A DNA stretch of 64,000 bases, taken from positions 1,178,001 through 1,242,000 of the forward strand of contig NZ_PSYW01000001.1 of the NCBI RefSeq assembly GCF_003383095.1, written 5' to 3'. Both the position numbers and the translations under genes were made by a program. The stretch comes from Haloferax sp. Atlit-12N. Its GTDB lineage: Archaea > Halobacteriota > Halobacteria > Halobacteriales > Haloferacaceae. Under the pieces are notes generated by a model. It saw only the letters and a program-made list of their open reading frames with translations, searched no databases and was not told the DNA's origin. Below are positions 1 through 64,000 of this stretch, in pieces (positions within the stretch are counted from its first letter, which is position 1; each line of letters starts with the position of its first letter).

Positions 1-2
1 TC

Positions 3-137
3 AAGGAGACCGGCTGGTCCGACGCCAAGGTCTCACAGCTCCTGTCGGCGATGGCCGACGAGGGGCGCGTCGAGAAACTGCGCCTCGGCCGCGAGAACCT
101 CATCTCACTCCCCGACGAGGACGAAGACGAGGAGTAA
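3..137 (+). CDS. C-terminal end of a winged-helix-type protein (partial)
   Basis: This reading frame enters from the left edge and ends at TAA 135-137. The 44 visible residues look like the recognition helix and wing of a winged helix-turn-helix (SDAKVSQLLSAMADEGRVEK, then LRLGRENLISL) followed by an acidic tail. Such domains often end haloarchaeal membrane or regulatory proteins. The rest lies outside the window, so the full function cannot be given. Confidence 0.6.
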   Translation, partial: KETGWSDAKVSQLLSAMADEGRVEKLRLGRENLISLPDEDEDEE

Positions 138-170
138 TCGGGCGACGGCGTCGCCGACGGCCGCGGTGCG

Positions 171-182
171 AAAACGTTTATT
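171..182 (+). promoter_or_regulatory. TATA-like promoter of etfB
   Basis: An AAACGTTTATT stretch is centred about 29 nt before the ATG at 207. This is the spacing expected for a leaderless haloarchaeal transcript starting at or next to the start codon. Confidence 0.5.
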
Positions 183-206
183 CTCCCCCGTCGGTAGTGA
201 ACGTTG

Positions 207-1004
207 ATGAAAGTTCTCGTAACCGTCAAGGAGGTCGCCGAGGTCGAAGAGGACTTCGAGCTCGACGGGCTCCGCGTGGCGGACCAGTACCTCGACTACG
301 ACCTCAACGAGTGGGACGAGTACGCGGTCGAGGAAGCCGTCCAAATCGCCGAGGAGAGCGACGACGACGTGGAGGTCGTCGCCGTCACCATCGGCCCCGA
401 GCGGTCCGAGGAGACCATCCGCATGGCGCTCGCCAAGGGCGTCGACCGCGCGGTCCGCGTGTGGGACGACGCGCTCGACGGCGTGGACCTGCTCGACGTG
501 GGCGCGAAGACGCGCCTGCTCTCGGCAGTCGTCGAGGAGGAAGACCCCGACCTCGTCCTGACAGGCGTGCAGGCGAACGACGACAGCTTCGGCGCGACCG
601 GCGTCTCGCTCGCCTCGGCAATCGACTTCGAGTGGGCCGCGGTCGTGAACGCGCTCGATCTCGATGCCGACGGCGGCGTGGCGAACGTCCGCCGCGAGCT
701 CGAAGGCGGCGTGGAGGAACTCACCGAGGTTGACCTGCCCGCGGTCCTCACCATCCAGACCGGTATCAACGAGCCCCGCTACGCGAGCCTTCGCGGGATT
801 CGGCAGGCCCAGTCGAAGGAAATCAAGCCGCTCGCGCTCTCCGACCTCGGCCTCGACGCCGCGGCGGTCGAGTCCGACCTCGTCCTGACCGACGTGTACG
901 AGCCGGAGACCGAGTCCGACGCGACTTACTTCGAGGGTGACGCCGGGGAGCAGGCCGCCGACCTTGCGACCGTCCTCCGCGAGAAGGGGGTGGGCGCGCA
1001 ATGA
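207..1004 (+). CDS. etfB: electron transfer flavoprotein subunit beta
   Basis: The 265-residue protein starts MKVLVTVKEV and fits the ETF beta family in length and pattern, including the AMP/FAD-domain stretch GVQANDDSFGATGVSLASAI. ETF is a cytoplasmic FAD heterodimer that carries electrons from acyl-CoA and other dehydrogenases towards the quinone pool. The ATG at 207 is preferred over the TTG three bases earlier because of the TATA spacing. Its TGA overlaps the ATG of the alpha subunit (ATGA), so the two are translationally coupled. Confidence 0.93.
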   Translation: MKVLVTVKEVAEVEEDFELDGLRVADQYLDYDLNEWDEYAVEEAVQIAEESDDDVEVVAVTIGPERSEETIRMALAKGVDRAVRVWDDALDGVDLLDVGAKTRLLSAVVEEEDPDLVLTGVQANDDSFGATGVSLASAIDFEWAAVVNALDLDADGGVANVRRELEGGVEELTEVDLPAVLTIQTGINEPRYASLRGIRQAQSKEIKPLALSDLGLDAAAVESDLVLTDVYEPETESDATYFEGDAGEQAADLATVLREKGVGAQ

Positions 1005-1954
1005 GCGACGTGCTCGCCGTCGTCGAGCACCGCCGCGGAAGCCTCCGCGACGTGTCGTTCGAACTCGTGACGGCCGGTGCCGACCTCGTCGGCGACACCG
1101 GCGGCGACCTCCACCTCGCGGTCATCGGCGGCGACGTGGACGCCTTCGCCGAAGAGCTCTCGCTCGCCGGCGTGGACGCGATTCACACCGTCGCCGAGGG
1201 CGACGAGTTCAACCACGACGTGTACGTGCAGGCCGTCGCGGCCCTCTCCGAGGAACTCGACCCCACGTACGTCCTCATGGGCAACACGGTCAACGGCCTC
1301 GACTACGCCCCCGCGGTCGCAGAGCGCCTCGACCGCCCGCTCGTGACCGACGCCATCGGCCTCCAGAACGACGGCGGCCTCGTCGTCACCCGCGAGATGT
1401 ACGCCTCGAAGGTCGAATCGACCGTCGAGGTCGACGCCGACCGCGCCGCGGTCACCGTCCGTCCCGGCGAGTGGGACGCCGCCGAGGAGCCGGGCGAGCC
1501 CGCGGTCGAGGCCTTCTCGTTCGACCTCGATGAGTCTCGCGTGCGCTCGCGCGTAACTGGCTTCGAGGAAGTCGGCAGCGGCGACGTGGACATCACCGAC
1601 GCCGACGTGCTCGTCTCCGTCGGCCGCGGCATCGAAGAAGAAGAGAACATCGAACTCGTGCAGGAACTCGCCGACGCGCTCGGCGCGACGCTCTCTTCGT
1701 CGCGGCCCATCGTCGACAACGGCTGGCTCCCGAAGGACCGACAGGTCGGCCAGTCCGGGAAGGTCGTCACGCCGAAGTTCTATATCGCAATCGGCATCTC
1801 CGGCGCCGTCCAGCACGTCGCCGGGATGAAGGGTGCCGAGAACATCGTCGCCATCAACACCGACCCCGACGCGCCCATCTTCGACATCGCCGACTACGGC
1901 ATCGTCGGCGACCTCTTCGAGGTCGTTCCGGAACTCATCGAGCAGTTCGAGTAA
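1001..1954 (+). CDS. etfA: electron transfer flavoprotein subunit alpha
   Basis: The 317-residue protein is the partner of etfB. Its C-terminal half has the FAD-binding pattern of ETF alpha: [20 protein letters not shown], then [20 protein letters not shown], then [20 protein letters not shown] near the end. The dimer passes electrons from flavin dehydrogenases to ETF-quinone oxidoreductase. It overlaps etfB by four bases and forms a two-gene operon with it. No quinone oxidoreductase gene is adjacent in the window. Confidence 0.93.
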
Positions 1955-1963
1955 GCACCTCCC

Positions 1964-1987
1964 GTTTTTGGTCCAGATTTTTGCGGA
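1964..1987 (+). terminator. T-rich 3' element after etfA
   Basis: Two T runs flank a GGTCCAGA core ten bases after the etfA stop. Nearly the same block follows the radical SAM gene at 7278-7301 and recurs at 7382-7403. Poly-T tracts are typical archaeal terminators; the shared core suggests a reused 3' element. Confidence 0.4.
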
Positions 1988-2103
1988 TGCGGACTCGTGA
2001 GCGACGTCTCCGGGTCGCGTGTTCTCCGAGCACCGCCGCATCCCAGTCGCGCGGTTTCTCCAAATCCGGTACGTACTTCCCTACCCAACCCTACGAACCG
2101 ACA

Positions 2104-2946
2104 ATGGAATACCTGGAGCGCCGGGTCACGATGGTAAACGACCGCCTCGAGGAGGTCGTCTCGGCGGTCGAGCCGTCGGAACTCGCCGACCAACTCGACC
2201 ACGTCGCTCTCGCGGGGGGCAAGCGCGTCCGCCCCGCCGTGACCATCCTCGCCTGCGAGGCCGTCGGTGGCACCCCCGAAGACGCCGTCGACTTCGCGGT
2301 CGGCGTCGAACTCGTCCACAACGCCTCGCTCGTCGTCGACGACATCATCGACCGGTCCGACATCCGCCGCGGCACGCCGAGCGCGTGGGCCGAGTACGGC
2401 TACGGCCCGGCCATCATCGCCTCCGACGGCCTGCTCGGCGAGGCGTTCGCCCTCCTCTCGTCGTCCGACCGCGCCACCCGCATCGTCGCCGAATCGATGG
2501 TCGAACTCGGCGAGGGAGAGGCGACCGAACTGGTCGCGGTCCCGTCAAACGAAGAGGAGTACATGCAGCTCGCCCACCGCAAGACGGGCGCGCTGTTCCG
2601 CGCCGCCGCCGAACTCGGCGCGGTCGCCGCCGGCGGCGACGCCCACGTCGTCGAGGCGTTCGGCGACTACGCGGCCCGCGTCGGCGTCGCCTTCCAGATT
2701 CGCGACGACGTGCTCGACGCCACGGCCGACGCCGAGGAACTCGGCAAGCCGACTGGACAGGACGCCGAGATGGGCCGACCGTCGCTCGTGCAGGTGACGG
2801 ACCTGACCCCCGAAGAAGCGAACCGCCGGGCCCGACAGCAGGCCAACGAAGCGCTTTCGGCTCTCGACTCCTCGGGTGTCGAGGACTCGGAGCCACTCGA
2901 GTACCTCCGCGACCTCGCGGAGTTCGTCATCGTCCGCGAGAGCTAA
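2104..2946 (+). CDS. idsA: short-chain polyprenyl (geranylgeranyl/farnesyl) diphosphate synthase
   Basis: The 280-residue trans-prenyltransferase makes C15-C20 prenyl diphosphates for archaeal ether lipids and related isoprenoids. The first Asp-rich motif is in LVVDDIIDRSDIRRG, and GGKRVRPA lies before it. The second Asp-rich position is IRDDVLDATAD, which keeps only part of the usual DDxxD. The ATG at 2104 (MEYLERRV) is chosen because upstream sequence reads as non-coding. The protein is shorter than the common 320-350 residues, so it may be a compact paralogue. Confidence 0.85.
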   Translation: MEYLERRVTMVNDRLEEVVSAVEPSELADQLDHVALAGGKRVRPAVTILACEAVGGTPEDAVDFAVGVELVHNASLVVDDIIDRSDIRRGTPSAWAEYGYGPAIIASDGLLGEAFALLSSSDRATRIVAESMVELGEGEATELVAVPSNEEEYMQLAHRKTGALFRAAAELGAVAAGGDAHVVEAFGDYAARVGVAFQIRDDVLDATADAEELGKPTGQDAEMGRPSLVQVTDLTPEEANRRARQQANEALSALDSSGVEDSEPLEYLRDLAEFVIVRES

Positions 2947-3024
2947 CGGGGCGAGTTCGGGTTCGTCCCGACTGCGAGGAAGACGCCACAGAACACCCCG
3001 AGCGAAGCGACCGCCCGCGACTGA

Positions 3025-4158
3025 TTACGCCGGTTGCTCGGCGTCGCCGTCCGAGCCGGTCGGATACCGCGACTCCGCCACCGCGAACGTGAGCGTGCTC
3101 AGCACACCGAGGAGCGTGCCGACCGTGAGCGCGACGGCGAGGCCGGGGAGGTAGAACTTCTGGACGCCGAGGACGCCCTCGGGGAGGAAGAAGCCGGAGA
3201 GCGCGTACAGCACGATGGCGATGGCGAACACGTAGAACGGCGCGTTGAGATAGCGCCACTTGAACCGGTCGTGGAGGTACTCGTCTGTCACCTGCCCGAG
3301 GCTGCTCGTGATACCGGCGGCGGCGAACCACTCGACCGCGCCGTGGACGAGCGTCGCGAGGATGAGCCCCGCGGCGGGGTCGCCGCCGACGCTGTCGGAG
3401 ACGGTTTCGAGGAGTTCGACCCCGCGGACGCCGCCGACGACGAGGAGCGCCGCGGCGGCGACGTAGGTGATGATGGTGACACGACCGGCGTAGAGGACGT
3501 TGCGCGCCCGGTTAGCCGCCTCGTCGACCGCGGATTCGAGGCCGAGCCCGCGGAACAACGTGTACAGACCGAGCAGCGCCGAGATGAGGCCGAGAACGAC
3601 CGCGCCGGGCACGTCGAAGAAGCTAGCGATGGTGACGAAGGGGTAGATGAGAAGCAGGATGCCGAGCGGGACGAGGATGGTCCCGCGGGTCTCGGGGTCG
3701 GCGAGCACCTGCTTCATCGTGTAGTACATCGATTCGAGGTTCTGGGCCTGTCTGACGACGACCCGACGGACCCCGTCGATGGGGACGCGAGAGCGGATGA
3801 CCGGCAGGACCGACTCGTCCTGCGCGCCGTCGGTGATGACGATGGCGTGGACGGGTTCGCCGGTCGAGAGGCTCGCGAGGACGGTGTCTATCTCGTCGCC
3901 GATAGCGCGGTTCGCTTTCACGTCGCTGCCTTCCAACCCGGTGACCGCCGCGACCTCGACCTCCTCGTCTTCCGATTCGAGGAGTTCGTCGTGGACCTGA
4001 ATGCCCTGAAAGAGGACGTTCACGTCGGAGTCCTCCGGGTCCGCGGTGGCCAGCGCCACCGCGGCGTCCTCGACGCGCTGTCGGCCGACGACGGGCGTCG
4101 AGAGACCCGTCTTGCGGCCGAGGTCGTCGTCGAGGTCGACACAGAGGACCAAGAGCAT
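3025..4158 (-). CDS. DUF373 family membrane protein
   Basis: The 377-residue protein opens with MLLVLCVDLDDDLGRKTG and has the cytoplasmic N-terminal domain of DUF373 (ALATADPEDSDVNVLFQGIQ; HAIVITDGAQDE). About six to seven hydrophobic helices follow from residue 165 to the end. The family is archaeal and its biochemical role is unknown. It is convergent with idsA. The ATG is 26 nt from a TATA box, so the transcript is probably leaderless. Confidence 0.85.
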   Translation of the reverse strand: MLLVLCVDLDDDLGRKTGLSTPVVGRQRVEDAAVALATADPEDSDVNVLFQGIQVHDELLESEDEEVEVAAVTGLEGSDVKANRAIGDEIDTVLASLSTGEPVHAIVITDGAQDESVLPVIRSRVPIDGVRRVVVRQAQNLESMYYTMKQVLADPETRGTILVPLGILLLIYPFVTIASFFDVPGAVVLGLISALLGLYTLFRGLGLESAVDEAANRARNVLYAGRVTIITYVAAAALLVVGGVRGVELLETVSDSVGGDPAAGLILATLVHGAVEWFAAAGITSSLGQVTDEYLHDRFKWRYLNAPFYVFAIAIVLYALSGFFLPEGVLGVQKFYLPGLAVALTVGTLLGVLSTLTFAVAESRYPTGSDGDAEQPA

Positions 4159-4179
4159 CGTTGACTCCTATGCCACGGG

Positions 4180-4187
4180 GATATATC
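4180..4187 (-). promoter_or_regulatory. TATA box of the DUF373 gene
   Basis: On the minus strand the sequence GATATATC is centred 26 nt upstream of the ATG at 4158, the standard position for a leaderless transcript. Confidence 0.55.
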
Positions 4188-4287
4188 TGCTTTCGGGGGC
4201 GCGGTCGCGGTGGCGCGGTCCGTCGGTCTCGCGGAGCGGACGGTCGGCCGCCGCGGCGGGGTCGTGACCTCCCGCGAGCCGCCCCGG

Positions 4288-6165
4288 TCAGTCGGACGCG
4301 CCGGTCTCGCCGACGGGGTCGAAAAGCACCTCGAAGCGCGCCCCGGACGCGCTGTCGGCGACCCGGATAATCCAGCCGTGAGAGTCGACAATCTGCCGGA
4401 CGATACCGAGGCCGAGACCGTTTCCGTCGCCGTCTTTGGTCGAGAATCCCGAGTCGAAGACGTGGTCGCGAATCGACGCCGGGATGCCGGGGCCGTCGTC
4501 CTCGACGAAGAAGCCGCGGTGCGAGGGGAGGGCACCGACGCGAATAACGAGTCCCGAGTCGTCGTCTCGGGAACTGCGGGCGTGCTGGAGCGCGTTCCGA
4601 AACAGGTTCTCGAAGAGCCGCGTCGCCCGGCTCTCGTCGGCTTCGACCACCGGAAGTTCGCCGACCTCACAACTCACGTTGCCGGCGTTCGAGGAGCACA
4701 TCTCCCACGCGGTTGCCGCGGCGTCCGCCAGCGGGACGTCCTCAGCGTCGAGGACGGACTGCTCGTCGCGGGCGAGAGACAGCACGTCTTCGACCACGTC
4801 GGTGATGCGCTGGTGGGCGCGTTCGACGTGGTCGAGGTGGCTGTCGTCGTCGAGTTCGCGGGCGAGTTCGAGTCGGCCCTGAGCGACTGCCAGCGGCCCG
4901 CGGATGTCGTGTGAGAGAACCCGAGCGAAGGCGTCGAGTCGGGCGTTCTGTTGGGCGAGTTCGCGTTCGTGACTGATGCGCTCCGTAAGGTCCGACATCA
5001 CGCCGAGGATGTTCGTCACGTCGCCGTTCTCGTCGAGGAGTGGGACCGCGCGGGCGTTCGCCCAGCGGATAGTCTCGCTCCCCTCGGGGATGAACCGGAA
5101 CTCGTACTCGTACTCGTACTCCTTGTCGACGACGCCGTCTCGGATGTCGGCGAACATCTCGTCGATGGCCCGCCGCAGTTGATCGCGGTCGTCGACGTGG
5201 ACGAGTTCGAGGAACGAACGCGGGTTCTCGTAGAGGAGCGATACGTCTCGTCCCCAGACACTCTCGAACTGGTCGTTGATGTAGACGATGTCCAGTTCGG
5301 TCGGCTCCGAGATGAACACCATATCCGGGAGCGACGAGATTATCTGCCTGGTGAGGCGCTCGGAGCGCCTGAGGAGCCGTTCGGACTCCAGTCGGGCCGT
5401 GACATCCATCGCGGTCCCGACGACGACGGACTCGCCGTCGACCGCCGTCCGCTGACCGGTGATTTCCAGCGTTGTCTGCCCGCCGGTTCGGTCACTGACG
5501 CGGACGGTGTACGACATCGATTCGACGCTGCCGTGTTCCCGGCTCTTCAGGCTCTCGTCGACGATGGCTCGGTCCTCCTCGACGATGAAGTCGGTGATTG
5601 GGCGGCCGACCACCTCATCGGTGTCGTAGCCGAGCAGATCCGAGAGATAGTCGTTGACGAACTCGATTCGACCGTCGCGTATCACGTACAGGCCGACGAG
5701 CGACTGGTCGGCGATGACCCGGACCCACGCGTACAGTTCGTCGAGTTCAGTCGACTGACGGGCCGCGGCGACCGCCTTCGAGATGCGGTAGGCGAGCACC
5801 GCGAGTTGAGCCTCTGTCGGCGGTTTCTCGACCACGTCGGCGACGCCGGCGTCGAACGCCTCCCGTACGACGTCCGCGGAGTCGAGTCTCGTGAACAGAA
5901 TCACCGGCGGCGGGTTGGGTAATTCTCGGAGGTGGAGCAGCGCGTCGAAGCCCGTGGAACCGTCGAACTCGAACTCGGTGACGATACAGTCGAACGGCGA
6001 CTCGGCGTGCGCCTCGAGCGCCGCGGCCGGGTCGTCGACCGCCGAGACCTCGAGACGGTCGCACGCCTCGAGCGCCGAAACCGTGTCTGCGACGGTTTCG
6101 GGGTCGTCGTCGACGAGAAGGACCCGAACCGGACCTTCAGCGTGGACGACGTGACCGAGAGACAT
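4288..6165 (-). CDS. receiver-PAS-PAS sensor histidine kinase
   Basis: The 625-residue cytoplasmic protein has a receiver domain (about 12-125), two PAS domains (about 145-260 and 272-395), an HisKA domain with the phospho-His in LSHDIRGPL (H419), and a C-terminal HATPase domain with N (NLFRNALQHA), G1 (DDGPGIP) and G2 (GLGLGIV) boxes. No membrane segment is seen, so it probably senses an internal cue. The receiver keeps the acidic pocket (D19-D21) and Lys114, but the phosphoacceptor position is Glu64 in IVTEFEFDG. Ligand and target are unknown. Confidence 0.88.
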   Translation of the reverse strand: MSLGHVVHAEGPVRVLLVDDDPETVADTVSALEACDRLEVSAVDDPAAALEAHAESPFDCIVTEFEFDGSTGFDALLHLRELPNPPPVILFTRLDSADVVREAFDAGVADVVEKPPTEAQLAVLAYRISKAVAAARQSTELDELYAWVRVIADQSLVGLYVIRDGRIEFVNDYLSDLLGYDTDEVVGRPITDFIVEEDRAIVDESLKSREHGSVESMSYTVRVSDRTGGQTTLEITGQRTAVDGESVVVGTAMDVTARLESERLLRRSERLTRQIISSLPDMVFISEPTELDIVYINDQFESVWGRDVSLLYENPRSFLELVHVDDRDQLRRAIDEMFADIRDGVVDKEYEYEYEFRFIPEGSETIRWANARAVPLLDENGDVTNILGVMSDLTERISHERELAQQNARLDAFARVLSHDIRGPLAVAQGRLELARELDDDSHLDHVERAHQRITDVVEDVLSLARDEQSVLDAEDVPLADAAATAWEMCSSNAGNVSCEVGELPVVEADESRATRLFENLFRNALQHARSSRDDDSGLVIRVGALPSHRGFFVEDDGPGIPASIRDHVFDSGFSTKDGDGNGLGLGIVRQIVDSHGWIIRVADSASGARFEVLFDPVGETGASD

Positions 6166-6245
6166 GACATGTTGTCAGTCATATACAATAATAACCGTAC
6201 CGGCGAGCGGAAGGTTGCCCGGGCAAAGTCGGACGCCTTTTGACG

Positions 6246-7268
6246 ATGCGCCAAGTACGGTTCCGTAATCGAATGATCTCGAAGGGATGCGAACAGTGCG
6301 CCATGGGCGGTAAGATGGTGCTGTTCGTCTACGGGTACTGCGACCAGCGCGATTGTTTCTACTGCCCGCTCGGCGAGAATCGCAAGAACGTCACCGACGT
6401 GTACGCCAACGAGCGGAAAGTCGAGTCCGACGCCGACGTCATCGAGGAGGCGAAACGCATGGACGCACTCGGCTCGTCCATCACCGGCGGCGAACCGCAG
6501 GAGGCGCTCGACAAGACCTGCCGCTACATCTCGCTTCTCAAAGACGAGTTCGGCGAGGACCACCACATCCACCTCTACACCGGTATTACGGGCGGCCGCG
6601 AGAACATGCGCCGCCTCGCCGAGGCCGGACTCGACGAGATTCGCTTCCACCCGCCGCTCGAACTCTGGGGCGACATGCACGGCACCGAGTGGGAGGACAT
6701 CCTCTACATCGCCCGCGAAGAGGGCCTCACCCCGGCGTTCGAGATTCCGGGCATCCGCGCTGAGCGGGAGTTCCTCGACTTCCTCGACGAGGGGGCCGCG
6801 GAGTTCTGCAACATCAACGAGTTCGAGATGTCCGACGGCAACTACCGCCGGATGCAGGAGAAGGGCTACGAACTGCAGGACGGCCACATGTCGGCGGTCG
6901 ACGGCTCGAAGGAGGCCATCCTCGACGAGATGGGCGACCACGAGCGCGTCTACTTCTGTACCTCCGTGTTCAAGGACGCCGCTCAGCACCGAAACCGCCT
7001 GAAGCGGATGGCTCGCAACCTCCGCCGCCCGTTCGACGAGGTGACAGACGACGGCACGCTCGTCTACGGCAAGACCTACACGCCCGCCGAGCGCTTCATC
7101 GAACTCGGCGTCCCCGACGAGTTCTACAGCATCAAGTCGAACCACGTCGAGGTCGCGTGGTGGCTCCTCGAAGAGATGATCGAAGACGGCGACGTCGACG
7201 ACGGCGAAATCGTCGAGCAGTACCCGACCTACGACGGGACGGTCGTCGAGCGGACGCCGCTGGCCTGA
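6246..7268 (+). CDS. radical SAM protein with CX4CX2C cluster motif
   Basis: The 340-residue protein begins MRQVRFRNRMISKGCEQC. It has a radical SAM TIM-barrel pattern: the cluster-binding cysteines are in CDQRDCFYCP, then a Gly-rich SAM segment SSITGGEPQ. Two further cysteines lie upstream in KGCEQCAMGGK. The spacing of the cluster motif is CX4CX2C instead of CX3CX2C. Family and substrate are not recognised with certainty. It stands alone on the plus strand, and its last codons are part of a 102-bp tandem duplication. Confidence 0.8.
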   Translation: MRQVRFRNRMISKGCEQCAMGGKMVLFVYGYCDQRDCFYCPLGENRKNVTDVYANERKVESDADVIEEAKRMDALGSSITGGEPQEALDKTCRYISLLKDEFGEDHHIHLYTGITGGRENMRRLAEAGLDEIRFHPPLELWGDMHGTEWEDILYIAREEGLTPAFEIPGIRAEREFLDFLDEGAAEFCNINEFEMSDGNYRRMQEKGYELQDGHMSAVDGSKEAILDEMGDHERVYFCTSVFKDAAQHRNRLKRMARNLRRPFDEVTDDGTLVYGKTYTPAERFIELGVPDEFYSIKSNHVEVAWWLLEEMIEDGDVDDGEIVEQYPTYDGTVVERTPLA

Positions 7269-7472
7269 GTTCTGCGTTCTTTTTGGTCCAGATTTTTGCG
7301 GAGTGAGCGTGAGCGAACTCCGGAAAAAGGTGGGACTAGGACGGTCGTCGAGCGGACGCCGCTGGCCTAAGTTCTGCGTTCTTTTTGGTCCAGGTTTTTG
7401 CGGAGTGAGCGTGAGCGAACTCCGGAAAAAGGTGGGACTGGGACGGTCGTCGAGCGGACGCCGCTGGCCTGA
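7237..7472 (+). repeat. 102-bp tandem duplication with a partial third copy
   Basis: The 3' end of the radical SAM gene plus its T-rich 3' element repeats with an exact 102-bp period. Copies start near 7237, 7339 and 7441; the third is truncated at about 7472. Copies differ by single bases, for example TGA versus TAA at the stop codon. The small open frame at 7303-7518 is created by these repeats and is not a gene. Confidence 0.9.
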
Positions 7473-7508
7473 GTTTCTCTCTGTTTCCTCCAGACTATCA
7501 CGCCACCA

Positions 7509-8198
7509 TCACGACTGAAAGCGGTGGTGCCGCCGCGCCCGGGTTCTCGTGAGCGCGACGAACAGACTCGGCGTGAGCGCGAGCGCCGCCGCCGCGGCCG
7601 TCGTCGGTCCGAGCGGAAGTTGCATCGCGATGCCGATGGCGGCGACCGACACGCCGACGAGGACGCCCGCGGCGATACCGGCGCGTTGTTGGCGATGTGT
7701 CGGCCGAAAGCCGCGGGCGTCGGCGTAGAGCGCCCCCGACAGCCCGAGGACGAACCCGAGGAGCGCGCTCACCGTGCCGAGCCGGGGCGCGAGTGCGAGG
7801 AACGCCGCGCCGACGACCGCACAACAGACGAGTGACTGGACCGGAGACAGGGGGTTCACGTCCGCGCCGAACCGGACCGCATAGGCGACGGGCGGAAGCG
7901 ACACCACCACGGTGGCGAACAGACCGTCGAGCGGTTCGACCGTTGCGCGTTCGAGGACGGCGGTCGCCGCGGTCAGCAGGCCGATTGCCGCGCCGAGGCC
8001 GAGGACGACCCGCGGCGGGAGCGCCTCCGAGGGGTCGGCCGACCGGAGGACGCCGAAGGCGGCGAAGGGGTAACAGACGACCGCACCGAAGAGGAGCGGG
8101 CGAAACAGCGTCCCCGAGAGAACCGCCGCGGAGACGGTCGCCGACAGGCCGAGGAAGACGCCGATGAGGAGTGCGAACTCAGGGACGCGTTCTGCCAT
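7509..8198 (-). CDS. polytopic membrane protein, unknown function
   Basis: The 229-residue protein starts MAERVPEFALLIGVFLGLSA and is almost entirely hydrophobic, with about seven or eight predicted helices separated by short loops and an Arg-rich C-terminus (TRTRARRHHRFQS). No catalytic or transport motif is visible. It looks like one of the many haloarchaeal integral membrane proteins of unknown role. It diverges from the TRAM gene. Confidence 0.7.
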   Translation of the reverse strand: MAERVPEFALLIGVFLGLSATVSAAVLSGTLFRPLLFGAVVCYPFAAFGVLRSADPSEALPPRVVLGLGAAIGLLTAATAVLERATVEPLDGLFATVVVSLPPVAYAVRFGADVNPLSPVQSLVCCAVVGAAFLALAPRLGTVSALLGFVLGLSGALYADARGFRPTHRQQRAGIAAGVLVGVSVAAIGIAMQLPLGPTTAAAAALALTPSLFVALTRTRARRHHRFQS

Positions 8199-8255
8199 AC
8201 CGCGGGGTTCGAGCGAGCGACGGAAAGCGTTTCGGCGGCGGACGGGCTACCCGCA

Positions 8256-8266
8256 AGCGTTTAGAG
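8256..8266 (+). promoter_or_regulatory. TATA-like promoter of the TRAM gene
   Basis: AGCGTTTAGAG lies about 27 nt before the ATG at 8289, consistent with a leaderless transcript. Confidence 0.45.
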
Positions 8267-8288
8267 TGCCCCTAGTGTACCTCCCCGC

Positions 8289-8783
8289 ATGTCCGACTGT
8301 CCACTCGCGGACGACTGCCCGAGCTTCTCAGAACGAATCGCGGGCATGGGGTGCCAGTACTACGGCGACCGCGGCGGCGCGGAGTGGTGCGACCACTACG
8401 AGCGCCCCATCTACGAGCTTAAACAGCAGCCCGTGAAGCCGGGCGAGGAGGTCATCGTCACCGTCGAGGACATCCACGAGAGCGGTGCGGGAGTCGGCCG
8501 GACCGAAGACGGCTTCATCGTCTTCGTGGACGGGCTCCTGCCGGACGCGCGCGCCATCGTCCGCATCGACCGGGTGAAGGGGAGCCACGCCCGCGCGAAG
8601 AAAATCGTCGAGCGCCTGCCGCTCGACCCCGAGGCCGAAGACGTAGATTCGGGCTCGGGCGCGGGCTCGGACGCGGACGCGGACGAGGAGACCGGAGCCG
8701 ACACCAAGTCCAAGGGGAGCGGTCGCGACGGCCCGAAGCGTCCCGAGGCGCTCGGGAGCCGAGACAACTTCTGGGGCGAGTAA
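8289..8783 (+). CDS. TRAM domain protein with N-terminal cysteine motif
   Basis: The 164-residue protein has a Cys-containing N-terminus (MSDCPLADDCPSF, then MGCQYYGDRGGAEWCDHYER). A TRAM domain follows at about 52-110 (VKPGEEVIVTVEDIHESGAG; GFIVFVDGLLPDARAIVRID), and then a low-complexity acidic tail. TRAM is a small beta-barrel RNA-binding fold found in RNA-modifying enzymes and archaeal cold-shock-like proteins. The N-terminal Cys/His residues may bind zinc. The RNA target is unknown. Confidence 0.82.
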   Translation: MSDCPLADDCPSFSERIAGMGCQYYGDRGGAEWCDHYERPIYELKQQPVKPGEEVIVTVEDIHESGAGVGRTEDGFIVFVDGLLPDARAIVRIDRVKGSHARAKKIVERLPLDPEAEDVDSGSGAGSDADADEETGADTKSKGSGRDGPKRPEALGSRDNFWGE

Positions 8784-8859
8784 CGCCGAGTCGTCGGCGG
8801 CGTCCCGTGGACAGTCAGCCTGCTGTATCTTTTTTCACCCCCGAGACCTACCCCGAGGT

Positions 8860-9354
8860 ATGAGCGACGCCGGACGCGACGACGAGACGGTCCCCGACGT
8901 AGACGAACTCCTCGATAGAGCCGGGTTCGACCCGGAGACGAGCGTCCTCACCCGGAGGCAAGCGGAGGTGCTCGCGCTGCGCGAGCGGGACGTCCGCCAG
9001 TCGACTATCGCCGACTCCCTCGGCACCTCGCGGGCGAACGTCTCCAGCATCGAAGCCAGCGCCCGCGCCAACGTCGAGAAGGCCCGCGAGACGGTGACGT
9101 TCGTGGACGCGCTCACCGCGCCGGTCCGCGTCGAGGTCCCCGCGGGAAGCGACCTCTACGACGTTCCCAAGCAGGTGTACGACGCCTGCGACGAGGCGGG
9201 CGTGAAGGTGAACCAGACCGCGCCGGACCTGATGAAAATCGTCTCCGACGCCGCCGGCGACGCGGTGGAGGGGCGGGAAATCAAAGAACAGCTCTTCGTC
9301 GGCGTCACGAGCGACGGTCGGGTTCGGGTCCGCCGGCACGCCGACGGAGTCTGA
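8860..9354 (+). CDS. Tfx family DNA-binding protein
   Basis: The 164-residue protein has the helix-turn-helix of the Tfx family (LTRRQAEVLALRERDVRQST, then IADSLGTSRANVSSIEASAR) followed by the Tfx C-terminal domain (VPAGSDLYDVPKQVYDACDE). Tfx proteins are archaeal transcription regulators; the original was linked to molybdenum formylmethanofuran dehydrogenase control. A TATA-like TGTATCTTTTTT box ends about 26 nt before the ATG. Confidence 0.85.
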   Translation: MSDAGRDDETVPDVDELLDRAGFDPETSVLTRRQAEVLALRERDVRQSTIADSLGTSRANVSSIEASARANVEKARETVTFVDALTAPVRVEVPAGSDLYDVPKQVYDACDEAGVKVNQTAPDLMKIVSDAAGDAVEGREIKEQLFVGVTSDGRVRVRRHADGV

Positions 9355-9474
9355 GCCCGCGCCCGTGTCGGACGGCGTCGGTGTCGGTGCCACCCTCGTA
9401 TCCGACGGCCTCGGTTCACCCCACGTCGTGCCGCGAGGCCCACGCTTTTGCTCGCGGCGGTCGTCGCCACGGAC

Positions 9475-10260
9475 ATGGACCTTGGACTCGACGGCGACAC
9501 GGTCGTCGTCACGGCGAGTTCGGCCGGCCTCGGGCGCGCAAGCGCCGCGGCGCTGGCCGACGAAGGAGCGAACGTCGTCGTCTGCGGGCGCGACCCCGAG
9601 CGCCTCGCGGCGACCGAATCGGAACTGGGCGACCTCGACGGCGACGTGCTCGGCGTCGAGACCGACATCACGAGCAAGCGCGACGTCGAGTCGCTGGTCG
9701 AGGCGGCCGTCGAGGAGTTCGGCGGCGTCGACCACGTCGTCACCTCGGCCGGCGGCGTACCGCCAGGCGGCTTCGCCGACCTGACCGAACAGGAGTGGTA
9801 CGGCGCGTTCGACATGCTCGTCATGAGCGCCGTCTGGACCGTGCGAGCGGCGCGGCCGCACCTCGAAGCGAGCGACGCGGGCACGATTACCTGCATCACC
9901 TCCACCTCTGTCAGGGAGGTCATCGACGACCTCATCCTCTCGAACGCGGTCCGCCGCGGCGTCATCGGCCTCGTGAAGTCGCTGTCGCGCGAACTCGCAC
10001 CGGGCGTGCGGGTGAACGCGGTGCTGCCGGGCGCACACGAGACGAGTCGCATCGAGGAACTGGTCGAGGCGGCCGTCGAGCGCGGCGACCACGACACCTA
10101 CGAGGAGGGCCTCGACTCGTGGTCCGACGGGATTCCGCTGGGCCGCGTCGGCGACCCGCGCGAACTCGGCGACGTGGTCGCGTTCCTCGCCAGCGACCGC
10201 GCGAGTTTCGTCACCGGGGCCTGTGTCCCGGTGGATGGCGGCCGACTGCGGAGCGCCTGA
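9475..10260 (+). CDS. SDR family oxidoreductase, atypical active site
   Basis: The 261-residue Rossmann protein starts MDLGLDGDTVVVTASSAGLG. It has the dinucleotide-binding ASSAGLGRA motif, the TSAGG (NAG-like) motif, the substrate-loop region VLPGAHETSRIEE, and a typical SDR C-terminus (FVTGACVPVDGGRL). The usual catalytic Tyr-x-x-x-Lys is replaced by SNAVRRG after the Ser-containing strand. The same replacement occurs in one FabG-like subgroup as I remember it. The substrate is unknown. Confidence 0.8.
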   Translation: MDLGLDGDTVVVTASSAGLGRASAAALADEGANVVVCGRDPERLAATESELGDLDGDVLGVETDITSKRDVESLVEAAVEEFGGVDHVVTSAGGVPPGGFADLTEQEWYGAFDMLVMSAVWTVRAARPHLEASDAGTITCITSTSVREVIDDLILSNAVRRGVIGLVKSLSRELAPGVRVNAVLPGAHETSRIEELVEAAVERGDHDTYEEGLDSWSDGIPLGRVGDPRELGDVVAFLASDRASFVTGACVPVDGGRLRSA

Positions 10261-10278
10261 CGCGGCGCTCGACCCGAC

Positions 10279-11283
10279 TCAGAACGCGTCGCGGTCGCGG
10301 AGAACCGAGACCGCGTCGCGGACTTTCTGCGCTTGTTCTTTCGGCACGACGAGCACGCGGTCGTCCCACGCAACGACCGCGAGGTCAGAGACGCCGACGA
10401 GCGAGACGTTCGCGCCGTCGGTGGCGACCACGTTGTCCGCGGCGTCGACGAACACCGGGTCGTCCCCGAGCGCGACGTTGCCGTCCTCGTCGGCGGCGAC
10501 GATTCGTTCGAGGGCGTCCCACGAGCCGAGGTCGTCCCACTCGAAGTGGACCGGGACGACCGCCGCGTCGGCGGCGCGCTCCATCACCGCGTAGTCGATG
10601 CTGACGTCATCGACTGCCTCGAAGCCGGCGTCCGTGTCGCCGTCGTCGAGGGCCTCGAGGAGGGGAGCGAGCGACGAGTCGTGCGCGGCCGAAAACAGCG
10701 CGTCGGGCGTCCACGCGAACATCCCGGCGTTCCAGAGATAGCCCTGCTCGACGTAGCGGGCGGCCGTCTCGGCGTCCGGCTTCTCGTGGAACGCGGCGAG
10801 GTCGCGGTAGTCGCCGCGGTCAGCGCCGGGTTCGATGTAGCCGTAGCCGGTGTCCGGGCGGGTCGGTTCGACTCCGAACGCGACGAGGGTGTCGGTGTCG
10901 GCGGCGACGCGCGCGCCGCGGGTCATCGCTTCGGCGAAGCCGTCGCCGACGTGGTGGTCGCTCGGGAGGACGACGACGACCGGGTCGTCGTACAACTTGG
11001 CGATTCGGTGGGTCGCGTAGACGAGCGCCGGGCCGGTGTCCTTGGCCGCGGGTTCGACCACGACCTCGGCGTCGGGCGCGTGGTCGGCGACGTCGTCCGC
11101 GAACTCTGGGCGCGTCGAGACGACGACATGGTCGGCGAAGTCGGCGCGGGCAACGGTCTCGGCGAGGAGGGAGCGCTCGCCGCCGAGCGGGAGGAACTGT
11201 TTGGGCCGGTCGCTCCGGCTCGCGGGGTACAGGCGGGTGCCGGTGCCGCCGGCGAGGACGAGCGCGACGAGTGGTCGGTCCAT
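10279..11283 (-). CDS. manC: mannose-1-phosphate guanylyltransferase
   Basis: The 334-residue nucleotidyltransferase begins MDRPLVALVLAGGTGTRLYP. The signature LAGGTGTRLYPASRSDRPKQ (with FLPL after it), the substrate loop VVVLPSDHHVGD, and the DTGYGYIEPG, FHEKPD and WNAGMFAW motifs match GDP-mannose pyrophosphorylases without the C-terminal isomerase domain. It would make GDP-mannose for glycoprotein or glycolipid sugars. It is convergent with the SDR gene. Confidence 0.87.
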   Translation of the reverse strand: MDRPLVALVLAGGTGTRLYPASRSDRPKQFLPLGGERSLLAETVARADFADHVVVSTRPEFADDVADHAPDAEVVVEPAAKDTGPALVYATHRIAKLYDDPVVVVLPSDHHVGDGFAEAMTRGARVAADTDTLVAFGVEPTRPDTGYGYIEPGADRGDYRDLAAFHEKPDAETAARYVEQGYLWNAGMFAWTPDALFSAAHDSSLAPLLEALDDGDTDAGFEAVDDVSIDYAVMERAADAAVVPVHFEWDDLGSWDALERIVAADEDGNVALGDDPVFVDAADNVVATDGANVSLVGVSDLAVVAWDDRVLVVPKEQAQKVRDAVSVLRDRDAF

Positions 11284-11383
11284 ACGGGCCGGTGGCGCTA
11301 CAGCCTCAAAACCGTACCACGTCGCTACCTACGTCACCGAACATCGCCGACCATATCGCTGCTCATGTCGCCGACCATTCCGC

Positions 11384-11665
11384 CTACCACGTCTCGACCA
11401 TCCCCTCGCGGATGTCCTCGACGCAGCCCTGACAGTCCGGGTGGTCGGGGTCGAAGCAGGCGGGGCGGCCCTTCCCGTCGACGGCGACGGCGCGGCGCTC
11501 GGCGTGGCGGCGACAGACGATTTTGGCGCGGCCCTCGCCGTCCCGCGGGAGCGAGTGCGCCGGAGAGGAGTCGCGACCGTCTCGATAGGCTCGCTTGGCC
11601 TCCTCGTAGCGCTTGCCGGCGTTTCGAGCGGCACTACGGATGATGCTTTCGAGGCGGTCGTCCAT
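11384..11665 (-). CDS. small conserved-looking Cys/His protein
   Basis: The 93-residue basic protein has an N-terminal amphipathic helix (DRLESIIRSAARNAGKRYEE) and a Cys/His set in KIVCRRHAERR, PACFDPDHPDCQGC. The spacing suggests one structural zinc site. No enzyme motif is seen. It is divergent from the RPA operon, with 130 bp between. Confidence 0.7.
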   Translation of the reverse strand: MDDRLESIIRSAARNAGKRYEEAKRAYRDGRDSSPAHSLPRDGEGRAKIVCRRHAERRAVAVDGKGRPACFDPDHPDCQGCVEDIREGMVETW

Positions 11666-11765
11666 GCTGTCGAATGCGTCTCCGAGGCTATCAATTCCTC
11701 GCTCGGTGCGACGGTTCTGACGCGCGCTCCGGTGTGACGTTCACTTTCACTGCGCCGTTTGCAAC

Positions 11766-11773
11766 TTTTTATA
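11766..11773 (+). promoter_or_regulatory. TATA box of the RPA operon
   Basis: TTTTTATAT is centred about 27 nt upstream of the ATG at 11796, so transcription is predicted to start at the first base of a 15-codon mini-ORF and not at the RPA start codon 40 nt further on. Confidence 0.6.
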
Positions 11774-11795
11774 TGAGTACGCATCCAAGCTCAGT

Positions 11796-11843
11796 ATGCC
11801 TCCCAATGGAAACCAAGGTGGAGGCGAGGTAGACCATGACTGA
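11796..11843 (+). CDS. 15-residue leaderless mini-ORF upstream of RPA
   Basis: The ATG lies where the TATA box predicts the transcript start. The frame reads MPPNGNQGGGEVDHD and stops in the overlap ATGACTGA with the RPA start. Its 3' half contains GGAGG and GAGGT, which can act as Shine-Dalgarno sequences for RPA. Inference: a leaderless ribosome translates this peptide and re-initiates on the RPA gene. It could instead simply be untranslated leader. Confidence 0.5.
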   Translation: MPPNGNQGGGEVDHD

Positions 11844-12771
11844 TTTGCGAACCCACGCGGCTGAGATAGCCGACCAGTTCTCGGACCACCTAGACGTGTC
11901 CGCGGACGAAGTCGAAGAACGATTAGAGAGCCTCGTCAGCGAGTACCGTGTCCCCGTCGACGAAGCGCGGCGGAGCGTCGTCAACAGTTACCTCGACGAG
12001 GCCGGCATCGAGCGCGACGAGCTCGCCGGCGGCTCCGGCGGGAACGAACAGACCCTGCTCAACGACATCGACCAAGACGAGCAGTGGGTCGACGTCCGCG
12101 CGAAGGTCGTCGAACTCTGGGAACCCCGGAGCGAGTCCATCGCGCAGGTCGGCCTGCTCGGCGACGACTCCGGGCGGATGAAGTTCGTCTCGTTCACCAC
12201 GTCCGAACTCCCTGAACTCGAAGAAGGGAAGTCGTACGCGCTCGGCAACGTCGTCACCGACGAGTACCAGGGCAACTTCTCCGTGAAGCTCAACCGGACG
12301 ACGAGCATCACCGAACTCGACGAAGAGATCGAAGTCGGCGACGACTCGACCAGCGTCGAGGGCGCGCTCGTGGACATCCAGTCCGGAAGCGGCCTCATCA
12401 AGCGCTGTCCCGGGGAGGGCTGTACGCGCGTCCTCCAGAACGGGCGCTGTTCCGAACACGGTAGCGTCGAAGGCGAGTTCGACCTCCGCATCAAGGCCGT
12501 CGTCGACGACGGCGAGGAGGTCCACGAAGTCATCTTCAACCGCGAGATGACGGAGGAGCTGACCGGTATCGAACTGGACGAAGCAAAGCAGATGGCCATG
12601 GATGCCCTCGACACCACCATCGTCGAAGAGGAGATGCGCGGTGACCTCGTGGGGTTCTACTACCGCGTCACCGGCCCGACGCTGGGTCGGTACGTGCTCG
12701 CCAACGAAGTCGAACGGCTGAGCGAGCCAGCGGACGCAGAAGAACTGCTCATCAAAGCGAGGTCGATGTAA
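11836..12771 (+). CDS. rpa3: replication protein A (single-stranded DNA-binding, OB fold plus zinc finger)
   Basis: The 311-residue protein has an N-terminal helical region, one OB-fold (about 75-165, starting QWVDVRAKVVELWEPRSESI) and a zinc finger in CPGEGCTRVLQNGRCSEHG, followed by a conserved C-terminal domain. This matches the euryarchaeal RPA with a single OB fold that is co-transcribed with an RPA-associated protein. It binds single-stranded DNA in replication and repair. The RPA-associated gene follows directly, with no gap between stop and start. Confidence 0.88.
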   Translation: MTDLRTHAAEIADQFSDHLDVSADEVEERLESLVSEYRVPVDEARRSVVNSYLDEAGIERDELAGGSGGNEQTLLNDIDQDEQWVDVRAKVVELWEPRSESIAQVGLLGDDSGRMKFVSFTTSELPELEEGKSYALGNVVTDEYQGNFSVKLNRTTSITELDEEIEVGDDSTSVEGALVDIQSGSGLIKRCPGEGCTRVLQNGRCSEHGSVEGEFDLRIKAVVDDGEEVHEVIFNREMTEELTGIELDEAKQMAMDALDTTIVEEEMRGDLVGFYYRVTGPTLGRYVLANEVERLSEPADAEELLIKARSM

Positions 12772-13362
12772 ATGAGTTCCAACGAAATCCCCACCCGAGA
12801 GGTCGCCCGGCGCGTCTTCGCACAGGAGTTCAACGACGCCGGTTACACGTTCAAAGAGTCCGACGACGAGCGCGCGCCCGTCTATCTGCTGCTCCCGACG
12901 GGAGAGAGCGCGAACCGCGTCTTCCTCGTCGGCACGCTGACCGAGAAGGAAGACGTCGGCGAGGACAACGAGTACTGGCGCGGTCGCATCGTCGACCCGA
13001 CGGGGACGTTCTTCGTCTACGCCGGCCAGTACCAGCCCGAGGCCGCCAGCGCCCTGCGCGACCTCGACGCGCCCGCCTACGTCGCGGTCGTCGGCAAGCC
13101 GCGAACGTACGAGACCGACGACGGAAGCATCAACGTCTCCGTCCGCCCCGAGTCCATCACCGAGGTCGACGCGGCCACGCGCGACCGCTGGGTGACCGAG
13201 ACCGCCGACAAGACACTCGACCGCATCGCGGCGTTCGACGACGAGGGCAACGAGTACGCGCGGATGGCCCGCGAGCACTACGACCTCGACCCCGAGGAGT
13301 ACAAACGCGCCGCCATCGCCGCGCTCGAAAGCCTCGAACAGGCCGACGAACTCAGCGCGTAA
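12772..13362 (+). CDS. rpap3: RPA-associated protein (COG3390-like)
   Basis: The 196-residue protein begins MSSNEIPTREVARRVFAQEF. It has an OB-like core (RVFLVGTLTEKEDVGEDNEY; GRIVDPTGTFFVYAGQYQPE; PAYVAVVGKPRTYETDDGSI). Such proteins are encoded next to RPA in haloarchaea and bind the cognate RPA, and are thought to support its single-stranded DNA functions. The start immediately follows the RPA stop. Confidence 0.87.
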   Translation: MSSNEIPTREVARRVFAQEFNDAGYTFKESDDERAPVYLLLPTGESANRVFLVGTLTEKEDVGEDNEYWRGRIVDPTGTFFVYAGQYQPEAASALRDLDAPAYVAVVGKPRTYETDDGSINVSVRPESITEVDAATRDRWVTETADKTLDRIAAFDDEGNEYARMAREHYDLDPEEYKRAAIAALESLEQADELSA

Positions 13363-13551
13363 GCGAGCGTCTCGCCCGCGACCCGGCGCATCGGCGGGGT
13401 TCGAATCGGTCACCGAACCCACCGAACGCCCTCGAACACCGACTGACGGCCGATTTCCACCGTCACACGCCCCTTTTTCCGAGAATCACGACGCCCGCAA
13501 CCCCTCGTCTGACGAACCATTAAGTGGCCTCACCACGGACCGAGGAATATC

Positions 13552-13965
13552 ATGGGCAACAAGAACAAGACCATCTCGTTTCGCGTCAACGAGGACGCGT
13601 TCGAGACCCTTCGGGAGATAGCCGAGGAGCGGGACATCTCCCTGTCCGCCGTCTTCCGCGACTACGTGGACACGTTAGTTGCCCACGACGGTCAGGTGCA
13701 GGTCGTCCCCAAACACGAACTCGAAAAGCTGCGCGAGGGCGAAGACGAGTCGTTCCCCCCGACCGTGGAAGTTCCCAAGAGCTTCATCCGCGAGCACGAG
13801 CGCCTCGAACTGGAGGCCGAACACCTCCGCGAGCAGCTCGAAGAGCACAAGGGCTACGTGAACTATCTGCGCGAGCAGGTCGAAAACGACCACGACGACG
13901 TCGAAGAGGTCATCCAACTGGAGGACCTCGACACGGGCGACGAGCCGTCGTTCCGCCTCGGCTAA
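13552..13965 (+). CDS. ribbon-helix-helix protein with coiled coil
   Basis: The 137-residue protein has an N-terminal ribbon-helix-helix (NKTISFRVNEDAFETLREIA, then EERDISLSAVFRDYVDTLVA) and a long charged coiled coil (about 75-120) rich in Glu, Leu and His. It is probably a dimeric DNA-binding regulator or nucleoid-type protein; its target is unknown. A TATA-like CATTAAGTGG lies about 30 nt before the ATG. Confidence 0.78.
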   Translation: MGNKNKTISFRVNEDAFETLREIAEERDISLSAVFRDYVDTLVAHDGQVQVVPKHELEKLREGEDESFPPTVEVPKSFIREHERLELEAEHLREQLEEHKGYVNYLREQVENDHDDVEEVIQLEDLDTGDEPSFRLG

Positions 13966-13985
13966 GCTAAGCTAAGTAAACTAAG
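13961..13985 (+). repeat. GCTAA pentanucleotide repeat over a stop codon
   Basis: GCTAA occurs three times in tandem from 13961, then degenerates. The first copy supplies the TAA stop of the ribbon-helix-helix gene, so extra copies would not change the protein. Confidence 0.75.
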
Positions 13986-14023
13986 CTCCGTACTGTTCTC
14001 TGCGGCGTCCGCACCCACCGATT

Positions 14024-14485
14024 TCAGCGAGGACCGACGAGGTCCTGCTTCGCCCGCCGCGCGTCGTCCTGCATCTCTCTGTTTCCTTCCACGTCCGCGA
14101 GCGCTTCGACCGATTCGAGCGTCCGGACCGCGTCGTCGAGGAACGAGAGCACGTCGCCGGGGTAGGCGTACACCATGTAGTCGTCGCTCATCACGTCCAC
14201 GATGGCGTCGGGCCCGAGCCCCTGCGCGCGGAGTTCGAGCAGATACTCGATGAACTGGCGCTCGGGGTAGCCGGTGTAGATGTCGTCGGAGTTCTCGCAG
14301 TCGAGGAAGTCCTGCGCGAAGTCGAGCAGGCGGTCGCGGGTGGCGTCGTCCACCTTGGCGAGTCCCTCGCCGGAGTAGAGAATTTCGAGGGTCGCACCGC
14401 TGAAGACGCGCTTGGGGATGTTCGTATCCAGTTGCGAGACGATTTGGCGGTGGTTTTTGAGATAAATCTTGTCGGTGATAGCCAC
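14024..14485 (-). CDS. haloarchaeal protein of unknown function
   Basis: The 153-residue acidic protein reads MAITDKIYLKNHRQIVSQLD at its start and looks helical throughout (GEGLAKVDDATRDRLLDFAQ; DVLSFLDDAVRTLESVEAL). It starts with GTG, about 29 nt from a TATA-like TTTTGC box on the minus strand. I recognise no domain. It lies next to tRNA-His, transcribed the other way. Confidence 0.7.
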   Translation of the reverse strand: MAITDKIYLKNHRQIVSQLDTNIPKRVFSGATLEILYSGEGLAKVDDATRDRLLDFAQDFLDCENSDDIYTGYPERQFIEYLLELRAQGLGPDAIVDVMSDDYMVYAYPGDVLSFLDDAVRTLESVEALADVEGNREMQDDARRAKQDLVGPR

Positions 14486-14634
14486 TGCTACCCGCGACTT
14501 CGGGCCACCGCGGCAAAAGCGTCCCGCTCGCCGGCGCAGCGTCGTCGACGCGGATGAGCTCTGTTACGTACTGTCATTCCGGGACCGTAGCGTAACGTAT
14601 TTTAGTCGTAGCGGATTAGGAAGGGTTGCAACGT

Positions 14635-14708
14635 GTCCGGGTTGGGGTAGTGGACTATCCTTCAGCCTTGTGGAGGCTGAGACGCGGGTTCAATTCTCGC
14701 ACCTGGAC
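14635..14708 (+). tRNA. tRNA-His (GTG)
   Basis: The acceptor TCCGGGT pairs with ACCTGGA, the anticodon stem CAGCC/GGCTG encloses loop TTGTGGA with anticodon GTG, and the T arm is GCGGG-TTCAATT-CTCGC. A G at 14635 faces C at 14708, giving the extra G-1:C73 pair that identifies tRNA-His. No CCA is encoded and no intron is seen. A TATA-like GTATTTTAG lies about 33 nt upstream. Confidence 0.95.
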
Positions 14709-14914
14709 CTCTTCTTTACATTCTCACCTTTCGAGCGTGTGCTCGCGCCAGCGAGCACCGCGAGAACTCACGAGAATGTGCGAAGTCGGACCGAGAGAAT
14801 TGAACCAGGGAGCGAAGTGAGCGAGAGCGAACGAAGCGACTGAGGTTCACGCGAGTGAAACGAGCGTGAGTACGCGAGGCGGAGCCTCACGGCGTTCAAT
14901 TCTCACACCTGCCC
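14709..14914 (+). repeat. tRNA-tail unit with inverted and direct copies of the tRNA-His T arm
   Basis: After the tRNA comes CTTCT, a purine-rich segment of GAGCGAA-type repeats, an inverted copy of the T arm (GAGAATTGAACC at 14795-14806), and a degenerate direct copy (GTTCAATTCTCACACCT at 14894-14910). The segment has no coding gene. A unit with similar order follows the attR copy of tRNA-Pro at 52637-52777. Confidence 0.65.
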
Positions 14915-14952
14915 GACAACACGCCCGGTTCAGACTCCCACCAGAACCAAGT

Positions 14953-15099
14953 ATGTCATGGACTAACATTCGACGTGGGATGAGAACCCAACTCCGCGCG
15001 GACAACTCGGTGTTCGACCGCATCCGCGACGCGATACTCAACCGCGGCGACCCGGAGGACAACGAAGCGCCCGTCGGCCCCACGGTACCGACAGGCTGA
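14953..15099 (+). CDS. small basic protein, unknown
   Basis: A 48-residue frame starts MSWTNIRRGMRTQLRADNSV, continues with FDRIRDAILNRGDPED, and ends in a Pro-rich tail. It has an amphipathic helix and haloarchaeal codon use but no known motif. It may be a genuine small protein downstream of tRNA-His. Confidence 0.4.
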   Translation: MSWTNIRRGMRTQLRADNSVFDRIRDAILNRGDPEDNEAPVGPTVPTG

Positions 15100-15261
15100 C
15101 CGGTCGGTTCCGCAGGTCGCCGTCGGTCCACCTCGCTTTTCCGCGCTCGAACCACCGAGCGAGAGTCGTCTCGAACCGTCGATAGCGGGGCCGTCGCCGA
15201 CAACCCGAAGGGAACGCCGGAAACGAGCACGTCTTTCTATCGGGCGTCCTACGACCCGGCC

Positions 15262-16044
15262 ATGCAGGTCGCCATCCTCACCGTCGGCAACGAACTGCTC
15301 GCGGGGGACATCGAGAACACGAACGCGACGTGGTTGGCCAGACGGCTCACCGAGGGTGGGGCGACGGTGGCGCGGATTCAGACGGTCCCCGACGACCACG
15401 GGGTCATCACCGAGACGGTCGCCGACTGGGCGGCCGCCTTCGACGCCGTGCTCGTCACCGGCGGTCTCGGCGGGACGCCGGACGACATCACCATGGAGGC
15501 CGTCGCCGCCGGTCTCGACAGGGCGTTCGTCGTCAACGACGAGGCCGAAGCGCAGGTCGAAGCGACCATCGCGGCGATTCTCGAACGCCGGCCTGACATC
15601 GACTTCGACCTCGAACCGGAGTGGTACGCGTCGATGCCCGCCGACGCCGAGGTGCTCCGGAACGAGGAGGGTCTCGCGCCCGGCTGTCGGGCGGGGAACG
15701 TCTACGTCCTGCCGGGCATCCCCACGGAGATGAAGCCGATGTTCGAGTCCATCGCCGAGCGGTTCGCGGGCGACGCGCAGTCACGGGAGTGCTACGCCGA
15801 CGCGCCGGAGGGGGCCGTCGCCCGCGAACTCGGCGTCGTCGCCGAGCGGTTCGGCGTGGGCGTCGGGAGCTACCCCAACAGCGGCGGGCCGACGCGAATC
15901 AAACTCAGCGGCGGCGACCCGGCGGTCCTCGACGAAGCGATGGCGTGGTTCGAGGCGAACGCGACGGTCGACCTCTACGAGAGCGAAGCGGCTGTGATGG
16001 CGGCGCGCGAGAGAAACGCAGGGAGTGACGCACCCGAGAACTGA
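15262..16044 (+). CDS. CinA-like / molybdopterin-binding domain protein
   Basis: The 260-residue protein starts MQVAILTVGNELLAGDIENT and has the MoaB/MogA-like fold of the CinA N-terminal domain: VLVTGGLGGTPDDITMEAVA and YVLPGIPTEMKPMFES. It is much shorter than full CinA, lacking the C-terminal amidohydrolase. This family (COG1058) includes nucleotide-repair pyrophosphatases. It is convergent with the M50 protease gene. Confidence 0.85.
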   Translation: MQVAILTVGNELLAGDIENTNATWLARRLTEGGATVARIQTVPDDHGVITETVADWAAAFDAVLVTGGLGGTPDDITMEAVAAGLDRAFVVNDEAEAQVEATIAAILERRPDIDFDLEPEWYASMPADAEVLRNEEGLAPGCRAGNVYVLPGIPTEMKPMFESIAERFAGDAQSRECYADAPEGAVARELGVVAERFGVGVGSYPNSGGPTRIKLSGGDPAVLDEAMAWFEANATVDLYESEAAVMAARERNAGSDAPEN

Positions 16045-16059
16045 GCGTGAGTCGGCGAA

Positions 16060-17232
16060 TCAGCGGAGTTGGGCGAGGCCGGCGTCGGAGCGGGGCATGG
16101 CGTCGAGCGACCCGCGACTGCGGATGATGTTGAAGGCGGTGACGAGGTCCGACCGAGAGACGAGACCGACGAGTTCGCCCGCCTCATCGACGACCGGGAG
16201 GCGACCCACGCCGCGTTCCTGCATGAGTGCGATGGCGTCCATCGCGTCGGCGTCGGGGGTGATGGTCGCCAGTTCGTCACTCATGATGTCGTCCACGCGG
16301 AAGGCGTCGCGTTCGACCTCCTTGACGCCGCGGGCGTCGTCGAGAGTGACCATGCCGACGAGGTCGCCGTTCCTGAGGACCGGGTAGCCCGTGTGGCGCT
16401 CGACGAACATGCGTTCGAGAAGCTCCGCGACGGAGGTCTTCTCGTCGACCACGTCGAGGTTCTCGCGGCCGGTCATGATGTCGCGGACGACCACGTCCTG
16501 GAACGTCGCCTTGAGGACCGTCTGTTGGGCCTCGCCGGACGCGCCCATGTAGATGAAGAAGGCGAGCGCGACGAGAAACAGGTTGAAAAAGAGGCCGAAC
16601 AGGCCGAGCAGGAACGCGAACACCTTGCCAACCTCGGCGGCCATCTGGGTTGCTTTCGCGTGGGGGCGGTTCCGCGCGAGGAGCGCCCGGAGGACGCGCC
16701 CGCCGTCCATCGGGAAGCCGGGGAGCATGTTGAACACGGCGAGCGAGACGTTCACCAGCGCGAGGTAGCCGAGGACGAACTGCGCGGGAGCCTGCGACTC
16801 GGGGAGCAAGAGGAAGCCGACGTAGGAGACGACGCCGATGGCGACCGAGACGATCGGACCCGCGACGGCGATGGTGAACTCCTGTTTCCAGTCCTCGGGA
16901 ATCTCCTTGAACCGGGCGACGCCGCCGAAGAGCCAGAGCGTGATAGACTCGATTTCGTAGCCGTAGCGCATGGCGACCAGCGAGTGGCCGAACTCGTGCA
17001 GCAGGACGCCGGCGAACAGGCCGATAGCGGCCGCGCTCCCGAGCACCCACTGCATCGACCCCGCGGAGATGGCCGCGCCGTCGATGTTCGAGCCGAAGAG
17101 GTCGTTGACGACGAGCGCGAGATTCGTCACGTCCGAGCCGATGAGCCACGCGAAAAGCGGGAGAACGATGAGGAACGTGAGGTCCAACTTTATCGGGATG
17201 CCGAAGGCGCTACCGATGCGGATTCCTCGCAT
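16060..17232 (-). CDS. site-2 protease (M50) with two CBS domains
   Basis: The 390-residue membrane metalloprotease has HEFGH (about residue 65) in LLHEFGHSLVAMRYG and the second zinc motif in MLPGFPMDGGRVLRALLARN, which supplies the catalytic Asp, plus about six membrane helices. A C-terminal CBS pair (VRDIMTGRENLDVVDEKTSV; VDDIMSDELATITPDADAMD) probably senses a nucleotide. It would cleave within membranes, for example anti-sigma-like or regulatory substrates. The target is unknown. Confidence 0.88.
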   Translation of the reverse strand: MRGIRIGSAFGIPIKLDLTFLIVLPLFAWLIGSDVTNLALVVNDLFGSNIDGAAISAGSMQWVLGSAAAIGLFAGVLLHEFGHSLVAMRYGYEIESITLWLFGGVARFKEIPEDWKQEFTIAVAGPIVSVAIGVVSYVGFLLLPESQAPAQFVLGYLALVNVSLAVFNMLPGFPMDGGRVLRALLARNRPHAKATQMAAEVGKVFAFLLGLFGLFFNLFLVALAFFIYMGASGEAQQTVLKATFQDVVVRDIMTGRENLDVVDEKTSVAELLERMFVERHTGYPVLRNGDLVGMVTLDDARGVKEVERDAFRVDDIMSDELATITPDADAMDAIALMQERGVGRLPVVDEAGELVGLVSRSDLVTAFNIIRSRGSLDAMPRSDAGLAQLR

Positions 17233-17318
17233 ACCCGTAGTAACCGTGGAGGGGCCTTAAGCAGTCAGGGCGAAGAGACGGGGAAATGCTTACGCGGGCG
17301 GGCAATCGACGGGGAGAC

Positions 17319-17708
17319 ATGAGCGATTCCCGACCGGAGCCGGTGGTCAAGCGGAGCGCGGACATCGAGTACGAGGCGGTCGGCGCGGCCGACGGGATGT
17401 CGAAAGGCGTCCTCGTCTCCGAGGCCGACGGCGCGCCGAACTTCGCCATCCGGCGGTTCGTCCTCGACCCCGGCGCGACGGTGCCGAAACACACCAACGA
17501 GGTCGAACACGAGCAGTACGTCCTCTCGGGGCGGTACGTCGTCGGCATCGGCGACGAGGAGTACGAGGTCGAAGCCGGCGACTCGCTTTTGATTCCCGCC
17601 GGCGTCGTCCACTGGTACCGAAACGAGTCCGACGAGGAGGGGGCGTTTCTCTGTGCGGTCCCCAACGGCGACGACGCTATCGAACTCGCCGACGACGCCG
17701 ACGCCTGA
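17319..17708 (+). CDS. cupin domain protein
   Basis: The 129-residue protein is a single cupin barrel: RRFVLDPGATVPKHTNEVEH and then EQYVLSGRYVVGIGDEEYEV, EAGDSLLIPAGVVHWYRNES. The His/Glu set (KHTNEVEHEQY and VVHWY) would bind a divalent metal. The substrate is unknown. The ATG at 17319 gives MSDSRPEPVVKR and is preferred to an earlier frame start. Confidence 0.82.
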   Translation: MSDSRPEPVVKRSADIEYEAVGAADGMSKGVLVSEADGAPNFAIRRFVLDPGATVPKHTNEVEHEQYVLSGRYVVGIGDEEYEVEAGDSLLIPAGVVHWYRNESDEEGAFLCAVPNGDDAIELADDADA

Positions 17709-17825
17709 GCGCGGCCGGGCGTCGGTGACCGTCGGAACCAAGCCACGGGGGCGCATGCGGGTCGCTATCGTCCCTGAGCGTTCGCAGGCGAATCGCTGAA
17801 ATACCACGTCGCCGTAGCAGGCACC

Positions 17826-19880
17826 GTGTCTAAACAGGTCACCCGCGTCGACACGCTCTTTCTCCACCAGACGGGAGACGACTACCTCGTCGTCGCCCGC
17901 CGGGACGGAAAGCGGGTGCTCCGCGGCAAGCTCGAACTCAAAGAGACGAACGCGGGGCCTCGTCCCCTGCGCTTTCTGGTGACTCGAAAGGGAGACGACT
18001 CGCCGCGCGACCCGAGTCAGTTCGTCGAACTCGCCCGGTCGGCCGCCCGTATCCGCATCTCTCAGCAGACGCCGAAAGACGGCCGCGACGAGCTGAAAGA
18101 GATGCTCGACGGCTACCAGTTGGAGGCGCTGACGGTGCGGACCTGCCGCCGCTGTGCAGTCAACGGCCGGTACTCGCCCATCACCGACGATACGGCCATT
18201 AAGGCCGAACACGAGCACATCTGCCGCGACTGCGCCGTCCAAGAACTGGAGGGCGAACTCTCCTTCGCGGGCGGGCTCACGCAGGCGGCCCAAGAGCGCT
18301 TGGAGGAACTGCTCTACGAGACGGGCGACCTGACCCGCATCACGAACTTACTGCAGGGCGAGTTGGACCCCGACCTGACGAAGTTCGACACCATCAGCGC
18401 GACGACGGAGGACGTGGAACTGGTCGAGACGAGCACGCTCGACCTCCACCCGAACCTGAAGTCGATGCTGACCGAGCGCTTCGACACCCTGCTCCCCGTC
18501 CAGAGCCTCGCCATCGACAACGGACTGCTCGACGGCGACGACCAGCTCGTCGTGAGCGCGACGGCGACCGGGAAGACGCTCGTCGGCGAACTCGCCGGCA
18601 TCGACCGGATGCTGAACGACGACGGGAAGATGCTGTTTCTCGTCCCGCTGGTCGCGCTCGCCAACCAGAAGCACGAGGACTTCAAGGAGCGCTACGGCCA
18701 CCTCGGCAAGGTGACCATCCGCGTCGGCGCGAGCCGAATCAACGACGACGGCAACCGATTCGACCCGAACGCCGACGTCATCGTCGGCACCTACGAGGGC
18801 ATCGACCACGCGCTCCGGACGGGCAAGGACCTCGGCGACATCGGCACGGTCGTCATCGACGAAGTCCACACCCTGAAAGAAGAGGAACGCGGGCACCGCC
18901 TCGACGGGATGATAGCCCGCCTCAAACACTACTGCGAGGCCCGCGCGAAGCGTCGTGAGGGGTACGGCGGCGCGCAGTGGATTTACCTCTCTGCGACCGT
19001 CGGCAACCCGAAGTGGCTCGCCCAGAACCTCCGGGCCAATCTCGTCGAGTACGAGGACCGCCCGGTCCCCATCGAGCGCCACGTCACCTTCGCCGATGGT
19101 CAAGAAAAGCCGCGCATCGAAAACCGCCTCGTGCGGCAGGCGTTCGACTCGAAGTCCTCGAAGGGCTACCGCGGCCAGACCATCATCTTCACCAACTCCC
19201 GGCGGCGGTGTCACGAAATCGCCCGGAAGATGGACTACAACGCCGCGGCGTACCACGCCGGACTGGACTACGGCCAGCGAAAGCGCGTGGAGCGACAGTT
19301 CGCCAATCAGGACCTCGCGGCCGTTGTGACGACCGCCGCGCTCGCCGCCGGCGTCGACTTCCCGGCGTCGCAGGTCATCTTCGACACGCTGGCGATGGGC
19401 ATCGAATGGCTCTCCGTCCAGGAGTTTAGCCAGATGCTCGGCCGCGCTGGCCGCCCCGACTACCACGACAAGGGCGTCGTCTACCTACTCGTCGAACCCG
19501 ATGCCAGCTATCACAACACGATGGAGATGACCGAAGACGAGGTCGCGTTCAAGCTCCTCAAAGGCGAGATGGAGGAGGTCCGGACGGTGTACGACCAGTC
19601 CTCGGCGGTCGAAGAGACGCTGGCGAACATCGTCGTCGCCGGCAAGAAGGCGAAGGCGCTCAACAGCCGGATGCTCGGCGAGGTGCCGACGACCCACGCG
19701 GTGGGGAAGCTTCTAGAGTGGGGCTTCATCGACGGCCTCGACCCGACACCGCTCGGCCTCGCCGTGACCCGGCAGTTCCTCTCGCCGAGAGAGGCGTTCG
19801 CCATCCTCGACGGCATCCGAAAGGGGTCGTCACCGTACGAAATCGTCGCCGACCTCGAACTCGACGAGGAAGGCCGGTAG
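17826..19880 (+). CDS. superfamily 2 (Ski2/Hel308-like) helicase with zinc motif
   Basis: The 684-residue protein starts with GTG. It has a halophile-specific N-terminal part with a Cys set (CRRCAVNGRYSP and HICRDC), then SF2 motifs: Walker A SATATGKTLVGE, DEVH in VVIDEVHTLKEEERG, SAT in YLSATVGN, and motif VI QMLGRAGRPDYHDKG. It is likely an ATP-dependent DNA or RNA helicase in repair or RNA processing. It is not Hel308 itself, because the N-terminal zinc part differs. Confidence 0.87.
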   Translation: MSKQVTRVDTLFLHQTGDDYLVVARRDGKRVLRGKLELKETNAGPRPLRFLVTRKGDDSPRDPSQFVELARSAARIRISQQTPKDGRDELKEMLDGYQLEALTVRTCRRCAVNGRYSPITDDTAIKAEHEHICRDCAVQELEGELSFAGGLTQAAQERLEELLYETGDLTRITNLLQGELDPDLTKFDTISATTEDVELVETSTLDLHPNLKSMLTERFDTLLPVQSLAIDNGLLDGDDQLVVSATATGKTLVGELAGIDRMLNDDGKMLFLVPLVALANQKHEDFKERYGHLGKVTIRVGASRINDDGNRFDPNADVIVGTYEGIDHALRTGKDLGDIGTVVIDEVHTLKEEERGHRLDGMIARLKHYCEARAKRREGYGGAQWIYLSATVGNPKWLAQNLRANLVEYEDRPVPIERHVTFADGQEKPRIENRLVRQAFDSKSSKGYRGQTIIFTNSRRRCHEIARKMDYNAAAYHAGLDYGQRKRVERQFANQDLAAVVTTAALAAGVDFPASQVIFDTLAMGIEWLSVQEFSQMLGRAGRPDYHDKGVVYLLVEPDASYHNTMEMTEDEVAFKLLKGEMEEVRTVYDQSSAVEETLANIVVAGKKAKALNSRMLGEVPTTHAVGKLLEWGFIDGLDPTPLGLAVTRQFLSPREAFAILDGIRKGSSPYEIVADLELDEEGR

Positions 19881-19954
19881 CGACCGACGCGCTCGGCCGA
19901 GGCTGACATTCCGAATCCCGCACGCTTTTTGGCCGCCAACGCGTCGATGCCCGC

Positions 19955-21811
19955 GTGGTAGCGATAACGCCGGCCATCCTCGTCGTCTTCGCCGTCATCC
20001 TCGTCGCGTTGGCGTTCTTCGCGACCGAGCCCGTCCCGGTGGACGTGACGGCCATCGGCGTGATGGTGTCGCTGATGTTGATTCAGCCCGCCTCTGAGGC
20101 GCTCGCCTCGGCGGGGATGCTCGGCGCGCCCATCGTTCTCTTCGACTCTTACCCCGGCGACGCCCTCTCGGGGTTCGCCAACACGGCGACGCTGACCGTC
20201 CTCGCGATGTTCATCCTCAGCGAGGGCGTCCAGCGGACCGGCATCATCCAGCTTCTGGGCGCGAAAATATCAACGTTCACCGGCGACAGCGAACTCCGGC
20301 AACTCGGCGCGACCGTCGGCGTCGTCGGCCCCATCTCCGGCTTTATCAACAACACCGCCGCGGTCGCCATCCTGCTCCCGATGGTGACCGACCTCGCCGA
20401 GCGCGGGCGAACGTCGCCCTCGAAACTCCTCTTACCGCTGTCGTACGCCTCGATGTTCGGCGGCATGCTGACGCTCATCGGGACCTCGACCAACATCCTC
20501 GCCAGCGATGTCTACTCGCGCATCACGGGCGAAGCGCCCTTTACAATGTTCGAGTTCACCGCGCTCGGCGCGGTGGTCATGGCCGTCGGCGTCGTCTACC
20601 TCATGACCGTCGGTCGGCGGCTCACGCCGGCGCGAATCGAGCCCCGGCGCGACCTCACCGAGGAGTTCGAGATGGCGGAGTACCTGACCGAGGTCGTCGT
20701 CCGTGAGGACTCCCCGCTCGTCGGCCAACAGGTCCAGCGGGCGCTCGTCGAGACCGAGTTCGACGTGGACCTCCTCCAACTCATCCGCGGCGAGAGCGTC
20801 TTCCTCGAACCGCTCGGTCCGAAGGAAATCCAACCGGGCGACGTGTTTACCCTCCGAACCGACCGCAACACGCTCGTCGAACTGCTCGACGTGGAGGGGC
20901 TCGACCTCGTACCGGCGACCGTCACCGAAGACGAACTCGAACTCGCCGACCGGGGCCAGAACCTCGTCGAAGTCGTCGTCGCACCGGGGTCGGCGCTGGT
21001 CGGCGAGTCGCTCGCCTCGGCGAGTTTCAGACAGCGGTACGACGCGACCGTGCTCGCGCTCCGCCGCGGCGGCGAACTCATCCGCCGGCGGATGGACAAC
21101 CTCCCGCTCCGCGTCGGCGACACGCTGCTCGTGCAGGCGACCGTCGAGAGCATCGAGCGCCTCGACAACAACCGCAACTTCATCGTCGCCCAGGAAATCG
21201 AGCGCCACGACTACCGCGAATCGAAGATTCCCGTCGCCGTCGGCATCGTCGCCGGCGTCGTCGCGCTCGCCGCGCTCAACTTCCTGCCCATCGTCGTCGC
21301 CGCGCTCCTCGGCGCGCTCGCCATGGTCGCCACGAAGTGTCTCCGGCCGACTGAGTTGTACGACGCCGTTCAGTGGGACGTTATCTTCCTCCTCGCCGGC
21401 GTCATCCCGCTCGGCATCGCGATGGAGAACTCCGGGGCCGCCGAACTCCTCGCGGAACTGGTCGTGATGACCGGCGATTTCCTCCCCCTCATCGCCGTTC
21501 TTGGGGTGTTTTACTTCGTGACGGCGCTCCTGACGAACGTCATCTCGAACAACGCGAGCGTCGTGCTCATGATTCCAGTTGCCATCGAGGCCGCGACGAC
21601 GCTCGGCGCCGACCCGTTCTCGTTCGTCCTCGCGGTCATGTTCGCGGCGTCGACGGCCTTCATGACCCCCGTCGGCTACCAGACGAACCTGTTCGTCTAT
21701 GGCCCCGGCGGCTACAAGTTCACGGACTACATCCGCGTTGGCGGCCCGCTACAGTTGCTCCTCGGGGTCGTGACGACGCTCGGCGTCGCGTACTTCTTCC
21801 CCCTGACCTGA
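19955..21811 (+). CDS. SLC13/CitT-type permease with two TrkA-C domains
   Basis: The 618-residue membrane protein has about 10-12 helices split by two cytoplasmic TrkA-C (RCK_C) domains (about 228-410; EYLTEVVVREDSPLVGQQVQ and VEVVVAPGSALVGESLASAS). SLC13-like motifs GFINNTAAVAILLPM and LTNVISNNASVVLMIPVAIE match sodium/anion (dicarboxylate or sulfate) symporters. It starts with GTG. It is the last gene before tRNA-Pro. Confidence 0.87.
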   Translation: MVAITPAILVVFAVILVALAFFATEPVPVDVTAIGVMVSLMLIQPASEALASAGMLGAPIVLFDSYPGDALSGFANTATLTVLAMFILSEGVQRTGIIQLLGAKISTFTGDSELRQLGATVGVVGPISGFINNTAAVAILLPMVTDLAERGRTSPSKLLLPLSYASMFGGMLTLIGTSTNILASDVYSRITGEAPFTMFEFTALGAVVMAVGVVYLMTVGRRLTPARIEPRRDLTEEFEMAEYLTEVVVREDSPLVGQQVQRALVETEFDVDLLQLIRGESVFLEPLGPKEIQPGDVFTLRTDRNTLVELLDVEGLDLVPATVTEDELELADRGQNLVEVVVAPGSALVGESLASASFRQRYDATVLALRRGGELIRRRMDNLPLRVGDTLLVQATVESIERLDNNRNFIVAQEIERHDYRESKIPVAVGIVAGVVALAALNFLPIVVAALLGALAMVATKCLRPTELYDAVQWDVIFLLAGVIPLGIAMENSGAAELLAELVVMTGDFLPLIAVLGVFYFVTALLTNVISNNASVVLMIPVAIEAATTLGADPFSFVLAVMFAASTAFMTPVGYQTNLFVYGPGGYKFTDYIRVGGPLQLLLGVVTTLGVAYFFPLT

Positions 21812-21860
21812 CGGGGCGGAACGAAACCCTTTACTCCGCGACGGGGAGAGACGTATATGC

Positions 21861-21933
21861 GGGACCGTGGGTTAGCCTGGTATACTTCGGGCCTTGGGTG
21901 CCCGTGACCCCGGTTCAAATCCGGGCGGTCCCA
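21861..21933 (+). tRNA. tRNA-Pro (TGG), integration site
   Basis: Acceptor GGGACCG pairs with CGGTCCC, with A73 at 21933. The anticodon stem CGGGC/GCCCG holds loop CTTGGGT with anticodon TGG. The T arm is CCCGG-TTCAAAT-CCGGG. There is no encoded CCA and no intron. The gene stays intact because the element restores its 3' end at attL. Confidence 0.96.
21911..21933 (+). other. attL: 3' end of tRNA-Pro
   Basis: The last 23 bases of the tRNA (CGGTTCAAATCCGGGCGGTC plus CCA) recur at 52614-52636 with two mismatches, next to the integrase gene. This is the classic tRNA-3'-end integration footprint. Confidence 0.85.
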
Positions 21934-21935
21934 TT

Positions 21936-21944
21936 GGGTATATA
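21936..21944 (+). promoter_or_regulatory. candidate TATA box for the left-end operon
   Basis: GGTATATAAAC immediately follows the tRNA. It would give a transcript with a leader of about 30 nt before the GTG at 22000. Confidence 0.4.
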
Positions 21945-21999
21945 AACAAAGCGGCCTGTTTTGCCGCGGTTTTCCACCCGAACAGAGGGGGGTCTGCGC

Positions 22000-22476
22000 G
22001 TGAGCCTCGCACCATCGAAGCGTGCGGGCGAACGCGCCGAAGCGGACCAGATCCAGCGCGTCGACGGCTTCGAAGCCGCGCCGAAGAACGGAGACGACGG
22101 GCAAGAACTCCCGTACGACATCGTCTGCGTTCGCGCGGTCTGGCCCTCGCCGGACCTTCCTTTCGTCGGCGTTCTCGTCCTCGAACAGGGCTCCGAAGTC
22201 GAGTCCAAATCCTGCGCGGTCGTCATCAACGAGTCGCAGGATCGCGGTCGCTACTACCTTCGGAAGAAGCAGCACGAAGCGCTCGTCGAACTCGGAGCGT
22301 TCTATCTGTTCACCGTCCGCGACCCGAACACCGACGAGGTCATCGCTGCGAAAATCGTTCCCGCGACTTCGGTCACCGACCTCAACTTCTCATGGATCGA
22401 GGCGGAGGGGCGCGCGACCTTCGGACAGATCACCTGGACGCAGATCTTTGACCGCGAGGAGGTCGAGTCCCGATGA
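22000..22476 (+). CDS. left-end protein, possible nuclease-like fold
   Basis: The 158-residue protein starts with GTG (MSLAPSKRAGERAEADQIQR). Alternating strands and helices, with LPYDIVCVRAVW, VESKSCAVVINESQDRGRYY and an aromatic strand GAFYLFTVRDPNTDEV, are reminiscent of PD-(D/E)XK nuclease folds, but the catalytic set is not convincing. It is the first gene of a four-gene operon; its TGA overlaps the next ATG. Confidence 0.6.
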   Translation: MSLAPSKRAGERAEADQIQRVDGFEAAPKNGDDGQELPYDIVCVRAVWPSPDLPFVGVLVLEQGSEVESKSCAVVINESQDRGRYYLRKKQHEALVELGAFYLFTVRDPNTDEVIAAKIVPATSVTDLNFSWIEAEGRATFGQITWTQIFDREEVESR

Positions 22477-23030
22477 GCGTTCGCGGCACCTACTTCACCG
22501 CGCTCGCGAACGAGGATGTCGTTCCCAGCGACCGCGCGCGAGTCTTCGCTATCGTCCGCGACGTTCCCGAGTGGGCCGACGACCTCGTCGACCGCGCGCT
22601 CCCACACCTCGCACCGCCCGAGTCTCTTGAGCACGCGCGGGCTCGGGTCGAGGAGGCCGCCGATGCAGACGGCGTCGACAACGCGCTCGCAGTCTCGTGG
22701 CAGTCGACGGACTTCGAGACGCGCTTCCGGAGCTACCTCCGAACCACCGGACCTCGCGAAGTCCTCGCGACGGTTCAGTCCGACGCCGACGAGCGCCCCG
22801 TCCTGCTCGTCTCGTGGCGTTCCGACGACCGCTACGACCATCGCCGCATAGTCCTCGAAGAACTCCAACAGCGGACGCAGGACGGCCCCTGTGACGACGG
22901 ACGCCACGAGTGGAGTCGTGGGTCGGTCGTCGGGGTGCTCGTCTGTGACATCTGCGGCTACTCCTCGCAGTCCGTGGTCGACTGGTTCGACCAACCAGTT
23001 CGCGTCGCCTACGGAGGTGACCGCCGGTGA
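22473..23030 (+). CDS. protein with C-terminal zinc ribbon, unknown
   Basis: The 185-residue acidic protein begins MSVRGTYFTALANEDVVPSD. Its C-terminus has a Cys/His set (GPCDDGRHEWSRGSVVG, then VLVCDICGYSSQSVVDW) typical of a zinc ribbon. No catalytic motif is seen. The start overlaps the previous stop (ATGA) and its stop overlaps the next GTG (GTGA). Confidence 0.65.
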   Translation: MSVRGTYFTALANEDVVPSDRARVFAIVRDVPEWADDLVDRALPHLAPPESLEHARARVEEAADADGVDNALAVSWQSTDFETRFRSYLRTTGPREVLATVQSDADERPVLLVSWRSDDRYDHRRIVLEELQQRTQDGPCDDGRHEWSRGSVVGVLVCDICGYSSQSVVDWFDQPVRVAYGGDRR

Positions 23031-23266
23031 GCTTCACTCGACAGATTTGCGAGTGGGAGGAACGACCGTACACGAGCTACGATCGTCGCCGTGCAGTCGT
23101 TCAACACCGGGTCGTCTTAGAGGTCTACCGAGACGGGAACAGCGACATTCGCCACGAGGTCCGCTCAGACTACGAAGAAGCCAAAGAGTCTGCCGAGTGG
23201 TCGCTCTACGAAGCCTACGAGATTCGCGGTAGCCGTGTCGATTACGTCGGAGGTGACCGCCGGTGA
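23027..23266 (+). CDS. small charged protein, unknown
   Basis: The 79-residue protein (MSFTRQICEWEERPYTSYDR at its start) is rich in charged and aromatic residues and has no recognised domain. The GTG start is preceded by GGAGGTGA, and an identical 21-base block (23012-23032 and 23248-23268) spans the start of this gene and of the next one, so both upstream proteins end in GGDRR. Confidence 0.65.
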   Translation: MSFTRQICEWEERPYTSYDRRRAVVQHRVVLEVYRDGNSDIRHEVRSDYEEAKESAEWSLYEAYEIRGSRVDYVGGDRR

Positions 23267-25395
23267 GCGACGATACCGGCGAGGTCGTCGCGGAGTTCTC
23301 TGTCCTCGACGACGCGGACGTCGTCACATCGAGCGACGAGGACACCATCGCGTCCGCAGTTGACAACGGATACGAGCCCGGCTCGACCATCGACGACGAC
23401 CCCGAAGACGTCGAGTTCGAGATGCCCGAGTTCGTCGCGGCGTGTCGCTACTGCCAGACGAGCTTCGAGACCGAGGAAGCCGCGCTCGAACACGAGTGGA
23501 ACTGCGACCTGGAGCCGACTGGCGAGTGTCGCTTCTGTGGCGGTACCCACATCCGGAAGGACGTTCGCGAGGACCACTTCTACGCCTGCTCGGAAGCGGA
23601 GGCGCACGAGCGGAAGCTGAAACGCGGCTCCCGCGCTCGGACGATGCGCGGACAGGATTCGAAGACCGCCGTCTCGGGCCTTCGGAAGTTCCTCCTCCCG
23701 CAGCCGCACGAGTTCTCGGCGTACCTGAAGTGGGCCGAATCGCTGTCGACGTACTTCGGCCTCATCTCGCTGTACAAGATGCACGACTTCGAGGAGTACG
23801 GGAACCTCCGCGCCGGCATCGAGTTCGGCGGAGAGGAGTGGAACCTCGAATTCGGTTACGCCGACGATCCGAAAATTGCGGTTCCCGACGAAGATACCGA
23901 CCTCGGTCGGTGGGATTGGCGTCTCGAGGGCGATACTGTGCCCGAGTTCATGATACGACTCTATCCCGAGACGTATCCGTCGTTCCAAGAGGCGAAGGAC
24001 GACAACCGAAAGCGTGCGTACTTCCGCGTCCGTCCGCGCTGGCCCGGTGTGAAGTCGAAGAGCGGGAAGAACATCTCGAATCCGCACGACATCCTCGGCG
24101 TCGACGTCGAGACGCGAGGGAGCTACTTCGAGTTTGACGAGTATCCGAGTCTCCTGTTCGAGGCGCTGCGCGAGCTTCGCGAGCGCCAAGACGAGTTCGG
24201 TTGGAACTCGTTCACTGGAATCGACTACGACGCGCTCCATCCCGAAAAGGTACACAAGTCGTCGAACGTGACCGACGCCGAGCTGTACGTCCGCGCGAAG
24301 AAGGGCGAGACCGGTCGGGTGTTCGCGCTCGACGGGACGCTTCACCGCATCGCACTCATCCTCGGCGGCGAGCGCAGCGGCTATTCGAAGACTGTTCGCG
24401 ACGACCGCGTCTGCGAAGGCTGGTATCACACGTCCACGGTCTGCGCGATGCGCGCGGCCGAGATCGTCGGTGGTCACGAACTCCCGAAGGAGTTCAAGCA
24501 CTACCACGTGAAGAACCCGGACGCTGTCGCTGGAACACCGCTGGAGAACCCGAAGATCGGTGTTTCCTATCAGAACTCGCTGTACGACGACACCCTCCGG
24601 TTCCACGACGTCGACCAGCTCCACAAGGAACTCGACGAGGCGCTGCTGAACGTTCTGAACTGGTCGGACCTGCCGGTGACGCCTGACCACCAGATGTACG
24701 TCGCGGACGACTACTTCGCCGTCGAGGGCGAGGCGCGAATGGCGAAGGTCGCCGACAATCCGCTCCCGCGTATCGCTCAGCAGCAGGAGGACGAGATTCG
24801 GATGTTCGCCACCGCGGGGAACCTCGTGGAGACGGACGTCGCGATCACCGAGGAGCTGGTGACTGACGGCGGCCACATCTCGCCGGCCGACCTCGCCGAG
24901 CGGATCGGCGTCCACATCGATACCGTCTATCGCGCGCTGAAGCGACTCGGTGATCTCGTGATTCACGATTACGGCAGCGTCGAGCTGGCCTCGAAACACA
25001 TCGCGAACGGGATCGTCGAACACATCGAGTCCGCGCGCCGGACTGTCGAAGCCACGATCGAGGAGGCTACCGACGATATCATCCGCGCCGACACTTACGG
25101 CCACGAGAACGACCCGTGGTCGCGATGGCTTCGGAACTACGTCGTCGATCGGAAGGATGGCGAGTACCGCGAGCGCCTCGAACTCGACGATCAACCTGAC
25201 CGCAACGACATCCGTCGGATCATCCGCTCGGGTGCGATGACCTGGGCGGAGGTCACCGGCAACGACATCGAAGACTTCGCTCGTGAGTTCGAGGTCGAGG
25301 CCCGTGCCCGCAGCTCGGGTCGTCGGTTCGAATACCTCCTCGGTGATCTGCTCGGTCTCGTCGGCTCGAAGAACGTCGTCACGCTCGCCAGATAG
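23263..25395 (+). CDS. large zinc-finger and winged-helix protein of the element
   Basis: The 710-residue protein has two N-terminal zinc-finger-like segments (CRYCQTSFETEEAALEHEWN and CRFCGGTHIRKDVREDHFYA). A large central region without a known motif follows, then a winged helix-turn-helix at about 540-575 (ISPADLAERIGVHIDTVYRA) and an acidic helical C-terminus. It looks like a DNA-binding replication, partition or recombination protein and is the largest gene of the left arm. Large proteins of this general build occur in other haloarchaeal elements as I recall; the role is unknown. Confidence 0.75.
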   Translation: MSDDTGEVVAEFSVLDDADVVTSSDEDTIASAVDNGYEPGSTIDDDPEDVEFEMPEFVAACRYCQTSFETEEAALEHEWNCDLEPTGECRFCGGTHIRKDVREDHFYACSEAEAHERKLKRGSRARTMRGQDSKTAVSGLRKFLLPQPHEFSAYLKWAESLSTYFGLISLYKMHDFEEYGNLRAGIEFGGEEWNLEFGYADDPKIAVPDEDTDLGRWDWRLEGDTVPEFMIRLYPETYPSFQEAKDDNRKRAYFRVRPRWPGVKSKSGKNISNPHDILGVDVETRGSYFEFDEYPSLLFEALRELRERQDEFGWNSFTGIDYDALHPEKVHKSSNVTDAELYVRAKKGETGRVFALDGTLHRIALILGGERSGYSKTVRDDRVCEGWYHTSTVCAMRAAEIVGGHELPKEFKHYHVKNPDAVAGTPLENPKIGVSYQNSLYDDTLRFHDVDQLHKELDEALLNVLNWSDLPVTPDHQMYVADDYFAVEGEARMAKVADNPLPRIAQQQEDEIRMFATAGNLVETDVAITEELVTDGGHISPADLAERIGVHIDTVYRALKRLGDLVIHDYGSVELASKHIANGIVEHIESARRTVEATIEEATDDIIRADTYGHENDPWSRWLRNYVVDRKDGEYRERLELDDQPDRNDIRRIIRSGAMTWAEVTGNDIEDFAREFEVEARARSSGRRFEYLLGDLLGLVGSKNVVTLAR

Positions 25396-25695
25396 CTGAC
25401 GACTCCTGAGTGGCAACGCTGTTCTCTGACGTTAGTCCCGGCAAGAATGTCTGTGTTTTCAGGACGTTAGCGACTGCATTTTTCTTGGCGCCGTCTCGCC
25501 TCGACCAGCGCCGCAACCGCCGTCACTCCGAATCCGGGGGGACCCCCCTGATTCTCCGTTAGATGTGTGGCTAAAGAGCCACACTTCAAGATTACCGGAG
25601 CCTTCGCTGCGCTCAGGCTCCAGATGAAACAGATGAAACGGGGGTCGCCGCGCCTACTCGGCGCGGCTTGCCCGCGCGAAAAATTTAGACGTCGA
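25396..25695. other. 300-bp non-coding gap with several inverted repeats
   Basis: No gene is seen between the convergent 710-residue gene and the second recombinase. The gap holds a G6-A-C6 palindrome (25536-25548), an 8-bp hairpin GTGTGGCT/AGCCACAC with a 4-base loop (25565-25584), and a 7-bp hairpin GGAGCCT/AGGCTCC (25597-25621). A further CGCCGCGC/GCGCGGC pairing lies near 25650-25670. They may be terminators, a recombination site or an origin. Confidence 0.6.
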
Positions 25696-26401
25696 TTACT
25701 CCAAAGCGAGGTGAGCCATCGCCCTGGAGGTGACGTGGTCCGGCACGGGTCCGAGGTAGTTTCGACGGAACGTCTCGCGCCCGGAATCGGTCATCGCCCA
25801 CCCACCCCACGCCATCGTCAACTCCTCAGCGATAGGGACACCCTCGAACGCGAGTGAGTAGAACGTATCCGTCGCCCACGTTCGTCGAAGGTCGTGCATC
25901 CCGAGGTCGTGCCACCGGTCGTCGTCGAGGTCGTCGGCCAACTGTTCTCGCGCTTCGGCAATCCAATCGCGAAGCGAGCGAGTCGAGACATCGACCACCG
26001 GTTCGTCAGCTCGCAATCGCGCCGCGGACTTCAGGTACTTCACGCGCTCGCGGAGACTCCGCGAGACCGGCGTGTCCCGAGCGCCGCTCTTGCCGTCGGG
26101 GACACTCAGTCGCCACTTCCCCTCATCGTCGAGGCGTTCGAAGTGTCGCGGCTCCACGTTTCGGACTTCGTCGCTGCGGAGACCGTGGAGTGCGAGGTCC
26201 AGAGCGATACGCCGCCGTGGGTATTCGTCCTCGACGAGCGAGAGGAGTTTCTCTTGTTCCGCGCGTGAGAGCCACAGTCGCTTTCCTGACTTCGATGGAT
26301 ATGGGCGTACCTGCATGGTTCCAGTTCTGGTAGTTATCTCTGTTTCCCGGAACCTTAGCTAGTTCGGTCGGGCTGATCTACTCGGAAAAGACGTCGATTA
26401 C
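25687..26401. repeat. 13-bp direct repeats flanking the second recombinase gene
   Basis: AGACGTCGATTAC occurs exactly at 25687-25699 and 26389-26401. On the minus strand each copy starts inside a stop codon (TAATCGACGTCT), at the end of the recombinase gene and at the end of the last micro-gene. Confidence 0.7.
25696..26316 (-). CDS. tyrosine recombinase, catalytic domain only
   Basis: The 206-residue protein has the full catalytic set of tyrosine recombinases: Arg47 in LALHGLRSDEVRNV, Lys76 in PDGKSGARD, His141-x-x-Arg144 in MHDLRRTWATD, a His/Trp position near W170 and Tyr187 in FRRNYLGPVP. It lacks the usual N-terminal SAM-like core-binding domain (whole integrases are about 300-400 residues). 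It may be a XerC-like resolvase or inversion enzyme. A 13-bp direct repeat flanks the gene. Confidence 0.8.
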   Translation of the reverse strand: MQVRPYPSKSGKRLWLSRAEQEKLLSLVEDEYPRRRIALDLALHGLRSDEVRNVEPRHFERLDDEGKWRLSVPDGKSGARDTPVSRSLRERVKYLKSAARLRADEPVVDVSTRSLRDWIAEAREQLADDLDDDRWHDLGMHDLRRTWATDTFYSLAFEGVPIAEELTMAWGGWAMTDSGRETFRRNYLGPVPDHVTSRAMAHLALE

Positions 26402-26466
26402 GCGTCGTCGAGGAGCATTTGGTTACGAGAATAGTCGGTTCTCGGAAGCGGTCGCACCGAACTCAT
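26398..26466 (-). CDS. 22-residue micro-protein, last of the micro-gene operon
   Basis: The frame begins MSSVRPLPRTDYSRNQ and ends LLDDA. It starts in an ATGA overlap with the stop of the preceding membrane micro-gene. It is too short to judge by composition. The overlap is the only support. Confidence 0.35.
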   Translation of the reverse strand: MSSVRPLPRTDYSRNQMLLDDA

Positions 26467-26600
26467 AAGCGGACCTCCCAGTACCCGAACCGCTCGACGA
26501 ACACCATGTAGTAAATCACGAGCAGAATTATCGCAACGAAGACAAGCGCGAAGAGTCCCCATGGCAACGAACTGAACACCGACGCCGAGTCGAGCGTCAT
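26463..26600 (-). CDS. 45-residue single-span membrane protein
   Basis: The frame reads MTLDSASVFSSLPWG, then one strong membrane helix (LFALVFVAIILLVIYYMVF) and a short charged tail VERFGYWEVRL. The start overlaps the preceding stop (ATGA). Confidence 0.6.
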   Translation of the reverse strand: MTLDSASVFSSLPWGLFALVFVAIILLVIYYMVFVERFGYWEVRL

Positions 26601-26752
26601 TCAAACAACTCCTCAGTCAGAACTTCGTCGTAGTCACAGAACTCGTAGACACAGGTTGCCCTGACTGCTGTCTCTTCTCTGTCGAGCTCTTCATAGTCGA
26701 ACCTGTGCCCGAACAATTTGTGCTGAACTACACCGAGGAGTCCATCAGACAC
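26597..26752 (-). CDS. 51-residue acidic soluble micro-protein
   Basis: The frame starts with GTG (MSDGLLGVVQHKLFGHRFDY) and continues with EELDREETAVRATCVYEFCD and an acidic tail. It has two Cys and is the only clearly soluble longer member of the operon. It overlaps both neighbours by a few bases. Confidence 0.5.
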   Translation of the reverse strand: MSDGLLGVVQHKLFGHRFDYEELDREETAVRATCVYEFCDYDEVLTEELFE

Positions 26753-26933
26753 TGTGCATCACCACGCTGGCAACACCAACCCAAAGAAACGTGCCTAAAA
26801 TGGCGCAAGCCCACTGTCTCCAGTCCGTCGCGCCAGTTGGCCCGACCATTTCTCCCGCGAAGTGTAGCGGGCCGAGTAATACCATGAAGACCCATCCCAC
26901 GGCATGGTAGACACGGGATTGGAGCTTAGACAT
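26745..26933 (-). CDS. 62-residue two-span membrane protein
   Basis: The frame begins MSKLQSRVYHAVGWVFMVLL and has two hydrophobic helices separated by a short polar turn with TGATDWRQW. The start overlaps the preceding gene by eight bases (ATGTCTAA). Confidence 0.6.
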   Translation of the reverse strand: MSKLQSRVYHAVGWVFMVLLGPLHFAGEMVGPTGATDWRQWACAILGTFLWVGVASVVMHSV

Positions 26934-27129
26934 GGCCAGGGAACCCTCCTGCGACGCCCCAGCCGACGAGAGCGATTGTCGAACCGACAAGTAGCGTACC
27001 CGTGTACCACTGCGGCACTCCGAGGTCGACGAAAAGACTCGCGAACGCGACACCGACTGAGAACAGGCACGTGAAGCCGATAACAATCCCAAGGTGCCAG
27101 AAGTCGATTCGCTGGTTTTCCTCAGTCAA
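26926..27129 (-). CDS. 67-residue two-span membrane protein
   Basis: TTG is the likely start (MTEENQRIDFWHLGIVIGFT), because an in-frame stop lies just upstream and the only other candidate is CTG. Two hydrophobic helices flank a loop with DLGVPQWYTG. The start overlaps the upstream stop as TTGACTGA. Confidence 0.55.
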   Translation of the reverse strand: MTEENQRIDFWHLGIVIGFTCLFSVGVAFASLFVDLGVPQWYTGTLLVGSTIALVGWGVAGGFPGHV

Positions 27130-27307
27130 TTTCAGTCACCTCGACACGTGGGTGCAGGAAGTAAATACCCCAAACTGCGAGAAATAGCACACCAGACCCA
27201 CCTGCGACCTCGATTGAGATTAGCTTAGCGACCGCCACCAACACGAGAACGGTCACAAGCATCGCAACACCCAGTTGATTGCTTAGGTCAGAGGAATTAG
27301 AGTTCAT
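27122..27307 (-). CDS. 61-residue two-span membrane protein
   Basis: The protein reads MNSNSSDLSNQLGVAMLVTV, then a second hydrophobic helix GVLFLAVWGIYFL and tail HPRVEVTEID. ATG 27307 is preferred over GTG 27316 because GAGGTG lies six bases upstream. Confidence 0.6.
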   Translation of the reverse strand: MNSNSSDLSNQLGVAMLVTVLVLVAVAKLISIEVAGGSGVLFLAVWGIYFLHPRVEVTEID

Positions 27308-27407
27308 CTTCGACACCTCTCGCGTCTGCTTTGAGGATACAGATCATGCACGCACCGTCGCCGTCGACGTGGGGGCAATCCACAGTACCCTCTTGCTCGT
27401 TAGACAT
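27297..27407 (-). CDS. 36-residue putative zinc micro-protein
   Basis: The frame starts MSNEQEGTVDCPHVDGDGAC and continues MICILKADARGVEDEL. Three Cys and one His (DCPH, ACMIC) could form one zinc site. It overlaps both neighbours. Confidence 0.55.
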   Translation of the reverse strand: MSNEQEGTVDCPHVDGDGACMICILKADARGVEDEL

Positions 27408-27681
27408 CCGGCTCATCCTCCATTAGCTCGTAGAACCGACACGGGACCGTGTAGCCGGCGACGAACGCGACAAGAGCAATCGAGATGCCTGCCATGTAGC
27501 CGAATCTCGCGGCTCTCAGCCAGAACACCGGTGCGTCCGTCAGGAACATCAGGCTCGAAACCGACACCAGCAACAAGCCTGCATAAGAGAAGCCGATGCA
27601 GTACCCTCGACATCCCTCGGCGTACGGCATCTGGACCAACAGTTCTCCGTCGTCGTCTTCGATGACTTTAGCCTCGCTCAT
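27400..27681 (-). CDS. 93-residue two-span membrane protein
   Basis: A soluble N-terminus (MSEAKVIEDDDGELLVQMPY) with two Cys (EGCRGYC) precedes two hydrophobic helices (about 27-48 and 60-80) and a short acidic tail. The start overlaps the stop of the next upstream micro-gene (ATGA). Confidence 0.65.
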   Translation of the reverse strand: MSEAKVIEDDDGELLVQMPYAEGCRGYCIGFSYAGLLLVSVSSLMFLTDAPVFWLRAARFGYMAGISIALVAFVAGYTVPCRFYELMEDEPDV

Positions 27682-27803
27682 TTGAACATCACCCAGAACT
27701 CGTTGAGGACGATGGTTCCAAAGAACAGAATCATCAGTAGAATCAGGAAGATTGGGAACGACGTCGCCTGCGCGCGTGTAGACTCATCGAACTCCTCGCT
27801 CAA
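27678..27803 (-). CDS. 41-residue single-span membrane protein
   Basis: A likely TTG start gives MSEEFDESTRAQATSFP and one membrane helix (IFLILLMILFFGTIVLNEFW). It overlaps the upstream gene by about 20 bases. The start is uncertain; the frame is supported by the strong membrane helix and the ATGA coupling downstream. Confidence 0.45.
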   Translation of the reverse strand: MSEEFDESTRAQATSFPIFLILLMILFFGTIVLNEFWVMFK

Positions 27804-27972
27804 CTCTGACTTTGACGAAAGCGAGGACGAGCGCCATCGCGACCAGGGCGACCACGAGGTGGACGTCTTCCGACAAACCCAGCCAGTCGGCGACGACGTC
27901 GACGACAAGGACGACCGCGACGATGTTGACGAACGTCTCGATGACCGGGACGGTCGGGTCGGCATCAGTCAT
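27784..27972 (-). CDS. 62-residue two-span membrane protein
   Basis: The frame starts MTDADPTVPVIETFVNIVAV; helices are at about 10-28 and 38-54, with a basic tail KVRVERGVR. The start overlaps the upstream stop by eight bases (ATGACTGA). Confidence 0.6.
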   Translation of the reverse strand: MTDADPTVPVIETFVNIVAVVLVVDVVADWLGLSEDVHLVVALVAMALVLAFVKVRVERGVR

Positions 27973-28201
27973 CGCCCTCCTCGATACCAACATTGACGAG
28001 ATCGTCGAACGCGTAGGTTGCAGCTCCACTCGAGGAGACCAGCGTGACGACGAATCCGACGATAGCGAATGTGCCCGTCACAGTCGGTGCGATGCCGGAT
28101 TGATAGCCGGTGTAGCACAGTACGATCACGCAGACAGACACGTACATCGTCACTTGGTACTGCCAACGCTCGAACCGTAGTGAGAGACTCGACGAACTCA
28201 T
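27965..28201 (-). CDS. 78-residue two-span membrane protein, first of the micro-gene operon
   Basis: The ATG at 28201 gives MSSSSLSLRFERWQYQVTMY. Two hydrophobic helices follow, and the protein ends in the acidic FDDLVNVGIEEGDD. It heads eleven overlapping leftward micro-genes. A TATA box and a GC palindrome lie upstream. Confidence 0.65.
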   Translation of the reverse strand: MSSSSLSLRFERWQYQVTMYVSVCVIVLCYTGYQSGIAPTVTGTFAIVGFVVTLVSSSGAATYAFDDLVNVGIEEGDD

Positions 28202-28256
28202 CGAGAACCACCACCAGAACCCGAGAAAATCCCGAAATCGAATCTGACCGGGGGTC

Positions 28257-28298
28257 GCGCGCGCAGGCGCGCGCATAGCGCGAGTGCGCAAATATAGG
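28257..28298 (-). promoter_or_regulatory. promoter and GC palindrome of the micro-gene operon
   Basis: On the minus strand CCTATATT (28291-28298) is a TATA box. About 26 nt downstream, at the predicted transcript start, lies a palindrome of two GCGCGCGC blocks separated by AG (28257-28274). Confidence 0.55.
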
Positions 28299-28345
28299 CA
28301 AAAGTCAATAGGGGTGTGTGCTGTGTGTGAGTGTCTGGTCTCATC

Positions 28346-29194
28346 TCAGGCTTCCTCCGCGAATCGCTCTAAGTCGACGTCCGGTCTGTTTTCCAGAATC
28401 AATTTCACCTTCTTCGCATTGCGCATCGAAGCACCGTAGTGAACCTCGATGAGTTCAGACGCGATGTAGGGCTGCTTGTTGCCGCCGTGGATCGACACCA
28501 CGCGGCCGATCCCCTCGTCGACGATCTCTTGGGCGAGTTCGCGCGGGTCGAGGTCGAGTTCTGACTCGTCCTCGTCGTCGTCAGGGTCGATTCGCTCATT
28601 CTTTTTCTTCTTGTCACGGCGTTTGAACACCTCCCAGAGTTCCGTGCCTTCGAGCGATGGGAAGGAGTCTCGCATATCCGGCTCCGGCCACTCGCCGGTC
28701 TCCCATTTTTCGTCGAGTGACTCACGGGAGTACCCACGGAGTTTCCCCCGCTGGTTTCGCGGGATTTTGAGTGCCGCGAGTGCTCGACGTTTTGCGAGCG
28801 TTGTCGGGATATCATCGTACCCCTGATACCCCAACATGATGAAATACTCGCTCGTCCGAACGTCGAGGAGATCTTTTTCGGCATCCTTCTGTTCGCTATC
28901 CATTGCATCGCGCTTGTAGAGTGCACGTGCCGCGTCCATGACCGGGATTGCAGACCGTTCTGGCGCGGTTGCCATGGTGCGCTTGAACTCGTCTCTCTCA
29001 CCCCAGACGACGCGGTCCAAGACTGACTCGGGCGTCGGGTCGAGGCCGCGAACATCTTGCCAGAGCCACGTCAGTTGGTTCATCAGCGTCGACTTCCCGT
29101 CCCCTTCCTCTGCGATGACTAGGATGATTGCGTCGTACTGTTTCTCGATTCGCCGTTCGTGGATTTTCTCAACCCATCGCTGAATTTTCTCCAT
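28346..29194 (-). CDS. P-loop NTPase of the element
   Basis: The 282-residue protein has Walker A AEEGDGKS at residues 28-35, after the strand DAIILVI. A hydrophobic strand (YFIMLGYQGYDD) may carry the Walker B or sensor function. A Lys-rich linker (KRRDKKKKNERID) leads to an acidic C-terminal helical domain. The ATG at 29194 is preferred over GTG 29203 because of the upstream GAGGTGA. It is the only recognisable nucleotide-driven enzyme near the structural cluster and could power genome packaging or transfer. This role is inference. Confidence 0.72.
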   Translation of the reverse strand: MEKIQRWVEKIHERRIEKQYDAIILVIAEEGDGKSTLMNQLTWLWQDVRGLDPTPESVLDRVVWGERDEFKRTMATAPERSAIPVMDAARALYKRDAMDSEQKDAEKDLLDVRTSEYFIMLGYQGYDDIPTTLAKRRALAALKIPRNQRGKLRGYSRESLDEKWETGEWPEPDMRDSFPSLEGTELWEVFKRRDKKKKNERIDPDDDEDESELDLDPRELAQEIVDEGIGRVVSIHGGNKQPYIASELIEVHYGASMRNAKKVKLILENRPDVDLERFAEEA

Positions 29195-29204
29195 CTTCGT
29201 CACC

Positions 29205-29666
29205 TCATGTGAACATGGCCGAAGTCTCCGCCTCGACTTTGTCTTCGGGCTCTTCCTTCTGCGTCCGTCCGGCTTTCAAGTAGCCGATTTCCCACGCCGA
29301 GCGTCGAATGTCGAGCATGAACTCGTGCATCCAACCCGGCGACGAAGTCGTCAGCGAAACCGACTCGAACCGCTCGATGAATCCGTCTTCTCCGAGCCAC
29401 CGGTCGAGAATCTCTCCGTACAGCTCGACGTCATCCTCGTCGTTCTCCATCTCTGGGATGAGACGGAACGCAGCCGCCTTGATTAGCGATCGAGCTTCGG
29501 CCGCGTCTTCTGCGCGGATTTGGGCGTCTTCAGCGTGCGCCGCATCGATATACGCCCACGCGTTGAGCGCGTCATCGACCGCACGAGCATAGCGGTCTGA
29601 GACCTTCTCGTAGTTCGAGTAGCCATCCCACCGCGTCCCACGCTTTTTGGGATTCGAGTCGCTCAT
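29205..29666 (-). CDS. helical soluble protein, unknown
   Basis: The ATG at 29666 gives MSDSNPKKRGTRWDGYSNYE, and 153 mostly helical residues follow (AHAEDAQIRAEDAAEARSLI). GGTGGAG precedes the start. It lies just upstream of the NTPase gene in the same leftward operon, so it may be its partner. No known domain is seen. Confidence 0.65.
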   Translation of the reverse strand: MSDSNPKKRGTRWDGYSNYEKVSDRYARAVDDALNAWAYIDAAHAEDAQIRAEDAAEARSLIKAAAFRLIPEMENDEDDVELYGEILDRWLGEDGFIERFESVSLTTSSPGWMHEFMLDIRRSAWEIGYLKAGRTQKEEPEDKVEAETSAMFT

Positions 29667-29944
29667 CACTCCACCTGGGACTCCCACATCCGCATGAGTT
29701 CCTGATTCTCCACGTCGACCTCGTCGCCGTCAAGAACAGGGTGCAGTTCGAGGTACGGCAACGAATCGTCACCAGGGATGACCAGCTCTGCGCGCAAACT
29801 TCGAGACGGCTCATTCGGGAACGGTGCTGAGTCCAGTTTCTTCGAGATCGTCACGCGCACGTTCTCGTCGTTGCCTGTCACAGAGAACGACCCAAGCGAC
29901 TTGATGACCGGACCATTTCGACGGTGTTTCGTCGATAGTGCCAT
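29666..29944 (-). CDS. small beta-rich protein, first of the NTPase operon
   Basis: The 92-residue protein reads MALSTKHRRNGPVIKSLGSF, with strands around VTGNDENVRVTISKKLD and an acidic tail. The ATG at 29944 lies 29 nt from a GTATTAC TATA-like box, so it is probably leaderless. Its stop overlaps the next start (TGATG). Confidence 0.6.
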   Translation of the reverse strand: MALSTKHRRNGPVIKSLGSFSVTGNDENVRVTISKKLDSAPFPNEPSRSLRAELVIPGDDSLPYLELHPVLDGDEVDVENQELMRMWESQVE

Positions 29945-29969
29945 GTCCAAGAAATTCTAGCCAACCGAC

Positions 29970-30076
29970 GTAATACTTCTGAGCAATCTGTACAGATGCT
30001 GTACAACCGCTCACGTATTCATGTTCAAATTCTCAGAAATACTATATGTGGGAGAAATAAACGCCGATTTAGGAGG
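29970..30076. promoter_or_regulatory. divergent control region with paired TGTACA sites
   Basis: The leftward NTPase operon has a TATA-like box at 29970-29977. The rightward structural cluster has ACTATATG at 30041-30048 and a strong Shine-Dalgarno AGGAGG at 30071-30076. Between them two TGTACA palindromes (29989-29994, 30000-30005) are spaced 11 bp centre to centre, one helical turn. Confidence 0.6.
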
Positions 30077-30084
30077 CACCCAAT

Positions 30085-30351
30085 ATGCTTGACTTCATCA
30101 AGATCACCGCCAAATCGGCGGTCGCAAACGCCCGGTCGGAAGACCGAGCACAGACCAACCTCGTCGGACTATTCATCGGCCTGATGATTGCGGCTATCGT
30201 CGCAATTCAGGTCTTCATCCCGGTCGTCAACGATGCAATCGCGTCGTCGAACGTTTCCGGAACCGAAGCAACGATTCTCGGACTGCTGCCGCTCTTCGCG
30301 GCGCTGCTCCTTCTGATCGCGCTCGCGTCGCCCCTCATGCGTCGCATCTAA
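30085..30351 (+). CDS. 88-residue two-span membrane protein, first of the structural cluster
   Basis: A soluble N-terminus (MLDFIKITAKSAVANARSED) precedes helix 1 (LVGLFIGLMIAAIVAIQVFI), a short outer loop with a sequon (ASSNVSG), helix 2 (LLPLFAALLLLIALAS) and a basic end MRRI. It has the best Shine-Dalgarno of the cluster, so it may be an abundant particle membrane protein. This is inference. Confidence 0.7.
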   Translation: MLDFIKITAKSAVANARSEDRAQTNLVGLFIGLMIAAIVAIQVFIPVVNDAIASSNVSGTEATILGLLPLFAALLLLIALASPLMRRI

Positions 30352-30372
30352 CCACCACCAGGGTACTTTATT

Positions 30373-30804
30373 ATGAACGCAAAAGGGATTGCAGCAGTTC
30401 TGATTGCCGCTACGATAGCGGCGACGCTGTTCATGCCAATCTCGAACACCGTCTCCGGGAACACCGGCACGCAGTCGGTGGTCAACGAGACCGCTACTGC
30501 TGATGTCGGGACCGCGGTCGACCTCGACGGCTACGAGGTCGTCGTCGATTCTGAAACCGTCTACTACGACAACGGTACTGGCTGGAATACAGCTACTGCT
30601 GGGACGGACTACAGTTTCGACGACACATCCGCGAGCGTCACCGCGCTGTCCGGCGGAAGCATCGATGACGGCGCAGCGCTCCGAGTGAGCTACGACTATC
30701 AAGCGACCAGCGGATCAACGACCACTATTACCGGTCTCATCCCGCTGTTCGTGGCGTTGCTCATCCTCGGAGTGCTCGCCGCTAAAACCATGGACGGACT
30801 CTGA
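30373..30804 (+). CDS. small secreted-type membrane protein with YYDNG ectodomain
   Basis: The 143-residue protein has an N-terminal hydrophobic helix (IAAVLIAATIAATLFMPI), an Asp/Thr-rich ectodomain of about 90 residues, and a C-terminal membrane helix (LIPLFVALLILGVLAA). The ectodomain segment VYYDNGTGW, then GTDYSF and ALRVSYDYQ, resembles the membrane-proximal part of the protein at 39980. Confidence 0.7.
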   Translation: MNAKGIAAVLIAATIAATLFMPISNTVSGNTGTQSVVNETATADVGTAVDLDGYEVVVDSETVYYDNGTGWNTATAGTDYSFDDTSASVTALSGGSIDDGAALRVSYDYQATSGSTTTITGLIPLFVALLILGVLAAKTMDGL

Positions 30805-30813
30805 GGTAGCCCC

Positions 30814-31119
30814 ATGCTCCTCACCGTTTTCGCCCTTTTATTGGCGCTCAGTATTGGCGTCTTCATCGTTGGCTACGTCACCGGCTATCACGAGATCGCA
30901 CTCATCGGAGCGGTCATCGTCTTCGGAGTCGGCGTCATGGTCACCGGGACGACGCTTGAGTACCAGAGCGGCAAGACAGAGGTCGCCGTCGACGCGAACG
31001 AGACGCAGATCAATTACGACTACACGCCGGTCGAGACACCCACGCGGCTCCCACTTGGATCACTTGTCATGCTGACTGGTGGGGCGCTCGTTCTCCGGAG
31101 TCTCGACTCCTTCAGATAA
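30814..31119 (+). CDS. 101-residue membrane protein
   Basis: Two or three hydrophobic helices are at about 1-20, 28-47 and near the end (LGSLVMLTGGALVL), with a soluble strand-rich part between (GKTEVAVDANETQINYDY). No known family. It follows the two previous small membrane genes. Confidence 0.65.
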   Translation: MLLTVFALLLALSIGVFIVGYVTGYHEIALIGAVIVFGVGVMVTGTTLEYQSGKTEVAVDANETQINYDYTPVETPTRLPLGSLVMLTGGALVLRSLDSFR

Positions 31120-31122
31120 CCC

Positions 31123-31746
31123 ATGACTCAACCAAAATCCCGAACCCCGAACATCCCTGACAAACATCGGAGTGGTGGCCCACAATCCAGTCTCGAAGTG
31201 ATGGAGAAGGCCATCGAATCAACCGACAGAGACCAGTTCCTGTCGGACGCCAACCTCGGTCTCGGCAACTACAAAGACGCCGAGATGTGGCAGCAAATCG
31301 AGAGCTACAAGGCCGGCATGTTCGCCGAAGCGGCATTTTCGGAGACAATTCTCGAACGGGCCATCGACGAAGCAAAAGTCGAGTTGGCGCTCAACGGGTG
31401 GACCTTCTGGAGCGAAGACGAGAACCGCTACGACTGGAAGCCCCTCGAAGAAGTCGAGGGACACGATGAGGAATCTCCGGACGACATCCGCGAGCGAGGA
31501 GAAACCATCTGGCACGAGCTGCCAGACGCTGAAAAAGCCGCAGCGCTCGAAGACCTCGTCGGTCTCACGGGAGAATGGACGAACCCCTTCTACCGGATGA
31601 TGATGGCTCGTCACGAGACATCGCGCTCTCGCGACGCCCGACTCATCGACAACATCTTCGGCCGCATCCGGCACGTCATCTCTGAGAACGACGACGGCAA
31701 GAAGAAAGGAGGAATCCTCAGCCGCAATCGGGGTGAGTCGCGATGA
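31123..31746 (+). CDS. soluble helical protein of the structural cluster
   Basis: The 207-residue cytoplasmic-type protein (MTQPKSRTPNIPDKHRSGGP at its start) is acidic and helical in the middle, with Arg/Lys and Gly near the end (RIRHVISENDDGKKKGG). No domain is recognised. It may be an inner particle or assembly protein. The next start overlaps its stop. Confidence 0.65.
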   Translation: MTQPKSRTPNIPDKHRSGGPQSSLEVMEKAIESTDRDQFLSDANLGLGNYKDAEMWQQIESYKAGMFAEAAFSETILERAIDEAKVELALNGWTFWSEDENRYDWKPLEEVEGHDEESPDDIRERGETIWHELPDAEKAAALEDLVGLTGEWTNPFYRMMMARHETSRSRDARLIDNIFGRIRHVISENDDGKKKGGILSRNRGESR

Positions 31747-31949
31747 ACGTCGCAGGTGGCGTCTCAGTCATGAATACAGGGATTCTGTTTGCCCTCTTCA
31801 CCGAAGAGTTCGGTTCTGGTCCAGCCGAATACGCTAACGCGATCGTGCTCATCATGTTCGTCGGTTTTCTGTACATGATGTCCCCCCAACTCGAGTTAGT
31901 CCTCGACGACCTTCGGCAGATGGCTGACCGAGGTGATCGAGATGAGTAA
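31743..31949 (+). CDS. 68-residue single-span membrane protein
   Basis: The start overlaps the previous stop (ATGA). Glu-rich residues around TEEFGSGPAEYANA precede one membrane helix (IVLIMFVGFLYMM), then an acidic tail. The end overlaps the next gene. Confidence 0.6.
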   Translation: MNVAGGVSVMNTGILFALFTEEFGSGPAEYANAIVLIMFVGFLYMMSPQLELVLDDLRQMADRGDRDE

Positions 31950-32493
31950 TCCAGACGAAGAAGCAGTCGCTCTCCCCGACGGACCAACCGCAAACGGACC
32001 CACAAAAGACGACGGGGTTGTGATGCCACCGGACGTTCGCCAGTCCCGATTCGGCTTCCTCGGGACTGCAATCAAGCAACGGCGGTACGAGCAGAAGAGG
32101 AAGAAACTCGCGAACAAAGGATACGTCGAGTGGCGACTTATCGACTCGCAGTTCCCCCGGCCGAAGTTCATCAAGCCGAAGGCAAAGGGCGGCGGGATGC
32201 TCGAATACGAGCATGACGGGGAGACCTATCTCTTCCCGCGAAACGCGATGATCCCCTCGGCACAGACCGGGATGTGGACAGTCTTCCACAAGAAAGGCCA
32301 AGCCGATCCGATAAACCTCCGCGAACCGGTTCGACACTCGATCGAGGCCGACACGCTCACGCAGTACCTCGAAAAACGCGTGACCACCAGTCCGCCCGGC
32401 CTCCTGTCGCGACTCGACATCAACCCGAAAGACCTCGTCATGTACGGGATGATGGCTATCGTCGCCTTCGCGCTTATTCAGGGGATGATCTGA
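31942..32493 (+). CDS. basic protein with a C-terminal membrane anchor
   Basis: The 183-residue protein starts MSNPDEEAVALPDGPTANGP and has a basic middle (IKQRRYEQKRKKLANKGYVE; RPKFIKPKAKGGGMLEYEH). It ends in one hydrophobic helix (MYGMMAIVAFALIQGMI). GAGGTGATC just upstream is a strong Shine-Dalgarno. The basic domain may bind DNA or lipid head groups beneath the membrane. Confidence 0.65.
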   Translation: MSNPDEEAVALPDGPTANGPTKDDGVVMPPDVRQSRFGFLGTAIKQRRYEQKRKKLANKGYVEWRLIDSQFPRPKFIKPKAKGGGMLEYEHDGETYLFPRNAMIPSAQTGMWTVFHKKGQADPINLREPVRHSIEADTLTQYLEKRVTTSPPGLLSRLDINPKDLVMYGMMAIVAFALIQGMI

Positions 32494-32676
32494 ATGTCGT
32501 CACAACGCATCTCACGAGATTCTCGGTTCATGCTCATCGCCGTCGATGAGCGTAAATCGAAGAGTCTCCCACCGGGAACACGGCTCATCGCACAGGCGCA
32601 GCGACTCGAAGACCTCTCGTCAACCATCGAAGCCAAAACCGGCGTTCGGAGGAGGGATAACGATGGGAATCCGTGA
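32494..32676 (+). CDS. 60-residue small basic protein
   Basis: The frame starts MSSQRISRDSRFMLIAVDER and has an amphipathic helix and Arg-rich end. The start directly follows the previous stop and its end overlaps the next gene by 14 bases. No motif is visible. Confidence 0.5.
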   Translation: MSSQRISRDSRFMLIAVDERKSKSLPPGTRLIAQAQRLEDLSSTIEAKTGVRRRDNDGNP

Positions 32677-33271
32677 CCGCCTCCGCTCGCAGGACGATTC
32701 GTACTGGGACCAGTACGAGGAGAGTCGCACTGATCGGATCAAAAAGCGATTCTCAGGGAGCGGATGGGACGATGACGGAGCTGCGCGACGGGCCGCCAAA
32801 CGCGGAGCGGCAGCAGCGAAAGAACGACTCGAGAACGTCGACAGACGACGGATCGTCGAAGCCCTCAGACAAGCCGGGTCGGGTTCCCCCCGCCCGTCTC
32901 GCGGGACTGCAGAAGAACGTGAGATGGCCCAGCGTGCCGAAGAAGCCGCAACGGCCGGAGCGGTCGTCGATGCCACTTTCGACGGAGTAACCGCCCCTGA
33001 ACAGACCGGCTTCTTCGCGATGGGACGTCGAAGTGATGGAGCAAGTGTCCAGTCTGATGGCACAGCCGTTGAAGACAACCAGCCCAGAGTCGACGACCTC
33101 GTCTACGGTGCCGGCGTGCCCGGACAAAATGACATGGGGAGCATGGGGCTCGATGTCGGTGTCGGGGTTGGTTTCAGACCTGCCGCCGACGACGACCAGG
33201 ACGACGCCGACGATGAGGATCGAGGCATGTTCGAGTTCGACGACCCGTTCGGCGTTGGAGGTGGGTTCTGA
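32663..33271 (+). CDS. Gly/Asp-rich protein, unknown
   Basis: The ATG at 32663 follows GGAGGAGGG. The 202-residue protein has a charged helical N-terminal half (SGWDDDGAARRAAKRGAAAA), a Gly-rich segment (GSMGLDVGVGVGFRP) and a very acidic end (DDDQDDADDEDRGMFEFDDP). A similar Gly-Leu-Gly-Val segment occurs at the C-terminus of the next protein. Its stop overlaps the next start (TGATG). Confidence 0.62.
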   Translation: MGIRDRLRSQDDSYWDQYEESRTDRIKKRFSGSGWDDDGAARRAAKRGAAAAKERLENVDRRRIVEALRQAGSGSPRPSRGTAEEREMAQRAEEAATAGAVVDATFDGVTAPEQTGFFAMGRRSDGASVQSDGTAVEDNQPRVDDLVYGAGVPGQNDMGSMGLDVGVGVGFRPAADDDQDDADDEDRGMFEFDDPFGVGGGF

Positions 33272-35934
33272 TGGGTCTTCGAGATGTCCTCAACTCCAGC
33301 GGTGGCGGCAGTGACGAAGACCAACAGGCCGCAGAAGAGTATGACGAGAATGTCCGCGATTCGCGAGACGATGCAACATCAACCTCGTCGTCAAGCTCGC
33401 CAGACTCATCGTCATCTTCGCGCGACCGAGACCGAGAAATCGTCGAACAGCGAAAAAGTCAGCGGCGGGGCGACCGGTACCAAACCGGCAATGAATCACC
33501 CTCGGGTTCGGACAGTAACACCACCACGTCGTCCGGGTCATCCACAAGCTCTCAAGACACGACAGACCGGCAGGCAGTCGAACAGTACAAAGAGGCCGTT
33601 CAAGACTCAAAAGAGAGACAGTCTGAGACGGTCGACAAAGGAACGACAATTCTCGCCGACTCTCCCAACAGATTCGAGACTGTCGAAGAGCGCCTGAACC
33701 AAACCACCGACCCGTCGAGAATTTCGATCACCGAGGGAGGTTCCAGTTCAGGAGTCGTTGCCGAGTACACGGCTGACGGCCGCGAGTATCGTCAAGAGTT
33801 CCGCTTTGAGGATCGAGAACGTCTCCAGAACCTCAGAGACAACGCTCGTGCGCGGAAGACCGACTCGGGAATCGAAATTCTCGACGCCGTTCGATACAAC
33901 GATGATACCGATTCCTACAGGGACGAACGACAGATGTCTATCGTCGAAGAGACACTCCGCGACGACTTTGGAGAGCCTAACCGGATCTCTGTCACCCAGT
34001 CCGACCAGAGTGACGACGTCTACGTCGCGGAAGCGGAGTACGGCAACTCGACCTACACGCGCTTCTTCTCATTCGGTTCTCAGACCGAAGAGGAGCTGCT
34101 CGAGGCGTCCAAGCGGCGCAAGAAGGATCAGCAGAAGGTGAAGTCCACGACTGAGCAAGACCCAGTCCCAGAACAAGACACTCAGCTCACCAAGAGTCCG
34201 ACAGGCCAGATTTCGACCCGAGAACGAGAGCGTGCCCGAGACGCTCTCGCAGACAAAGCCGGAGTCGGCGCGAGAGATGTGAAAATAACTGGCCGAACTG
34301 AAGACGGTGGCTATCGCGGGCTTGCAGTCGACTTTGAAGAAACCCAGCGAAAAGCCGTCTCAGAAGCCGTCGAGAGCGCCGACAGAGCGAGCGACGCAAT
34401 TGATTGGGAACAGGCGGTGCAAGATCCCGTCGGATTCCTCAGGGGTGCTGGTCGTGAGCGCGAGGAAGCCCTGCTTCGCCCGATCTCGAAGTTCGGAGAC
34501 GGTGCGAGAGAATCGATTGACGACATCAATCGCCGACTCACTCCTGGTGATGATGTCTACACCGATCGAGACCTTGCAAACGACATCGTTGGCGGGTTGA
34601 GCGATAACAAAGAAGGCATCGCGACCGCCGCGGCTGCGGGTGTCGTCGCTCCAGAGCCTGCGACGAGTGTCGGAGGTGCGATCACTCTCGGAGGAATCGC
34701 TGTCGCCGGACTCGCTGCTGACGCCGTCCTCAATCAGAACGAGGGGGAACTCGGAGTTCCCGAGGAGCAACAGCAGTCCGAGGTCGATGTCCCGGCAGAT
34801 CCCGCATCCAGCAATTCCGAGGTCAACGTACCCGAGGACGGTTCAGCGTCGATGTCAGAAGTGGACGTTCCTGCGGATGGCACGATGCAGCGACCCGAGG
34901 TTGGCGTGCCCGACCAGAATGAGCCCGACGTTCTGACCATCTCGGCCGCTGAGCTTGTGTCTCGTGGTCGGCAAAAAGAGCGAGACGAAGAGGAAGAGCA
35001 GATCGACCCACTCGCGGAATCCATGCGTGAGATGGAACGCTCGCAGCGGCAGGGCTTCTCGAACAAGCCACCTGAGAGCTACGTCGATGTCGATGAGGGC
35101 GGCTACCAGTATCAAGACTGGGAGCCTGTCGAAATCATCCGCCGGGAAGAGGAGACTGCTGCGCAGCAGTCTGACGTCATGGACGCGGCACAGTCGACCC
35201 AACAGCCCTCGGTCAACGTCGACGTCGGGAGCTTTGGCGGGAGTTCGTCGCAGCCGGAAACCCTGCCGCTCCTCGACGATGCTCAAGACGCAGAACAAGA
35301 CCTCGCAGAAGAAGTCGTCACAGACGTTGGTGCCGATCAACGAGAGTCTCAACGGCCTGACGAGGTGTTCGGCCAGACTCCAGGAGCAGATGTCGGAGTC
35401 GGCTCGGTGACCGTCGGTGAGATCGGCACGACCACAGCCACGGACACCGCGACTTCGACAGAGACCGCGACCCCCAACGGCTACGGTGCACCTTATCCAA
35501 CGGCCTTCGCCGACGAGACACCCCCAGCCGACGGTTATGGCTACAGCTACGAGTTCACCGGGAGAAATCAAAGGCAGCGTCGAAGCGCTGGCGAGGGAAC
35601 CAATTCTCGAGACTTCGGCCTCGGTCTTGGCGTCGATTCTCGTGGTTCTGCAGGGGACCGATTCGCATCTGGATGGTACGCTGAGACTGTCACGGACATC
35701 GCGACCACCGGACAGAGTGACGAAGATCCACTCACGCAAGCCGAACTCGCGGCCCTCGCCGGTGAAGGTCTCTCGTACGGTGAACTCCCGACAGCCGAGA
35801 TGGTCCGAGGCGATCCTGAAACGAGAGAACGTATCGACGACGTCGAATCGCTGCTCGGTTTCGCGAACTCGGGCGACGGAGTTGACGACGAAAAAGAGAC
35901 CGACAGCTGGTTTACCGGCTGGGGGAGGTTCTGA
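33271..35934 (+). CDS. large repeat-containing structural protein
   Basis: The 887-residue protein has a Ser/Asp/Arg low-complexity N-terminus. Two or three related modules of about 70-90 residues span residues 130-370 (DPSRISITEGGSSSGVVAEY; EPNRISVTQSDQSDDVYVAE; then DVKITGRTEDGGYRGLAVDF). A hydrophobic Ala/Gly/Val segment lies at about 450-487. Four to five tandem 13-residue repeats start at residue 503 (SEVDVPADPASSN type), and an acidic Gln-rich C-terminal part follows. No enzyme motif. It is the longest gene of the cluster and probably the main scaffold of the particle. Confidence 0.72.
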   Translation: MGLRDVLNSSGGGSDEDQQAAEEYDENVRDSRDDATSTSSSSSPDSSSSSRDRDREIVEQRKSQRRGDRYQTGNESPSGSDSNTTTSSGSSTSSQDTTDRQAVEQYKEAVQDSKERQSETVDKGTTILADSPNRFETVEERLNQTTDPSRISITEGGSSSGVVAEYTADGREYRQEFRFEDRERLQNLRDNARARKTDSGIEILDAVRYNDDTDSYRDERQMSIVEETLRDDFGEPNRISVTQSDQSDDVYVAEAEYGNSTYTRFFSFGSQTEEELLEASKRRKKDQQKVKSTTEQDPVPEQDTQLTKSPTGQISTRERERARDALADKAGVGARDVKITGRTEDGGYRGLAVDFEETQRKAVSEAVESADRASDAIDWEQAVQDPVGFLRGAGREREEALLRPISKFGDGARESIDDINRRLTPGDDVYTDRDLANDIVGGLSDNKEGIATAAAAGVVAPEPATSVGGAITLGGIAVAGLAADAVLNQNEGELGVPEEQQQSEVDVPADPASSNSEVNVPEDGSASMSEVDVPADGTMQRPEVGVPDQNEPDVLTISAAELVSRGRQKERDEEEEQIDPLAESMREMERSQRQGFSNKPPESYVDVDEGGYQYQDWEPVEIIRREEETAAQQSDVMDAAQSTQQPSVNVDVGSFGGSSSQPETLPLLDDAQDAEQDLAEEVVTDVGADQRESQRPDEVFGQTPGADVGVGSVTVGEIGTTTATDTATSTETATPNGYGAPYPTAFADETPPADGYGYSYEFTGRNQRQRRSAGEGTNSRDFGLGLGVDSRGSAGDRFASGWYAETVTDIATTGQSDEDPLTQAELAALAGEGLSYGELPTAEMVRGDPETRERIDDVESLLGFANSGDGVDDEKETDSWFTGWGRF

Positions 35935-36125
35935 TGAGCCCGTATTCGTTTCCACTCGCGATGTTCTCGTTCTTCGGGTTTGTCGCTATCATCCCGGTCT
36001 GGTTGTGGTTCCTCAACGACCGTCTTCCAGGCCTGCCTCTGGAGTTCCAGTTCATTGCGGGACTCGTTCTTCCCGCCGCGCTGCTTGTCTTCATTGGATC
36101 ATGGATGCAGCCCGGAGGTGCCTGA
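35934..36125 (+). CDS. 63-residue two-span membrane protein
   Basis: MSPYSFPLAMFSFFGFVAII starts the first helix; the second is AGLVLPAALLVFIGSWM. It starts inside the stop codon of the large gene (TGATG). Confidence 0.62.
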   Translation: MSPYSFPLAMFSFFGFVAIIPVWLWFLNDRLPGLPLEFQFIAGLVLPAALLVFIGSWMQPGGA

Positions 36126-36127
36126 CG

Positions 36128-36328
36128 ATGCGAGCCGAGTTGCAGCTCGTCGATGCCGTCATGGGATTCTTCGTCCTGGTCGCGATCCTCGCGCTCGCTC
36201 CGTTCACCTACCAGTTTATCGGCATGGTGTCGGCAGAGTCAGACCCGTTGACTGCACTCCTCATGCAGTTGATCCCTCCGCTACTCCTCATCGGGCTCGT
36301 CGTCTCAATCGGGGTGAGTGCCAGATGA
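36128..36328 (+). CDS. 66-residue two-span membrane protein
   Basis: MRAELQLVDAVMGFFVLVAI begins helix 1; helix 2 is LMQLIPPLLLIGLVVSIGV. It has the same size and topology as both neighbours, suggesting a set of three related small membrane proteins. Confidence 0.62.
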   Translation: MRAELQLVDAVMGFFVLVAILALAPFTYQFIGMVSAESDPLTALLMQLIPPLLLIGLVVSIGVSAR

Positions 36329-36546
36329 TGGGTTCGAGAGGCCGGATCACCGTGCCAGATGTCGTGTACACCACTGCGACGCTCGCGTTCGTCGGAGCAC
36401 TTGCTCCGGTCTTTTACGACGGTCTTGACGCGAACGCGGGACAGTTGGGTACTGGAGAGGCCTTCCTTTTCCAGTTGATTGGCCCCCTTCTCGCGTTAGT
36501 ATTGATGTCAGTTATCTGGTTCAAAGCGACGAGAGGTGTGTCATGA
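36325..36546 (+). CDS. 73-residue two-span membrane protein
   Basis: MMGSRGRITVPDVVYTTATL begins the protein; the second helix is FQLIGPLLALVLMSVIWF. The start overlaps the previous stop (ATGATG) and its stop overlaps the next ATG. Confidence 0.62.
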   Translation: MMGSRGRITVPDVVYTTATLAFVGALAPVFYDGLDANAGQLGTGEAFLFQLIGPLLALVLMSVIWFKATRGVS

Positions 36547-38573
36547 ACCTTCGTTCCGAAGGTGCACGATTCGCTCTTGTCATTCTCGTCCTGTTGCTGG
36601 TGAGCGCTCCGGTTTTGGGAGCCACATATCAGTTCGAAGACTTTGAAGACGGCCTCGATGGATGGACAGAGAGCAGCGGCAGTTGGTCGATTACTTCGAC
36701 ATCCTACGAGGGCACTCAAGCAGTCGAATCCACATCTTTCGGCTACCTGAGGTCGAATGGAACTGCAAATTACACCGATGTTAATGCGACATTCCGTGTC
36801 TACCTCGAACCTGATGCAACGTCCCGATTCCGTCTTGGAGACGATGGCACTGACTATTATCGAGCGACCGTCGACCAAGCAGGGACTGTCGAATTTGGGG
36901 GAGTCTCAGATGGAGGGGTTACCGACAACACAACCACCGCCACAGTCCCCGCGGACGAATGGCTGCTCGGAGAAATAAGATGGCGCTCTGACGACGTCCA
37001 ATTCATTCTCAAGGACCAAGCTGGGAATACGATAACGACACTAACCGAGCCACGCGAAAACGTTGGAACTGGTCAAATAACACTCATCGACCTCTCTGGA
37101 ACCGTTCGTTTTGACGACATCACAACCGAGACTCGGAACCGCGATGCCACTATTTCGAACGCCACTCCATCAGCCGGTTCCCTGCAAACAGAGAGTTCGG
37201 TTGAGTTGTCTGCTGATGTTGCGGACGAAGACTTCGATATCGGTGCAACAGATACCGTCTACTTCCTAGATGGTACCGGAGCGACGATCTCGTCGACGAC
37301 CGTCACTGAAAATCGAACTGTCACTGCCAACTGGTCGGGAGCAAATGCCGGCTCGAACAACTGGAGTGTCGTGGTCAACGAACCCGCTTCCGGAAACACA
37401 TCATTCGGCCCGTTCAGCTTCGAATATCCGCAGAACCTCACCATTAAGAACGAGAGCGACACCCAGTTGCTCGACAACCTCTCTGAGCCAGTCACGCTAC
37501 GATTTTACTACGAGAACGGCAGCACCGCAGAGGTTGTTGAACGACAGACATCAAACGGCATTGCGTCTCTTTCTGGACTCCCTGTTGACCGTTCGTTCGT
37601 GGTCGTTGCTGATGCACCCGGGTATCTCCCGCGTCGCATCTTCGTCAGCTCGCTCCTCGAACAGCAGTCAATCTACCTCCTGCCCAGCTCAGCACAACAC
37701 GTCGAGAATCTTCTCACCTTGCAGGACTACTCTGGCGATTACGCGCCAGACGAGACTGTGCTTATCATCCAACGATCAATCAATGGGTCGTGGGAGACGG
37801 TTCAGGGGGACTACTTCGGTGCCACGGGTGAATACAGCGCTCAGCTGGCCTACAACGTCCGACACAGAATGATCCTCAGAAATACGCGAACGGGTGATCA
37901 GAAGGTCGTTGGACCGTACACACCCATTTCAGATGGCACGAAGAACATCAAGGTCACTCGTGAAGGAGACATCGAGCTTGTTCTCGACGCGCCTCGGGTC
38001 CTCTTTGATCCGTCGGTTGGGTCGGTTTCAGCCGTCAGCAACACCCAACTCGTCGTCACAGTCGACAACCAGAGTAGCGAACTCAGATCATGGAGTGTCG
38101 AGGTCATCTATCGTAACCAGACGGCGCAGGAAACGCTGTTCCTGACTAATGAGACCTCACCGGAGGGTGGAACGATTTCACCTGCTCTCGACCTCTCAGA
38201 GCGCGCAGGGGGGAACGTCACAGTCCTTGTCAACTACACGACTGAAGACGGACAAACGGGGCAGCGCTCTGAGACGTTCATCGTCCGCGAGACGTTCGCG
38301 AATCAGTATTCGCTCCTCTCTGTGCTCGGGAACATCGGGACGATGATTCCATCTCCGAATCTCTCGATATTCACGACGTTCATCGCAATTATCGTCTCAG
38401 TCCTTGCAGCGACTGGTGTCGCATCGGCGTTCCGCGCGAGCACCGAACTCGTCGGAGTCACCGTCGTTGGCACGCTGGCATTCTTCAGCATCATCAACTG
38501 GATCGGCGTCCCGATCGTGTTCGTCTCAGGAATGTCACTAATCGCGTTCGCAGCGCTCAGGAGGGGTCTGTAA
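36543..38573 (+). CDS. large secreted membrane protein with LamG-like ectodomain
   Basis: The 676-residue protein has a signal peptide (ARFALVILVLLLVSAPVLGA). A jelly-roll lectin-like domain follows (about 27-195, DGLDGWTESSGSWSITST), then beta-sandwich repeats to about residue 590 with many Asn-X-Ser/Thr sequons, and three or four membrane helices at the end. It would expose a glycosylated ectodomain outside the membrane, as expected for a particle surface or attachment protein. It is the largest exported protein of the element. No sequence family is named with certainty. Confidence 0.75.
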   Translation: MNLRSEGARFALVILVLLLVSAPVLGATYQFEDFEDGLDGWTESSGSWSITSTSYEGTQAVESTSFGYLRSNGTANYTDVNATFRVYLEPDATSRFRLGDDGTDYYRATVDQAGTVEFGGVSDGGVTDNTTTATVPADEWLLGEIRWRSDDVQFILKDQAGNTITTLTEPRENVGTGQITLIDLSGTVRFDDITTETRNRDATISNATPSAGSLQTESSVELSADVADEDFDIGATDTVYFLDGTGATISSTTVTENRTVTANWSGANAGSNNWSVVVNEPASGNTSFGPFSFEYPQNLTIKNESDTQLLDNLSEPVTLRFYYENGSTAEVVERQTSNGIASLSGLPVDRSFVVVADAPGYLPRRIFVSSLLEQQSIYLLPSSAQHVENLLTLQDYSGDYAPDETVLIIQRSINGSWETVQGDYFGATGEYSAQLAYNVRHRMILRNTRTGDQKVVGPYTPISDGTKNIKVTREGDIELVLDAPRVLFDPSVGSVSAVSNTQLVVTVDNQSSELRSWSVEVIYRNQTAQETLFLTNETSPEGGTISPALDLSERAGGNVTVLVNYTTEDGQTGQRSETFIVRETFANQYSLLSVLGNIGTMIPSPNLSIFTTFIAIIVSVLAATGVASAFRASTELVGVTVVGTLAFFSIINWIGVPIVFVSGMSLIAFAALRRGL

Positions 38574-38953
38574 TGCGATTCAGTCACATCCTGCTGGTCT
38601 ACTTCGTGATGGGCGCGATGATGTTCGGAGGCGGCGTCATCGAGTGGAATCAGTCAGGCGTCGTTGGCATCTTCGTCGAATACTCGCCCGGCGAGCAGGT
38701 CGACGTGAATCAAGACACTGCGAACGACCTCGAACGTCTCGGCGGTCCGATCCAAGAGGCAGCTGAGTCCATCGGTGGCGGGGCGCTCATTGCGCTCTGG
38801 AGCATCCTGTCGAACATCATCGGCTACCTATTCTGGCCGATAACGACATTGCTGAGTCTGAACGCTCCACTTGAGATTGTCCTTATCTTCGGTGGGATAC
38901 CGACCGTCGCGTTCTTCGGCGGCATCATCACACTCATCGGGAGCACCTCATGA
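38573..38953 (+). CDS. 126-residue membrane protein
   Basis: MRFSHILLVYFVMGAMMFGG begins a first helix; a soluble loop of about 40 residues follows, and then two or three hydrophobic helices. It directly follows the ectodomain gene and may form its membrane partner. Confidence 0.65.
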   Translation: MRFSHILLVYFVMGAMMFGGGVIEWNQSGVVGIFVEYSPGEQVDVNQDTANDLERLGGPIQEAAESIGGGALIALWSILSNIIGYLFWPITTLLSLNAPLEIVLIFGGIPTVAFFGGIITLIGSTS

Positions 38954-39429
38954 TTCGACACACCCAAAGCATGCTCGTCGTGTGTCTCCTGGTCGCGACG
39001 ATTGTCATCCCAGGCATCGTCGTCGCACAGGAATCGAACAACTCGACGGACATCAACGAAACCGCACCGTACTACGCGAACAACTCATCAAACGTCTCCG
39101 TCGACACGTGGCTCGAAGGCCGTTCAGATCCAACCCTCGACAACATCACGAACATCGCGACGCGGATCGGACCGTTCGTCATCGGCGGAGGGAGCACGAG
39201 TATCGGAAGTGCACAGGCTGGGGCGCTCGTCACCGGTCTAATGGTCCTTGCCGTCTTCCTCGGAGCAGTCATGGGGTCTGGCGTCGGATCGGCTGGAGGC
39301 GCGACGATCGCGGTCGCGATCGCCGCGGCTATCGTCCAAGTCGGTCTCGCACCGCAATGGATGTGGGCCATCGTCGTGCTCGGAGTCGGGATCGTGATGG
39401 CGACCGTCTCTATCCGCGCGTTCAGGTGA
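38950..39429 (+). CDS. 159-residue membrane protein with signal peptide and sequons
   Basis: A signal-like helix (MLVVCLLVATIVIPGIVVA) precedes a short outer region with Asn-X-Ser/Thr sites (ESNNSTDINETAPYYANNSS). Three hydrophobic helices with Gly-rich turns (GSGVGSAGGATIAVAIAAAI) follow. Starts overlap as CTCATGA with the previous gene. Confidence 0.65.
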   Translation: MIRHTQSMLVVCLLVATIVIPGIVVAQESNNSTDINETAPYYANNSSNVSVDTWLEGRSDPTLDNITNIATRIGPFVIGGGSTSIGSAQAGALVTGLMVLAVFLGAVMGSGVGSAGGATIAVAIAAAIVQVGLAPQWMWAIVVLGVGIVMATVSIRAFR

Positions 39430-39433
39430 CACC

Positions 39434-39865
39434 ATGGATCCCCTCCCAACGTCCACCCCGCTCGACGCGCCAACGACCGCGTGCAGCGACCCGACGGTTG
39501 TTGTCGATGGAATCCCCGTGTGTACGAAGCAAGGCCCAGAGTGGCTTGTCAGGCTCATGTACGCACCACCAGAATGGCTCGGGCTCGCACTCAAGTTGCT
39601 CATCGTCGCAGTCGTCGTGTTGACAGCGCTCGGATACTACCGACACGGCGTCGACAAGCAGGTAATCCGAGAGAGCGCAGAGAACGGCGCGGCGTGGCTT
39701 CTCGTCCTCGCGCTTGCGACGACTCTTCGCGGGACCGGAATCGCCCCTGGTGGCTACTTCGCGACGGTACTCGTGGCTGGCGTCGGAGGTTTCGGACTGA
39801 CGAAGCTCGGAGCCATCGTGATTGAGCGCCTCGACGAACGGAGGTCATCTGAGATTAGCGAGTAG
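39434..39865 (+). CDS. 143-residue membrane protein
   Basis: An N-terminal part with two Cys (TACSDP, PVCTKQ) precedes three hydrophobic helices (LKLLIVAVVVLTALGYY, WLLVLALATTL, TVLVAGVGGFGL). It is the last gene before the next promoter and the only one of the cluster with a Cys pair in a short outer segment. Confidence 0.65.
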   Translation: MDPLPTSTPLDAPTTACSDPTVVVDGIPVCTKQGPEWLVRLMYAPPEWLGLALKLLIVAVVVLTALGYYRHGVDKQVIRESAENGAAWLLVLALATTLRGTGIAPGGYFATVLVAGVGGFGLTKLGAIVIERLDERRSSEISE

Positions 39866-39979
39866 AAAATCTGTACAGTCCCCTTCCAATCCCTGTCCAA
39901 TTCCTCAGAAGTTATACACGTTTTAGAAAGCATTCCATCGGTATGCGAAGCCATCAGAATTCACAGAGGCGATAAGGCC
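39866..39979 (+). promoter_or_regulatory. promoter region before the spike genes, with CTGTACAG
   Basis: CTGTACAG at 39871-39878 matches the paired operator sites at 29989-30005, and a degenerate CTGTCCA follows at 39893-39899. TATA-like TTATAC (39912-39917) and CGTTTTAGA (39919-39927) precede the ATG at 39980. Confidence 0.5.
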
Positions 39980-40963
39980 ATGAGCGACCCGGAACAGATT
40001 GTCAAACTTCTCGTGTCTGCGCTCATCGTCGCAGCGCTGATTCCAGCGTTCATGGGAATTAGTGGTCCGAGTGGCGAGGTCAGCTTCGAACCAACGCTCG
40101 GAAATCACACCGTCGATAAAACGACCCGCGAGATACCCGGAAGCGTCAACGTCGAGGCGACGACTGGCAACGCGCTCTACTTCGACGGCAGCGCCTCGGT
40201 CTCTTCGAACGCGGGCTCAAACATGACCAACGGGTCGTGGACAGTCTGCACGCTGGCGCAGCTCGATGAGAGCGCGGACGCCAACGCGACGTACTCCGCG
40301 TTCGCTCATGACAACGCGTCAGTTCTCATCGACTACGACCACGGCAAGTGGGCCGCGTACTACGACAACGGCTCCGCAGACGCCCGTGCGACTATCGATG
40401 CACCGTCGCCGAAAGACGGGCTGACGCCAGTCTGCGCGCGCTACGACGAATCATCTGAAGAACTCGTCGTCTCTCGCGACGGTCAAGTCTCGTCACCGGA
40501 TGTACTCGACGCCAGTCCCAACACGCGGAACGCGACGTTCGCGTGGGTTGGGACGCTCGACGAGGTCCGGATCATCGGCGAGGACGTCAACAACTCGACC
40601 CTCACGGCGTACGCGAACGACCCGGTCCAACCGTTGTCGGTCAACCACCTCGGTCGAATGATGTTCGACGAGGGGAGCGGCTCGACCTCGACCGTCTACT
40701 ACGACGACGGTGACGCGAACCTCTATCGCACGAGCTGGACGGGCGGCGTCGAAGGACCGAATCTCAAGCGTGGAGTCGATTACCAGCTGTTCGGTGACCC
40801 ATTCACCGTGAAGGTCCTCTCGGGGAGCTACCTCGAAGGAGCACCAGTAGTCTGGGTGTCGTGGGGATCTGGCCTCCCACTCGACATCATGGACATTCTG
40901 GGTCTGCTGATGGCCCTGCTGCTGGTTGTCGCGTTCGGCAACAAAATCATGGAGGCCATGTGA
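39980..40963 (+). CDS. LamG-like membrane-anchored surface protein
   Basis: The 327-residue protein has an N-terminal membrane helix (VKLLVSALIVAALIPAFMGI). A jelly-roll (LamG/concanavalin-like) domain spans about 45-215 (ALYFDGSASVSSNAGSNMTN; WVGTLDEVRIIGEDVNNSTL). A compact module with VYYDDGDANL, GVDYQLFG and WVSWGSG comes next, and a C-terminal membrane helix ends the protein. It is probably a surface spike component. The next gene starts inside its stop codon. Confidence 0.75.
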   Translation: MSDPEQIVKLLVSALIVAALIPAFMGISGPSGEVSFEPTLGNHTVDKTTREIPGSVNVEATTGNALYFDGSASVSSNAGSNMTNGSWTVCTLAQLDESADANATYSAFAHDNASVLIDYDHGKWAAYYDNGSADARATIDAPSPKDGLTPVCARYDESSEELVVSRDGQVSSPDVLDASPNTRNATFAWVGTLDEVRIIGEDVNNSTLTAYANDPVQPLSVNHLGRMMFDEGSGSTSTVYYDDGDANLYRTSWTGGVEGPNLKRGVDYQLFGDPFTVKVLSGSYLEGAPVVWVSWGSGLPLDIMDILGLLMALLLVVAFGNKIMEAM

Positions 40964-42813
40964 TGGACGAGAATCAGAACGAGAGAAATCAACAGTCAGA
41001 CAGCGAGGAGAGTAGCTCGTCGGTCCCCGTGACTCGACGCCAAGTCATCGGCGCGCTTGCAAGCGCTGGTGTGTTCGGCTCGATCGCGAGCGGAGCGAGT
41101 TCGAACGAGGGTGACGGAATCACCGAGATAGGAGGCGGTTCGATGGCATCAGAAATAGGAGAACTACGAATCCAGCAGTTCCAAGGAACGTTCGCAGAAC
41201 GACCAGACGCAGGCGTGGCCGACCGGGTCTACATCGTCGACGATCCAGGCCACGCCGAACACGGGGCAGTTTACTACGACGACGGCAGCTCGTGGACACT
41301 CCAAGATCGGAAGGTCGGAAAGCTAAGTGCAGAGAAGGTAGATAACACCGTCAGAGTTGCGGCATTTGATGGGGAGACAGGGGGGGAGAAAATACAGAGC
41401 GCCCTCGATGAAGCATCAACGCTTTCGGGGACGACAGAGGTGGTTGTGAGTGGTCGGGGACCAGATAGCCTGTCAAGTTCTGGAGCACTCTATTCAAGCG
41501 GATGGCGGCATAGCGGGCTAACAATCTCGGAGAACACCGTCCTGCGGCTTGTTGGTGGGGCATATCTCTTCTTGGCAGATGGGTCTGACAGTCGCTCGAT
41601 AACAAATGCCGACCACACCAATCAAACGGAGAATATCCACATTATCGGGGACGGGAGTGCACACATCGACGGAAACGCGGCTAACCAAAATCCCACCAAT
41701 TCCCCCGACCGTCTTGGGATTCAATTCGTTCGTATGTCCAATATCTCGGTGCATAATGTGGCCATCGGACCAACGCACGCATGGGCTTTAACGGGGGCGA
41801 TTGTTGACGATTTCAGTATCAGTGATATTAAATTCGCACAAGACGGGAGTACCGCAAACCAAGACGGCGTACATCTGGTTGGTGCGTGCTCGAACGGCGA
41901 CATTTACCACATCCGTGGAGTCACCCATGACGATAGCATCTCTCTCATCGCACACGACCAAGACGATGGCATGAAAGAGATTACTGGCGGCGGCAGCATC
42001 ACAGACATCAACATCGCGGACGTGAGATGCACCGGTGTTGGTGCCAAAGGCGTTGTTAACCTCGCATGCGGAGACGGAAACGACATGAATGGCATCTCTA
42101 TCGACCATATCCATGCACGTCCGGGGACGGGCGGCTCAGTGCTTCAAATCGCAGGCGGGCCGTTCATTGAGTCTCGCGATGGAGTTCTGCCAACGACGGA
42201 TGAGTTCACAGGCATCTCCGCATCGCATCTCACGCGAGCAGACGGGGACCAGTCTGACCTCGTCCGGATTGAAAATAATATTGGGGTCCTTAGTCTCAGC
42301 GACCTGTCTTACACGGGCGATGCGTTCGAGCTGGTTCGGCAATGGCAGGGCTACACCTGCGACACGCTCAAAGTTGACGGCGCGACCTTCGAGTCCGTCA
42401 ATGGGACCGGAAATATGTTCAATCTTCAAGATGAGATAATCAATCTGCATCTAAGTGGCCTCACATCACGCCAGACCGGCAGTACCAACCGTGTGTTGTT
42501 TGACGGAAGTGGGACGGGGATAATCAACAACGGGACCGTCCGTGATATAGAAGCAGAGATAGACGGAACTGTTGTCGAACTTCCCGGAACTGCGAATATC
42601 ACCTTATCGGATGTTGGCGGGGATATTAGGGGTCAAGTGGTATTCACTTCGCCATCTGGCCTAAAAGTTGATGGAGGCCTCCCGCCGATTGATGTGACCA
42701 CACTTCCAACCGTGCGAGGATCACAAGCATACCACGACGGGACAACAGGGACCGAGGGGCCTGCTCATTCCGACGGGACCGATTGGATTGACGCTACGCA
42801 AACCACTCTGTGA
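40963..42813 (+). CDS. Tat-exported right-handed beta-helix protein
   Basis: The 616-residue protein has a Tat signal peptide (VTRRQVIGALASAGVFGSIA, about residues 20-45). A short module at about 90-125 contains VYYDDGSSWTLQDRK. A long region with parallel beta-helix periodicity follows (for example ISVHNVAIGPTHAWALTGAI; IHIIGDGSAHIDGNAANQNP). There is no lipobox and no membrane anchor. The coding sequence after about 41340 is clearly more AT-rich than the first part. It may be a receptor-binding or surface-degrading spike. Confidence 0.75.
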   Translation: MDENQNERNQQSDSEESSSSVPVTRRQVIGALASAGVFGSIASGASSNEGDGITEIGGGSMASEIGELRIQQFQGTFAERPDAGVADRVYIVDDPGHAEHGAVYYDDGSSWTLQDRKVGKLSAEKVDNTVRVAAFDGETGGEKIQSALDEASTLSGTTEVVVSGRGPDSLSSSGALYSSGWRHSGLTISENTVLRLVGGAYLFLADGSDSRSITNADHTNQTENIHIIGDGSAHIDGNAANQNPTNSPDRLGIQFVRMSNISVHNVAIGPTHAWALTGAIVDDFSISDIKFAQDGSTANQDGVHLVGACSNGDIYHIRGVTHDDSISLIAHDQDDGMKEITGGGSITDINIADVRCTGVGAKGVVNLACGDGNDMNGISIDHIHARPGTGGSVLQIAGGPFIESRDGVLPTTDEFTGISASHLTRADGDQSDLVRIENNIGVLSLSDLSYTGDAFELVRQWQGYTCDTLKVDGATFESVNGTGNMFNLQDEIINLHLSGLTSRQTGSTNRVLFDGSGTGIINNGTVRDIEAEIDGTVVELPGTANITLSDVGGDIRGQVVFTSPSGLKVDGGLPPIDVTTLPTVRGSQAYHDGTTGTEGPAHSDGTDWIDATQTTL

Positions 42814-42822
42814 TATTGCTAT

Positions 42823-43719
42823 CTAGACAGCGTAGCCTAAATCCTTCAATCGCTCATTTAACTCCTCCTCGTCGACTTCAGCCATTTCCTCTGGCGGACT
42901 TCCTGTTATATCCTTCCTTGAGTTGGACTCGCAGACAAACCATGGTACACGCGTGAGCGAGTCATGGTACAGTTTTGTTGGGTGTCCGTAACTTTTCACA
43001 GGGATTGGAGAAGTCCGTTCGCCGAGTAGCTCTCCGTGATCGGAAGTTATAACCGTTCTACCATTCAATTCTGAGACTAATTCGGAGACATACTCAAGAA
43101 CTAGTTCTAAATTCTCGTTATATGCTCTCCAAAGGTCATCGTCGGAGATCCCCCTATTCGACATAATTGCCTGAAGGTTCTTCTGAGCATGTCCAAATTT
43201 TCTGCGCCCGAAATCCCCGAGGTATGGTTTGTGTGGCTGGACATAGTGTATCACAAGCCGCTTATTTGGATATCTTTCAGCGGTTTCTAATGCTTCATCT
43301 GTGACTCTTTTGGGGGATATTCCGCCTCCTTTTTCACCCAAATCATCGTTGTCAACCAAACAATTGATTTGGTGCAATTCCGTGTTGAGTTCATCCCATA
43401 GTCTAATGATCCATCCATTTGCAGTCACGTAGACTGTATCGTGAAGTCTTTCCCGCGTGAAGTTGGTCCGCAAAAATTGAGGTGTCGATGTTCCTTTTGA
43501 AGTTTTAGATTCGAGTGAACCTTCTAAGTCAATCATTTTCTGAAGGGCATCGAAACGGCAGGCATCTAGGATCACAAGGTTATCCCAATCTTCTTCAAAT
43601 ATGTTTATCCCAGTTGGATTCTCGTCACCAATAGACCAGCTATTATAACGTTTGTTTAGCGCAATTAGCCCCATTGAAGGACTCTTCAGTAAAGTTTTGG
43701 CAGCTTGAAGTGGGTTCAT
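42823..43719 (-). CDS. alkaline-phosphatase/sulfatase superfamily protein (cargo)
   Basis: The 298-residue protein from the ATG at 43719 (MNPLQAAKTLLKSPSMGLIA) has AlkP-superfamily motifs: NLVILDACRFDAL near the N-terminus, VIHYVQPHKPYLGD, and metal ligands in TVITSDHGELLGE and YGHPTKL. Such proteins cleave sulfate, phosphate or phosphoglycerol esters; haloarchaeal relatives are often linked to surface glycans. An earlier in-frame ATG at 43794 exists. Codon use is much more AT-rich than its neighbours, suggesting recent transfer. Confidence 0.72.
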   Translation of the reverse strand: MNPLQAAKTLLKSPSMGLIALNKRYNSWSIGDENPTGINIFEEDWDNLVILDACRFDALQKMIDLEGSLESKTSKGTSTPQFLRTNFTRERLHDTVYVTANGWIIRLWDELNTELHQINCLVDNDDLGEKGGGISPKRVTDEALETAERYPNKRLVIHYVQPHKPYLGDFGRRKFGHAQKNLQAIMSNRGISDDDLWRAYNENLELVLEYVSELVSELNGRTVITSDHGELLGERTSPIPVKSYGHPTKLYHDSLTRVPWFVCESNSRKDITGSPPEEMAEVDEEELNERLKDLGYAV

Positions 43720-43889
43720 TAGCAAATGTATTATAGAGAATTGATAAAAGAGTTGCCACAATAAGGGATTATTCTGTAGTCTCAATGAATCCACTTAGCG
43801 CCTGATTCACGACTGAGAACTTGAAAGAAAGAACATGATCCAGACGTTCCGGTCTAAAATTATATTTTGTCGGAGAGTTACCACATCGT
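43720..43889. promoter_or_regulatory. AT-rich intergenic region with leaderless promoter
   Basis: This 170-bp AT-rich segment separates the divergent cargo gene and the gene at 43890. AAATTATATTTT (43855-43866) is centred about 29 nt before that ATG. Nothing else is recognised. Confidence 0.5.
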
Positions 43890-44153
43890 ATGGACCGGGA
43901 GTCAATGAAGATCAGCGCGGAAACAACTTACATCCGCAGTCGAGGGAATCTGAAGCTCGGGATACGACTGCTCGGGATTGCAGCATTGATCATCGGCGCA
44001 CACAACATGATGCTGTCCGAAATCACCGGCACGCTGCTGTTTCCGTTCTACCGATCACTTATTGAGGGAGTCATCTTCGCACAAGGAGGCTTCATGCCCT
44101 TCGCAGATATCTTACTCATGGCTGTTGGAGCCGCAGTCGCGTGGTTCATATAG
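43890..44153 (+). CDS. 87-residue two-span membrane protein
   Basis: The frame starts MDRESMKISAETTYIRSRGN; helices follow at about 26-45 and 70-87 (FADILLMAVGAAVAWFI). It has its own leaderless promoter, so it is not part of the main cluster. It lies just upstream of the replication gene. Unknown role. Confidence 0.6.
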   Translation: MDRESMKISAETTYIRSRGNLKLGIRLLGIAALIIGAHNMMLSEITGTLLFPFYRSLIEGVIFAQGGFMPFADILLMAVGAAVAWFI

Positions 44154-44215
44154 CCCGCTTCACTTCCACTTCGGTTTGCGACTGTTCAAATAATCGAACC
44201 TCGAATCGGTGAGAC

Positions 44216-45220
44216 ATGATTCGTGACGCGCGAGCGCTGCGGGACAACTTTGTGCCCGCTGACCTCGAACATCGGAACGCCGAAATCGGTCACCTCTCGT
44301 CACTCCTAAAACCGATCGAAGACGGCGAAGCTGGGTCGGATATTCTGATTACCGGACCGTCTGGTGCCGGGAAAACGACGCTCGCTCGGTTCGTTGCCGG
44401 CGAGTTGGAGCGAGCATCACTCGGCGTTCGGACCGCCTACTCGAACTGCATTTCCAATTCGACGAATGCTGCGGTCCTCCACACGCTTCTCCGAGACGCC
44501 GGACTCGCTTTCGAATTCGACCGTGGGAGCACACCTATCGGCAGCTATCTCGACAAGATCCGCGACCTCGATGATCAGTTCGTCATCATCCTCGACGAAG
44601 TCGACGTCCTCGAAGACCCGTCCCTCATCGCGATGCTCTACGACATCAACAACGTCACCACGATGATGGTCTGCGTGTCTGAAGATGCGTTTCTTGCTGG
44701 CCTCGATATGCGCGTCGAGTCGCGGGCCCGGGCTGCTGCTGGCGTGAAACTCGAAAAGTATCGTGACCACGAGATTGCGGACATCATCGGTGCTCGAGTT
44801 GAGTTCGGCCTCGACCCCGGCACCGTCGACGAAACGACCATCGACCACATGGCCTCGATCGCCGCCGGTGACGCACGTCTGGCGATCACAAACCTCCGAC
44901 GCGCAGCTCAATACGCCGACGCCGAAGACCTCAGCGCACTCAGTCCGGGGCTTGTCGACGAGGTCGCCGACGAGGCCGAAGTCGAAGTTCACGAACGAAA
45001 CGTCGAACGCCTCTCCACACACAAGCGACTTCTGTACGACATCATTCGCGAGGGTGGTGAGGTCACCTCGAAGCAACTGCACGCCGCGTACGAAAAGAGG
45101 ATCAGCGAGCCGAAATCGAAGCCGACCCGACGCCGCTATCTCGGGGCGCTCGAACGCTACCGACTCGTCCAGAAACACGGAGCCACGCGCGGAACTCGGT
45201 ACCGACTGGTCGAACCCTGA
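44216..45220 (+). CDS. orc1: Orc1/Cdc6 replication initiator of the element
   Basis: The 334-residue AAA+ protein has Walker A GPSGAGKTT (47-55), Walker B in FVIILDEVDVLED (about 122-134), an Arg finger region (ESRARAAAGVKLEKYRD) and a C-terminal winged helix (about 265-334). It is shorter than typical chromosomal Orc1 (about 400), which is usual for element copies. It would bind an origin and load the replicative helicase. Iteron-like repeats lie directly downstream. Confidence 0.87.
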   Translation: MIRDARALRDNFVPADLEHRNAEIGHLSSLLKPIEDGEAGSDILITGPSGAGKTTLARFVAGELERASLGVRTAYSNCISNSTNAAVLHTLLRDAGLAFEFDRGSTPIGSYLDKIRDLDDQFVIILDEVDVLEDPSLIAMLYDINNVTTMMVCVSEDAFLAGLDMRVESRARAAAGVKLEKYRDHEIADIIGARVEFGLDPGTVDETTIDHMASIAAGDARLAITNLRRAAQYADAEDLSALSPGLVDEVADEAEVEVHERNVERLSTHKRLLYDIIREGGEVTSKQLHAAYEKRISEPKSKPTRRRYLGALERYRLVQKHGATRGTRYRLVEP

Positions 45221-45225
45221 CGCGG

Positions 45226-45357
45226 ATTCGTTCATATCGCTAATCAGCAGACAGCGCGGTTATTCGTTCATTCGCTCATTTTGCGAACTCTTGAGCTACA
45301 CCGCTTGTATCTCGTGAAAACACCCGAATAGGATGTGTGAAGCCGATTATTCGCTCA
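45226..45357 (+). other. candidate replication origin: ATTCGYTCA iterons
   Basis: Four copies of ATTCGYTCA lie at 45226-45234, 45262-45270, 45270-45278 and 45349-45357, all in the same direction, just after the Orc1 stop codon and in an AT-richer stretch. This is the usual place for haloarchaeal element origins. No standard ORB consensus is seen. Confidence 0.45.
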
Positions 45358-45371
45358 CCTCCCTCCAAATC

Positions 45372-45379
45372 GTTTATAC
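45372..45379 (+). promoter_or_regulatory. TATA box of the 45401 gene
   Basis: TTTATACC is centred about 26 nt before the ATG at 45401, predicting a leaderless transcript. Confidence 0.55.
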
Positions 45380-45400
45380 CACATCCTCATCGGCTCACGT

Positions 45401-45673
45401 ATGTCAACGACGATTGGCAGTAGCCCGAACGGAACGAGTCGAGAACTACGGTTGCTGAGCGGGTTCGTGGTCCGCATCGAGATTACATCTGACGCAGACT
45501 ACGCCGCGCGCCTCGATGTCCATCACGACGGCCGGCGATGGGTCTACGGAATCGATAGCAACGAGAAGGCGACGTTCATCGACGCGTTCGACACCGACGG
45601 TCGCGTCGACGATCCCGACGAGCCAGAGTGGATGCGCGAGGTCTTTCTGGAGTTGGAGGTCGACTGGGAATGA
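45401..45673 (+). CDS. 90-residue acidic protein, unknown
   Basis: The protein (MSTTIGSSPNGTSRELRLLS at its start) has a strand-rich centre and an acidic end (WMREVFLELEVDWE). It is expressed from its own promoter and ends just before the convergent regulator gene. No domain is recognised. Confidence 0.6.
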   Translation: MSTTIGSSPNGTSRELRLLSGFVVRIEITSDADYAARLDVHHDGRRWVYGIDSNEKATFIDAFDTDGRVDDPDEPEWMREVFLELEVDWE

Positions 45674-45675
45674 CA

Positions 45676-45954
45676 CTACGGTTCCGGCAGCTCGTCTTCG
45701 CCGACGTCGCCCGCGAGGAACTCTCTGCCGAGGTCAGTCAACTCATAGACACCTTCCTCGTTAGAAAACAGGCCAGCACGCTCCATCATCTTCATTCGAG
45801 CGTTGACGTAGTTCTGACCGTAGTCGATGTTGTATGCCACTACCTTTGCTGTCGCTCCAATATCATAGGATTCGTAGAACAACAAGATCTCGTAGTCAAC
45901 TCCGTCTTTGAACCACGAGATACGCTCAACCATTTCCTTGAGACGCAAACTCAT
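45676..45954 (-). CDS. winged-helix regulator, candidate repressor of the element
   Basis: The 92-residue protein from the ATG at 45954 (MSLRLKEMVERISWFKDGVD) has a winged helix-turn-helix layout (GATAKVVAYNIDYGQNYVNA; RMKMMERAGLFSNEEGVYEL). Length and position, facing a divergent promoter with palindromic operators, fit a viral-type master repressor. An upstream in-frame GTG near 45999 is less likely because it would lie inside the operator. Confidence 0.65.
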   Translation of the reverse strand: MSLRLKEMVERISWFKDGVDYEILLFYESYDIGATAKVVAYNIDYGQNYVNARMKMMERAGLFSNEEGVYELTDLGREFLAGDVGEDELPEP

Positions 45955-45979
45955 TACTATTCTAAAATAACAGCGTTGC

Positions 45980-46041
45980 GAAATAAGTTTTGTAGTCATG
46001 GCTACAATGAGAATGTAGCTATAGCTACAAAGTTTTATATT
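45980..46041. promoter_or_regulatory. divergent control region with two 16-bp palindromes
   Basis: TGTAGTCATGGCTACA (45991-46006) and TGTAGCTATAGCTACA (46014-46029, perfect) are inverted repeats 23 bp apart centre to centre. The first abuts the TATA-like box of the leftward regulator (about 45981-45989) and the second abuts the TATA box TTTTATATT (46033-46041) of the rightward operon. A half-site GCTACA recurs at 46143-46148. Confidence 0.7.
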
Positions 46042-46148
46042 GGATGGCTATCATTGTCGGTAGTGACGACTCTCTCCGTGGCAGACATGTCGCGGAAAAC
46101 GCCCGGGCTCCTGTTCCATCAGGACCCGAGCACGGGGCGTCAGCTACA

Positions 46149-46343
46149 ATGACGACCAAATCAGCACTCTCGCGGGCACGGAATAAATCCCGCGACACGC
46201 CCGACGAAGCGTCAACTAACTGCCCCGCGTGCGGAACGCCCATCGAGGGCTTCGCCGCGAGGGGCCCCCTTAGCCGCACGGTCGAACCGTGCGGTTGCGT
46301 CCTACCGAACGTCCGCGCGACCGACATCGCGCAGGAGAACTAA
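46149..46343 (+). CDS. 64-residue zinc-ribbon protein, first of the rightward operon
   Basis: The protein starts MTTKSALSRARNKSRDTPDE and has Cys pairs in STNCPACGTPIEG and EPCGCVL, so it probably binds one zinc. ATG 46149 is preferred to an in-frame ATG at 46044, which is too close to the TATA box. It opens the long right-arm operon. Confidence 0.55.
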   Translation: MTTKSALSRARNKSRDTPDEASTNCPACGTPIEGFAARGPLSRTVEPCGCVLPNVRATDIAQEN

Positions 46344-46347
46344 GATC

Positions 46348-46989
46348 ATGAGTTACGACTCCGACAACCTCGACCGCATCGTCAACGTCCTGCGAGACGA
46401 ACTCGACGTTGGCGACTGGAGCGTCTACACCGCCCGTCGAATTTCGAACGCCACCGGCTGCACTTCGAACGAAGTCGGCTACTGGCTTTCGCGGATCAAC
46501 GGGTCGCGCGACGACTACGAACCGCTCAGCATCGACGGGCTGGAAATTTCGAAGTGGAAAACCGGCGCATCGACGCCCGTCCGCTGGAAAGTCGAGCGCG
46601 TCCCGGATAGTACCGACGCGACGTCCGACTCCAAGATCATCGCCGACGGAGGCGTCCGCTGGCTCGATCTCTCGGAAGTCGAGCAGCAGATCGTGAAAGC
46701 GGTCATCGAGATCGAGAACGAAGTCGGAGACGATCCGTACGGCGTCGCGATAAAACACATTCTCGAAGAGCGCTACGGTCGCGAGATCAGCAACGCAACC
46801 GTCTACCCGAACCTCGACGACCTCGTCGAGATGGGCGTTATCGAGAAAGGCGAGATCGATCGCCGGACGAACGCGTATCACTCGACGCCCCTCGCACGCT
46901 CGATGGTCGCCGGCGAAGCCGAGCACATGGCCTCGCTGGCGGGGCTCGAACTCGCCGAAGCCGTCGCCGACGGTGGTGAGACCCAATGA
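46348..46989 (+). CDS. winged-helix protein with PadR-like C-terminal domain
   Basis: The 213-residue protein has an N-terminal helix-turn-helix-like part (ARRISNATGCTSNEVGYWLS) and a PadR-like winged helix (about 128-195; AIKHILEERYGREISNATVY then PNLDDLVEMGVIEKGEID). It is probably a transcription regulator of the element. Its stop overlaps the next start (ATGA). Confidence 0.75.
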   Translation: MSYDSDNLDRIVNVLRDELDVGDWSVYTARRISNATGCTSNEVGYWLSRINGSRDDYEPLSIDGLEISKWKTGASTPVRWKVERVPDSTDATSDSKIIADGGVRWLDLSEVEQQIVKAVIEIENEVGDDPYGVAIKHILEERYGREISNATVYPNLDDLVEMGVIEKGEIDRRTNAYHSTPLARSMVAGEAEHMASLAGLELAEAVADGGETQ

Positions 46990-48182
46990 GTTGCGGAATC
47001 TGTGGCTCGCCGTGTCAGGGGCGGCTCTGCAACGAGTGCGAGCTGATCCAACGCTTCGAGGACGAGCACGACTGGCTCGTCGAGGACCTCGAAGACGAAC
47101 TCGATGATGAGGACGACGTCGACCGCGGCGACGGCGTCGCGACCGACGGCGGAAACGCTGAAGCCTCGCTCGGCGCGTTCGAGACCGTCGCCGAAGCGCT
47201 CGGCATCTCGCTGGACACGCTTTACCGGCGGCTCGCGCACGAGACGCCGTCGAACCCGCGCGAGTGGGAACCGCCACTCCCCGAAGCCCAAGAGCACGCC
47301 GGTGCCGAGGAGATGCACGTCAACCTCAACATCGAGCCGACCACCGCGCAAGGAGGAGTGAGTGCAGAACTTTCCGACCGAGTCAACCAGCTCTACGTCG
47401 AGGCGACGACTGAGAACGTCATCTTCGAGGTCGCCGAAGAGTTCCAGAGCGTTTCGTTCTCGACGACGTTCACGCCCGACCAAGCCAAAGCGATCGGCTG
47501 CGCGCTGATCGCGGGCTCGAAACGAGCCGCTGACGCGAACTCCGGCGTCATCGTCCGGAAGTACAACCTCGCGGGCATCGACCGTGGCGAGGGTATCGAG
47601 ACTGACGGGAGTGGGGATGAGAACCCACTCGACGATCTCCTCGTCGACGCGCAAGAGCAGAAAGAACAGTTCAACGAAGCCCGAGAACGGTTGCAGTCGG
47701 TTCGGGAGAAACTGAAGCTGTTCGTCCAGCAGCTCCGCGACGACGGGACACTCAGCGAGGACGATGCAGAGGAGATCTACGGACTCATCTCTGACGGGAA
47801 GTACGGAGATGCCCGAGGAGCGATTTCAGAAGCGCTCTCCAAGAAGGAACTGAAATTCGATGACGATGAGAAGGACCTCTTCGCGCGGCACTTCTCTGAA
47901 TCGTGGGAGGAGCACGTCGAGGCTGTCGAACAGGTTCGGACAGCACTTCTCGACTTCTCCCGCGACCTGAACCGAGAGGACCTCGTCGATTACCTCTACG
48001 GCAAACACTCGGGGTTGAACAAAGGAGACATCCGCGCCGTCTTCGACGCGTTCGATGAAGTCGAGCGGACTGGGCTCGGCGTCAACCGGATGGCGCGCGC
48101 CCTCACATCGTACAACCGCGACCTCAACATCCAACCGACCGAGGAGGTTCTGAAGGCCATCAAAGAGGAGGCCGAAAGATGA
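46986..48182 (+). CDS. zinc finger and coiled-coil DNA-binding protein, unknown
   Basis: The 398-residue protein opens with a Cys cluster (MSCGICGSPCQGRLCNEC) and has a helix-turn-helix-like stretch (AEALGISLDTLYRRLAHETP). A coiled-coil region lies at about 215-250 and a long acidic helical C-terminus follows. It may organise replication or regulate the element. Unknown family. Its stop overlaps the next start (ATGA). Confidence 0.68.
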   Translation: MSCGICGSPCQGRLCNECELIQRFEDEHDWLVEDLEDELDDEDDVDRGDGVATDGGNAEASLGAFETVAEALGISLDTLYRRLAHETPSNPREWEPPLPEAQEHAGAEEMHVNLNIEPTTAQGGVSAELSDRVNQLYVEATTENVIFEVAEEFQSVSFSTTFTPDQAKAIGCALIAGSKRAADANSGVIVRKYNLAGIDRGEGIETDGSGDENPLDDLLVDAQEQKEQFNEARERLQSVREKLKLFVQQLRDDGTLSEDDAEEIYGLISDGKYGDARGAISEALSKKELKFDDDEKDLFARHFSESWEEHVEAVEQVRTALLDFSRDLNREDLVDYLYGKHSGLNKGDIRAVFDAFDEVERTGLGVNRMARALTSYNRDLNIQPTEEVLKAIKEEAER

Positions 48183-48409
48183 CACCCGCGATTAAGTCCC
48201 TCGCTGGCGAGACGGAAGTCCAGTTCCAGTGTGGCGTCGCTGCGCTGACCGACGAGTGCAACCACGAGCCCGAGGTCATCGAGCTCGACGAGCCGGCGTA
48301 CATCGACGCCGAAGGGATGGTCTACCTTCCTGGTCGGCCGCTCGACTGTCCCGAGTGCGGCAACCCGCACGACTTCCGCTTCAACGGCGTCGGGGTGATG
48401 TTCAGATGA
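48179..48409 (+). CDS. 76-residue zinc-ribbon protein
   Basis: The protein has Cys/His residues in QCGVAALTDECNHEPE and PLDCPECGNPHDF, so one zinc site is likely. It ends with an ATGA overlap to the next gene. Confidence 0.6.
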   Translation: MTPAIKSLAGETEVQFQCGVAALTDECNHEPEVIELDEPAYIDAEGMVYLPGRPLDCPECGNPHDFRFNGVGVMFR

Positions 48410-48594
48410 GCACCGGAAACACGGTGTCCGGCTCGTTCGACGACGACCGCAAGCAGTCGCTCGCGCTCGTCGAGGGCGACGACGTCTGCGCGGCGGTCTT
48501 CATCGGTCCCGATGCGACTGACCGCGAGGTCGCCGACCTCCTGGAAGACATCCGCGCCGAGGTCTCGCAACTCACTGGGGGTGATCTGCGATGA
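48406..48594 (+). CDS. 62-residue small acidic protein
   Basis: The protein starts MSTGNTVSGSFDDDRKQSLA and has a short beta strand (VCAAVFIGPDATDREVADLL) and an amphipathic end. No motif is visible. It overlaps both neighbours. The next gene is preceded by GGGGGTGATC. Confidence 0.55.
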   Translation: MSTGNTVSGSFDDDRKQSLALVEGDDVCAAVFIGPDATDREVADLLEDIRAEVSQLTGGDLR

Positions 48595-50144
48595 GCGATT
48601 CAACGCACGAGGATCGCTCATCGGGTCCAGTCACGGCTGTTGATCTGTTCTGTGGCGCGGGCGGTCTATCGACCGGCCTCGCACTCGCCTGCGAAGAACT
48701 CGACCGCGAGGTCGAACTGACGGCGGTGAACCACTGGTCAAAGGCCATCGAATCGCACAAGCAGAACCACCCGTGGGCGACCCACCTGAACGCGAAGGTC
48801 GAAGAACTCCACCCGCCGGATGTCGCACCCGGCGACGGCCCGGTCGACCTGCTCATCGCCGCGCCCGAGTGTACGCACTTCAGCATCGCTCGGGGCGGCA
48901 AGCCCGTCAACGAACAGTCGCGGGCGAGTCCGTGGCACGTCGTGGACTGGCTGGAAAAGCTCGACGTACAGAACTTCCTCGTCGAGAACGTCCCCGAACT
49001 CAAGTCGTGGGGCCCGGTCGACGACAACGGGTCGCCGAGTCGCAACGGCGACATCTTCGAAGCGTGGGTCAACACGCTCCACGCGCTCGGCTACTCGGTC
49101 GACTGGCGAGTGCTGAACGCCGCGGACTACGGCGACGCGACCTCGCGACGGCGGCTGTTCGTCGTCGGCCGGAAGGGCAAGCGCGCGGAGTTCCCCGCGC
49201 CGACCCACTCGGAGAACGGCGTCGACGGGACCGACGAGTGGCGGCCGGCATCGGAGGTCATCGACTGGTCCGACCGCGGCGAGTCCATCTGGGAGCGGTC
49301 GCGACCGCTCGTGAACAACACGATGCAACGCATCGCCGAAGGCATCCGCCGGCACTGCCATGACGACCTCGCACCCTTCGCGGACGTTATCGACGACCTC
49401 GAAAAGTCCGAGGTCAGCGCGATGCAAGCGGACATCGTCGACGCCGGCGACGTGCCGGCAGTTGTCGAACAGCGGTGTGAGCCGTTCCTTGTCAAATACT
49501 ACGGCACGTCAACGGCGAAGCCGGTGAGTGAGCCGATGGACACCATCACGGCGAACGGCGGCAAGTACGCGCTTTGCACGCCCTACGTCCTCGGTCAGCA
49601 CGGCGGGTCGGTCGCCCGCGACGTTGACGAGCGCCCGCTTCCGACCATCGCGACGCGCGGCGCTATCGGCCTCTACCAGCCCGAAGCGTTCGTCCTGCCG
49701 CGGAACATGGTTCACGGTGGCCTCCACTCCAACGGCACCTACACGCCCGAGGAGCGCCCGCTGCACACGGTCACGGCCAACAACCACGACGGTCACGTGG
49801 TGACGCCGTACCTCATCGAATACTACGGCAACGGCCGGGCGCAGTCGCTCGACGACCCGCTTCCGACCGTGACGACGAAAGGCCGCTTCGCCTTGGTCGT
49901 CCCCGAACTCTACCCGCTCGGCCTCGACATCCGCTTCCGGATGCTCCAGCCGCGCGAACTCGCCGCGGCGATGGGCTTCCCCGAGGAGTACGAGCTGGTC
50001 GGCAACAAGACCGAGACGACCAAGCAAATCGGAAACGCCGTCCCGGTCAACCTCGCGAAGAACCTCGTGAACCAACTCCTCACGGGAGACGCGCCGTCGC
50101 TCCACACGTTCGCCCAAGAACAGGGGGTCGAAGCCGATGACTGA
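48591..50144 (+). CDS. DNA (cytosine-5) methyltransferase
   Basis: The 517-residue protein has motif I DLFCGAGGLSTGLALA, the catalytic cysteine C94 in APECTHFSIARGG (a PEC variant of the usual PCQ), motif VI ENVPE, motif VIII-like DATSRRRLFVVGRKGKRAEF, and motifs IX-X at the end (QIGNAVPVNLAKNLVNQLL). The target-recognition region holds several repeats around TIT/TVT. No restriction nuclease is adjacent, so it is probably a solitary protective or regulatory methylase. Confidence 0.87.
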   Translation: MSDSTHEDRSSGPVTAVDLFCGAGGLSTGLALACEELDREVELTAVNHWSKAIESHKQNHPWATHLNAKVEELHPPDVAPGDGPVDLLIAAPECTHFSIARGGKPVNEQSRASPWHVVDWLEKLDVQNFLVENVPELKSWGPVDDNGSPSRNGDIFEAWVNTLHALGYSVDWRVLNAADYGDATSRRRLFVVGRKGKRAEFPAPTHSENGVDGTDEWRPASEVIDWSDRGESIWERSRPLVNNTMQRIAEGIRRHCHDDLAPFADVIDDLEKSEVSAMQADIVDAGDVPAVVEQRCEPFLVKYYGTSTAKPVSEPMDTITANGGKYALCTPYVLGQHGGSVARDVDERPLPTIATRGAIGLYQPEAFVLPRNMVHGGLHSNGTYTPEERPLHTVTANNHDGHVVTPYLIEYYGNGRAQSLDDPLPTVTTKGRFALVVPELYPLGLDIRFRMLQPRELAAAMGFPEEYELVGNKTETTKQIGNAVPVNLAKNLVNQLLTGDAPSLHTFAQEQGVEADD

Positions 50145-50700
50145 ACACGTTCGGTCGTACCGACAGCGCTGCGAAGACTGTGGCCGCGTCGTGTCGATCG
50201 CGCCGTACTGCTCAAGCTGCGGAGCGTCTCTTCGCGATGACGAGCTGACCAAACAAGCAACCGACGAGGCGTCTTCAGTCCTGTTCGATCGCTGGCTGTG
50301 CAAGGCCGCTGAGAACATTGAGGAATGGGGTGTCCAAGACGAAGCGACGCTCCTGCTCGCGATTCAGGAGGAACTCGGAGAGCTGACGCAGGCGCATCTC
50401 GAAGCGAAGCACGAAGACGGTCGTGACAGTCGCGTCGACGAAGAGTTGGACGACCTCGGAGCGCTGCTTCTTCAGCTCCACGAGTCGCGGCAGAGAGGCG
50501 AACCCGAACGCGAAATCAAGCAAGCGTACAGGCTCGCTTGCTTGCTTACGGACGCGGAGAACCTCATGTCCGGTGAGGCTGACGAACTCGCGTGCCGTCG
50601 ACCGCATCCCGACGAGCATCTCTATCATGTCGAGGAGGGGCTGAGGTTCCACGCGAACAGTATCCGAGAGAGCCACGAGGAGGTGATCTCAGATGTCTGA
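50137..50700 (+). CDS. zinc ribbon plus MazG-like protein
   Basis: The 187-residue protein has an N-terminal zinc ribbon (CEDCGRVVSIAPYCSSCG). A four-helix MazG/NTP-pyrophosphatase-like core follows (LLLAIQEELGELTQAHLEAK; DEELDDLGALLLQLHE). MazG-type enzymes hydrolyse non-canonical or alarmone nucleotides; mobile elements may use them to alter host nucleotide pools. The start overlaps the methylase stop by eight bases. Confidence 0.75.
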   Translation: MTEHVRSYRQRCEDCGRVVSIAPYCSSCGASLRDDELTKQATDEASSVLFDRWLCKAAENIEEWGVQDEATLLLAIQEELGELTQAHLEAKHEDGRDSRVDEELDDLGALLLQLHESRQRGEPEREIKQAYRLACLLTDAENLMSGEADELACRRPHPDEHLYHVEEGLRFHANSIRESHEEVISDV

Positions 50701-50902
50701 ATCTGCATCCGCAACTGAGAGCCTGCCGTTTTGGTGTCCGTGGTGCAAGGGCGTCATCACTCTCGACGGCGAACCCGCAACGTCCGAAGTGGACGCTTAC
50801 TGGCACGCCTACGACCATCAAGACAAAGGACCATACGCGGTTCTCGTCGCGGAAGAATTCACGCGAGTCAACACGACAGAAACGGAGCAACACCATGTCT
50901 GA
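50693..50902 (+). CDS. 69-residue zinc-motif protein
   Basis: The protein starts MSESASATESLPFWCPWCKG and has one CPWC pair and His residues near the middle (YWHAYDHQDKG) and end. An ideal Shine-Dalgarno (GGAGGTGATC) lies seven bases before the ATG. Confidence 0.6.
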   Translation: MSESASATESLPFWCPWCKGVITLDGEPATSEVDAYWHAYDHQDKGPYAVLVAEEFTRVNTTETEQHHV

Positions 50903-51017
50903 ACACGTCCTCATCCCGCTTGTGACGTACAACGGTGGCGTAACCGAGTACCGTTGTCAAAAGTGCGGGAGGACTGGTATGGACGGAATTAGAGGCAAGT
51001 GCCGGGGTGAACGATGA
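50895..51017 (+). CDS. 40-residue zinc-ribbon micro-protein
   Basis: The protein begins MSEHVLIPLVTYNGGVTEYR and continues CQKCGRTGMDGIRGKCRGER, with a CxxC pair and a third Cys. It overlaps both neighbours. Confidence 0.55.
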   Translation: MSEHVLIPLVTYNGGVTEYRCQKCGRTGMDGIRGKCRGER

Positions 51018-51199
51018 CCGACGCTAAGTCCGAGGCACGCACGGAGATTTCGGACGACCTTCGCCGTGCAGTCGCCACTGGCGTCGTCCATGACCCACAC
51101 GGCCACGTCGCCACACAGATCGTCGTCGAGGACGGCTACCCGACGCCGTACTGTGACACGTGCGCCGAGTTCTACACCGATAGCGAGGAAGAGCAATGA
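51014..51199 (+). CDS. 61-residue small acidic Cys protein
   Basis: The protein starts MTDAKSEARTEISDDLRRAV and has a His-rich centre (GVVHDPHGHVATQ) and a CDTC pair. One zinc site is likely. It overlaps both neighbours. Confidence 0.58.
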   Translation: MTDAKSEARTEISDDLRRAVATGVVHDPHGHVATQIVVEDGYPTPYCDTCAEFYTDSEEEQ

Positions 51200-51504
51200 C
51201 GGGAAGAGGCAACCGGAGTCGTCGAGTCCCGACGTGCCGAGAGTGCGGCTCGGCGTTCATCGTCCTGGACCCCGACGACGTCCACACGACAACCTGCGGT
51301 GCGTGCCGCGTGAAGCTCGAGGCACGTCTTCAGAGACTCGGCGAACTCGACCACGTCATGGGGGTGATCCGGTCGGTTCGTGCGTCCGAAGACGAGTTCC
51401 GCGCGCAGGTCGCTTCGAACTTCGACGTTGAGACGGACGACTTCGAGGTCGAGTCGGAGATCGCCGATGGTCACATCGTCCACCGCGCGAGGTGGTCGCC
51501 GTGA
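51196..51504 (+). CDS. 102-residue zinc-ribbon protein upstream of integrase
   Basis: Two CxxC pairs (CRECGSAFIVLDPDDVHTTT, then CGACRVKLEARLQ) form a zinc ribbon, followed by a helical and acidic C-terminus. Its stop overlaps the integrase GTG (GTGA), so the two are coupled; it may regulate excision. This last point is inference. Confidence 0.62.
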   Translation: MTGRGNRSRRVPTCRECGSAFIVLDPDDVHTTTCGACRVKLEARLQRLGELDHVMGVIRSVRASEDEFRAQVASNFDVETDDFEVESEIADGHIVHRARWSP

Positions 51505-52526
51505 CTGGTCCACGAGACCTCTCGCCGCGTGACGCCTGGAAGCGATACGTCGACCGCCGCCGGACGGAGCTCACCGACGGCTCTGCTGACTCCTACCACT
51601 ACCGACTCAAGCTCTTTGGTCACTGGTGCGAGGACCGCGGCATCGAGACCGTCTCCGAGCTGAACGGATGGCTTCTCGACGAGTACCGAGCCCATCGCGC
51701 CGGGGAGGGCATCGCGTCGACGACGCTCCATAACGAGATGGAGACGCTTCGCGGGCTCGTCGAGTACCTCGAAAATATCGGTGCCGTCGATGGAGGTCTC
51801 GCCGAGAAGGTTGATGTTCCGCGCGTCCCCGAGGACGAGAGATCACGGGAGACGAAGCTCGCGACGGACGACGCACTCGAGATTCTCAGATTCCATCGGT
51901 CGAATGACGAGACCTACGGGTCTCTTTTTCATGCTTTCCTCGAAGTCGCGTGGCACACCGGGGCTCGTCTTGGTGCGCTTCGTGGCCTCGATCTCCGCGA
52001 CTTTGATCGCGATGTCGGCTATGTCGAGTTCGTCCACCGTCCTGAGACTGGGACGCCGCTGAAGAACAAGCAGAAGGGCGAGCGCATGGTGAAGTTGCTT
52101 CCCGAGGTCGTCGATGTTCTCGACGCCTATATCGCGGGTGATCGGCGGTCGAATCACGACGAGCATGGTCGCCAACCGCTTTTCACGTCGACTCGGGGTC
52201 GCCCCGGTCGGAACACTGTTCGCGTGTGGTCCTACCGGGCGACGATGCCGTGCGTCCATGGTCCGTGTCCGCATGGTCACGACCCCGACGACTGCGAGTT
52301 TCGGTCGCACACGCACGCGAGCAAGTGCCCGTCGTCGAGGGCTCCGCACCACATCCGGACGGGGGCGATCACGTGGCATCAGGATCGGGGTATCCCGAAG
52401 GAGGTGACCGCGGAGCGCGTCAACGCCTCGCAGCGAGTCATCGACCGCCACTACGACGTCGCCACTAAACTCGAAGAGATGGAGCTGCGGAGAGGCCCGC
52501 ACATGGATAAATTGAGCCTCGACTGA
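51501..52526 (+). CDS. int: tyrosine integrase with zinc-like insert
   Basis: The 341-residue protein has an N-terminal core-binding domain (DAWKRYVDRRRTELTDGSAD) and the catalytic set R156 (TGARLGALRG), H283/H284-I-R286 (PHHIRTGAITWHQ) and Y318 (DRHYDVATK). A Cys/His-rich insert before the HxxR box (CVHGPCPHGHDPDDCEFRSH) is likely to bind zinc. The gene lies about 90 bases before attR at the tRNA-Pro repeat, so it is the element integrase. Confidence 0.88.
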   Translation: MTGPRDLSPRDAWKRYVDRRRTELTDGSADSYHYRLKLFGHWCEDRGIETVSELNGWLLDEYRAHRAGEGIASTTLHNEMETLRGLVEYLENIGAVDGGLAEKVDVPRVPEDERSRETKLATDDALEILRFHRSNDETYGSLFHAFLEVAWHTGARLGALRGLDLRDFDRDVGYVEFVHRPETGTPLKNKQKGERMVKLLPEVVDVLDAYIAGDRRSNHDEHGRQPLFTSTRGRPGRNTVRVWSYRATMPCVHGPCPHGHDPDDCEFRSHTHASKCPSSRAPHHIRTGAITWHQDRGIPKEVTAERVNASQRVIDRHYDVATKLEEMELRRGPHMDKLSLD

Positions 52527-52613
52527 AGTGAAACAATGTCAACGTTTGCACCCCATAGAGAGTGTCAGGAATCGTTAGTGGGTTCGTCGGTTTCAGGAGT
52601 CCGTTATCGTCAA

Positions 52614-52636
52614 CGGTTCGAAACCGGGCGGTCCCA
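52614..52636 (+). other. attR: second copy of the tRNA-Pro 3' end
   Basis: CGGTTCGAAACCGGGCGGTC plus CCA differs at two positions from the tRNA 3' end at 21911-21933. It marks the right boundary of the element. Confidence 0.85.
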
Positions 52637-53002
52637 CTTCTACGCGAACTTACCTCCGAGCACCGCATAGCGTGTGCGAGCACACCGAATTCGCGGAGGA
52701 TGGACGAAAACGGAGTTGAACCCGACGAGACCGAACGAAGTGGGGTCTTGGCTTGGTTCAGCAGCCGGGTGGTCTCTTGATTTTATGAATAAAGCGGCCC
52801 GTTTTGCTGCTACTACCCACCCCAACAGAGAGGAGTCTCAACTCGGTTTTACCCTGGCGACGTCGTTTCGACGCGAACGCGACACTCGAGCATCCAACGT
52901 GTCCGAGAGACACGCAAACTTCGTCGCAAACAGTCGGCGGCCCGGTCCCACGGGACGGCGGCGAGAAGATTTTTGCGGTGACCGGGAATCCTCTCGATTA
53001 CG
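52637..53002. other. non-coding remnant region right of attR
   Basis: No convincing gene is seen. The first part resembles the tRNA-tail unit after tRNA-His. A third degenerate tRNA-Pro 3' end lies at 52755-52776, and the 84 bases from 52755 match 21912-21995 inside the left end of the element. From about 52840 no feature is recognised until the small membrane gene. Confidence 0.6.
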
Positions 53003-53194
53003 GTGTCAATTCAACCACTCGACGTTCTCGGCGGCCTCATGTTCCTCGCAGGAATCCTGCTCATCACGGGTCTCATTGCGCCCGGTAGCACCAGCAGCCA
53101 GCGACTCGAAACCGGCGCGATGCTCATGGTGTTAGGAACTGCCGCCGTGGCGGGACCGCGAGCGTACCGCAAGGCGCTCGACAGAACGGGATAG
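53003..53194 (+). CDS. 63-residue two-span membrane protein
   Basis: The GTG start gives MSIQPLDVLGGLMFLAGILL. Helices are at about 6-25 and 37-50 (AMLMVLGTAAVAGP), with a basic end YRKALDRTG. TATA-like ATTTTTGCG lies about 30 nt upstream. It is a typical small haloarchaeal membrane protein and is convergent with coxB. Confidence 0.6.
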   Translation: MSIQPLDVLGGLMFLAGILLITGLIAPGSTSSQRLETGAMLMVLGTAAVAGPRAYRKALDRTG

Positions 53195-53212
53195 CCGGGC
53201 CCCCCGCGAGCG

Positions 53213-54037
53213 TTACGCGGTGGGTGGACGGACCGCGGCGTCGGTCGTCGTCGACGCCGGCGTCGAGGAGGGATTCCTCGCCACCGCCGATGCCGTCGAG
53301 TTGTTCGTCGCCGATTCGACTGTCGCAGTGCCACTCGAAGCGGTCTTCGCGTCGACCCACGAGTCGTACTCCGATTGGGTCATCACGACGACCTGCCCGT
53401 GCATCCTGCTGTGTCCCGTTCCACAGAGTTCGGCGCAGTAGAGGTCGTACTCGCCGGTCTGGGTCGCGCGAGTGCGTGCGACCTGCTCCTGACTGGGGAA
53501 GATGTCCTGTTTGACGCCGAGGTCGGGGACGTATATCGAGTGGATGACGTCCTCGGACTCCATCACGAGACGTACGTCTCTGTCCTGCGGGATGACGAGG
53601 CGGTTCTGCGTGGTGATGTTCTCCTCTGGATAGCGGAACTCCCAGCCCCACTGGTACGCGACGACTTCGACCTCCATGTCGGCGGTGTCATCGCCCGAAG
53701 CGGCGGCGACAGCGGGCGTGAGGTAGGGGTTCGTGAGGACGTAGTAGCCGGAGATACCGACGAAGACGAGGATGACCGCCGTCGCCACAGTCCACGTAAT
53801 CTCCAGTGCAGGGTCGTCGGTGGTGGGCTTCGGGTCGTCGTTGTTGCGGAAGCGATAGATGGCGTAGAAGAGGACCAACTCCACGAACAGCGTGAGCGGG
53901 AGGGCGACGTAGAGTAGTTGCGTGTTGAGTTCGTCAATCGCCGCGCGATTGATAGATTGCGCGGCGACCGGTGCCGCCACGAGCGCGAGAGCCATCGCAA
54001 CGAGAGCGAATTTGACGAGCGACCGAAGGCGACTCAT
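53213..54037 (-). CDS. coxB: cytochrome c oxidase subunit II (CuA)
   Basis: The 274-residue protein has a signal-like N-terminus, two membrane helices (about 38-65 and 80-105) and a periplasmic-side cupredoxin domain with CuA ligands (HSIYVPD, then CAELCGTGHSRMHG). It takes electrons from a copper or heme carrier and passes them to subunit I. A Ser/Thr-rich C-terminal tail follows. It is divergent from the coxA operon. Confidence 0.9.
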   Translation of the reverse strand: MSRLRSLVKFALVAMALALVAAPVAAQSINRAAIDELNTQLLYVALPLTLFVELVLFYAIYRFRNNDDPKPTTDDPALEITWTVATAVILVFVGISGYYVLTNPYLTPAVAAASGDDTADMEVEVVAYQWGWEFRYPEENITTQNRLVIPQDRDVRLVMESEDVIHSIYVPDLGVKQDIFPSQEQVARTRATQTGEYDLYCAELCGTGHSRMHGQVVVMTQSEYDSWVDAKTASSGTATVESATNNSTASAVARNPSSTPASTTTDAAVRPPTA

Positions 54038-54136
54038 TGCGTCGGGCTACCACGCGAAGGGCCAAATAGGTTGGTCACCGCTGTCTGTTGGTTTTTCGAG
54101 ACAGTTCGGTTTGTCGCACCGGTTCAGCCCGTGCAA

Positions 54137-54148
54137 CCTAGTTTTATT
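54137..54148 (+). promoter_or_regulatory. TATA box of the coxA operon
   Basis: CCTAGTTTTATTTCC is centred about 30 nt before the ATG at 54173, predicting transcript start at the mini-ORF and not at coxA itself. Confidence 0.6.
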
Positions 54149-54172
54149 TCCGGCCACAGTGAACGTCACGTA

Positions 54173-54225
54173 ATGGCACTCACTGCGGGTCTCTCCAACG
54201 GTACGAAGGGCGGTGAGTCGACCCG

Positions 54226-54229
<4 letters not shown>
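54173..54229 (+). CDS. 18-residue leaderless mini-ORF upstream of coxA
   Basis: The frame MALTAGLSNGTKGGESTR begins at the predicted transcript start and overlaps the coxA ATG by four bases (ATGA). Its last codons hold GGTGAG, a possible Shine-Dalgarno for coxA. The arrangement parallels the 15-codon mini-ORF before RPA. Confidence 0.5.
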
Positions 54230-56498
<2,269 letters not shown>

Positions 56499-56502
<4 letters not shown>

Positions 56503-57011
56503 GTCGGAGCGACGATTCGGTGCTGTTCACCTACATCGCACCCTTCCTCGGCGTGTTGCTCGTCGCCGTCGGCATCGCCGCGGCCGTCCCCGCCACGTAC
56601 GACGTGATTCAGGACGACATCACGACCTGCGGGACGCCCACTATCGCGGTCGATTCGCCCGAGGAAACCACGGCCCGCTTCGGTGAGGACCCGCGACCGA
56701 ACCTGACGCGGTTCGCCTACGAGGACCTCTCGGAGGCCGAACAGGAGGCGTTCAGGGACGCCCTCGACGACGCAGTCGGGGAGTCCCGCGTCGACGGCGA
56801 GTTCCCACATTACGGCGCGTTCCTGAACGGGAGCCTCGTCACCTACGAGGGCGAGCGCCACTACACGACCGTCGTCGCCGAGAACCCCTGTTTCGTGGCC
56901 GCGCCGCTCCAACTGCCGCTGGGCGTGTTCGCAATCGCCCTCGGGGGCATCGGCATCCTGACGCCGCCCGCGTATCGAAAACTGGTCGCGCTCGAAGAAG
57001 GCGCGGAGTGA
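56499..57011 (+). CDS. small membrane protein of the oxidase operon
   Basis: The 170-residue protein has an N-terminal helix (YIAPFLGVLLVAVGIAAAVP), an outer acidic domain with two Cys (DDITTCGTP and ENPCFVAA) and a C-terminal helix. It overlaps coxA by four bases (ATGA) and so is translated with it. It may be an oxidase accessory subunit. Family not named. Confidence 0.65.
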
Positions 57012-57079
57012 GAGGAGGCGGCACGGGGCCGCCGTCGCCGCGGACACCTCAATCTTCTCCAGCCATCTCCCCAGTCGCC

Positions 57080-57892
57080 TCAGCCGAGTTCCGCGCCGAC
57101 GTAGACGACGGCGACGAGGAATATCCAGACCACGTCCACGAAGTGCCAATAGAGGGCGACCGTCCGAACCGACGTGTCCCGCTCCGCCGTGTACTGCCCG
57201 CGGAGCGCGCGCCCGAAGACGAGTATCAGGAGCAGGACACCGAGCGAGACGTGCAGGCCGTGAAGCCCCGTGAGACCGTAGAAGGCACTGGCGAACGCGC
57301 CGCTCGTGAGCGTGAACCCCTCTTCCGCGATGAACTCGTAGTACTCGAGCACCTGCCCGCCGAGGAACACGACGCCGAGGACGACTGTCGCGGCCATGCC
57401 GCCGAGGAAGCCGCGGCGGTTCCCGGCTTCGAGGGCGTGGTGGCCGTAGTGGAGCGTGACGCTGCTCACGACCAACAAGAGCGTGTTCACGAGGACGAGC
57501 GAACCGAGGAGGTGCGGGAGTTCGGTCGGGGGCCACGTCCCGACGCGGATGAACCCGTAGTAGACGAACCCCGCGAGGAACGTCGCCACGTCGGAGACGA
57601 GAAACAGCACCATCCCGCTGACGTACATCGGCTCGCGGTCGGTCGTCGAGGCGTCCCAGTAGTCGGCCAGAAACGCCTCGTACGTCCACCCGGCGATGCC
57701 GCCGAGGAACCCGATGACGCCGAGGCCGACGAGAACGAGCGGAATTGCGGTCGGCACGAGGGACGAGCCCACGAGAAAGAGGCCGGCGCCGGCGTACAGT
57801 CCAGCGGCACCGCCGGCGGTGACAAGCGGCCACCGACTCGTGTGTTCGTGTTCGCCGGTCGCCGACCCGACCGCGGTGTCGCTCAGTCCCAT
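57080..57892 (-). CDS. coxC: cytochrome c oxidase subunit III
   Basis: The 270-residue protein has seven hydrophobic helices in the layout of subunit III (LVNTLLLVVSSVTLHYGHHA; YGLTGLHGLHVSLGVLLLIL; LYWHFVDVVWIFLVAVVYVG) with the conserved His residues. It stabilises subunit I and is convergent with the preceding operon. Confidence 0.9.
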   Translation of the reverse strand: MGLSDTAVGSATGEHEHTSRWPLVTAGGAAGLYAGAGLFLVGSSLVPTAIPLVLVGLGVIGFLGGIAGWTYEAFLADYWDASTTDREPMYVSGMVLFLVSDVATFLAGFVYYGFIRVGTWPPTELPHLLGSLVLVNTLLLVVSSVTLHYGHHALEAGNRRGFLGGMAATVVLGVVFLGGQVLEYYEFIAEEGFTLTSGAFASAFYGLTGLHGLHVSLGVLLLILVFGRALRGQYTAERDTSVRTVALYWHFVDVVWIFLVAVVYVGAELG

Positions 57893-57942
57893 GCGAAACC
57901 GGTGGGTCTCGGGTCACAATAAACACCCGGACGACGGGGTCG

Positions 57943-59562
57943 TCAGGCGCGGGCCACCGTGACAAACGGGGTGGCCGGAGGCGCATCGACGGCGGAGGCG
58001 GCGTCTGCTTCGCTCTCGTTCGTCTCGTTCGTCCGCTGGACGACGTAGCGCTGGCCGACCATCGGGTCCAAGAGGCTGTCGACGGGCGCGCGGTCGTCAG
58101 TGAGAAGCGGCACGTCGTCGGTGGGTTCGTCGCTCCGGTAGGACGTGAGTTCGGCCGCGAGGTCGATGCCGATGTCGCGGCGCTGATTACGCGCCTGTAG
58201 CTCCTCGGCCGTCACGAGCGTCTCGTCTTTCGTCGCCACGACCTCGATGTTCTGGACGACGGCGCCCCCCGCGGTGGGGAAGCTGTACACCTGCGGGTAG
58301 ACCGACTGAATCGTCTTGTACTCCGCGCGGTAGAACTGCGAGGCCGGGCCGCTCGGCGCGGAGATGATGTTGGCGAACAGGAGGCCGTCCTCGTCGAGGC
58401 GGTCCGACGTGAGCTGCATGAACTCCTGGGTCGTCAACTGGAACGGGACCTTGTCCTTCCGGTAGGCGTCGAGGACGATGAGGTCGTACGTCTGGTTCGT
58501 CTCTCTGAGGTACTGCCGGCCGTCCATCGTGTGGACGTTGAGCCGCGGCGACTCCTCGACGCCGAAGTACTCCTCCGCGACGGAGACGACCTCGGGGTCG
58601 AGTTCGACCACGTCGACGGTCACGTTCGGGTACTGCTCCAAGAACACGCGCGGGCCGGTGAACCCGCCGCCGCCGACGAACAACACCCGGTCGATGTCGT
58701 CGGACAACAGGAAGGGGACGTGGAAGTACGACGTGTAGTCGAAGACGTGCCGCGTCGGGTTGTCGAGGTCCATCGCACTGTGGGGCTGGCCGTCGAGATA
58801 GAGCGTCCGCGTTCCGCCCGCGTCGGCGACGCGGAGCTCCTGATAGGCGGTCTGGGTGTGGTAGACCGTGGTGCCGCGGGAGTCGAGACCGACGCCGCCG
58901 GTCAGCGACGCGAGGACGAGGACGGCGGCGATACCGACGCTCCAGACCGCCTCGTCGCGGCCGATGTTTGGCCGGGCGAGCGCGAGCGCCGTCACGACCG
59001 AGATGAGTCCGAAGATCAACCCGATGTTGGTGACGCTCAGCGAGGGGATGAGGAAGTACGTGGTGGCGAACGCCCCGATGATGCTGCCGACGGTGCCGAC
59101 GGCGTAGACGTGGCCCGACGCCGCGCCCACGTCGGACCGCCCGGAGAGTTCGGCCGCGTAGGGGCTGATGAAGCCGAGGAAGTAGGTCGGCGGCCCGAAC
59201 AGGAGCGTAATCGCCGGGAGCGACGCGAATCGGCTCGGGAGCGGGAGGCTCGCCGTCGACTGGATGAACAGGTCGCCGAGGAGGATGACGCCCGCGATGT
59301 AGGCCGCGGTGCCGATGAAGACACGGACGAGCGCGCCGTTCGACGCCGCTGCGGCCCGCTGCCCGCCGCGGTGGTAACCGAGGCTCAGCGCCGCGAGGAA
59401 GACGCCGATAATGCTCCCCCACGTGTAGATGCTGCTGCCGAACTCGGGGGCGACCATCCGACCGGCGAGAATCTCCAAGCCCATGCTCGTGACCCCGGAG
59501 ACGAACACCGCAAGTTCGGGACGCGTCATCCGGAGCCACGAGCCGGCGGCGGTCGATGCCAT
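57943..59562 (-). CDS. membrane-fused spermidine synthase-like protein
   Basis: The 539-residue protein has about seven membrane helices (1-240). A soluble spermidine-synthase-like Rossmann domain follows (about 270-480), with the SAM-binding region VLFVGGGGFTGPRVFLEQY, the acidic VDVVELDPEV and LIVLDAYRKDKVPFQL. Such fusions are common in archaea and bacteria; their substrate (polyamine or other) is not known. Confidence 0.82.
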   Translation of the reverse strand: MASTAAGSWLRMTRPELAVFVSGVTSMGLEILAGRMVAPEFGSSIYTWGSIIGVFLAALSLGYHRGGQRAAAASNGALVRVFIGTAAYIAGVILLGDLFIQSTASLPLPSRFASLPAITLLFGPPTYFLGFISPYAAELSGRSDVGAASGHVYAVGTVGSIIGAFATTYFLIPSLSVTNIGLIFGLISVVTALALARPNIGRDEAVWSVGIAAVLVLASLTGGVGLDSRGTTVYHTQTAYQELRVADAGGTRTLYLDGQPHSAMDLDNPTRHVFDYTSYFHVPFLLSDDIDRVLFVGGGGFTGPRVFLEQYPNVTVDVVELDPEVVSVAEEYFGVEESPRLNVHTMDGRQYLRETNQTYDLIVLDAYRKDKVPFQLTTQEFMQLTSDRLDEDGLLFANIISAPSGPASQFYRAEYKTIQSVYPQVYSFPTAGGAVVQNIEVVATKDETLVTAEELQARNQRRDIGIDLAAELTSYRSDEPTDDVPLLTDDRAPVDSLLDPMVGQRYVVQRTNETNESEADAASAVDAPPATPFVTVARA

Positions 59563-59700
59563 GTCAGTATGCCAAGGGGCGCGGCCGTATTAATTCACGC
59601 ACGGCGGCGAGCCAGACGACGCGAACGCGGTGCGGAACCCGCCGCCTCCGCGACGCGCTCGCGCGAACCTTCTTACCTGATAACGGAGCCAGCACGTCCC

Positions 59701-60390
59701 GTGTCCTCCCTCGTCGCCGCGTCCGACCTCGCACGCGCCGCGTACTGTCCGCGACAGCTCTACTACGCCCGCCGCGACGACGACCGAGCGCCGCCGCCTG
59801 CGGTCCACGACGTTCGCGCGCTCGCCTTCGAGTATCCCGCCCTGCTCGACGGCCCCGCCGACGAACTCGCGACGCGACCGATTTCGGTGTCACCGACGGC
59901 GTACCGCGAGAATCTCGCTCGCCTCCGCGAGCGCGACGACTGGGACGCGCTCACCGACCCCGTCGCCCGCGACGTGCTCCTCGCGGGGAAAGACTGCCGC
60001 GGCATCGCGCACAAACTCGTGCGGTCGCCCGCCGACGGCGACGAGGACGACCGACCGCCGGTTCCGTCGCTCGTCTCGCCGGGCGAACCGCCCGAACGCG
60101 GCGTCTGGGAACCGCAGCGCGTCCGGGCCGTTGCGCTGGCGAAGGCGCTCGCGTGGGAGCGCGAAACGCCGATACCGCGGGCGCTGGTCGAGTACCCGGC
60201 GGTCGGCGTCGTCCGGACGGTCAGGCTCACGACCGGGAACAAGGCTGCGTACCGGCGGGCGCTCCGCGTCGCCCGCGACCTCGATTTCGTCCCGTCGCGG
60301 CTCCGCGACTCCGCGAAGTGCGAGTCGTGCGCCTACCGGGAGCGCTGCGGCGTGAAAACGTGGTCGTTGGCGTCGCTACTCGGTCGGTGA
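59701..60390 (+). CDS. Cas4-like protein without canonical nuclease residues
   Basis: The 229-residue protein starts with GTG (MSSLVAASDLARAAYCPRQL) and has the Cas4/RecB-like Cys set: C16, and C207, C210, C216 near the end, likely for an iron-sulfur cluster. In the PD-(D/E)XK region the usual Glu-x-Lys reads LVEYPAV (E164-Y-P166), and the Asp strand reads CRGIAHKLV. No cas genes or CRISPR array are in the window. It may be a non-catalytic Cas4 relative. Confidence 0.75.
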   Translation: MSSLVAASDLARAAYCPRQLYYARRDDDRAPPPAVHDVRALAFEYPALLDGPADELATRPISVSPTAYRENLARLRERDDWDALTDPVARDVLLAGKDCRGIAHKLVRSPADGDEDDRPPVPSLVSPGEPPERGVWEPQRVRAVALAKALAWERETPIPRALVEYPAVGVVRTVRLTTGNKAAYRRALRVARDLDFVPSRLRDSAKCESCAYRERCGVKTWSLASLLGR

Positions 60391-60473
60391 GCCGTTGTCG
60401 GCTACGCGACTCCGCGGTGGCTCCGCAGTAAGTCCGCGGTGATTCCACGTTACCCGGTCAGCGCGCCCGCGGG

Positions 60474-61076
60474 TTACGCCTCGTCAGCGTGTTCGTCTAA
60501 CCACGTCTCGATGTCGTCGGCCATCGCACCGCGGCGGTGGACGACGCCGCGACCGGGGTCCACGACGGTGCTCTCGGTCCCGGGGGTCGTCCCGCCGTCG
60601 AGGACGACGGCGACGGCGTCCCGAATCTCGTCGGAGAGCTGCGAGGGGTGAGTGATGCTCCCGGTTCCGGAGCGGTTGGCGCTGGTGGCGGTGACGGGCG
60701 TCCCGGCCGCGCGGAAGAAGTCGAGGGCGAGTTCGTGGTCGGGAACGCGGACGCCGACGCGCTCTTTCCCGGCGACGAGCGCGTCCGGCAGACTGTCGCG
60801 TCGCTCCACGACGACCGTCACCGGGCCGGGGAGGAACCGGCGCATGAACGCCTCCTCGCGCTCGTCGGCGACGACGTGCTCCAGCGCGGCGTCCACGTCG
60901 GGGAAGCCGGCGGAGAGCGGTTTGTCTCGGTCGCGGCCCTTGATGTCGAAGACGCGTTCGACCGCGTCGGCGTTCGTCGCGTCCGCGCCCATGCCATAGA
61001 CCGTCTCGGTCGGGTAGACGACCGCCTCGCCGCGGCGGATGGCGTCGGCGGCACGCTGTACGTCGTCGTCGCTCAT
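60474..61076 (-). CDS. L-threonylcarbamoyladenylate synthase (Sua5/YrdC family)
   Basis: The 200-residue protein from the ATG at 61076 (MSDDDVQRAADAIRRGEAVV) has the YrdC motif YPTETVYGMGADA, KGRDRDKPLSA and PVTATSANRSG. It makes the threonylcarbamoyl-AMP used for t6A modification of ANN-decoding tRNAs. An upstream frame extension is rejected because it is Arg/Pro-rich. It lacks the C-terminal Sua5 domain. Confidence 0.87.
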   Translation of the reverse strand: MSDDDVQRAADAIRRGEAVVYPTETVYGMGADATNADAVERVFDIKGRDRDKPLSAGFPDVDAALEHVVADEREEAFMRRFLPGPVTVVVERRDSLPDALVAGKERVGVRVPDHELALDFFRAAGTPVTATSANRSGTGSITHPSQLSDEIRDAVAVVLDGGTTPGTESTVVDPGRGVVHRRGAMADDIETWLDEHADEA

Positions 61077-61182
61077 GGGCGAACTGACGCGCAACGGGCG
61101 AAAAAGCGTGACGAAACGGCGATTCCGCGCGACCGGAGAGCGGGGCGGCTCAAGACGGCGCGACGGGAATCGAGCGCGCGGC

Positions 61183-61689
61183 CTACAGGCCGGCGAGCGC
61201 GTCCGCGATGCCCTCATAGTCCGGGAAGTCCGGCCACTCGTCGGCGACCCAACGGTACTGGACCGTTCGCTCCTCGTCGAGGAGGAACACGGCGGGGCGG
61301 TGTTCGGTGACGCCGGCCATCCCGTCGAGGTCGTGTTCGAGGTCGTAGTCGGCCGCGACGTCGGCCGCGGGGTCCGAGAACAGGCGGGCGTCCACGTCGC
61401 GTTCTTCGAGGAACGACTTGTGCTCGTAGGGCGACGAGATGGAGACGCCGACCGCCTGCACGTCCTCCGGGACGCCGCGGTCGCGGAGTTCGTTCCAGAC
61501 GTACGTCGCCGGGAACGCGCCCGCCATCGTGTGGAACACGAGGAGGACGGGGCCGTCGGCGGCGACGTCGGAGAGGGACGCGTCCTCCCAGAACTCGTCG
61601 TTGACGAGCGGACGGGTGAAGTCCGGGGCGGTGTCGCCCGGTTCCGGCGCGTCGTGCTCGGGGAGGTCGACGACGTCGAAGTCGACCAT
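61183..61689 (-). CDS. cysteine-less redoxin (peroxiredoxin-fold)
   Basis: The 168-residue protein has the AhpC/TSA fold (GDTAPDFTRPLV; GPVLLVFHTMAGAFPATYVW), but the peroxidatic Cys position reads FPATYVW and there is no Cys anywhere in the protein. It therefore cannot act as a normal thiol peroxidase. It overlaps the glutaredoxin-like gene (TGATG), so it probably works with it. The fold is clear; the function is not. Confidence 0.78.
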   Translation of the reverse strand: MVDFDVVDLPEHDAPEPGDTAPDFTRPLVNDEFWEDASLSDVAADGPVLLVFHTMAGAFPATYVWNELRDRGVPEDVQAVGVSISSPYEHKSFLEERDVDARLFSDPAADVAADYDLEHDLDGMAGVTEHRPAVFLLDEERTVQYRWVADEWPDFPDYEGIADALAGL

Positions 61690-61952
61690 CAGGCTCCCTC
61701 CCCGTAGGTGTTTTCGAGGTACTCGACGATGTTCGCCGACTCGGACATCGTGACGCCGGTGTTGTCGTCCACGATGGCCGGGACCGAGCGCTTGCCCGAG
61801 ACGCGCTTGACGACGTTCCGGTCGGAGTGCATCGGCTCGACGAACCGCGACTGGTAGGCGAGGCCCTGGTCGTCGAGCGTGCGGACGACCCGCTCGCAGT
61901 ACGGGCACGCCTGCAGTCGGTACAGCGTAATCGCCGGTTGCTCGTCGGACAT
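61689..61952 (-). CDS. glutaredoxin-like protein (CPYC)
   Basis: The 87-residue protein has the active-site CPYC in LYRLQACPYCERVVRTLD and the GST/glutaredoxin cis-Pro (KRSVPAIVDD). It is a small thiol-disulfide exchange protein using the haloarchaeal thiol pool. It is the first gene of a two-gene operon with the cysteine-less redoxin. Confidence 0.85.
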   Translation of the reverse strand: MSDEQPAITLYRLQACPYCERVVRTLDDQGLAYQSRFVEPMHSDRNVVKRVSGKRSVPAIVDDNTGVTMSESANIVEYLENTYGEGA

Positions 61953-62151
61953 GGGCGGCTGTTAGGAAGAGCGTCGCCTAAGCCCTTCGCTCGCGGGCAT
62001 CCGCGCCGCAATATCGGTTCGGCGATGTACCGCCTCGGCCAGCTAGACGGTTTCGCGCCGAGCCGGGGGCATCGAATCGGCGTTCTCGCGGTTCGCCAAC
62101 GGGGCCGACGAGGGCGGACGAGACGCCGACCGAGAGGCGTTCGAGGGCAAC

Positions 62152-62160
62152 TCTTAATTC
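62152..62160 (+). promoter_or_regulatory. TATA-like promoter of the CNNM/CorC gene
   Basis: CTCTTAATTCC is centred about 31 nt before the ATG at 62188, consistent with a short or absent leader. Confidence 0.4.
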
Positions 62161-62187
62161 CGGTCCCGCGCAAGACAGTGTAGTTAC

Positions 62188-63594
62188 ATGGGTTTGCCGC
62201 CGCTACAGTTACCACCAGCCACGACACTCGCGGCCGCACAGGTCTCGAATATTCCGCTGGACGATACGACGATAACGGTCCTCGGCGTGATCGGAATCAT
62301 CGTCCTGATCGGCCTCTCGGCGTTCTTCTCCTCGTCCGAGATTGCGATGTTCTCGCTCGCAAAACACCGCGTCGACTCGATGGTCGAAGACGGTGTGCCG
62401 GGCGCGGAACGGGTGAAAGCGCTCAAGGACGACCCGCACCGGCTTCTCGTGACCATTCTGGTTGGAAACAACATCGCGAACATCGCGATGTCCTCGATAT
62501 CGACCGGACTGCTCGTCTTCGTCGGCTTCCAACAGGGAGAGGCGGTCGCAATCGCGACGTTCGGGATTACGGCAGTCGTCCTGCTGTTCGGCGAGAGCGC
62601 GCCGAAATCCTACGCGGTCGAAAACACCGAGTCCTGGGCGCTCCGCATCGCGCGGCCTCTCAAGTACGCCGAGCTGCTGTTGCTCCCGCTCGTCGTCTTC
62701 TTCGACTACCTGACCCGCGTCATCAACAAGGTCACCGGCGGTCAGACCGCCATCGAAACGACCTACGTCACCCGCGACGAGATTCAGAACCTCATCGAGA
62801 CGGGCGAGCGCGAGGGCGTCATCGAGGAGGAAGAACGCGAGATGCTCGACCGCATCTTCCGGTTTAACTCGACCATCGCCAAGGAGGTCATGACCCCTCG
62901 CCTCGACATGACCGCCGTCCCGAAGGACGCGACCATCGACGAGGCCATCGAGACGTGCGTGCAGGCCGACCACGAGCGGGTCCCCGTGTACGACGGTAAC
63001 CTGGACAACATCATCGGCATCGTCAACATCCGAAACCTCGTCCGCGAGAAGTACTACGGCGAACGCGGCGTCGGCATCGCCGACATCGTCTCGCCGACGC
63101 TCCACGTCCCCGAGTCGAAGAACGTCGACGAACTCATGGCCGAGATGCAGGACACTCGGATGCAGATGGTCGTCGTCATCGACGAGTTCGGGACCACCGA
63201 GGGGCTCATCACCCTCGAAGACATGGTCGAGGAAATCGTCGGCGACATCCTCGAAGGCGACGAGGAAGAACCGTTCGAGGCGGTCGACGAGAACACCTAC
63301 CTCGTCCGCGGCGAGGTCAACATCGACGAGGTCAACGAGATGCTCGACATCGAACTCCCCGAGGGCGAGGAGTTCGAGACGCTCGCCGGCTTCATCTTCA
63401 ACCGCGCCGGCCGCCTCGTCGAGGAAGGCGAGGAGATTAGCTACAACGACATCGTCATCCGCATCGAGCAGGTCGACAACACGCGCATCATGAAAGCGCG
63501 CATCCGGACCAACTCGGGCATCGAAGCCGCCGACGGCAACGGCGACGACGAGGACGGTGGCGACGAGGAAGCGGAAGTCGAGCCCGACACCTGA
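62188..63594 (+). CDS. CNNM/CorC-type membrane protein with CBS domains
   Basis: The 468-residue protein has a DUF21 (CNNM) membrane domain (about 25-190; SAFFSSSEIAMFSLAKHRVD) and a CBS pair (about 210-330; MTPRLDMTAVPKDATIDEAI; DIVSPTLHVPESKNVDELMA). A CorC_HlyC domain (about 345-430) precedes an acidic tail. Such proteins handle Mg2+ or Co2+ export or regulation. It is the last complete large gene of the window. Confidence 0.88.
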   Translation: MGLPPLQLPPATTLAAAQVSNIPLDDTTITVLGVIGIIVLIGLSAFFSSSEIAMFSLAKHRVDSMVEDGVPGAERVKALKDDPHRLLVTILVGNNIANIAMSSISTGLLVFVGFQQGEAVAIATFGITAVVLLFGESAPKSYAVENTESWALRIARPLKYAELLLLPLVVFFDYLTRVINKVTGGQTAIETTYVTRDEIQNLIETGEREGVIEEEEREMLDRIFRFNSTIAKEVMTPRLDMTAVPKDATIDEAIETCVQADHERVPVYDGNLDNIIGIVNIRNLVREKYYGERGVGIADIVSPTLHVPESKNVDELMAEMQDTRMQMVVVIDEFGTTEGLITLEDMVEEIVGDILEGDEEEPFEAVDENTYLVRGEVNIDEVNEMLDIELPEGEEFETLAGFIFNRAGRLVEEGEEISYNDIVIRIEQVDNTRIMKARIRTNSGIEAADGNGDDEDGGDEEAEVEPDT

Positions 63595-63723
63595 TCAGTC
63601 CTGACCGGTCCGACCTGACCGAACCCGTCGTCTCGACGACCGATCCCGTTTCGCCCCGACATCCGAGCCCGTTTCGTCTCGACACCCGACTGAACTCGTT
63701 TTCGAACCGTCGTCCGCCGTGAC

Positions 63724-63999
63724 TCACCCGAGGAGCGTAAAGGAGAGAACCACGAGCACCAGCGACGCCAGCGCCAGAAACACCAGTCCGCTCGCGTCGG
63801 CGGTGCCGTCGCCGAGGCGTCGCGCCCGCCCGCGGAAGCGAATCGCCAGCGCGAACGCGCCGAGGCCGACGCTCCCGAAGGCGAACCCGCGGAGCGAGAT
63901 GCCGGTCACGACCGCCATCGCGACGTGGTAGACGCCGAAGACGGCCCAGAGGGCAGAAACGAGGGTGGCGAGCGCGACGCGGAGCCCACGAACGTTCAC
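63724..63999 (-). CDS. 91-residue membrane protein at the right edge
   Basis: The protein starts MNVRGLRVALATLVSALWAV and has three hydrophobic helices (about 7-30, 37-54, 70-90) with a basic loop (RFRGRARRLGDG). It ends six bases after the window-edge start region, so an earlier start outside the window cannot be excluded. Confidence 0.6.
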   Translation of the reverse strand: MNVRGLRVALATLVSALWAVFGVYHVAMAVVTGISLRGFAFGSVGLGAFALAIRFRGRARRLGDGTADASGLVFLALASLVLVVLSFTLLG

Positions 64000-64000
64000 A

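Follow-up and report, generated by a model that had tools for sequence, protein, structure and literature searches.

A probable temperate spindle-shaped virus of Haloferax combining an LSV-48N-type backbone with an SSV VP1-family capsid gene

Kinship with described spindle-shaped viruses

The closest described relative of this locus is LSV-48N (PP151251; EMBO Rep 2025; PMC12714723), a temperate lemon-shaped Haloferax virus of 24.9 kb. Lemon-shaped particles, a circular form and 13 virion proteins have been established for it experimentally, and none of its ORFs was stated to resemble a known capsid protein (PMC12714723). Two further systems are relevant. SSV1 and SSV19 (Fuselloviridae) have a circular integrating genome, encode a tandem pair of capsid-like proteins including VP1, and split their integrase gene on integration. 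His1 (Halspiviridae) is linear, 14.5 kb long and encodes its own DNA polymerase; its ATPase gene diverges from a two-helix capsid gene, and a large membrane-anchored protein is encoded further down.

We analysed a 64,000-nucleotide window of Haloferax sp. Atlit-12N, in which att alignment delimits an element of 30,703 bp (21934-52636) integrated at tRNA-Pro(TGG) (Table 1). The element is very probably a spindle-shaped (lemon-shaped) temperate virus within the LSV-48N group, one whose virion module has been exchanged. Its integration/replication half shares DNA blocks of 75-95% identity with LSV-48N, its backbone proteins are 60-97% identical to those of that virus, and its joined ends reproduce the LSV-48N attP at 135 of 143 positions. 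The integration site, both recombinases, Rep-Arvir, Orc1/Cdc6, the regulators and the overall layout, with an ATPase gene divergent from the virion operon, are likewise common to the two. In contrast, DNA similarity to LSV-48N in the virion block (about 26.4-44.2 kb) is limited to one 68-bp patch, and at the protein level only the 676-aa spike, the N-terminus of the 887-aa protein, the Ig-like protein and the ATPase match. The gene at the capsid position encodes 88 aa, compared to 166 aa in LSV-48N, and the element is larger (30.7 kb), with added C5 methylase, sulfatase, lectin-like and GH28-like genes. A full member of the LSV-48N group would have homologues of nearly all LSV-48N genes, virion genes included, and the virion block departs from this; judged by its gene content, the element belongs to the group by its backbone and is not a full member. 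A provirus of the LSV-48N type also occupies tRNA-Pro in another genome (G192).

Table 1. Features of the element and its integration site, in window coordinates
Position	Strand	Feature	Basis
21861..21933	+	Host tRNA-Pro (TGG); 3' end (21911-21933) is attL	ARAGORN
22000-22476, 22473-23030, 23027-23266	+	Left-end rep operon, three small genes	
23263..25395	+	Rep-Arvir (DUF7845) rolling-circle replication protein	PF25227, E=1.1e-92
25530..25554	.	DNA hairpin GAATCCGGGGGGACCCCCCTGATTC, candidate origin of replication	Fold; about 135 nt past rep gene
25696..26316	-	Second tyrosine recombinase	95.6% identical to LSV-48N CDS0025 'integrase'
26463..28202	-	About 8 very small, mostly membrane proteins, no assigned role	ORFs, hydropathy
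28346..29203	-	P-loop ATPase, divergent from capsid gene; candidate DNA-packaging/assembly ATPase	hhalign
29205..29950	-	Two small conserved module proteins, upstream of ATPase, same direction	Synteny
30085..30351	+	88-aa two-helix hairpin of the SSV VP1 family; candidate major capsid protein	Profile matches
30373..30804	+	VP3-like protein, second of the capsid-like pair; two membrane helices flanking an Ig-like beta insert	Profiles
30814..33271	+	Conserved virion-module genes (101, 207, 68, 183, 60, 202 aa)	Synteny
33271..35934	+	887-aa low-complexity protein	N-terminal part common with LSV-48N CDS0015, C-terminal part with G265
35934-36125, 36355-36546	+	Two small membrane proteins, position conserved	Synteny
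36543..38573	+	676-aa spike/end-filament protein candidate with a signal, a beta-rich ectodomain and, at the C-terminus, three membrane helices	
38573..39865	+	Three virion-module membrane proteins	Synteny, hydropathy
39980..40963	+	Surface protein with membrane anchor, lectin-like (LamG); candidate for host attachment	PF13385
40963..42813	+	616-aa secreted protein, GH28 polysaccharide-hydrolase-like; attachment/depolymerase candidate	PF00295
42823..43719	-	Sulfatase-superfamily cargo gene	PF00884, E=1.4e-6; lowest-GC part of element (0.48)
44216..45220	+	Orc1/Cdc6 replication protein	Cdc6_lid, E=1.3e-11; 80% identical to LSV-48N CDS0006
45401..48409	+	Backbone and regulator genes	LSV-48N comparison, Pfam
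45676-45999	-	wHTH regulator	Pfam
46348-46989	+	PadR-like regulator	Pfam
48591..50144	+	C5-cytosine DNA methylase	PF00145, E=8.9e-39
51492..52526	+	Tyrosine integrase, right end	Pfam; 94.5% identical to LSV-48N CDS0030
52614..52636	+	attR, copy of tRNA-Pro 3' end	att alignment

Integration, replication and regulation

The attR copy spans 23 nt (21/23 identical, 13 exact), and in three relatives of the host (G284, G391 and G379) the site is empty, tRNA-Pro being followed directly by the same flank. GC falls to 0.48-0.60 across most of the insert. A sequence near 52776 that resembles the left end of the element was considered as the scar of an older integration and rejected as native flank, because an empty-site genome has matching flank bases that include this position. 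A preliminary description of the locus had recognised an integrated element with an integrase, a second recombinase, Orc1, a repressor-type switch, a methylase, a P-loop NTPase and about 20 small membrane or secreted proteins. All of these are borne out by the att copies, the empty sites and the assignments in Table 1, with a membrane segment predicted in 21 proteins. The second recombinase, which has no Pfam match, carries an HDLRRTW motif, and the methylase gene is an insertion relative to LSV-48N, which is contiguous at that point.

The replication protein, absent from the preliminary description as is the close match to LSV-48N, is 97% identical to LSV-48N CDS0026. Its K-H-Y motif (residues 412-414) aligns with the KHY of betapleolipovirus HGPV-1 ORF14. 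The Rep-Arvir family functions in rolling-circle replication and is found in lemon-shaped viruses too, LSV-48N included (PMC13107129). LSV-48N and five related loci have a near-identical hairpin at a similar distance past rep. Excision by the integrase would release the element as a 30.7-kb circle, in which the integrase gene followed by the rep genes (22000-25395) would form one co-directional array, and Rep-Arvir would then initiate rolling-circle replication at the hairpin. In the pleolipovirus SNJ2, such a co-directional integrase and rep array has reportedly been shown upon circularisation. Haloferax-group CRISPR spacers gave partial matches to the element backbone and to LSV-48N, with none for the reversed control; no spacer matched the virion block.

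Could the element be a defective provirus or a satellite that has kept its virion block and lost excision or particle assembly? Such decay would fit its location within a single chromosomal contig, the lack of any direct sign of activity in the assembly and the addition of two cargo genes, but the ORFs used in the analysis contain no stops, the att sites are complete and the module order is intact. Furthermore, Halomicrobium urmianum has a relative with the same module type that is present in its chromosome and also as a circular record in multiple copies. We therefore regard this explanation as unlikely.

Capsid proteins and the virion block

The preliminary description found no capsid, portal, terminase or tail protein, and named a clear match of a cluster protein to a capsid family as an outcome that would refute its view. 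Such matches were obtained for the 88-aa protein, with PDB 7xdi_A, the solved capsid protein VP1 of SSV19 (E=1.4e-6), and with phrog_11172 of PHROG (E=4.6e-7), which an SSV1 control established as the SSV VP1 family (SSV1 and His1 served as controls). When 865 segments of the window were compared with a profile of SSV1 VP1/VP3, the protein came first, and none of 2000 hydropathy-keeping shuffles reproduced the match. Profile comparison identifies it as a homologue of the VP1 capsid protein of SSV, with the match resting on a hydrophobic hairpin of 88 residues. Its structure model is a helical hairpin of mediocre confidence (pLDDT 68), and Foldseek searches of the PDB and viral libraries with this model gave no significant match, as is expected for a helical hairpin of that size. 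Since such capsid proteins are small and hydrophobic, they are hardly visible by eye in a first reading. The absence of tailed-virus morphogenesis genes was upheld: no PHROG or Pfam match above noise to a portal, terminase or HK97-type capsid was found in the virion block, and PHROG matches to a terminase small subunit (E=0.27) and a tail chaperone (E=0.14) were discarded as noise. Of the earlier idea of a membrane particle without a capsid, a particle of small membrane proteins is supported, while the lack of a capsid is not, given the VP1-type protein.

The neighbouring protein is matched by the window capsid profile (E=2.3e-6) and by the Ig-like phrog_807 (E=4e-7), and has a homologue in LSV-48N CDS0019; on these profiles it appears to be another capsid protein, similar to VP3. 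The resulting tandem pair, the VP1-type protein and the circular integrating genome recall SSV1 and SSV19, whereas the element's replication proteins are different, its genome is much larger, and its integrase gene is intact with att in the tRNA. The ATPase matches His1 gp16 (E=5e-7) and LSV-48N CDS0023 (E=1e-6) by hhalign. The divergent ATPase and capsid genes and the large membrane-anchored protein further down are features of His1 as well, but unlike His1 the element is integrated and carries Rep-Arvir and Orc1.

Homologues of the 88-aa protein, 43-68% identical, occur in four haloarchaeal genomes (H. urmianum, G265; G289; G080; G031), which keep most virion genes, including most of those at 30814-33271, in the element's order. 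The ATPase is 44-50% identical in three of these four relatives. The small protein at 29205-29666 has counterparts in G265, G080 and G031, and that at 29666-29944 in G265 only. With the capsid protein, the capsid alignment and the ATPase alignment as queries, viral contigs yielded no relative, and searches of the named genomes with the two alignments confirmed none, the relatives being present in the other genome set. The 887-aa protein is probably internal or structural. The 676-aa protein matches LSV-48N CDS0012 (E=7e-24) and is conserved in three circular plasmids as well as in each of the four relatives. A profile search of the PDB detected no similarity to SSV19 VP4, and a fold search of the PDB with its low-confidence model gave no SSV19 VP4 but generic beta-sandwich matches, to which no weight is given. 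Its architecture nevertheless fits a VP4-like end or tail protein. The lectin-like protein, with a relative in G289, matches PF13385 at E=3.4e-4, under the curated cut-off, while the GH28-like protein matches PF00295 at E=3.4e-5, over the cut-off, and its N-terminus reads as twin-arginine-like.

Taken as a virion module, these genes suggest how a particle may be built. A membrane-protein shell would be formed by the VP1-type protein together with the VP3-like one next to it. The divergent ATPase would power packaging or assembly, and binding to the host surface would fall to the 676-aa spike, together with the lectin-like protein and the hydrolase-like one. By analogy with LSV-48N, particles may exit without lysis.

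Proposed module exchange and vesicle-type alternatives

The preliminary description tentatively placed the element near pleolipoviruses or pR1SE, a placement that is not supported; its closest relative is LSV-48N. A large pleolipovirus-like element making pleomorphic, vesicle-like virions would share its many small membrane proteins and its DUF7845 replication protein, which matches HGPV-1 ORF14 at E=8.5e-54. This protein is, however, the only one with convincing similarity to HRPV-1, His2 or HGPV-1; in the comparison with these three viruses, the genes for spike, membrane protein and ATPase that form the core of the Pleolipoviridae had no convincing match in the element. Its family also extends to lemon-shaped viruses, and a spindle-virus capsid protein is present, which together make a pleolipovirus-like element very improbable. 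Slimmer still is the chance of a pR1SE-type plasmid spread in self-encoded membrane vesicles, since its membrane proteins, replication genes and want of tailed-virus genes are better accounted for by capsid homology and LSV-48N kinship, and Pfam scans of the large proteins of virion block and backbone revealed no S8 serine peptidase, which belongs to the pR1SE core (ORF7).

The four relatives keep most of the module's gene order, but their integration and replication genes are distant or different (for example, int2 41-44% where present, Rep 25-29%). We consider it rather likely that a temperate Haloferax replicon of the LSV-48N type acquired an entire spindle-virus virion module from a virus belonging to a different haloarchaeal family, while its genes for integration and replication stayed almost the same. 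If so, the replicon of such viruses can be separated as a unit from the particle, and the SSV VP1-type capsid of the module would link LSV-48N-type haloviruses with spindle-shaped viruses from hot springs. An SSV VP1-type capsid gene in a replicon of the LSV-48N kind would connect the lemon-shaped viruses of haloarchaea with fuselloviruses at the sequence level, and replicon and virion module as exchangeable blocks would be testable in Haloferax, for which genetic methods exist. Several haloarchaeal 'plasmids' with the same spike and replication genes are probably viruses as well.

LSV-48N kinship and limits of the element

A phage-record search with the 676-aa protein, a spike or end-filament, gave one match only, Haloferax phage LSV-48N (PP151251, E=7e-24). 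In the comparison of its genome (24,864 bp) with the whole element, DNA blocks matched at both ends (Table), and between them the longest match was a 68-bp patch. Protein identities to LSV-48N are 97% for Rep, 95.6% and 94.5% for the two recombinases, 80% for Orc1/Cdc6 and 60-93% for the regulators, and the attP obtained by joining the element ends by script equals the LSV-48N circle at 135 of 143 positions. Experiments on LSV-48N (PMC12714723) have shown a temperate, non-lytic virus whose lemon-shaped particles measure 65-90 nm in length; its DNA occurs both integrated and as a circle, and a circular genome of 24 kb is present in the supernatant. In place of the DNA methyltransferase annotated in LSV-48N (CDS0027), the element has a 79-aa ORF, a local gene exchange within the otherwise 92-94% identical left backbone. 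Additions relative to LSV-48N are a sulfatase-like gene and a C5 cytosine methylase, the latter a possible viral protection against host restriction.

The final 23 bases of the tRNA-Pro(TGG) gene recur at the far end of the insert (21/23 identical), and these att copies set the limits of the element. In three genomes of the same genus set (G284, G391 and G379) the site is empty, the tRNA being followed directly by the flank found here after 52636. GC is about 0.65-0.68 outside the element and 0.48-0.60 across most of the insert. Six genomes of the genus supplied 224 CRISPR spacers. Three of these match the element backbone imperfectly (29-36 nt, 3-5 mismatches), none matches the virion block and several match LSV-48N (reversed control 0); we take the spacer matches as an independent sign of mobility. 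The relationship to LSV-48N, together with the CRISPR repeats of the genus set, points to Haloferax as the host.

Features of the element and circular records, called plasmids, that bear spike relatives
Feature	Position or accession	Remark
tRNA-Pro(TGG) gene	21861-21933	insertion at 3' end
att copies	21911-21933; 52614-52636	
Element	21934-52636	30,703 bp
Left LSV-48N blocks	21911-26448	92-94% DNA identity
Right LSV-48N blocks	44158-52636	75-95% DNA identity
79-aa ORF	23027-23266	
rep	23263-25395	
ATPase	28346-29203	
Putative capsid gene	30085-30351	88 aa
Second capsid-like gene	30373-30804	
676-aa protein	36543-38573	
Sulfatase-like gene	42823-43719	lowest GC in element
C5 cytosine methylase	48591-50144	
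Natronomonas pharaonis PL23	NC_007428	also Rep and integrase
Natrinema sp. DC36	NZ_CP084478	
Halobaculum pCBA1158-3	NZ_CP090374	

Capsid protein candidates

The preliminary description had the particle built without a capsid, a claim contradicted by the matches of the 88-aa protein. It matches PHROG 11172 (E=4.6e-7), and a profile of this protein and four relatives found SSV19 VP1 as best among PDB sequences (7xdi, E=1.4e-6; next 0.41). As controls, SSV1 VP1 matched PHROG 11172 at E=1.9e-73, which identifies the latter as the SSV VP1 family, and the two-helix protein His1 gp21, which we take to be the His1 major capsid protein, reached only 0.029. In the reverse test with an SSV1 VP1 and VP3 profile, the 88-aa protein ranked first among the window's 865 stop-to-stop segments. 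Because two hydrophobic helices could match through hydropathy alone, residues were permuted within blocks of eight, keeping the hydropathy profile. In both directions all 2000 shuffles stayed below the real score (best shuffle 15.1 vs 15.8 bits and 23.4 vs 27.9 bits), but their closeness means that hydropathy gives part of the score, and in the first direction the margin is narrow. The Pfam VP1_VP3 family matched weakly (E=0.17), and the predicted structure is a helical hairpin (mean pLDDT 68) with 0 significant Foldseek matches. The putative capsid assignment is carried by the PDB E-value and synteny.

The second capsid-like protein has a membrane helix at each end, and its central part is Ig-like (phrog_807, E=4e-7). 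It matches the window capsid profile at E=2.3e-6 and ranks third of the 865 segments in the reverse test, and we interpret it as a VP3-like paralogue into which a beta domain has been inserted. Its LSV-48N homologue is CDS0019. LSV-48N was reported to have no ORF resembling a known capsid protein (PMC12714723); going by gene position, its capsid protein would be expected to be CDS0020 (166 aa, with two hydrophobic stretches near the C-terminus), for which no supporting sequence match was found.

Virion module and mosaic origin

Gene order between 28346 and about 40963, including the divergent orientation of the ATPase side, is kept in four genomes picked up by the capsid-protein search, G265 (Halomicrobium urmianum), G289, G080 and G031, the ATPase in G289 not being detectable within the stretch fetched. 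At E<=1e-10 the capsid protein occurs in 5 of 392 genomes of the order, the element's host counted. Profile comparison showed the ATPase to be homologous to His1 gp16 and LSV-48N CDS0023. The surface proteins (the 676-aa spike, a LamG-like protein and a GH28-like secreted protein) are plausible host-attachment or glycan-processing parts.

At tRNA-Pro, G192 of the same genus joins an LSV-48N-type backbone to LSV-48N-type virion genes; the window joins such a backbone to another virion type, relatives of which were found in other families of the order. The changeover points lie near 26448 and 44158, and the lower GC of the virion block is consistent with an outside origin. The simplest reading of these sequences is that the whole virion module was replaced; an ancestral hybrid with loss afterwards is also possible.

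In a second element in the same genome (contig 1, 538501-576000), the Rep gene is 79% identical and holds an in-frame TGA, and fragments match LSV-48N CDS0004 and CDS0005 at 97-98% identity; this is apparently a decayed or different provirus. The virion module occurs twice in G289 (contig 1, 446001-527000), as like-oriented copies 41 kb apart that agree in their proteins and identities, possibly a tandem provirus. The H. urmianum plasmid unnamed3 (NZ_CP084093, 75,827 bp) is built from repeated copies of a relative, two of 14,077 bp lacking the capsid-ATPase part and two full (~23.8 kb), with a further copy on the chromosome; its appearance suggests either multi-copy circular virus DNA, with a shortened version perhaps among the copies, or a concatemer created in assembly. 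The three circular records with spike relatives (E 5e-13 to 1e-28) are probably spindle-shaped virus genomes.

Proposed replication and excision

The rep product contains DUF7845 (E=1.1e-92), the Rep-Arvir family of demonstrated rolling-circle initiators, and LSV-48N is listed among the lemon-shaped viruses having it (PMC13107129). K-H-Y, catalytic in RepSNJ2, lies at residues 412-414. The replication protein also matches HGPV-1 ORF14 (E=8.5e-54), which may explain why a pleolipovirus link had seemed plausible; comparison with HRPV-1, His2 and HGPV-1 gave no other convincing match to element proteins, and this kinship was rejected. Kinship with pR1SE, likewise proposed earlier, found no support: among the large proteins scanned, Pfam detected no counterpart of its core S8 peptidase. 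In the virion block, no tailed-virus structural gene gave a PHROG or Pfam match above noise.

In SNJ2, the replication operon arises only once the integrase and rep ends have been linked by excision (PMC13107129). The layout here is the same, with a right-end integrase and left-end rep genes both pointing right, and excision would bring them together as in SNJ2; replication, particle assembly and release would be the further steps. A hairpin 135 nt past rep is a candidate origin of replication; LSV-48N and five related loci have it conserved at a similar distance.

Follow-up and report, generated by a model that had tools for sequence, protein, structure and literature searches.

A 30.7-kb provirus in a 4.0-Mb haloarchaeal genome, from the same genus as Haloferax mucosum, carries a leftward chain of ten small overlapping genes, m1–m10, next to its tyrosine recombinase gene. 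The explanation that we find best for the whole, with a probability of about 0.4, is an accessory cargo operon with coupled translation, the products of which would act in the host membrane in favour of the provirus. The provirus spans positions 21921–52636 of the window, the 64-kb stretch of DNA that was analysed. It is bounded by an att repeat at tRNA-Pro, running from the 3′ end of that gene (21861–21933) to a 13-bp copy at 52624–52636.

A chain of ten overlapping micro-genes

The chain of small overlapping frames occupies the gap between the stop of the ATPase gene (28346) and the recombinase gene (26316), and the accepted gene set extends from 26463 to 28201 (Table 1). Eight of the ten products are predicted by hydropathy to be membrane proteins, in agreement with the first-pass annotation, which had described the products as mostly membrane proteins. 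In addition to m2 and m4, with two hydrophobic segments each, at least one segment passes a strict hydropathy cut-off of 1.6 in m1, m3, m6, m7, m8 and m10, and a second segment in m1, m6, m7 and m8 is a reading by eye. The remaining two products, m5 and m9, are predicted to be soluble. No paralogy was found among the ten. The first-pass annotation had counted eleven frames, ten of which are retained here; the eleventh, 26398–26604, was dropped, as it has a non-coding GC pattern (0.69/0.50/0.44) and also enters the conserved non-coding element that precedes the recombinase gene.

Table 1 Micro-genes m1–m10 and the features around them.
Feature	Position	Strand	Length (codons or aa)	Overlap with preceding micro-gene (bases)	Remarks
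P-loop ATPase	28346–29203	−			Flanks the slot
GC palindrome and TATA-like box	28258–28297	−			Palindrome 28258–28281; box 28286–28297
m1	27965–28201	−	78		Membrane protein; heads the chain; codon score positive; a close Shine-Dalgarno motif is not required of the first gene
m2	27784–27972	−	62	8	Two hydrophobic segments; AGGAGG upstream; top codon score
m3	27678–27803	−	41	20	One hydrophobic segment; TTG start uncertain, without a Shine-Dalgarno match; codon score positive
m4	27400–27681	−	93	4	Two hydrophobic segments; YxExCRxYxxGF and PxxFYELxE in common with L015 10826–11104
m5	27297–27407	−	36	8	Soluble; CPH...CMIC, a possible metal site; GGAGG upstream of the start
m6	27122–27307	−	61	11	Membrane protein; GAGGTG upstream; codon score slightly negative
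m7	26926–27129	−	67	8	Membrane protein; TTG start; GAGGTGA upstream
m8	26745–26933	−	62	8	Membrane protein; AGGAGG upstream; codon score negative
m9	26597–26752	−	51	8	Soluble; GTG start; GGTGAT upstream
m10	26463–26600	−	45	4 (ATGA)	One hydrophobic segment; AGGAG upstream
Conserved non-coding element	26317–26450	−	about 130 bp		Precedes the recombinase gene and forms the left edge of the slot
Tyrosine recombinase	25696–26316	−	206		95.6% identical to LSV-48N; flanks the slot

Signatures of probable coupled translation

Three kinds of evidence (shuffles, Shine-Dalgarno matches and codon scores) support the first-pass reading of the region as a chain of translated genes for tiny membrane proteins. 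The chain contains 11 linked frames, a length that is the maximum of the whole 64 kb and is equalled by 1 of 500 dinucleotide shuffles, although starts were picked partly with overlaps in view and chain length is hence not independent of that choice. The commonest length in the shuffles is 2–3, and chains of at least seven arise in 3 of the 500. Of the 9 internal starts, 8 are preceded by a Shine-Dalgarno match of 5 nt or longer, as opposed to 11.7% of control starts (103 further start codons on that strand within the region). The observed mean match exceeded that of every one of 20,000 random draws, and the motif played no part in the choice of starts. Codon scores are positive in all micro-genes except m6 and m8, and both other frames of the same strand score negatively for all ten. 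The weak point is the m2/m3 junction, with its TTG start and no Shine-Dalgarno motif. Taken together, the frames are strongly indicated by these signals to be real and serially overlapping, with re-initiation signals, and in all likelihood they are translated; judging from the sequence, m1–m10 very probably form a genuine coupled operon.

The same evidence bears on whether the chain could be a product of decay, what is left of a larger membrane-protein gene, or of several, split by frameshifts. The weak codon scores in two of the ten frames and the near lack of relatives (see below) point that way, but decay would not create re-initiation motifs at the right distance upstream of eight of nine starts, the one relative of m4 equals it in length and ends, and no larger relative was found in the genome searches described below. 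We consider this origin highly improbable.

Translation of overlapping genes in Haloferax volcanii proceeds by termination-reinitiation; the Shine-Dalgarno motif has no activity there in first initiation but often raises re-initiation at overlaps, without being strictly essential (PMC6728339). Because the motif in Haloferax serves re-initiation and not first initiation, the chain looks like a relay of ribosomes along one mRNA, with nine stop/start overlaps, eight of them with a motif inside the upstream gene. The gene pairs studied in H. volcanii (PMC6728339, PMC10666635) likewise have short overlaps and Shine-Dalgarno motifs within the upstream gene, whereas the provirus links ten genes in series and its commonest overlap is of 8 bases, not 4 as in those pairs. 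Overlaps of 8 bases make up five of the nine in the chain and 4 of 36 among the annotated genes of the LSV-48N virus and the Halomicrobium element described below, where 4-base overlaps dominate. Of the gene pairs lying −8 to +10 nt apart, 45% code for subunits of a complex, compared with 5.6% of distant pairs (PMC10666635). Both of these studies used gene pairs; the chain is a compact natural setting in which coupling of translation in series could be examined in haloarchaea.

A mosaic provirus

Outside its middle, the provirus closely follows LSV-48N (PP151251; PMC12714723). The left block, including the DUF7845 Rep, is 92–97% identical to that virus, the Orc-like gene 80%, the right block 60–93% and the second integrase 94.5%; the Rep, recombinase, integrase and Orc genes are collinear at 80–97% identity. 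The middle of the provirus (approximately 26.4–44 kb) is not LSV-48N-like, and its structural genes are 20–26% alike or unalignable rather than homologous throughout at the level of more than 50% identity by which genes are linked in the figure of the LSV-48N paper (PMC12714723). The ATPase and structural genes are instead collinear, at 23–68% identity, with those of a repeated element of Halomicrobium urmianum, with matches in two further genomes too. By its gene content, the provirus is a mosaic with a swapped structural module, in which LSV-48N-like outer genes surround a module of the Halomicrobium type. On the H. urmianum plasmid (NZ_CP084093), the related element occurs twice in tandem, approximately 23.8 kb apart (L002 1–30831), and a third copy lies on the chromosome.

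Within the structural module, an 88-aa two-helix protein encoded at 30085–30351 gives a profile match to VP1 (PDB 7XDI, chain A; E 1.6e-6), the profile consisting of four members, the protein and three relatives. We take this PDB entry to be the SSV19 particle. The stretch that the profile and VP1 have in common is like TGTxATxLxLxP, and the product has the two-helix hairpin of a VP1-type coat protein of a spindle-shaped virus; a fold search with a model of the coat protein returned nothing significant. Because of the LSV-48N outer genes, the Halomicrobium-type middle and the VP1 match, we read the element as a spindle-shaped-virus provirus of mosaic composition. LSV-48N itself was reported to have no sequence match to known capsid proteins (PMC12714723), and the coat-protein match links a group of haloarchaeal proviruses to spindle-shaped viruses by sequence.

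The ATPase, for which the structure model is of low confidence, is annotated as DnaA-like in LSV-48N but is probably not the replication initiator, a role that fits the DUF7845 protein at 23263–25395 (PMC13107129).

A variable slot between the ATPase and recombinase genes

The micro-genes sit in a slot between the ATPase and tyrosine recombinase genes, the content of which is strongly indicated to vary between related elements. LSV-48N and related Haloferax proviruses, with outer genes 60–97% identical to those of the provirus, have the order ATPase, slot, recombinase and Rep in common with it, but all of m1–m10 are absent from them and the structural module is 20–26% alike where alignable. 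The slot holds one 170-aa membrane protein in LSV-48N, eleven CRISPR-type repeats at a spacing of approximately 66 bases (L019 7539–8243) and a methyltransferase in the provirus of Haloferax mucosum, and a PMT_2-type glycosyltransferase in Halogeometricum limi. Two further genomes (G330 and G108) have FkbM methyltransferases in the slot, and a third (G270) has them downstream of its ATPase gene. The H. urmianum element, despite its matching structural module, has no similar micro-gene chain at this place, and the interval between its ATPase and recombinase genes contains unrelated, oppositely oriented genes. We interpret the interval as a cargo slot because its contents differ between relatives, and m1–m10 are probably accessory cargo. 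The earlier impression that the chain is unlike an ordinary accessory region is thus not borne out: it fills the interval that serves as the accessory slot in this spindle-shaped-virus provirus and that holds other cargo in relatives. Overlapping small-gene cargo operons of archaeal viruses are already known, and m1–m10 add a variant.

The variation of the slot also bears on a role in the virion. The micro-genes could encode virion membrane or egress proteins, in the form of small hydrophobic hairpins that become part of the particle or aid its exit; spindle-shaped coat proteins are small two-helix proteins, of which the provirus has one, and the genes for viral membrane proteins of LSV-48N are very highly transcribed (PMC12714723). 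The chain, however, stands outside the structural operon, LSV-48N has been shown to be shed (PMC12714723) with just the one membrane protein in its slot, and the Halomicrobium element combines a matching structural module with a slot that lacks the chain. We regard this alternative as unlikely, and the same observations on LSV-48N and Halomicrobium disfavour particle release, one of the possible roles first suggested for the chain, as a core function. Given this variation in cargo, and given that LSV-48N forms particles in the absence of the chain, we place the operon outside core virion assembly.

Upstream of m1 are a TATA-like box and a GC palindrome, which the first-pass annotation had noted and assigned to the operon. 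Both exist, but the same TATATTTGCGC and palindrome occur downstream of the ATPase gene of the Halomicrobium element, where co-oriented small genes are absent, and they may therefore not belong to the operon. An RNA fold of this leader stretch is no better than those of shuffles (z −0.77). At the left edge of the slot, the conserved element upstream of the recombinase gene is present in at least seven elements from several genera and includes a palindrome, CGAGAA-n5-TATTCTCGTAACC; it is possibly a recombination site or an operator.

Relatives of the micro-genes

Only m4 has a recognisable relative in the slot, a 92-aa protein encoded directly after the ATPase gene in a provirus remnant of genome G035 (L015). 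The two proteins share both motifs listed in Table 1 and have the same length and ends. The match is weak by score (E 0.03–0.1; local-shuffle p 0.006), but the relationship is credible because of the position and the end motifs. Next after the m4-like gene, and overlapping it by 8 bases, comes a gene for a membrane protein; beyond that lies a transposase-like gene. The remnant is thus like the chain in its m4-type gene after the ATPase, its 8-base overlap and its Shine-Dalgarno motifs, but it has two genes only before the transposase gene and lacks the other nine micro-genes. Other slot comparisons, at p 0.01–0.05, are not significant after approximately 170 comparisons. Apart from m4, the micro-genes are absent from relatives rather than broken.

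Wider searches drew on a sample of one genome per species, 391 from the class and 170 from the family. Genome searches with single proteins, made with m4, m8 and m9, found no further relative of m4 and none of m9 in 391 genomes, nor any with an m4 profile in 61, and the inspected matches of m8 in 170 genomes lie in or beside unrelated host genes. At the DNA level, matches in the 170 genomes of the family were confined to short low-complexity stretches and the element that precedes the recombinase gene. Nothing was found in plasmids with m1 and m4, or in viral contigs with m4, m1, m8 and the m4 profile, and a phage search with m7 gave chance matches only. No product has a match above the curated cut-offs of Pfam, PHROGs, NCBIfam or PADLOC, and the weak matches of m1 to DUF4386 (E 0.006) and of m7 to phrog_33483 (E 0.001) are of a kind usual for short hydrophobic proteins. 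By these searches and within this sample the micro-genes are almost entirely orphan, and such searches easily miss short hydrophobic proteins.

The lack of family matches extends to a possible regulatory or stabilising cassette, in which small toxic membrane peptides and soluble partners would act in the manner of a toxin-antitoxin system, or in which the recombinase or provirus maintenance would be controlled from the membrane. The arrangement of small hydrophobic beside small soluble proteins, transcribed towards the recombinase gene, is consistent with such a cassette, and Haloferax has many micro-proteins that act in stress and regulation (PMC6562870, PMC10716476). However, no toxin-antitoxin family match was found among the products, eight membrane proteins are many for a toxin-antitoxin pair, and m5 and m9, with CPH...CMIC and CVYEFC only, are without the two C(P)XCG motifs of Haloferax zinc-finger micro-proteins. 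A cassette of this kind seems to us even less likely than a role in the virion or in egress.

Possible working and role of the operon

An accessory cargo operon with coupled translation could work as follows. Ribosomes would enter the mRNA at a single site near m1 and move along it from gene to gene by termination-reinitiation, and the serial re-initiation would link the amounts of the eight small membrane proteins and the two soluble ones. Less firmly, the products may assemble in the host membrane, perhaps as one complex, and may alter the cell to the advantage of the provirus, most plausibly against competing viruses. Such viruses come into view as a target because the slot elsewhere holds a CRISPR array as well as enzymes for a possible modification of surface sugars. 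A role in competition or exclusion, suggested by this company in the slot alone, is a tentative proposal, and the best PADLOC match to an anti-phage defence or exclusion family (E 0.03) is not credible. More broadly, exclusion of other elements or alteration of the membrane is possible. The fullest version is a ten-gene relay on one mRNA, with serial Shine-Dalgarno-assisted re-initiation in an organism where the motif has no part in first initiation. Eight new membrane micro-proteins would be made in coupled amounts, combine into a single viral complex in the archaeal membrane and block competing viruses. As a whole this version is unlikely. A slot that is filled in one element by a CRISPR array and in others by possible sugar-modifying enzymes or by membrane micro-proteins is a place to seek superinfection exclusion in archaea.

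Two other regions of the provirus may be mentioned. At 40963–43794, in the stretch of lowest GC content (48%), the structural module ends with the gene of a 616-aa protein, the start of which is twin-arginine-like, and a leftward gene similar to sulfatases (PF00884). At 48591–50144, a 517-aa DNA methyltransferase-like gene lies between genes that are adjacent in LSV-48N, which marks a second cargo position.

Follow-up and report, generated by a model that had tools for sequence, protein, structure and literature searches.

Among described haloarchaeal spindle-shaped viruses, the Haloferax virus LSV-48N (PP151251) has lemon-shaped particles that were imaged and proteins that were identified by mass spectrometry, and the accessible part of its description (PMC12714723) states that none of its ORFs is similar in sequence to a known capsid protein. 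Other known systems include the fuselloviruses SSV1 and SSV19, which have VP1-type capsid proteins, His1 (Halspiviridae), which differs from the present element by a type B DNA polymerase and terminal repeats, and the Halorubrum spindle-shaped virus BLv25. The window analyzed here is a 64,000-nucleotide stretch from Haloferax sp. Atlit-12N, in which genes are designated by their first coordinate (Table 1). Our analysis indicates that its gene cluster at 30085-40963 very probably encodes the particle-building module of a provirus of the spindle-shaped (lemon-shaped) type; particle shape, infectivity and individual protein roles are assigned by homology. The reading is based on the provirus borders, on a VP1-type capsid protein, on ATPase and spike homology and on the location of the module, which occupies the place of a different, LSV-48N-type module in LSV-48N and in a relative from the same genus (G076).

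Judging from sequence, the cluster sits within an integrated provirus of 30.7 kb (21911-52636), whose two ends are marked by a 23-nt tRNA-Pro repeat corresponding to the att core in LSV-48N. Both elements also share integrase, Rep-Arvir, second recombinase and Orc1/Cdc6 proteins at 80-97% amino acid identity (94-97% for the first three and 97% for Rep-Arvir, whose replication function was reported in PMC13107129). The SSV1 record differs, since its att lies inside integrase gene D-335 whereas attR of the window lies past the end of the integrase gene. No free form of the element was seen because its own genome carries one copy of the ATPase gene. A decayed remnant making no particles, which would be compatible with a virus origin, is unlikely: besides this single copy, the window contains extra DNA compared to LSV-48N at 48599-50134 and 50495-51319, the second insertion splitting the homologue of LSV-48N CDS0031, but the module genes having homologues, the integrase and Rep genes and both att sites are open and intact.

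Table 1. Features of the provirus and of its predicted virion module (window coordinates)
Position	Strand	Feature	Basis
21861..21933	+	tRNA-Pro (TGG)	ARAGORN
21911-21933		attL, tRNA-Pro 3′ end	equals LSV-48N 20796-20818
23263..25395	+	Rep-Arvir type replication initiator, DUF7845 and winged helix	Pfam PF25227, E = 1.1e-92
25696..26316	-	second compact tyrosine-recombinase-like protein, 206 aa	96% identical to LSV-48N protein annotated integrase
26422..26448	+	palindromic site, left edge of swapped segment	9-nt arms, one mismatch, 7-nt spacer
26449..44157	.	putative swapped segment	no DNA similarity to LSV-48N (68 bp excepted) or G076
28346..29203	-	spindle-virus-type ATPase	LSV-48N CDS0023, His1 ORF16, BLv25 ORF1
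29205..29687	-	conserved soluble protein adjoining ATPase	homologues in G264, G123, G035
29666..29950	-	small conserved protein	homologue in G264
30085..30351	+	predicted major capsid protein, VP1 type, two-helix hairpin	SSV19/SSV1 VP1, phrog_11172
30373..30804	+	capsid-like paralogue, beta domain between two membrane helices	LSV-48N CDS0019, hhalign 99.3
30814..31119	+	small membrane protein	homologues in G264, G123, G035; hydropathy
31123..31746	+	soluble module protein, clade-specific	homologue comparison
31743..31949	+	small ORF, one hydrophobic stretch	window only
31933..32493	+	membrane-anchored module protein, clade-specific	homologue comparison; hydropathy
32546..33271	+	low-complexity soluble protein	homologue comparison
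33271..35934	+	large low-complexity protein	homologue of LSV-48N CDS0015
35934..36125	+	two-helix membrane protein	homologue comparison; hydropathy
36128..36328	+	two-helix membrane protein	paralogue of 36325 gene, hhalign 97.3
36325..36546	+	two-helix membrane protein	hhalign comparisons
36543..38573	+	spike: N-terminal hydrophobic signal, 20-sequon ectodomain, C-terminal membrane helices	LSV-48N CDS0012
38573..38953	+	three-helix membrane protein	LSV-48N CDS0011, hhalign 59, same position
38950..39429	+	membrane protein, N-terminal ectodomain	weak matches to SSV1 C792, SSV19 B210
39434..39865	+	two-helix membrane protein	homologues in G123, G035, G287
39980..40963	+	LamG-like ectodomain protein, hydrophobic helix at each end	Laminin_G_3, 3.4e-4
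40960..42813	+	Tat-type N-terminus, then GH28-like domain	GH28, 3.9e-5; N-terminus by sequence reading
42823..43794	-	sulfatase-like cargo gene	PF00884, 1.7e-6; low-GC DNA (GC 0.45-0.48)
44216..45220	+	Orc1/Cdc6-type protein	80% identical to LSV-48N
51492..52526	+	tyrosine integrase	94% identical to LSV-48N
52614..52636	+	attR repeat	21/23 nt identical to tRNA end

The provirus seems to be a chimera that joins LSV-48N-like integration and copying genes to a distant set of particle genes. The window shows 92-94% DNA identity to LSV-48N up to the left junction and its module is unalignable; the same-genus provirus G076 has an LSV-48N-type module and ceases to resemble the window at the same points. 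The alignments point to 26449-44157 as a swapped virion module with its cargo. The absence of any swap, the element being a simple fast-diverging relative of LSV-48N whose virion module merely evolved faster, is very improbable. Gene order by position is indeed kept, and the spike, ATPase, 30373 and 33271 proteins are recognizably homologous to those of LSV-48N, albeit just 21-26% identical. However, LSV-48N and G076 have more diverged backbones (73-85% DNA identity over Orc1/Cdc6, Rep, recombinase and integrase) and yet virion modules that can still be aligned (66-81%), whereas the window and LSV-48N, though closer up to the left junction, have unalignable modules. Furthermore, the spike tree groups the window with Halomicrobium urmianum-type elements (100/100) and rejects a grouping of the window with LSV-48N and G076 (AU p = 5e-9), whereas the Rep tree pairs the window with LSV-48N.

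In all six pairs compared, involving four elements, the left junction coincides with the border of a palindromic site located close to the second recombinase gene. The recombinase-like product has no match in Pfam or NCBIfam but carries GLRSDE, HDLR and a late Tyr, which we take to be a tyrosine-recombinase motif. The palindrome alone proves little, because such a site is missing upstream of the recombinase homologue in eight of 11 elements and because a perfect 6-7-6 palindrome occurred in 34 of 500 shuffles of the stretch upstream of the recombinase gene; the argument for a junction site is its coincidence with the homology ends. The homology between LSV-48N and G076 likewise ends at a palindromic site despite their related virion modules, and therefore this site may exchange only short cargo, and the module swap may have begun at a separate point to the right of it. 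That the recombinase and the site form a dedicated junction for trading whole downstream segments, including the coat-and-spike module, is a speculative and rather doubtful proposal, in which the role of the recombinase in the exchange is presumed. If true, one replication and integration backbone could take up virion types originating in other host families.

The 30085 product is best interpreted as a VP1-type capsid protein. A profile built from this product and four haloarchaeal homologues had a sole significant match among 177,635 PDB sequences, SSV19 VP1 (E = 1.3e-6; runner-up 0.41). Iterated-profile E-values being circular for included members, clade-only profiles were taken as evidence: among 6,074 ORFs, the best matches of the clade-only capsid profile outside its own clade were SSV1 VP1 (4e-7), the BLv25 protein annotated MCP (0.0077), His1 ORF21 (0.042) and SSV1 VP3 (0.083). 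When phrog_11172 (the SSV1 VP1/VP3 family) was searched against the whole 4-Mb genome, 30085 ranked best (8.7e-7), matches at E<=1 being obtained in four of 14 control genomes too. The single-sequence AlphaFold model is a helical hairpin (pLDDT 79.1); a Foldseek search with this model missed SSV19 VP1 (best E 2.7, no match at E<=0.001). The capsid likeness to His1 and BLv25 is weak: the profile scored 5.6 by hhalign against His1 ORF21 as a single sequence, and a six-frame search of both records with it gave no match. In LSV-48N, the CDS0020 family fills the capsid slot instead; its relation to 30085 was undetectable (probability 0.1), and CDS0020 had no informative match in the PDB. The C-terminal helix of 30373 is akin to the VP1-type protein (hhalign 89.3; 6.9e-7), its single-sequence AlphaFold model being poor (pLDDT 59.6). 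The 30373 and 36325 profiles, as well as those of the ATPase and spike, had no informative PDB match.

The ATPase strongly matches its counterparts in LSV-48N (hhalign 99.4), BLv25 (96.1) and His1 (91.0), whereas its likeness to SSV1 B251 is weak (8.3). The spike matches LSV-48N CDS0012 (hhalign 100), and LSV-48N was its sole match at E<=1 among 50,697 phage records, in which no pleolipovirus-type spike was retrieved; tblastn searches of 30085, 31123 and 28346 against phages gave nothing relevant. A membrane-vesicle or plasmid-vesicle element similar to pR1SE, instead of a virus with a capsid, would fit the abundance of small membrane proteins in the cluster and the recording of related elements as plasmids, but it is highly improbable given the VP1-type capsid protein and a spike and an ATPase homologous to those of a virus described as imaged. 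A host cell-surface or type IV pilus-like cluster, which small N-terminal-helix proteins and secreted ectodomains could resemble, is hardly credible: family scans matched no pilin or pilus-machinery family, att borders are present, and the homologues, which gave no support for pili, lie in plasmids and in proviruses with integrases.

The first-pass annotation had proposed about fourteen head-to-tail, mostly overlapping genes, ten of them for small proteins with one to three membrane helices. This arrangement is real, but the counts differ: there are 16 same-strand ORFs, mostly overlapping by 1-17 nt or at most 21 nt apart (wider gaps of 52 and 114 nt precede 32546 and 39980), and a 19-residue Kyte-Doolittle scan called one to four hydrophobic helices in 11 proteins of <200 aa (30085, 30373, 30814, 31743, 31933, 35934, 36122, 36325, 38573, 38950 and 39434) and classified 31123 and 32546 as soluble. 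The large scaffold-like protein that it had noticed is 33271 (887 aa, low-complexity), and its "two or three" long sequon-bearing ectodomains are 36543 and 39980, each with an N-terminal hydrophobic segment followed by a region rich in N-x-S/T sequons (20 and eight, respectively). The cluster is more than a chance assembly, because 14 of the 16 ORFs, all except 31743-31949 and 39980, have same-order homologues in at least three of four haloarchaea (G264, G123, G035 and G287; the 30814 homologue of G035 was linked via G123). The three minus-strand genes (28346-29950) belong to the same unit. The earlier interpretation is partly supported: its central idea, a parts list for an extracellular particle carrying membrane proteins and spikes, holds through LSV-48N homology and the VP1-type protein; the claim that no adjacent enzyme explains the cluster fails, since an ATPase adjoins it and an integrase lies in the same provirus. 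The spindle-shaped virus type, the defined capsid protein, the tRNA-integrated provirus and the foreign origin of the module had been missed.

Among the other products, 31743-31949 may not be a real gene, and ATG 36128 is the probable start of the 36122 gene. The 36325 product resembles to some extent the protein annotated MCP in BLv25 (hhalign 75), and 38573 is the probable counterpart of LSV-48N CDS0011. No convincing homologue of fusellovirus VP4 emerged, the sole candidate being 38950, a possible tail adaptor, which weakly matches SSV1 C792 (VP4; 0.003, hhalign 10) and SSV19 B210 (5.7). The 39980 product is a candidate receptor binder, its Laminin_G_3 match being below the family cut-off. 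Its C-terminal part shares 27% identity with the G264 homologue of 30373 (6.7e-4), the 30373 profile did not recover it and the capsid profile did so weakly (0.21), which suggests at most a weak kinship with the 30373 family. The 40960 product is a putative cargo or accessory depolymerase, from its GH28-like domain. No counterpart of 31123, 31933, 32546, 35934 or 36128 was detected in LSV-48N, His1, SSV1 or BLv25, and His1 ORF12 (the polymerase) had no match among 40 window genes. An iterated 30814 profile was discarded, as it drifted onto the 30373 family through a fused frame of G264.

A spike match was found in 40 genomes, of which stretches of 32 were used for profile comparisons and the spike tree, the eight left out having matched most weakly (E 4e-11 to 1e-5); pattern scans of genome and viral contigs gave no module relatives. 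We infer that G264 is H. urmianum, G375 Natrinema sp. DC36, G088 Halobaculum sp. CBA1158 and G099 Natronomonas pharaonis. Module order is maintained in G264, G123 and G035. The closest virion module found is that of the H. urmianum provirus/plasmid (NZ_CP084093; 23-73% identity over module genes), which has a distant Rep (24%) and integrase (41%) and another integration place. This 23.8-kb element is present both chromosomally and, in repeated copies, in the record of a circular plasmid of 75,827 bp, suggesting activity within the same module clade as the window. Plasmids of N. pharaonis PL23, Natrinema sp. DC36 and Halobaculum sp. CBA1158 encode homologous spikes and ATPases but represent separate module lineages according to the spike tree.

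In the proposed cycle, recombination by the integrase between the tRNA-Pro repeats would release the 30.7-kb element and the Rep-Arvir protein, perhaps with the Orc1/Cdc6 protein, would copy the circle. The shell would consist of VP1-type helical hairpins (30085) and the beta-domain paralogue (30373), while the ATPase would move or package DNA. The spike, held by its C-terminal helices, would bind host glycans, as might the LamG-like protein.

The window element and four relatives have a recognizable fusellovirus-type VP1 in the slot corresponding to LSV-48N CDS0020. This finding links the haloarchaeal group with the spindle-shaped viruses infecting thermophiles and makes CDS0020 a candidate capsid protein. 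In Thermococcales spindle viruses, replication modules are highly exchangeable according to the accessible part of a recent report (PMC12934983), whereas the elements compared here share a backbone and differ in the virion module. Overall, the exchange of a complete set of virion genes between mapped junctions, in an element otherwise close to LSV-48N, would provide a natural experiment on host range.

The provirus is bordered by two copies of the 3′ end of a tRNA-Pro gene, 21911-21933 and 52614-52636, which agree at 21 of 23 positions. On the circular genome of the lemon-shaped Haloferax virus LSV-48N (PP151251), both ends of the similarity with the window overlap exactly across 20796-20818; therefore, this repeat is the att core. 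As seen by the ATPase search, the genome carries only the integrated copy. Replication protein 23263 contains DUF7845 and belongs to the Rep-Arvir family, which, according to the available text of a 2026 paper, is found in pleomorphic and lemon-shaped viruses, LSV-48N among them (PMC13107129).

DNA identity with LSV-48N is 92-94% over 21911-26448 and 75-95%, in pieces, over 44158-52636, the sole similarity between 26448 and 44158 being a 68-bp patch (33421-33488). Protein identities show the same split: high for the backbone (Rep 97%, recombinase 96%, integrase 94%, Orc1/Cdc6 80%) and low for the module (ATPase 24%, 30373 21%, 33271 26%, spike 25%). GC content is 0.574 in 26400-42820, 0.61-0.63 in the element flanks and 0.66-0.67 in the chromosome. 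Another genome of the genus (G076) carries a provirus at the same tRNA-Pro, which aligns with the window up to 26448 and again from 44162, and with LSV-48N also within the virion module (66-81%). The window backbone is nearest to LSV-48N and its module is the outlier; since LSV-48N and G076 remain alignable where the window and G076 do not, the simplest account is a swap of the virion module on the window's lineage. Trees point the same way. The Rep tree pairs the window with LSV-48N (support 94/91; path 0.028 versus 0.30 for the next). The spike tree (35 rows), whose end branches are long (median 0.92), places the window within the Halomicrobium urmianum-type clade (100/100) and rejects a clade of window, LSV-48N and G076 (AU p=5e-9).

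The 68-bp patch is 84% identical to LSV-48N and lies within 33271, which encodes the large low-complexity protein; it may reflect conservation of a motif or be left over from recombination. The window also shows two insertions relative to LSV-48N: a clean one of ~1.5 kb (48599-50134) with a C-5 cytosine methyltransferase gene, whose flanking LSV-48N sides abut with a 10-nt overlap, and one of ~0.8 kb (50495-51319) splitting the CDS0031 homologue.

On the left side, homology reaches as far as the edge of GTTACGAGAA-TAGTCGG-TTCTCGGAAG (26422-26448), ~105 nt upstream of where a recombinase-like gene (25696-26316) starts. Homology stops at most 3 nt from the site edge in all six pairs formed by the window, LSV-48N, G076 and G112, and the site is kept with 0, 2 and 4 mismatches in the last three, respectively. 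Of 11 elements that carry the recombinase gene, eight yielded no such site upstream of it. The encoded protein has no match in Pfam, NCBIfam or PDB; its sequence contains GLRSDE, HDLR and a late tyrosine, in keeping with the tyrosine-recombinase motif. LSV-48N and G076 also break at this site, with similarity returning at their ATPases; therefore, the site may usually trade small cargo. In one locus of another genome (L065, G158), the palindromic site occurs in two degenerate copies (17190 and 17800) separated by ~610 nt, resembling the borders of a small cassette.

A capsid profile combined the 30085 product with four homologues from haloarchaea. Against 177,635 PDB sequences it retrieved VP1 of SSV19 (7xdi_A, 1.3e-6; next match 0.41). 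When 38 elements and viruses (6,074 ORFs) were searched, SSV1 VP1 ranked first outside the clade (4e-7), followed by BLv25 ORF2 (annotated as MCP; 0.0077), His1 ORF21 (0.042) and SSV1 VP3 (0.083). The SSV1 frame at 12567 is VP1, and ORF21 is the His1 capsid protein. The family phrog_11172 matches the SSV1 VP1 and VP3 frames (1.5e-75 and 2.3e-14), and the reverse search with it gave 30085 as the top match of its whole genome (8.7e-7). This search also retrieved the G287 and G264 homologues (2-4e-5) but not those of G123 and G035, and found no match in LSV-48N and BLv25; at E<=1, it has matches in 4 of 14 control genomes too.

The cluster at 30.1-41.0 kb comprises 16 mostly overlapping or narrowly spaced ORFs on one strand, encoding 11 small proteins for which membrane helices are predicted, two soluble proteins, a large low-complexity protein and two proteins with long sequon-rich ectodomains. 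Three opposite-strand genes (28346-29950) are part of this unit, since relatives also have the ATPase and its neighbour divergent from and adjoining the cluster. The ATPase profile matches LSV-48N CDS0023 (hhalign 99.4), BLv25 ORF1 (96.1), His1 ORF16 (91.0) and, weakly, SSV1 B251 (8.3). The 30373 product has the signature of the second helix in common with the 30085 capsid protein (hhalign 89.3; 6.9e-7). Because it matches LSV-48N CDS0019 (99.3), annotated as an Ig-like tail protein, a beta-rich part is expected, which a low-confidence model places between its two helices. Counterparts in LSV-48N were also found for 33271 (CDS0015, 94.3) and, weakly, 38573 (CDS0011, 59); profile comparison found none for 31123, 31933, 32546, 35934 and 36128 in LSV-48N, His1, SSV1 or BLv25. 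The spike matches CDS0012 (100; identity 25.5%), which would fit as the candidate for the most abundant viral protein of LSV-48N supernatants, reported in PMC12714723 to combine a beta-sandwich with a C-terminal part resembling an SSV19 tail protein. SSV19 reportedly uses C131 as nozzle, B210 as adaptor and VP4 as tailspike, and its virions are reported to degrade host glycan (PMC12042106). Protein 38950 weakly resembles SSV19 B210 (5.7) and SSV1 C792 (0.003). On the 3′ side of the module, low-GC DNA (40960-43794) carries genes for an exported GH28-like protein and a sulfatase-like protein; in H. urmianum, the matching position is taken by another protein with a Tat signal.

Features located in the window
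Feature	Position	Remark
LamG-like protein	39980	candidate glycan-acting part
GH28-like protein	40960	candidate glycan-acting part
Tyrosine integrase	51492-52526	adjoins right end of element

At E<=1e-5, six of 391 genomes of the class, the window's own included, match the ATPase, two of them (G040 and G108) in its C-terminal part only. A spike profile built from eight elements matched 40 of these 391 genomes and 28 of 86 genera, of which the weakest matches (E ~1e-5) may be false members. Full window-type synteny occurs in G264 (H. urmianum), G123 and G035, and via iterated profiles in G287; among the 391 genomes, the VP1-type capsid profile matches only these four and the window, besides a single weak match in G078 (616-aa frame, 6.2e-4). 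H. urmianum carries a 23.8-kb element, whose ends overlap by 13 nt, in its chromosome and in repeated copies in a circular 75,827-bp record. G287 has two chromosomal copies of the window-type spike and capsid genes ~41 kb apart (C1:455226 and 496430; L069, L070), and G099, with a 23,486-bp contig (C3), carries its spike gene in the chromosome as well (C1:1588509; L071, L096). The window genome has a second element integrated at tRNA-Thr (G000:C1:540480-542603, L118), which encodes a 79% identical Rep-Arvir protein, an MCM helicase and a group of membrane proteins and secreted proteins, one of which (594 aa) has no match in phages or plasmids; a similar gene set occurs in G112 and G078.

Lemon-shaped proviruses of the LSV-48N group were already known in Haloferax, as stated in the available text of PMC12714723. 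That text and the part available of PMC13107129, the only two papers on the subject listed in the literature searched, give no account of a capsid of VP1 type or of an exchanged virion module for this group. The novelty is this variant.
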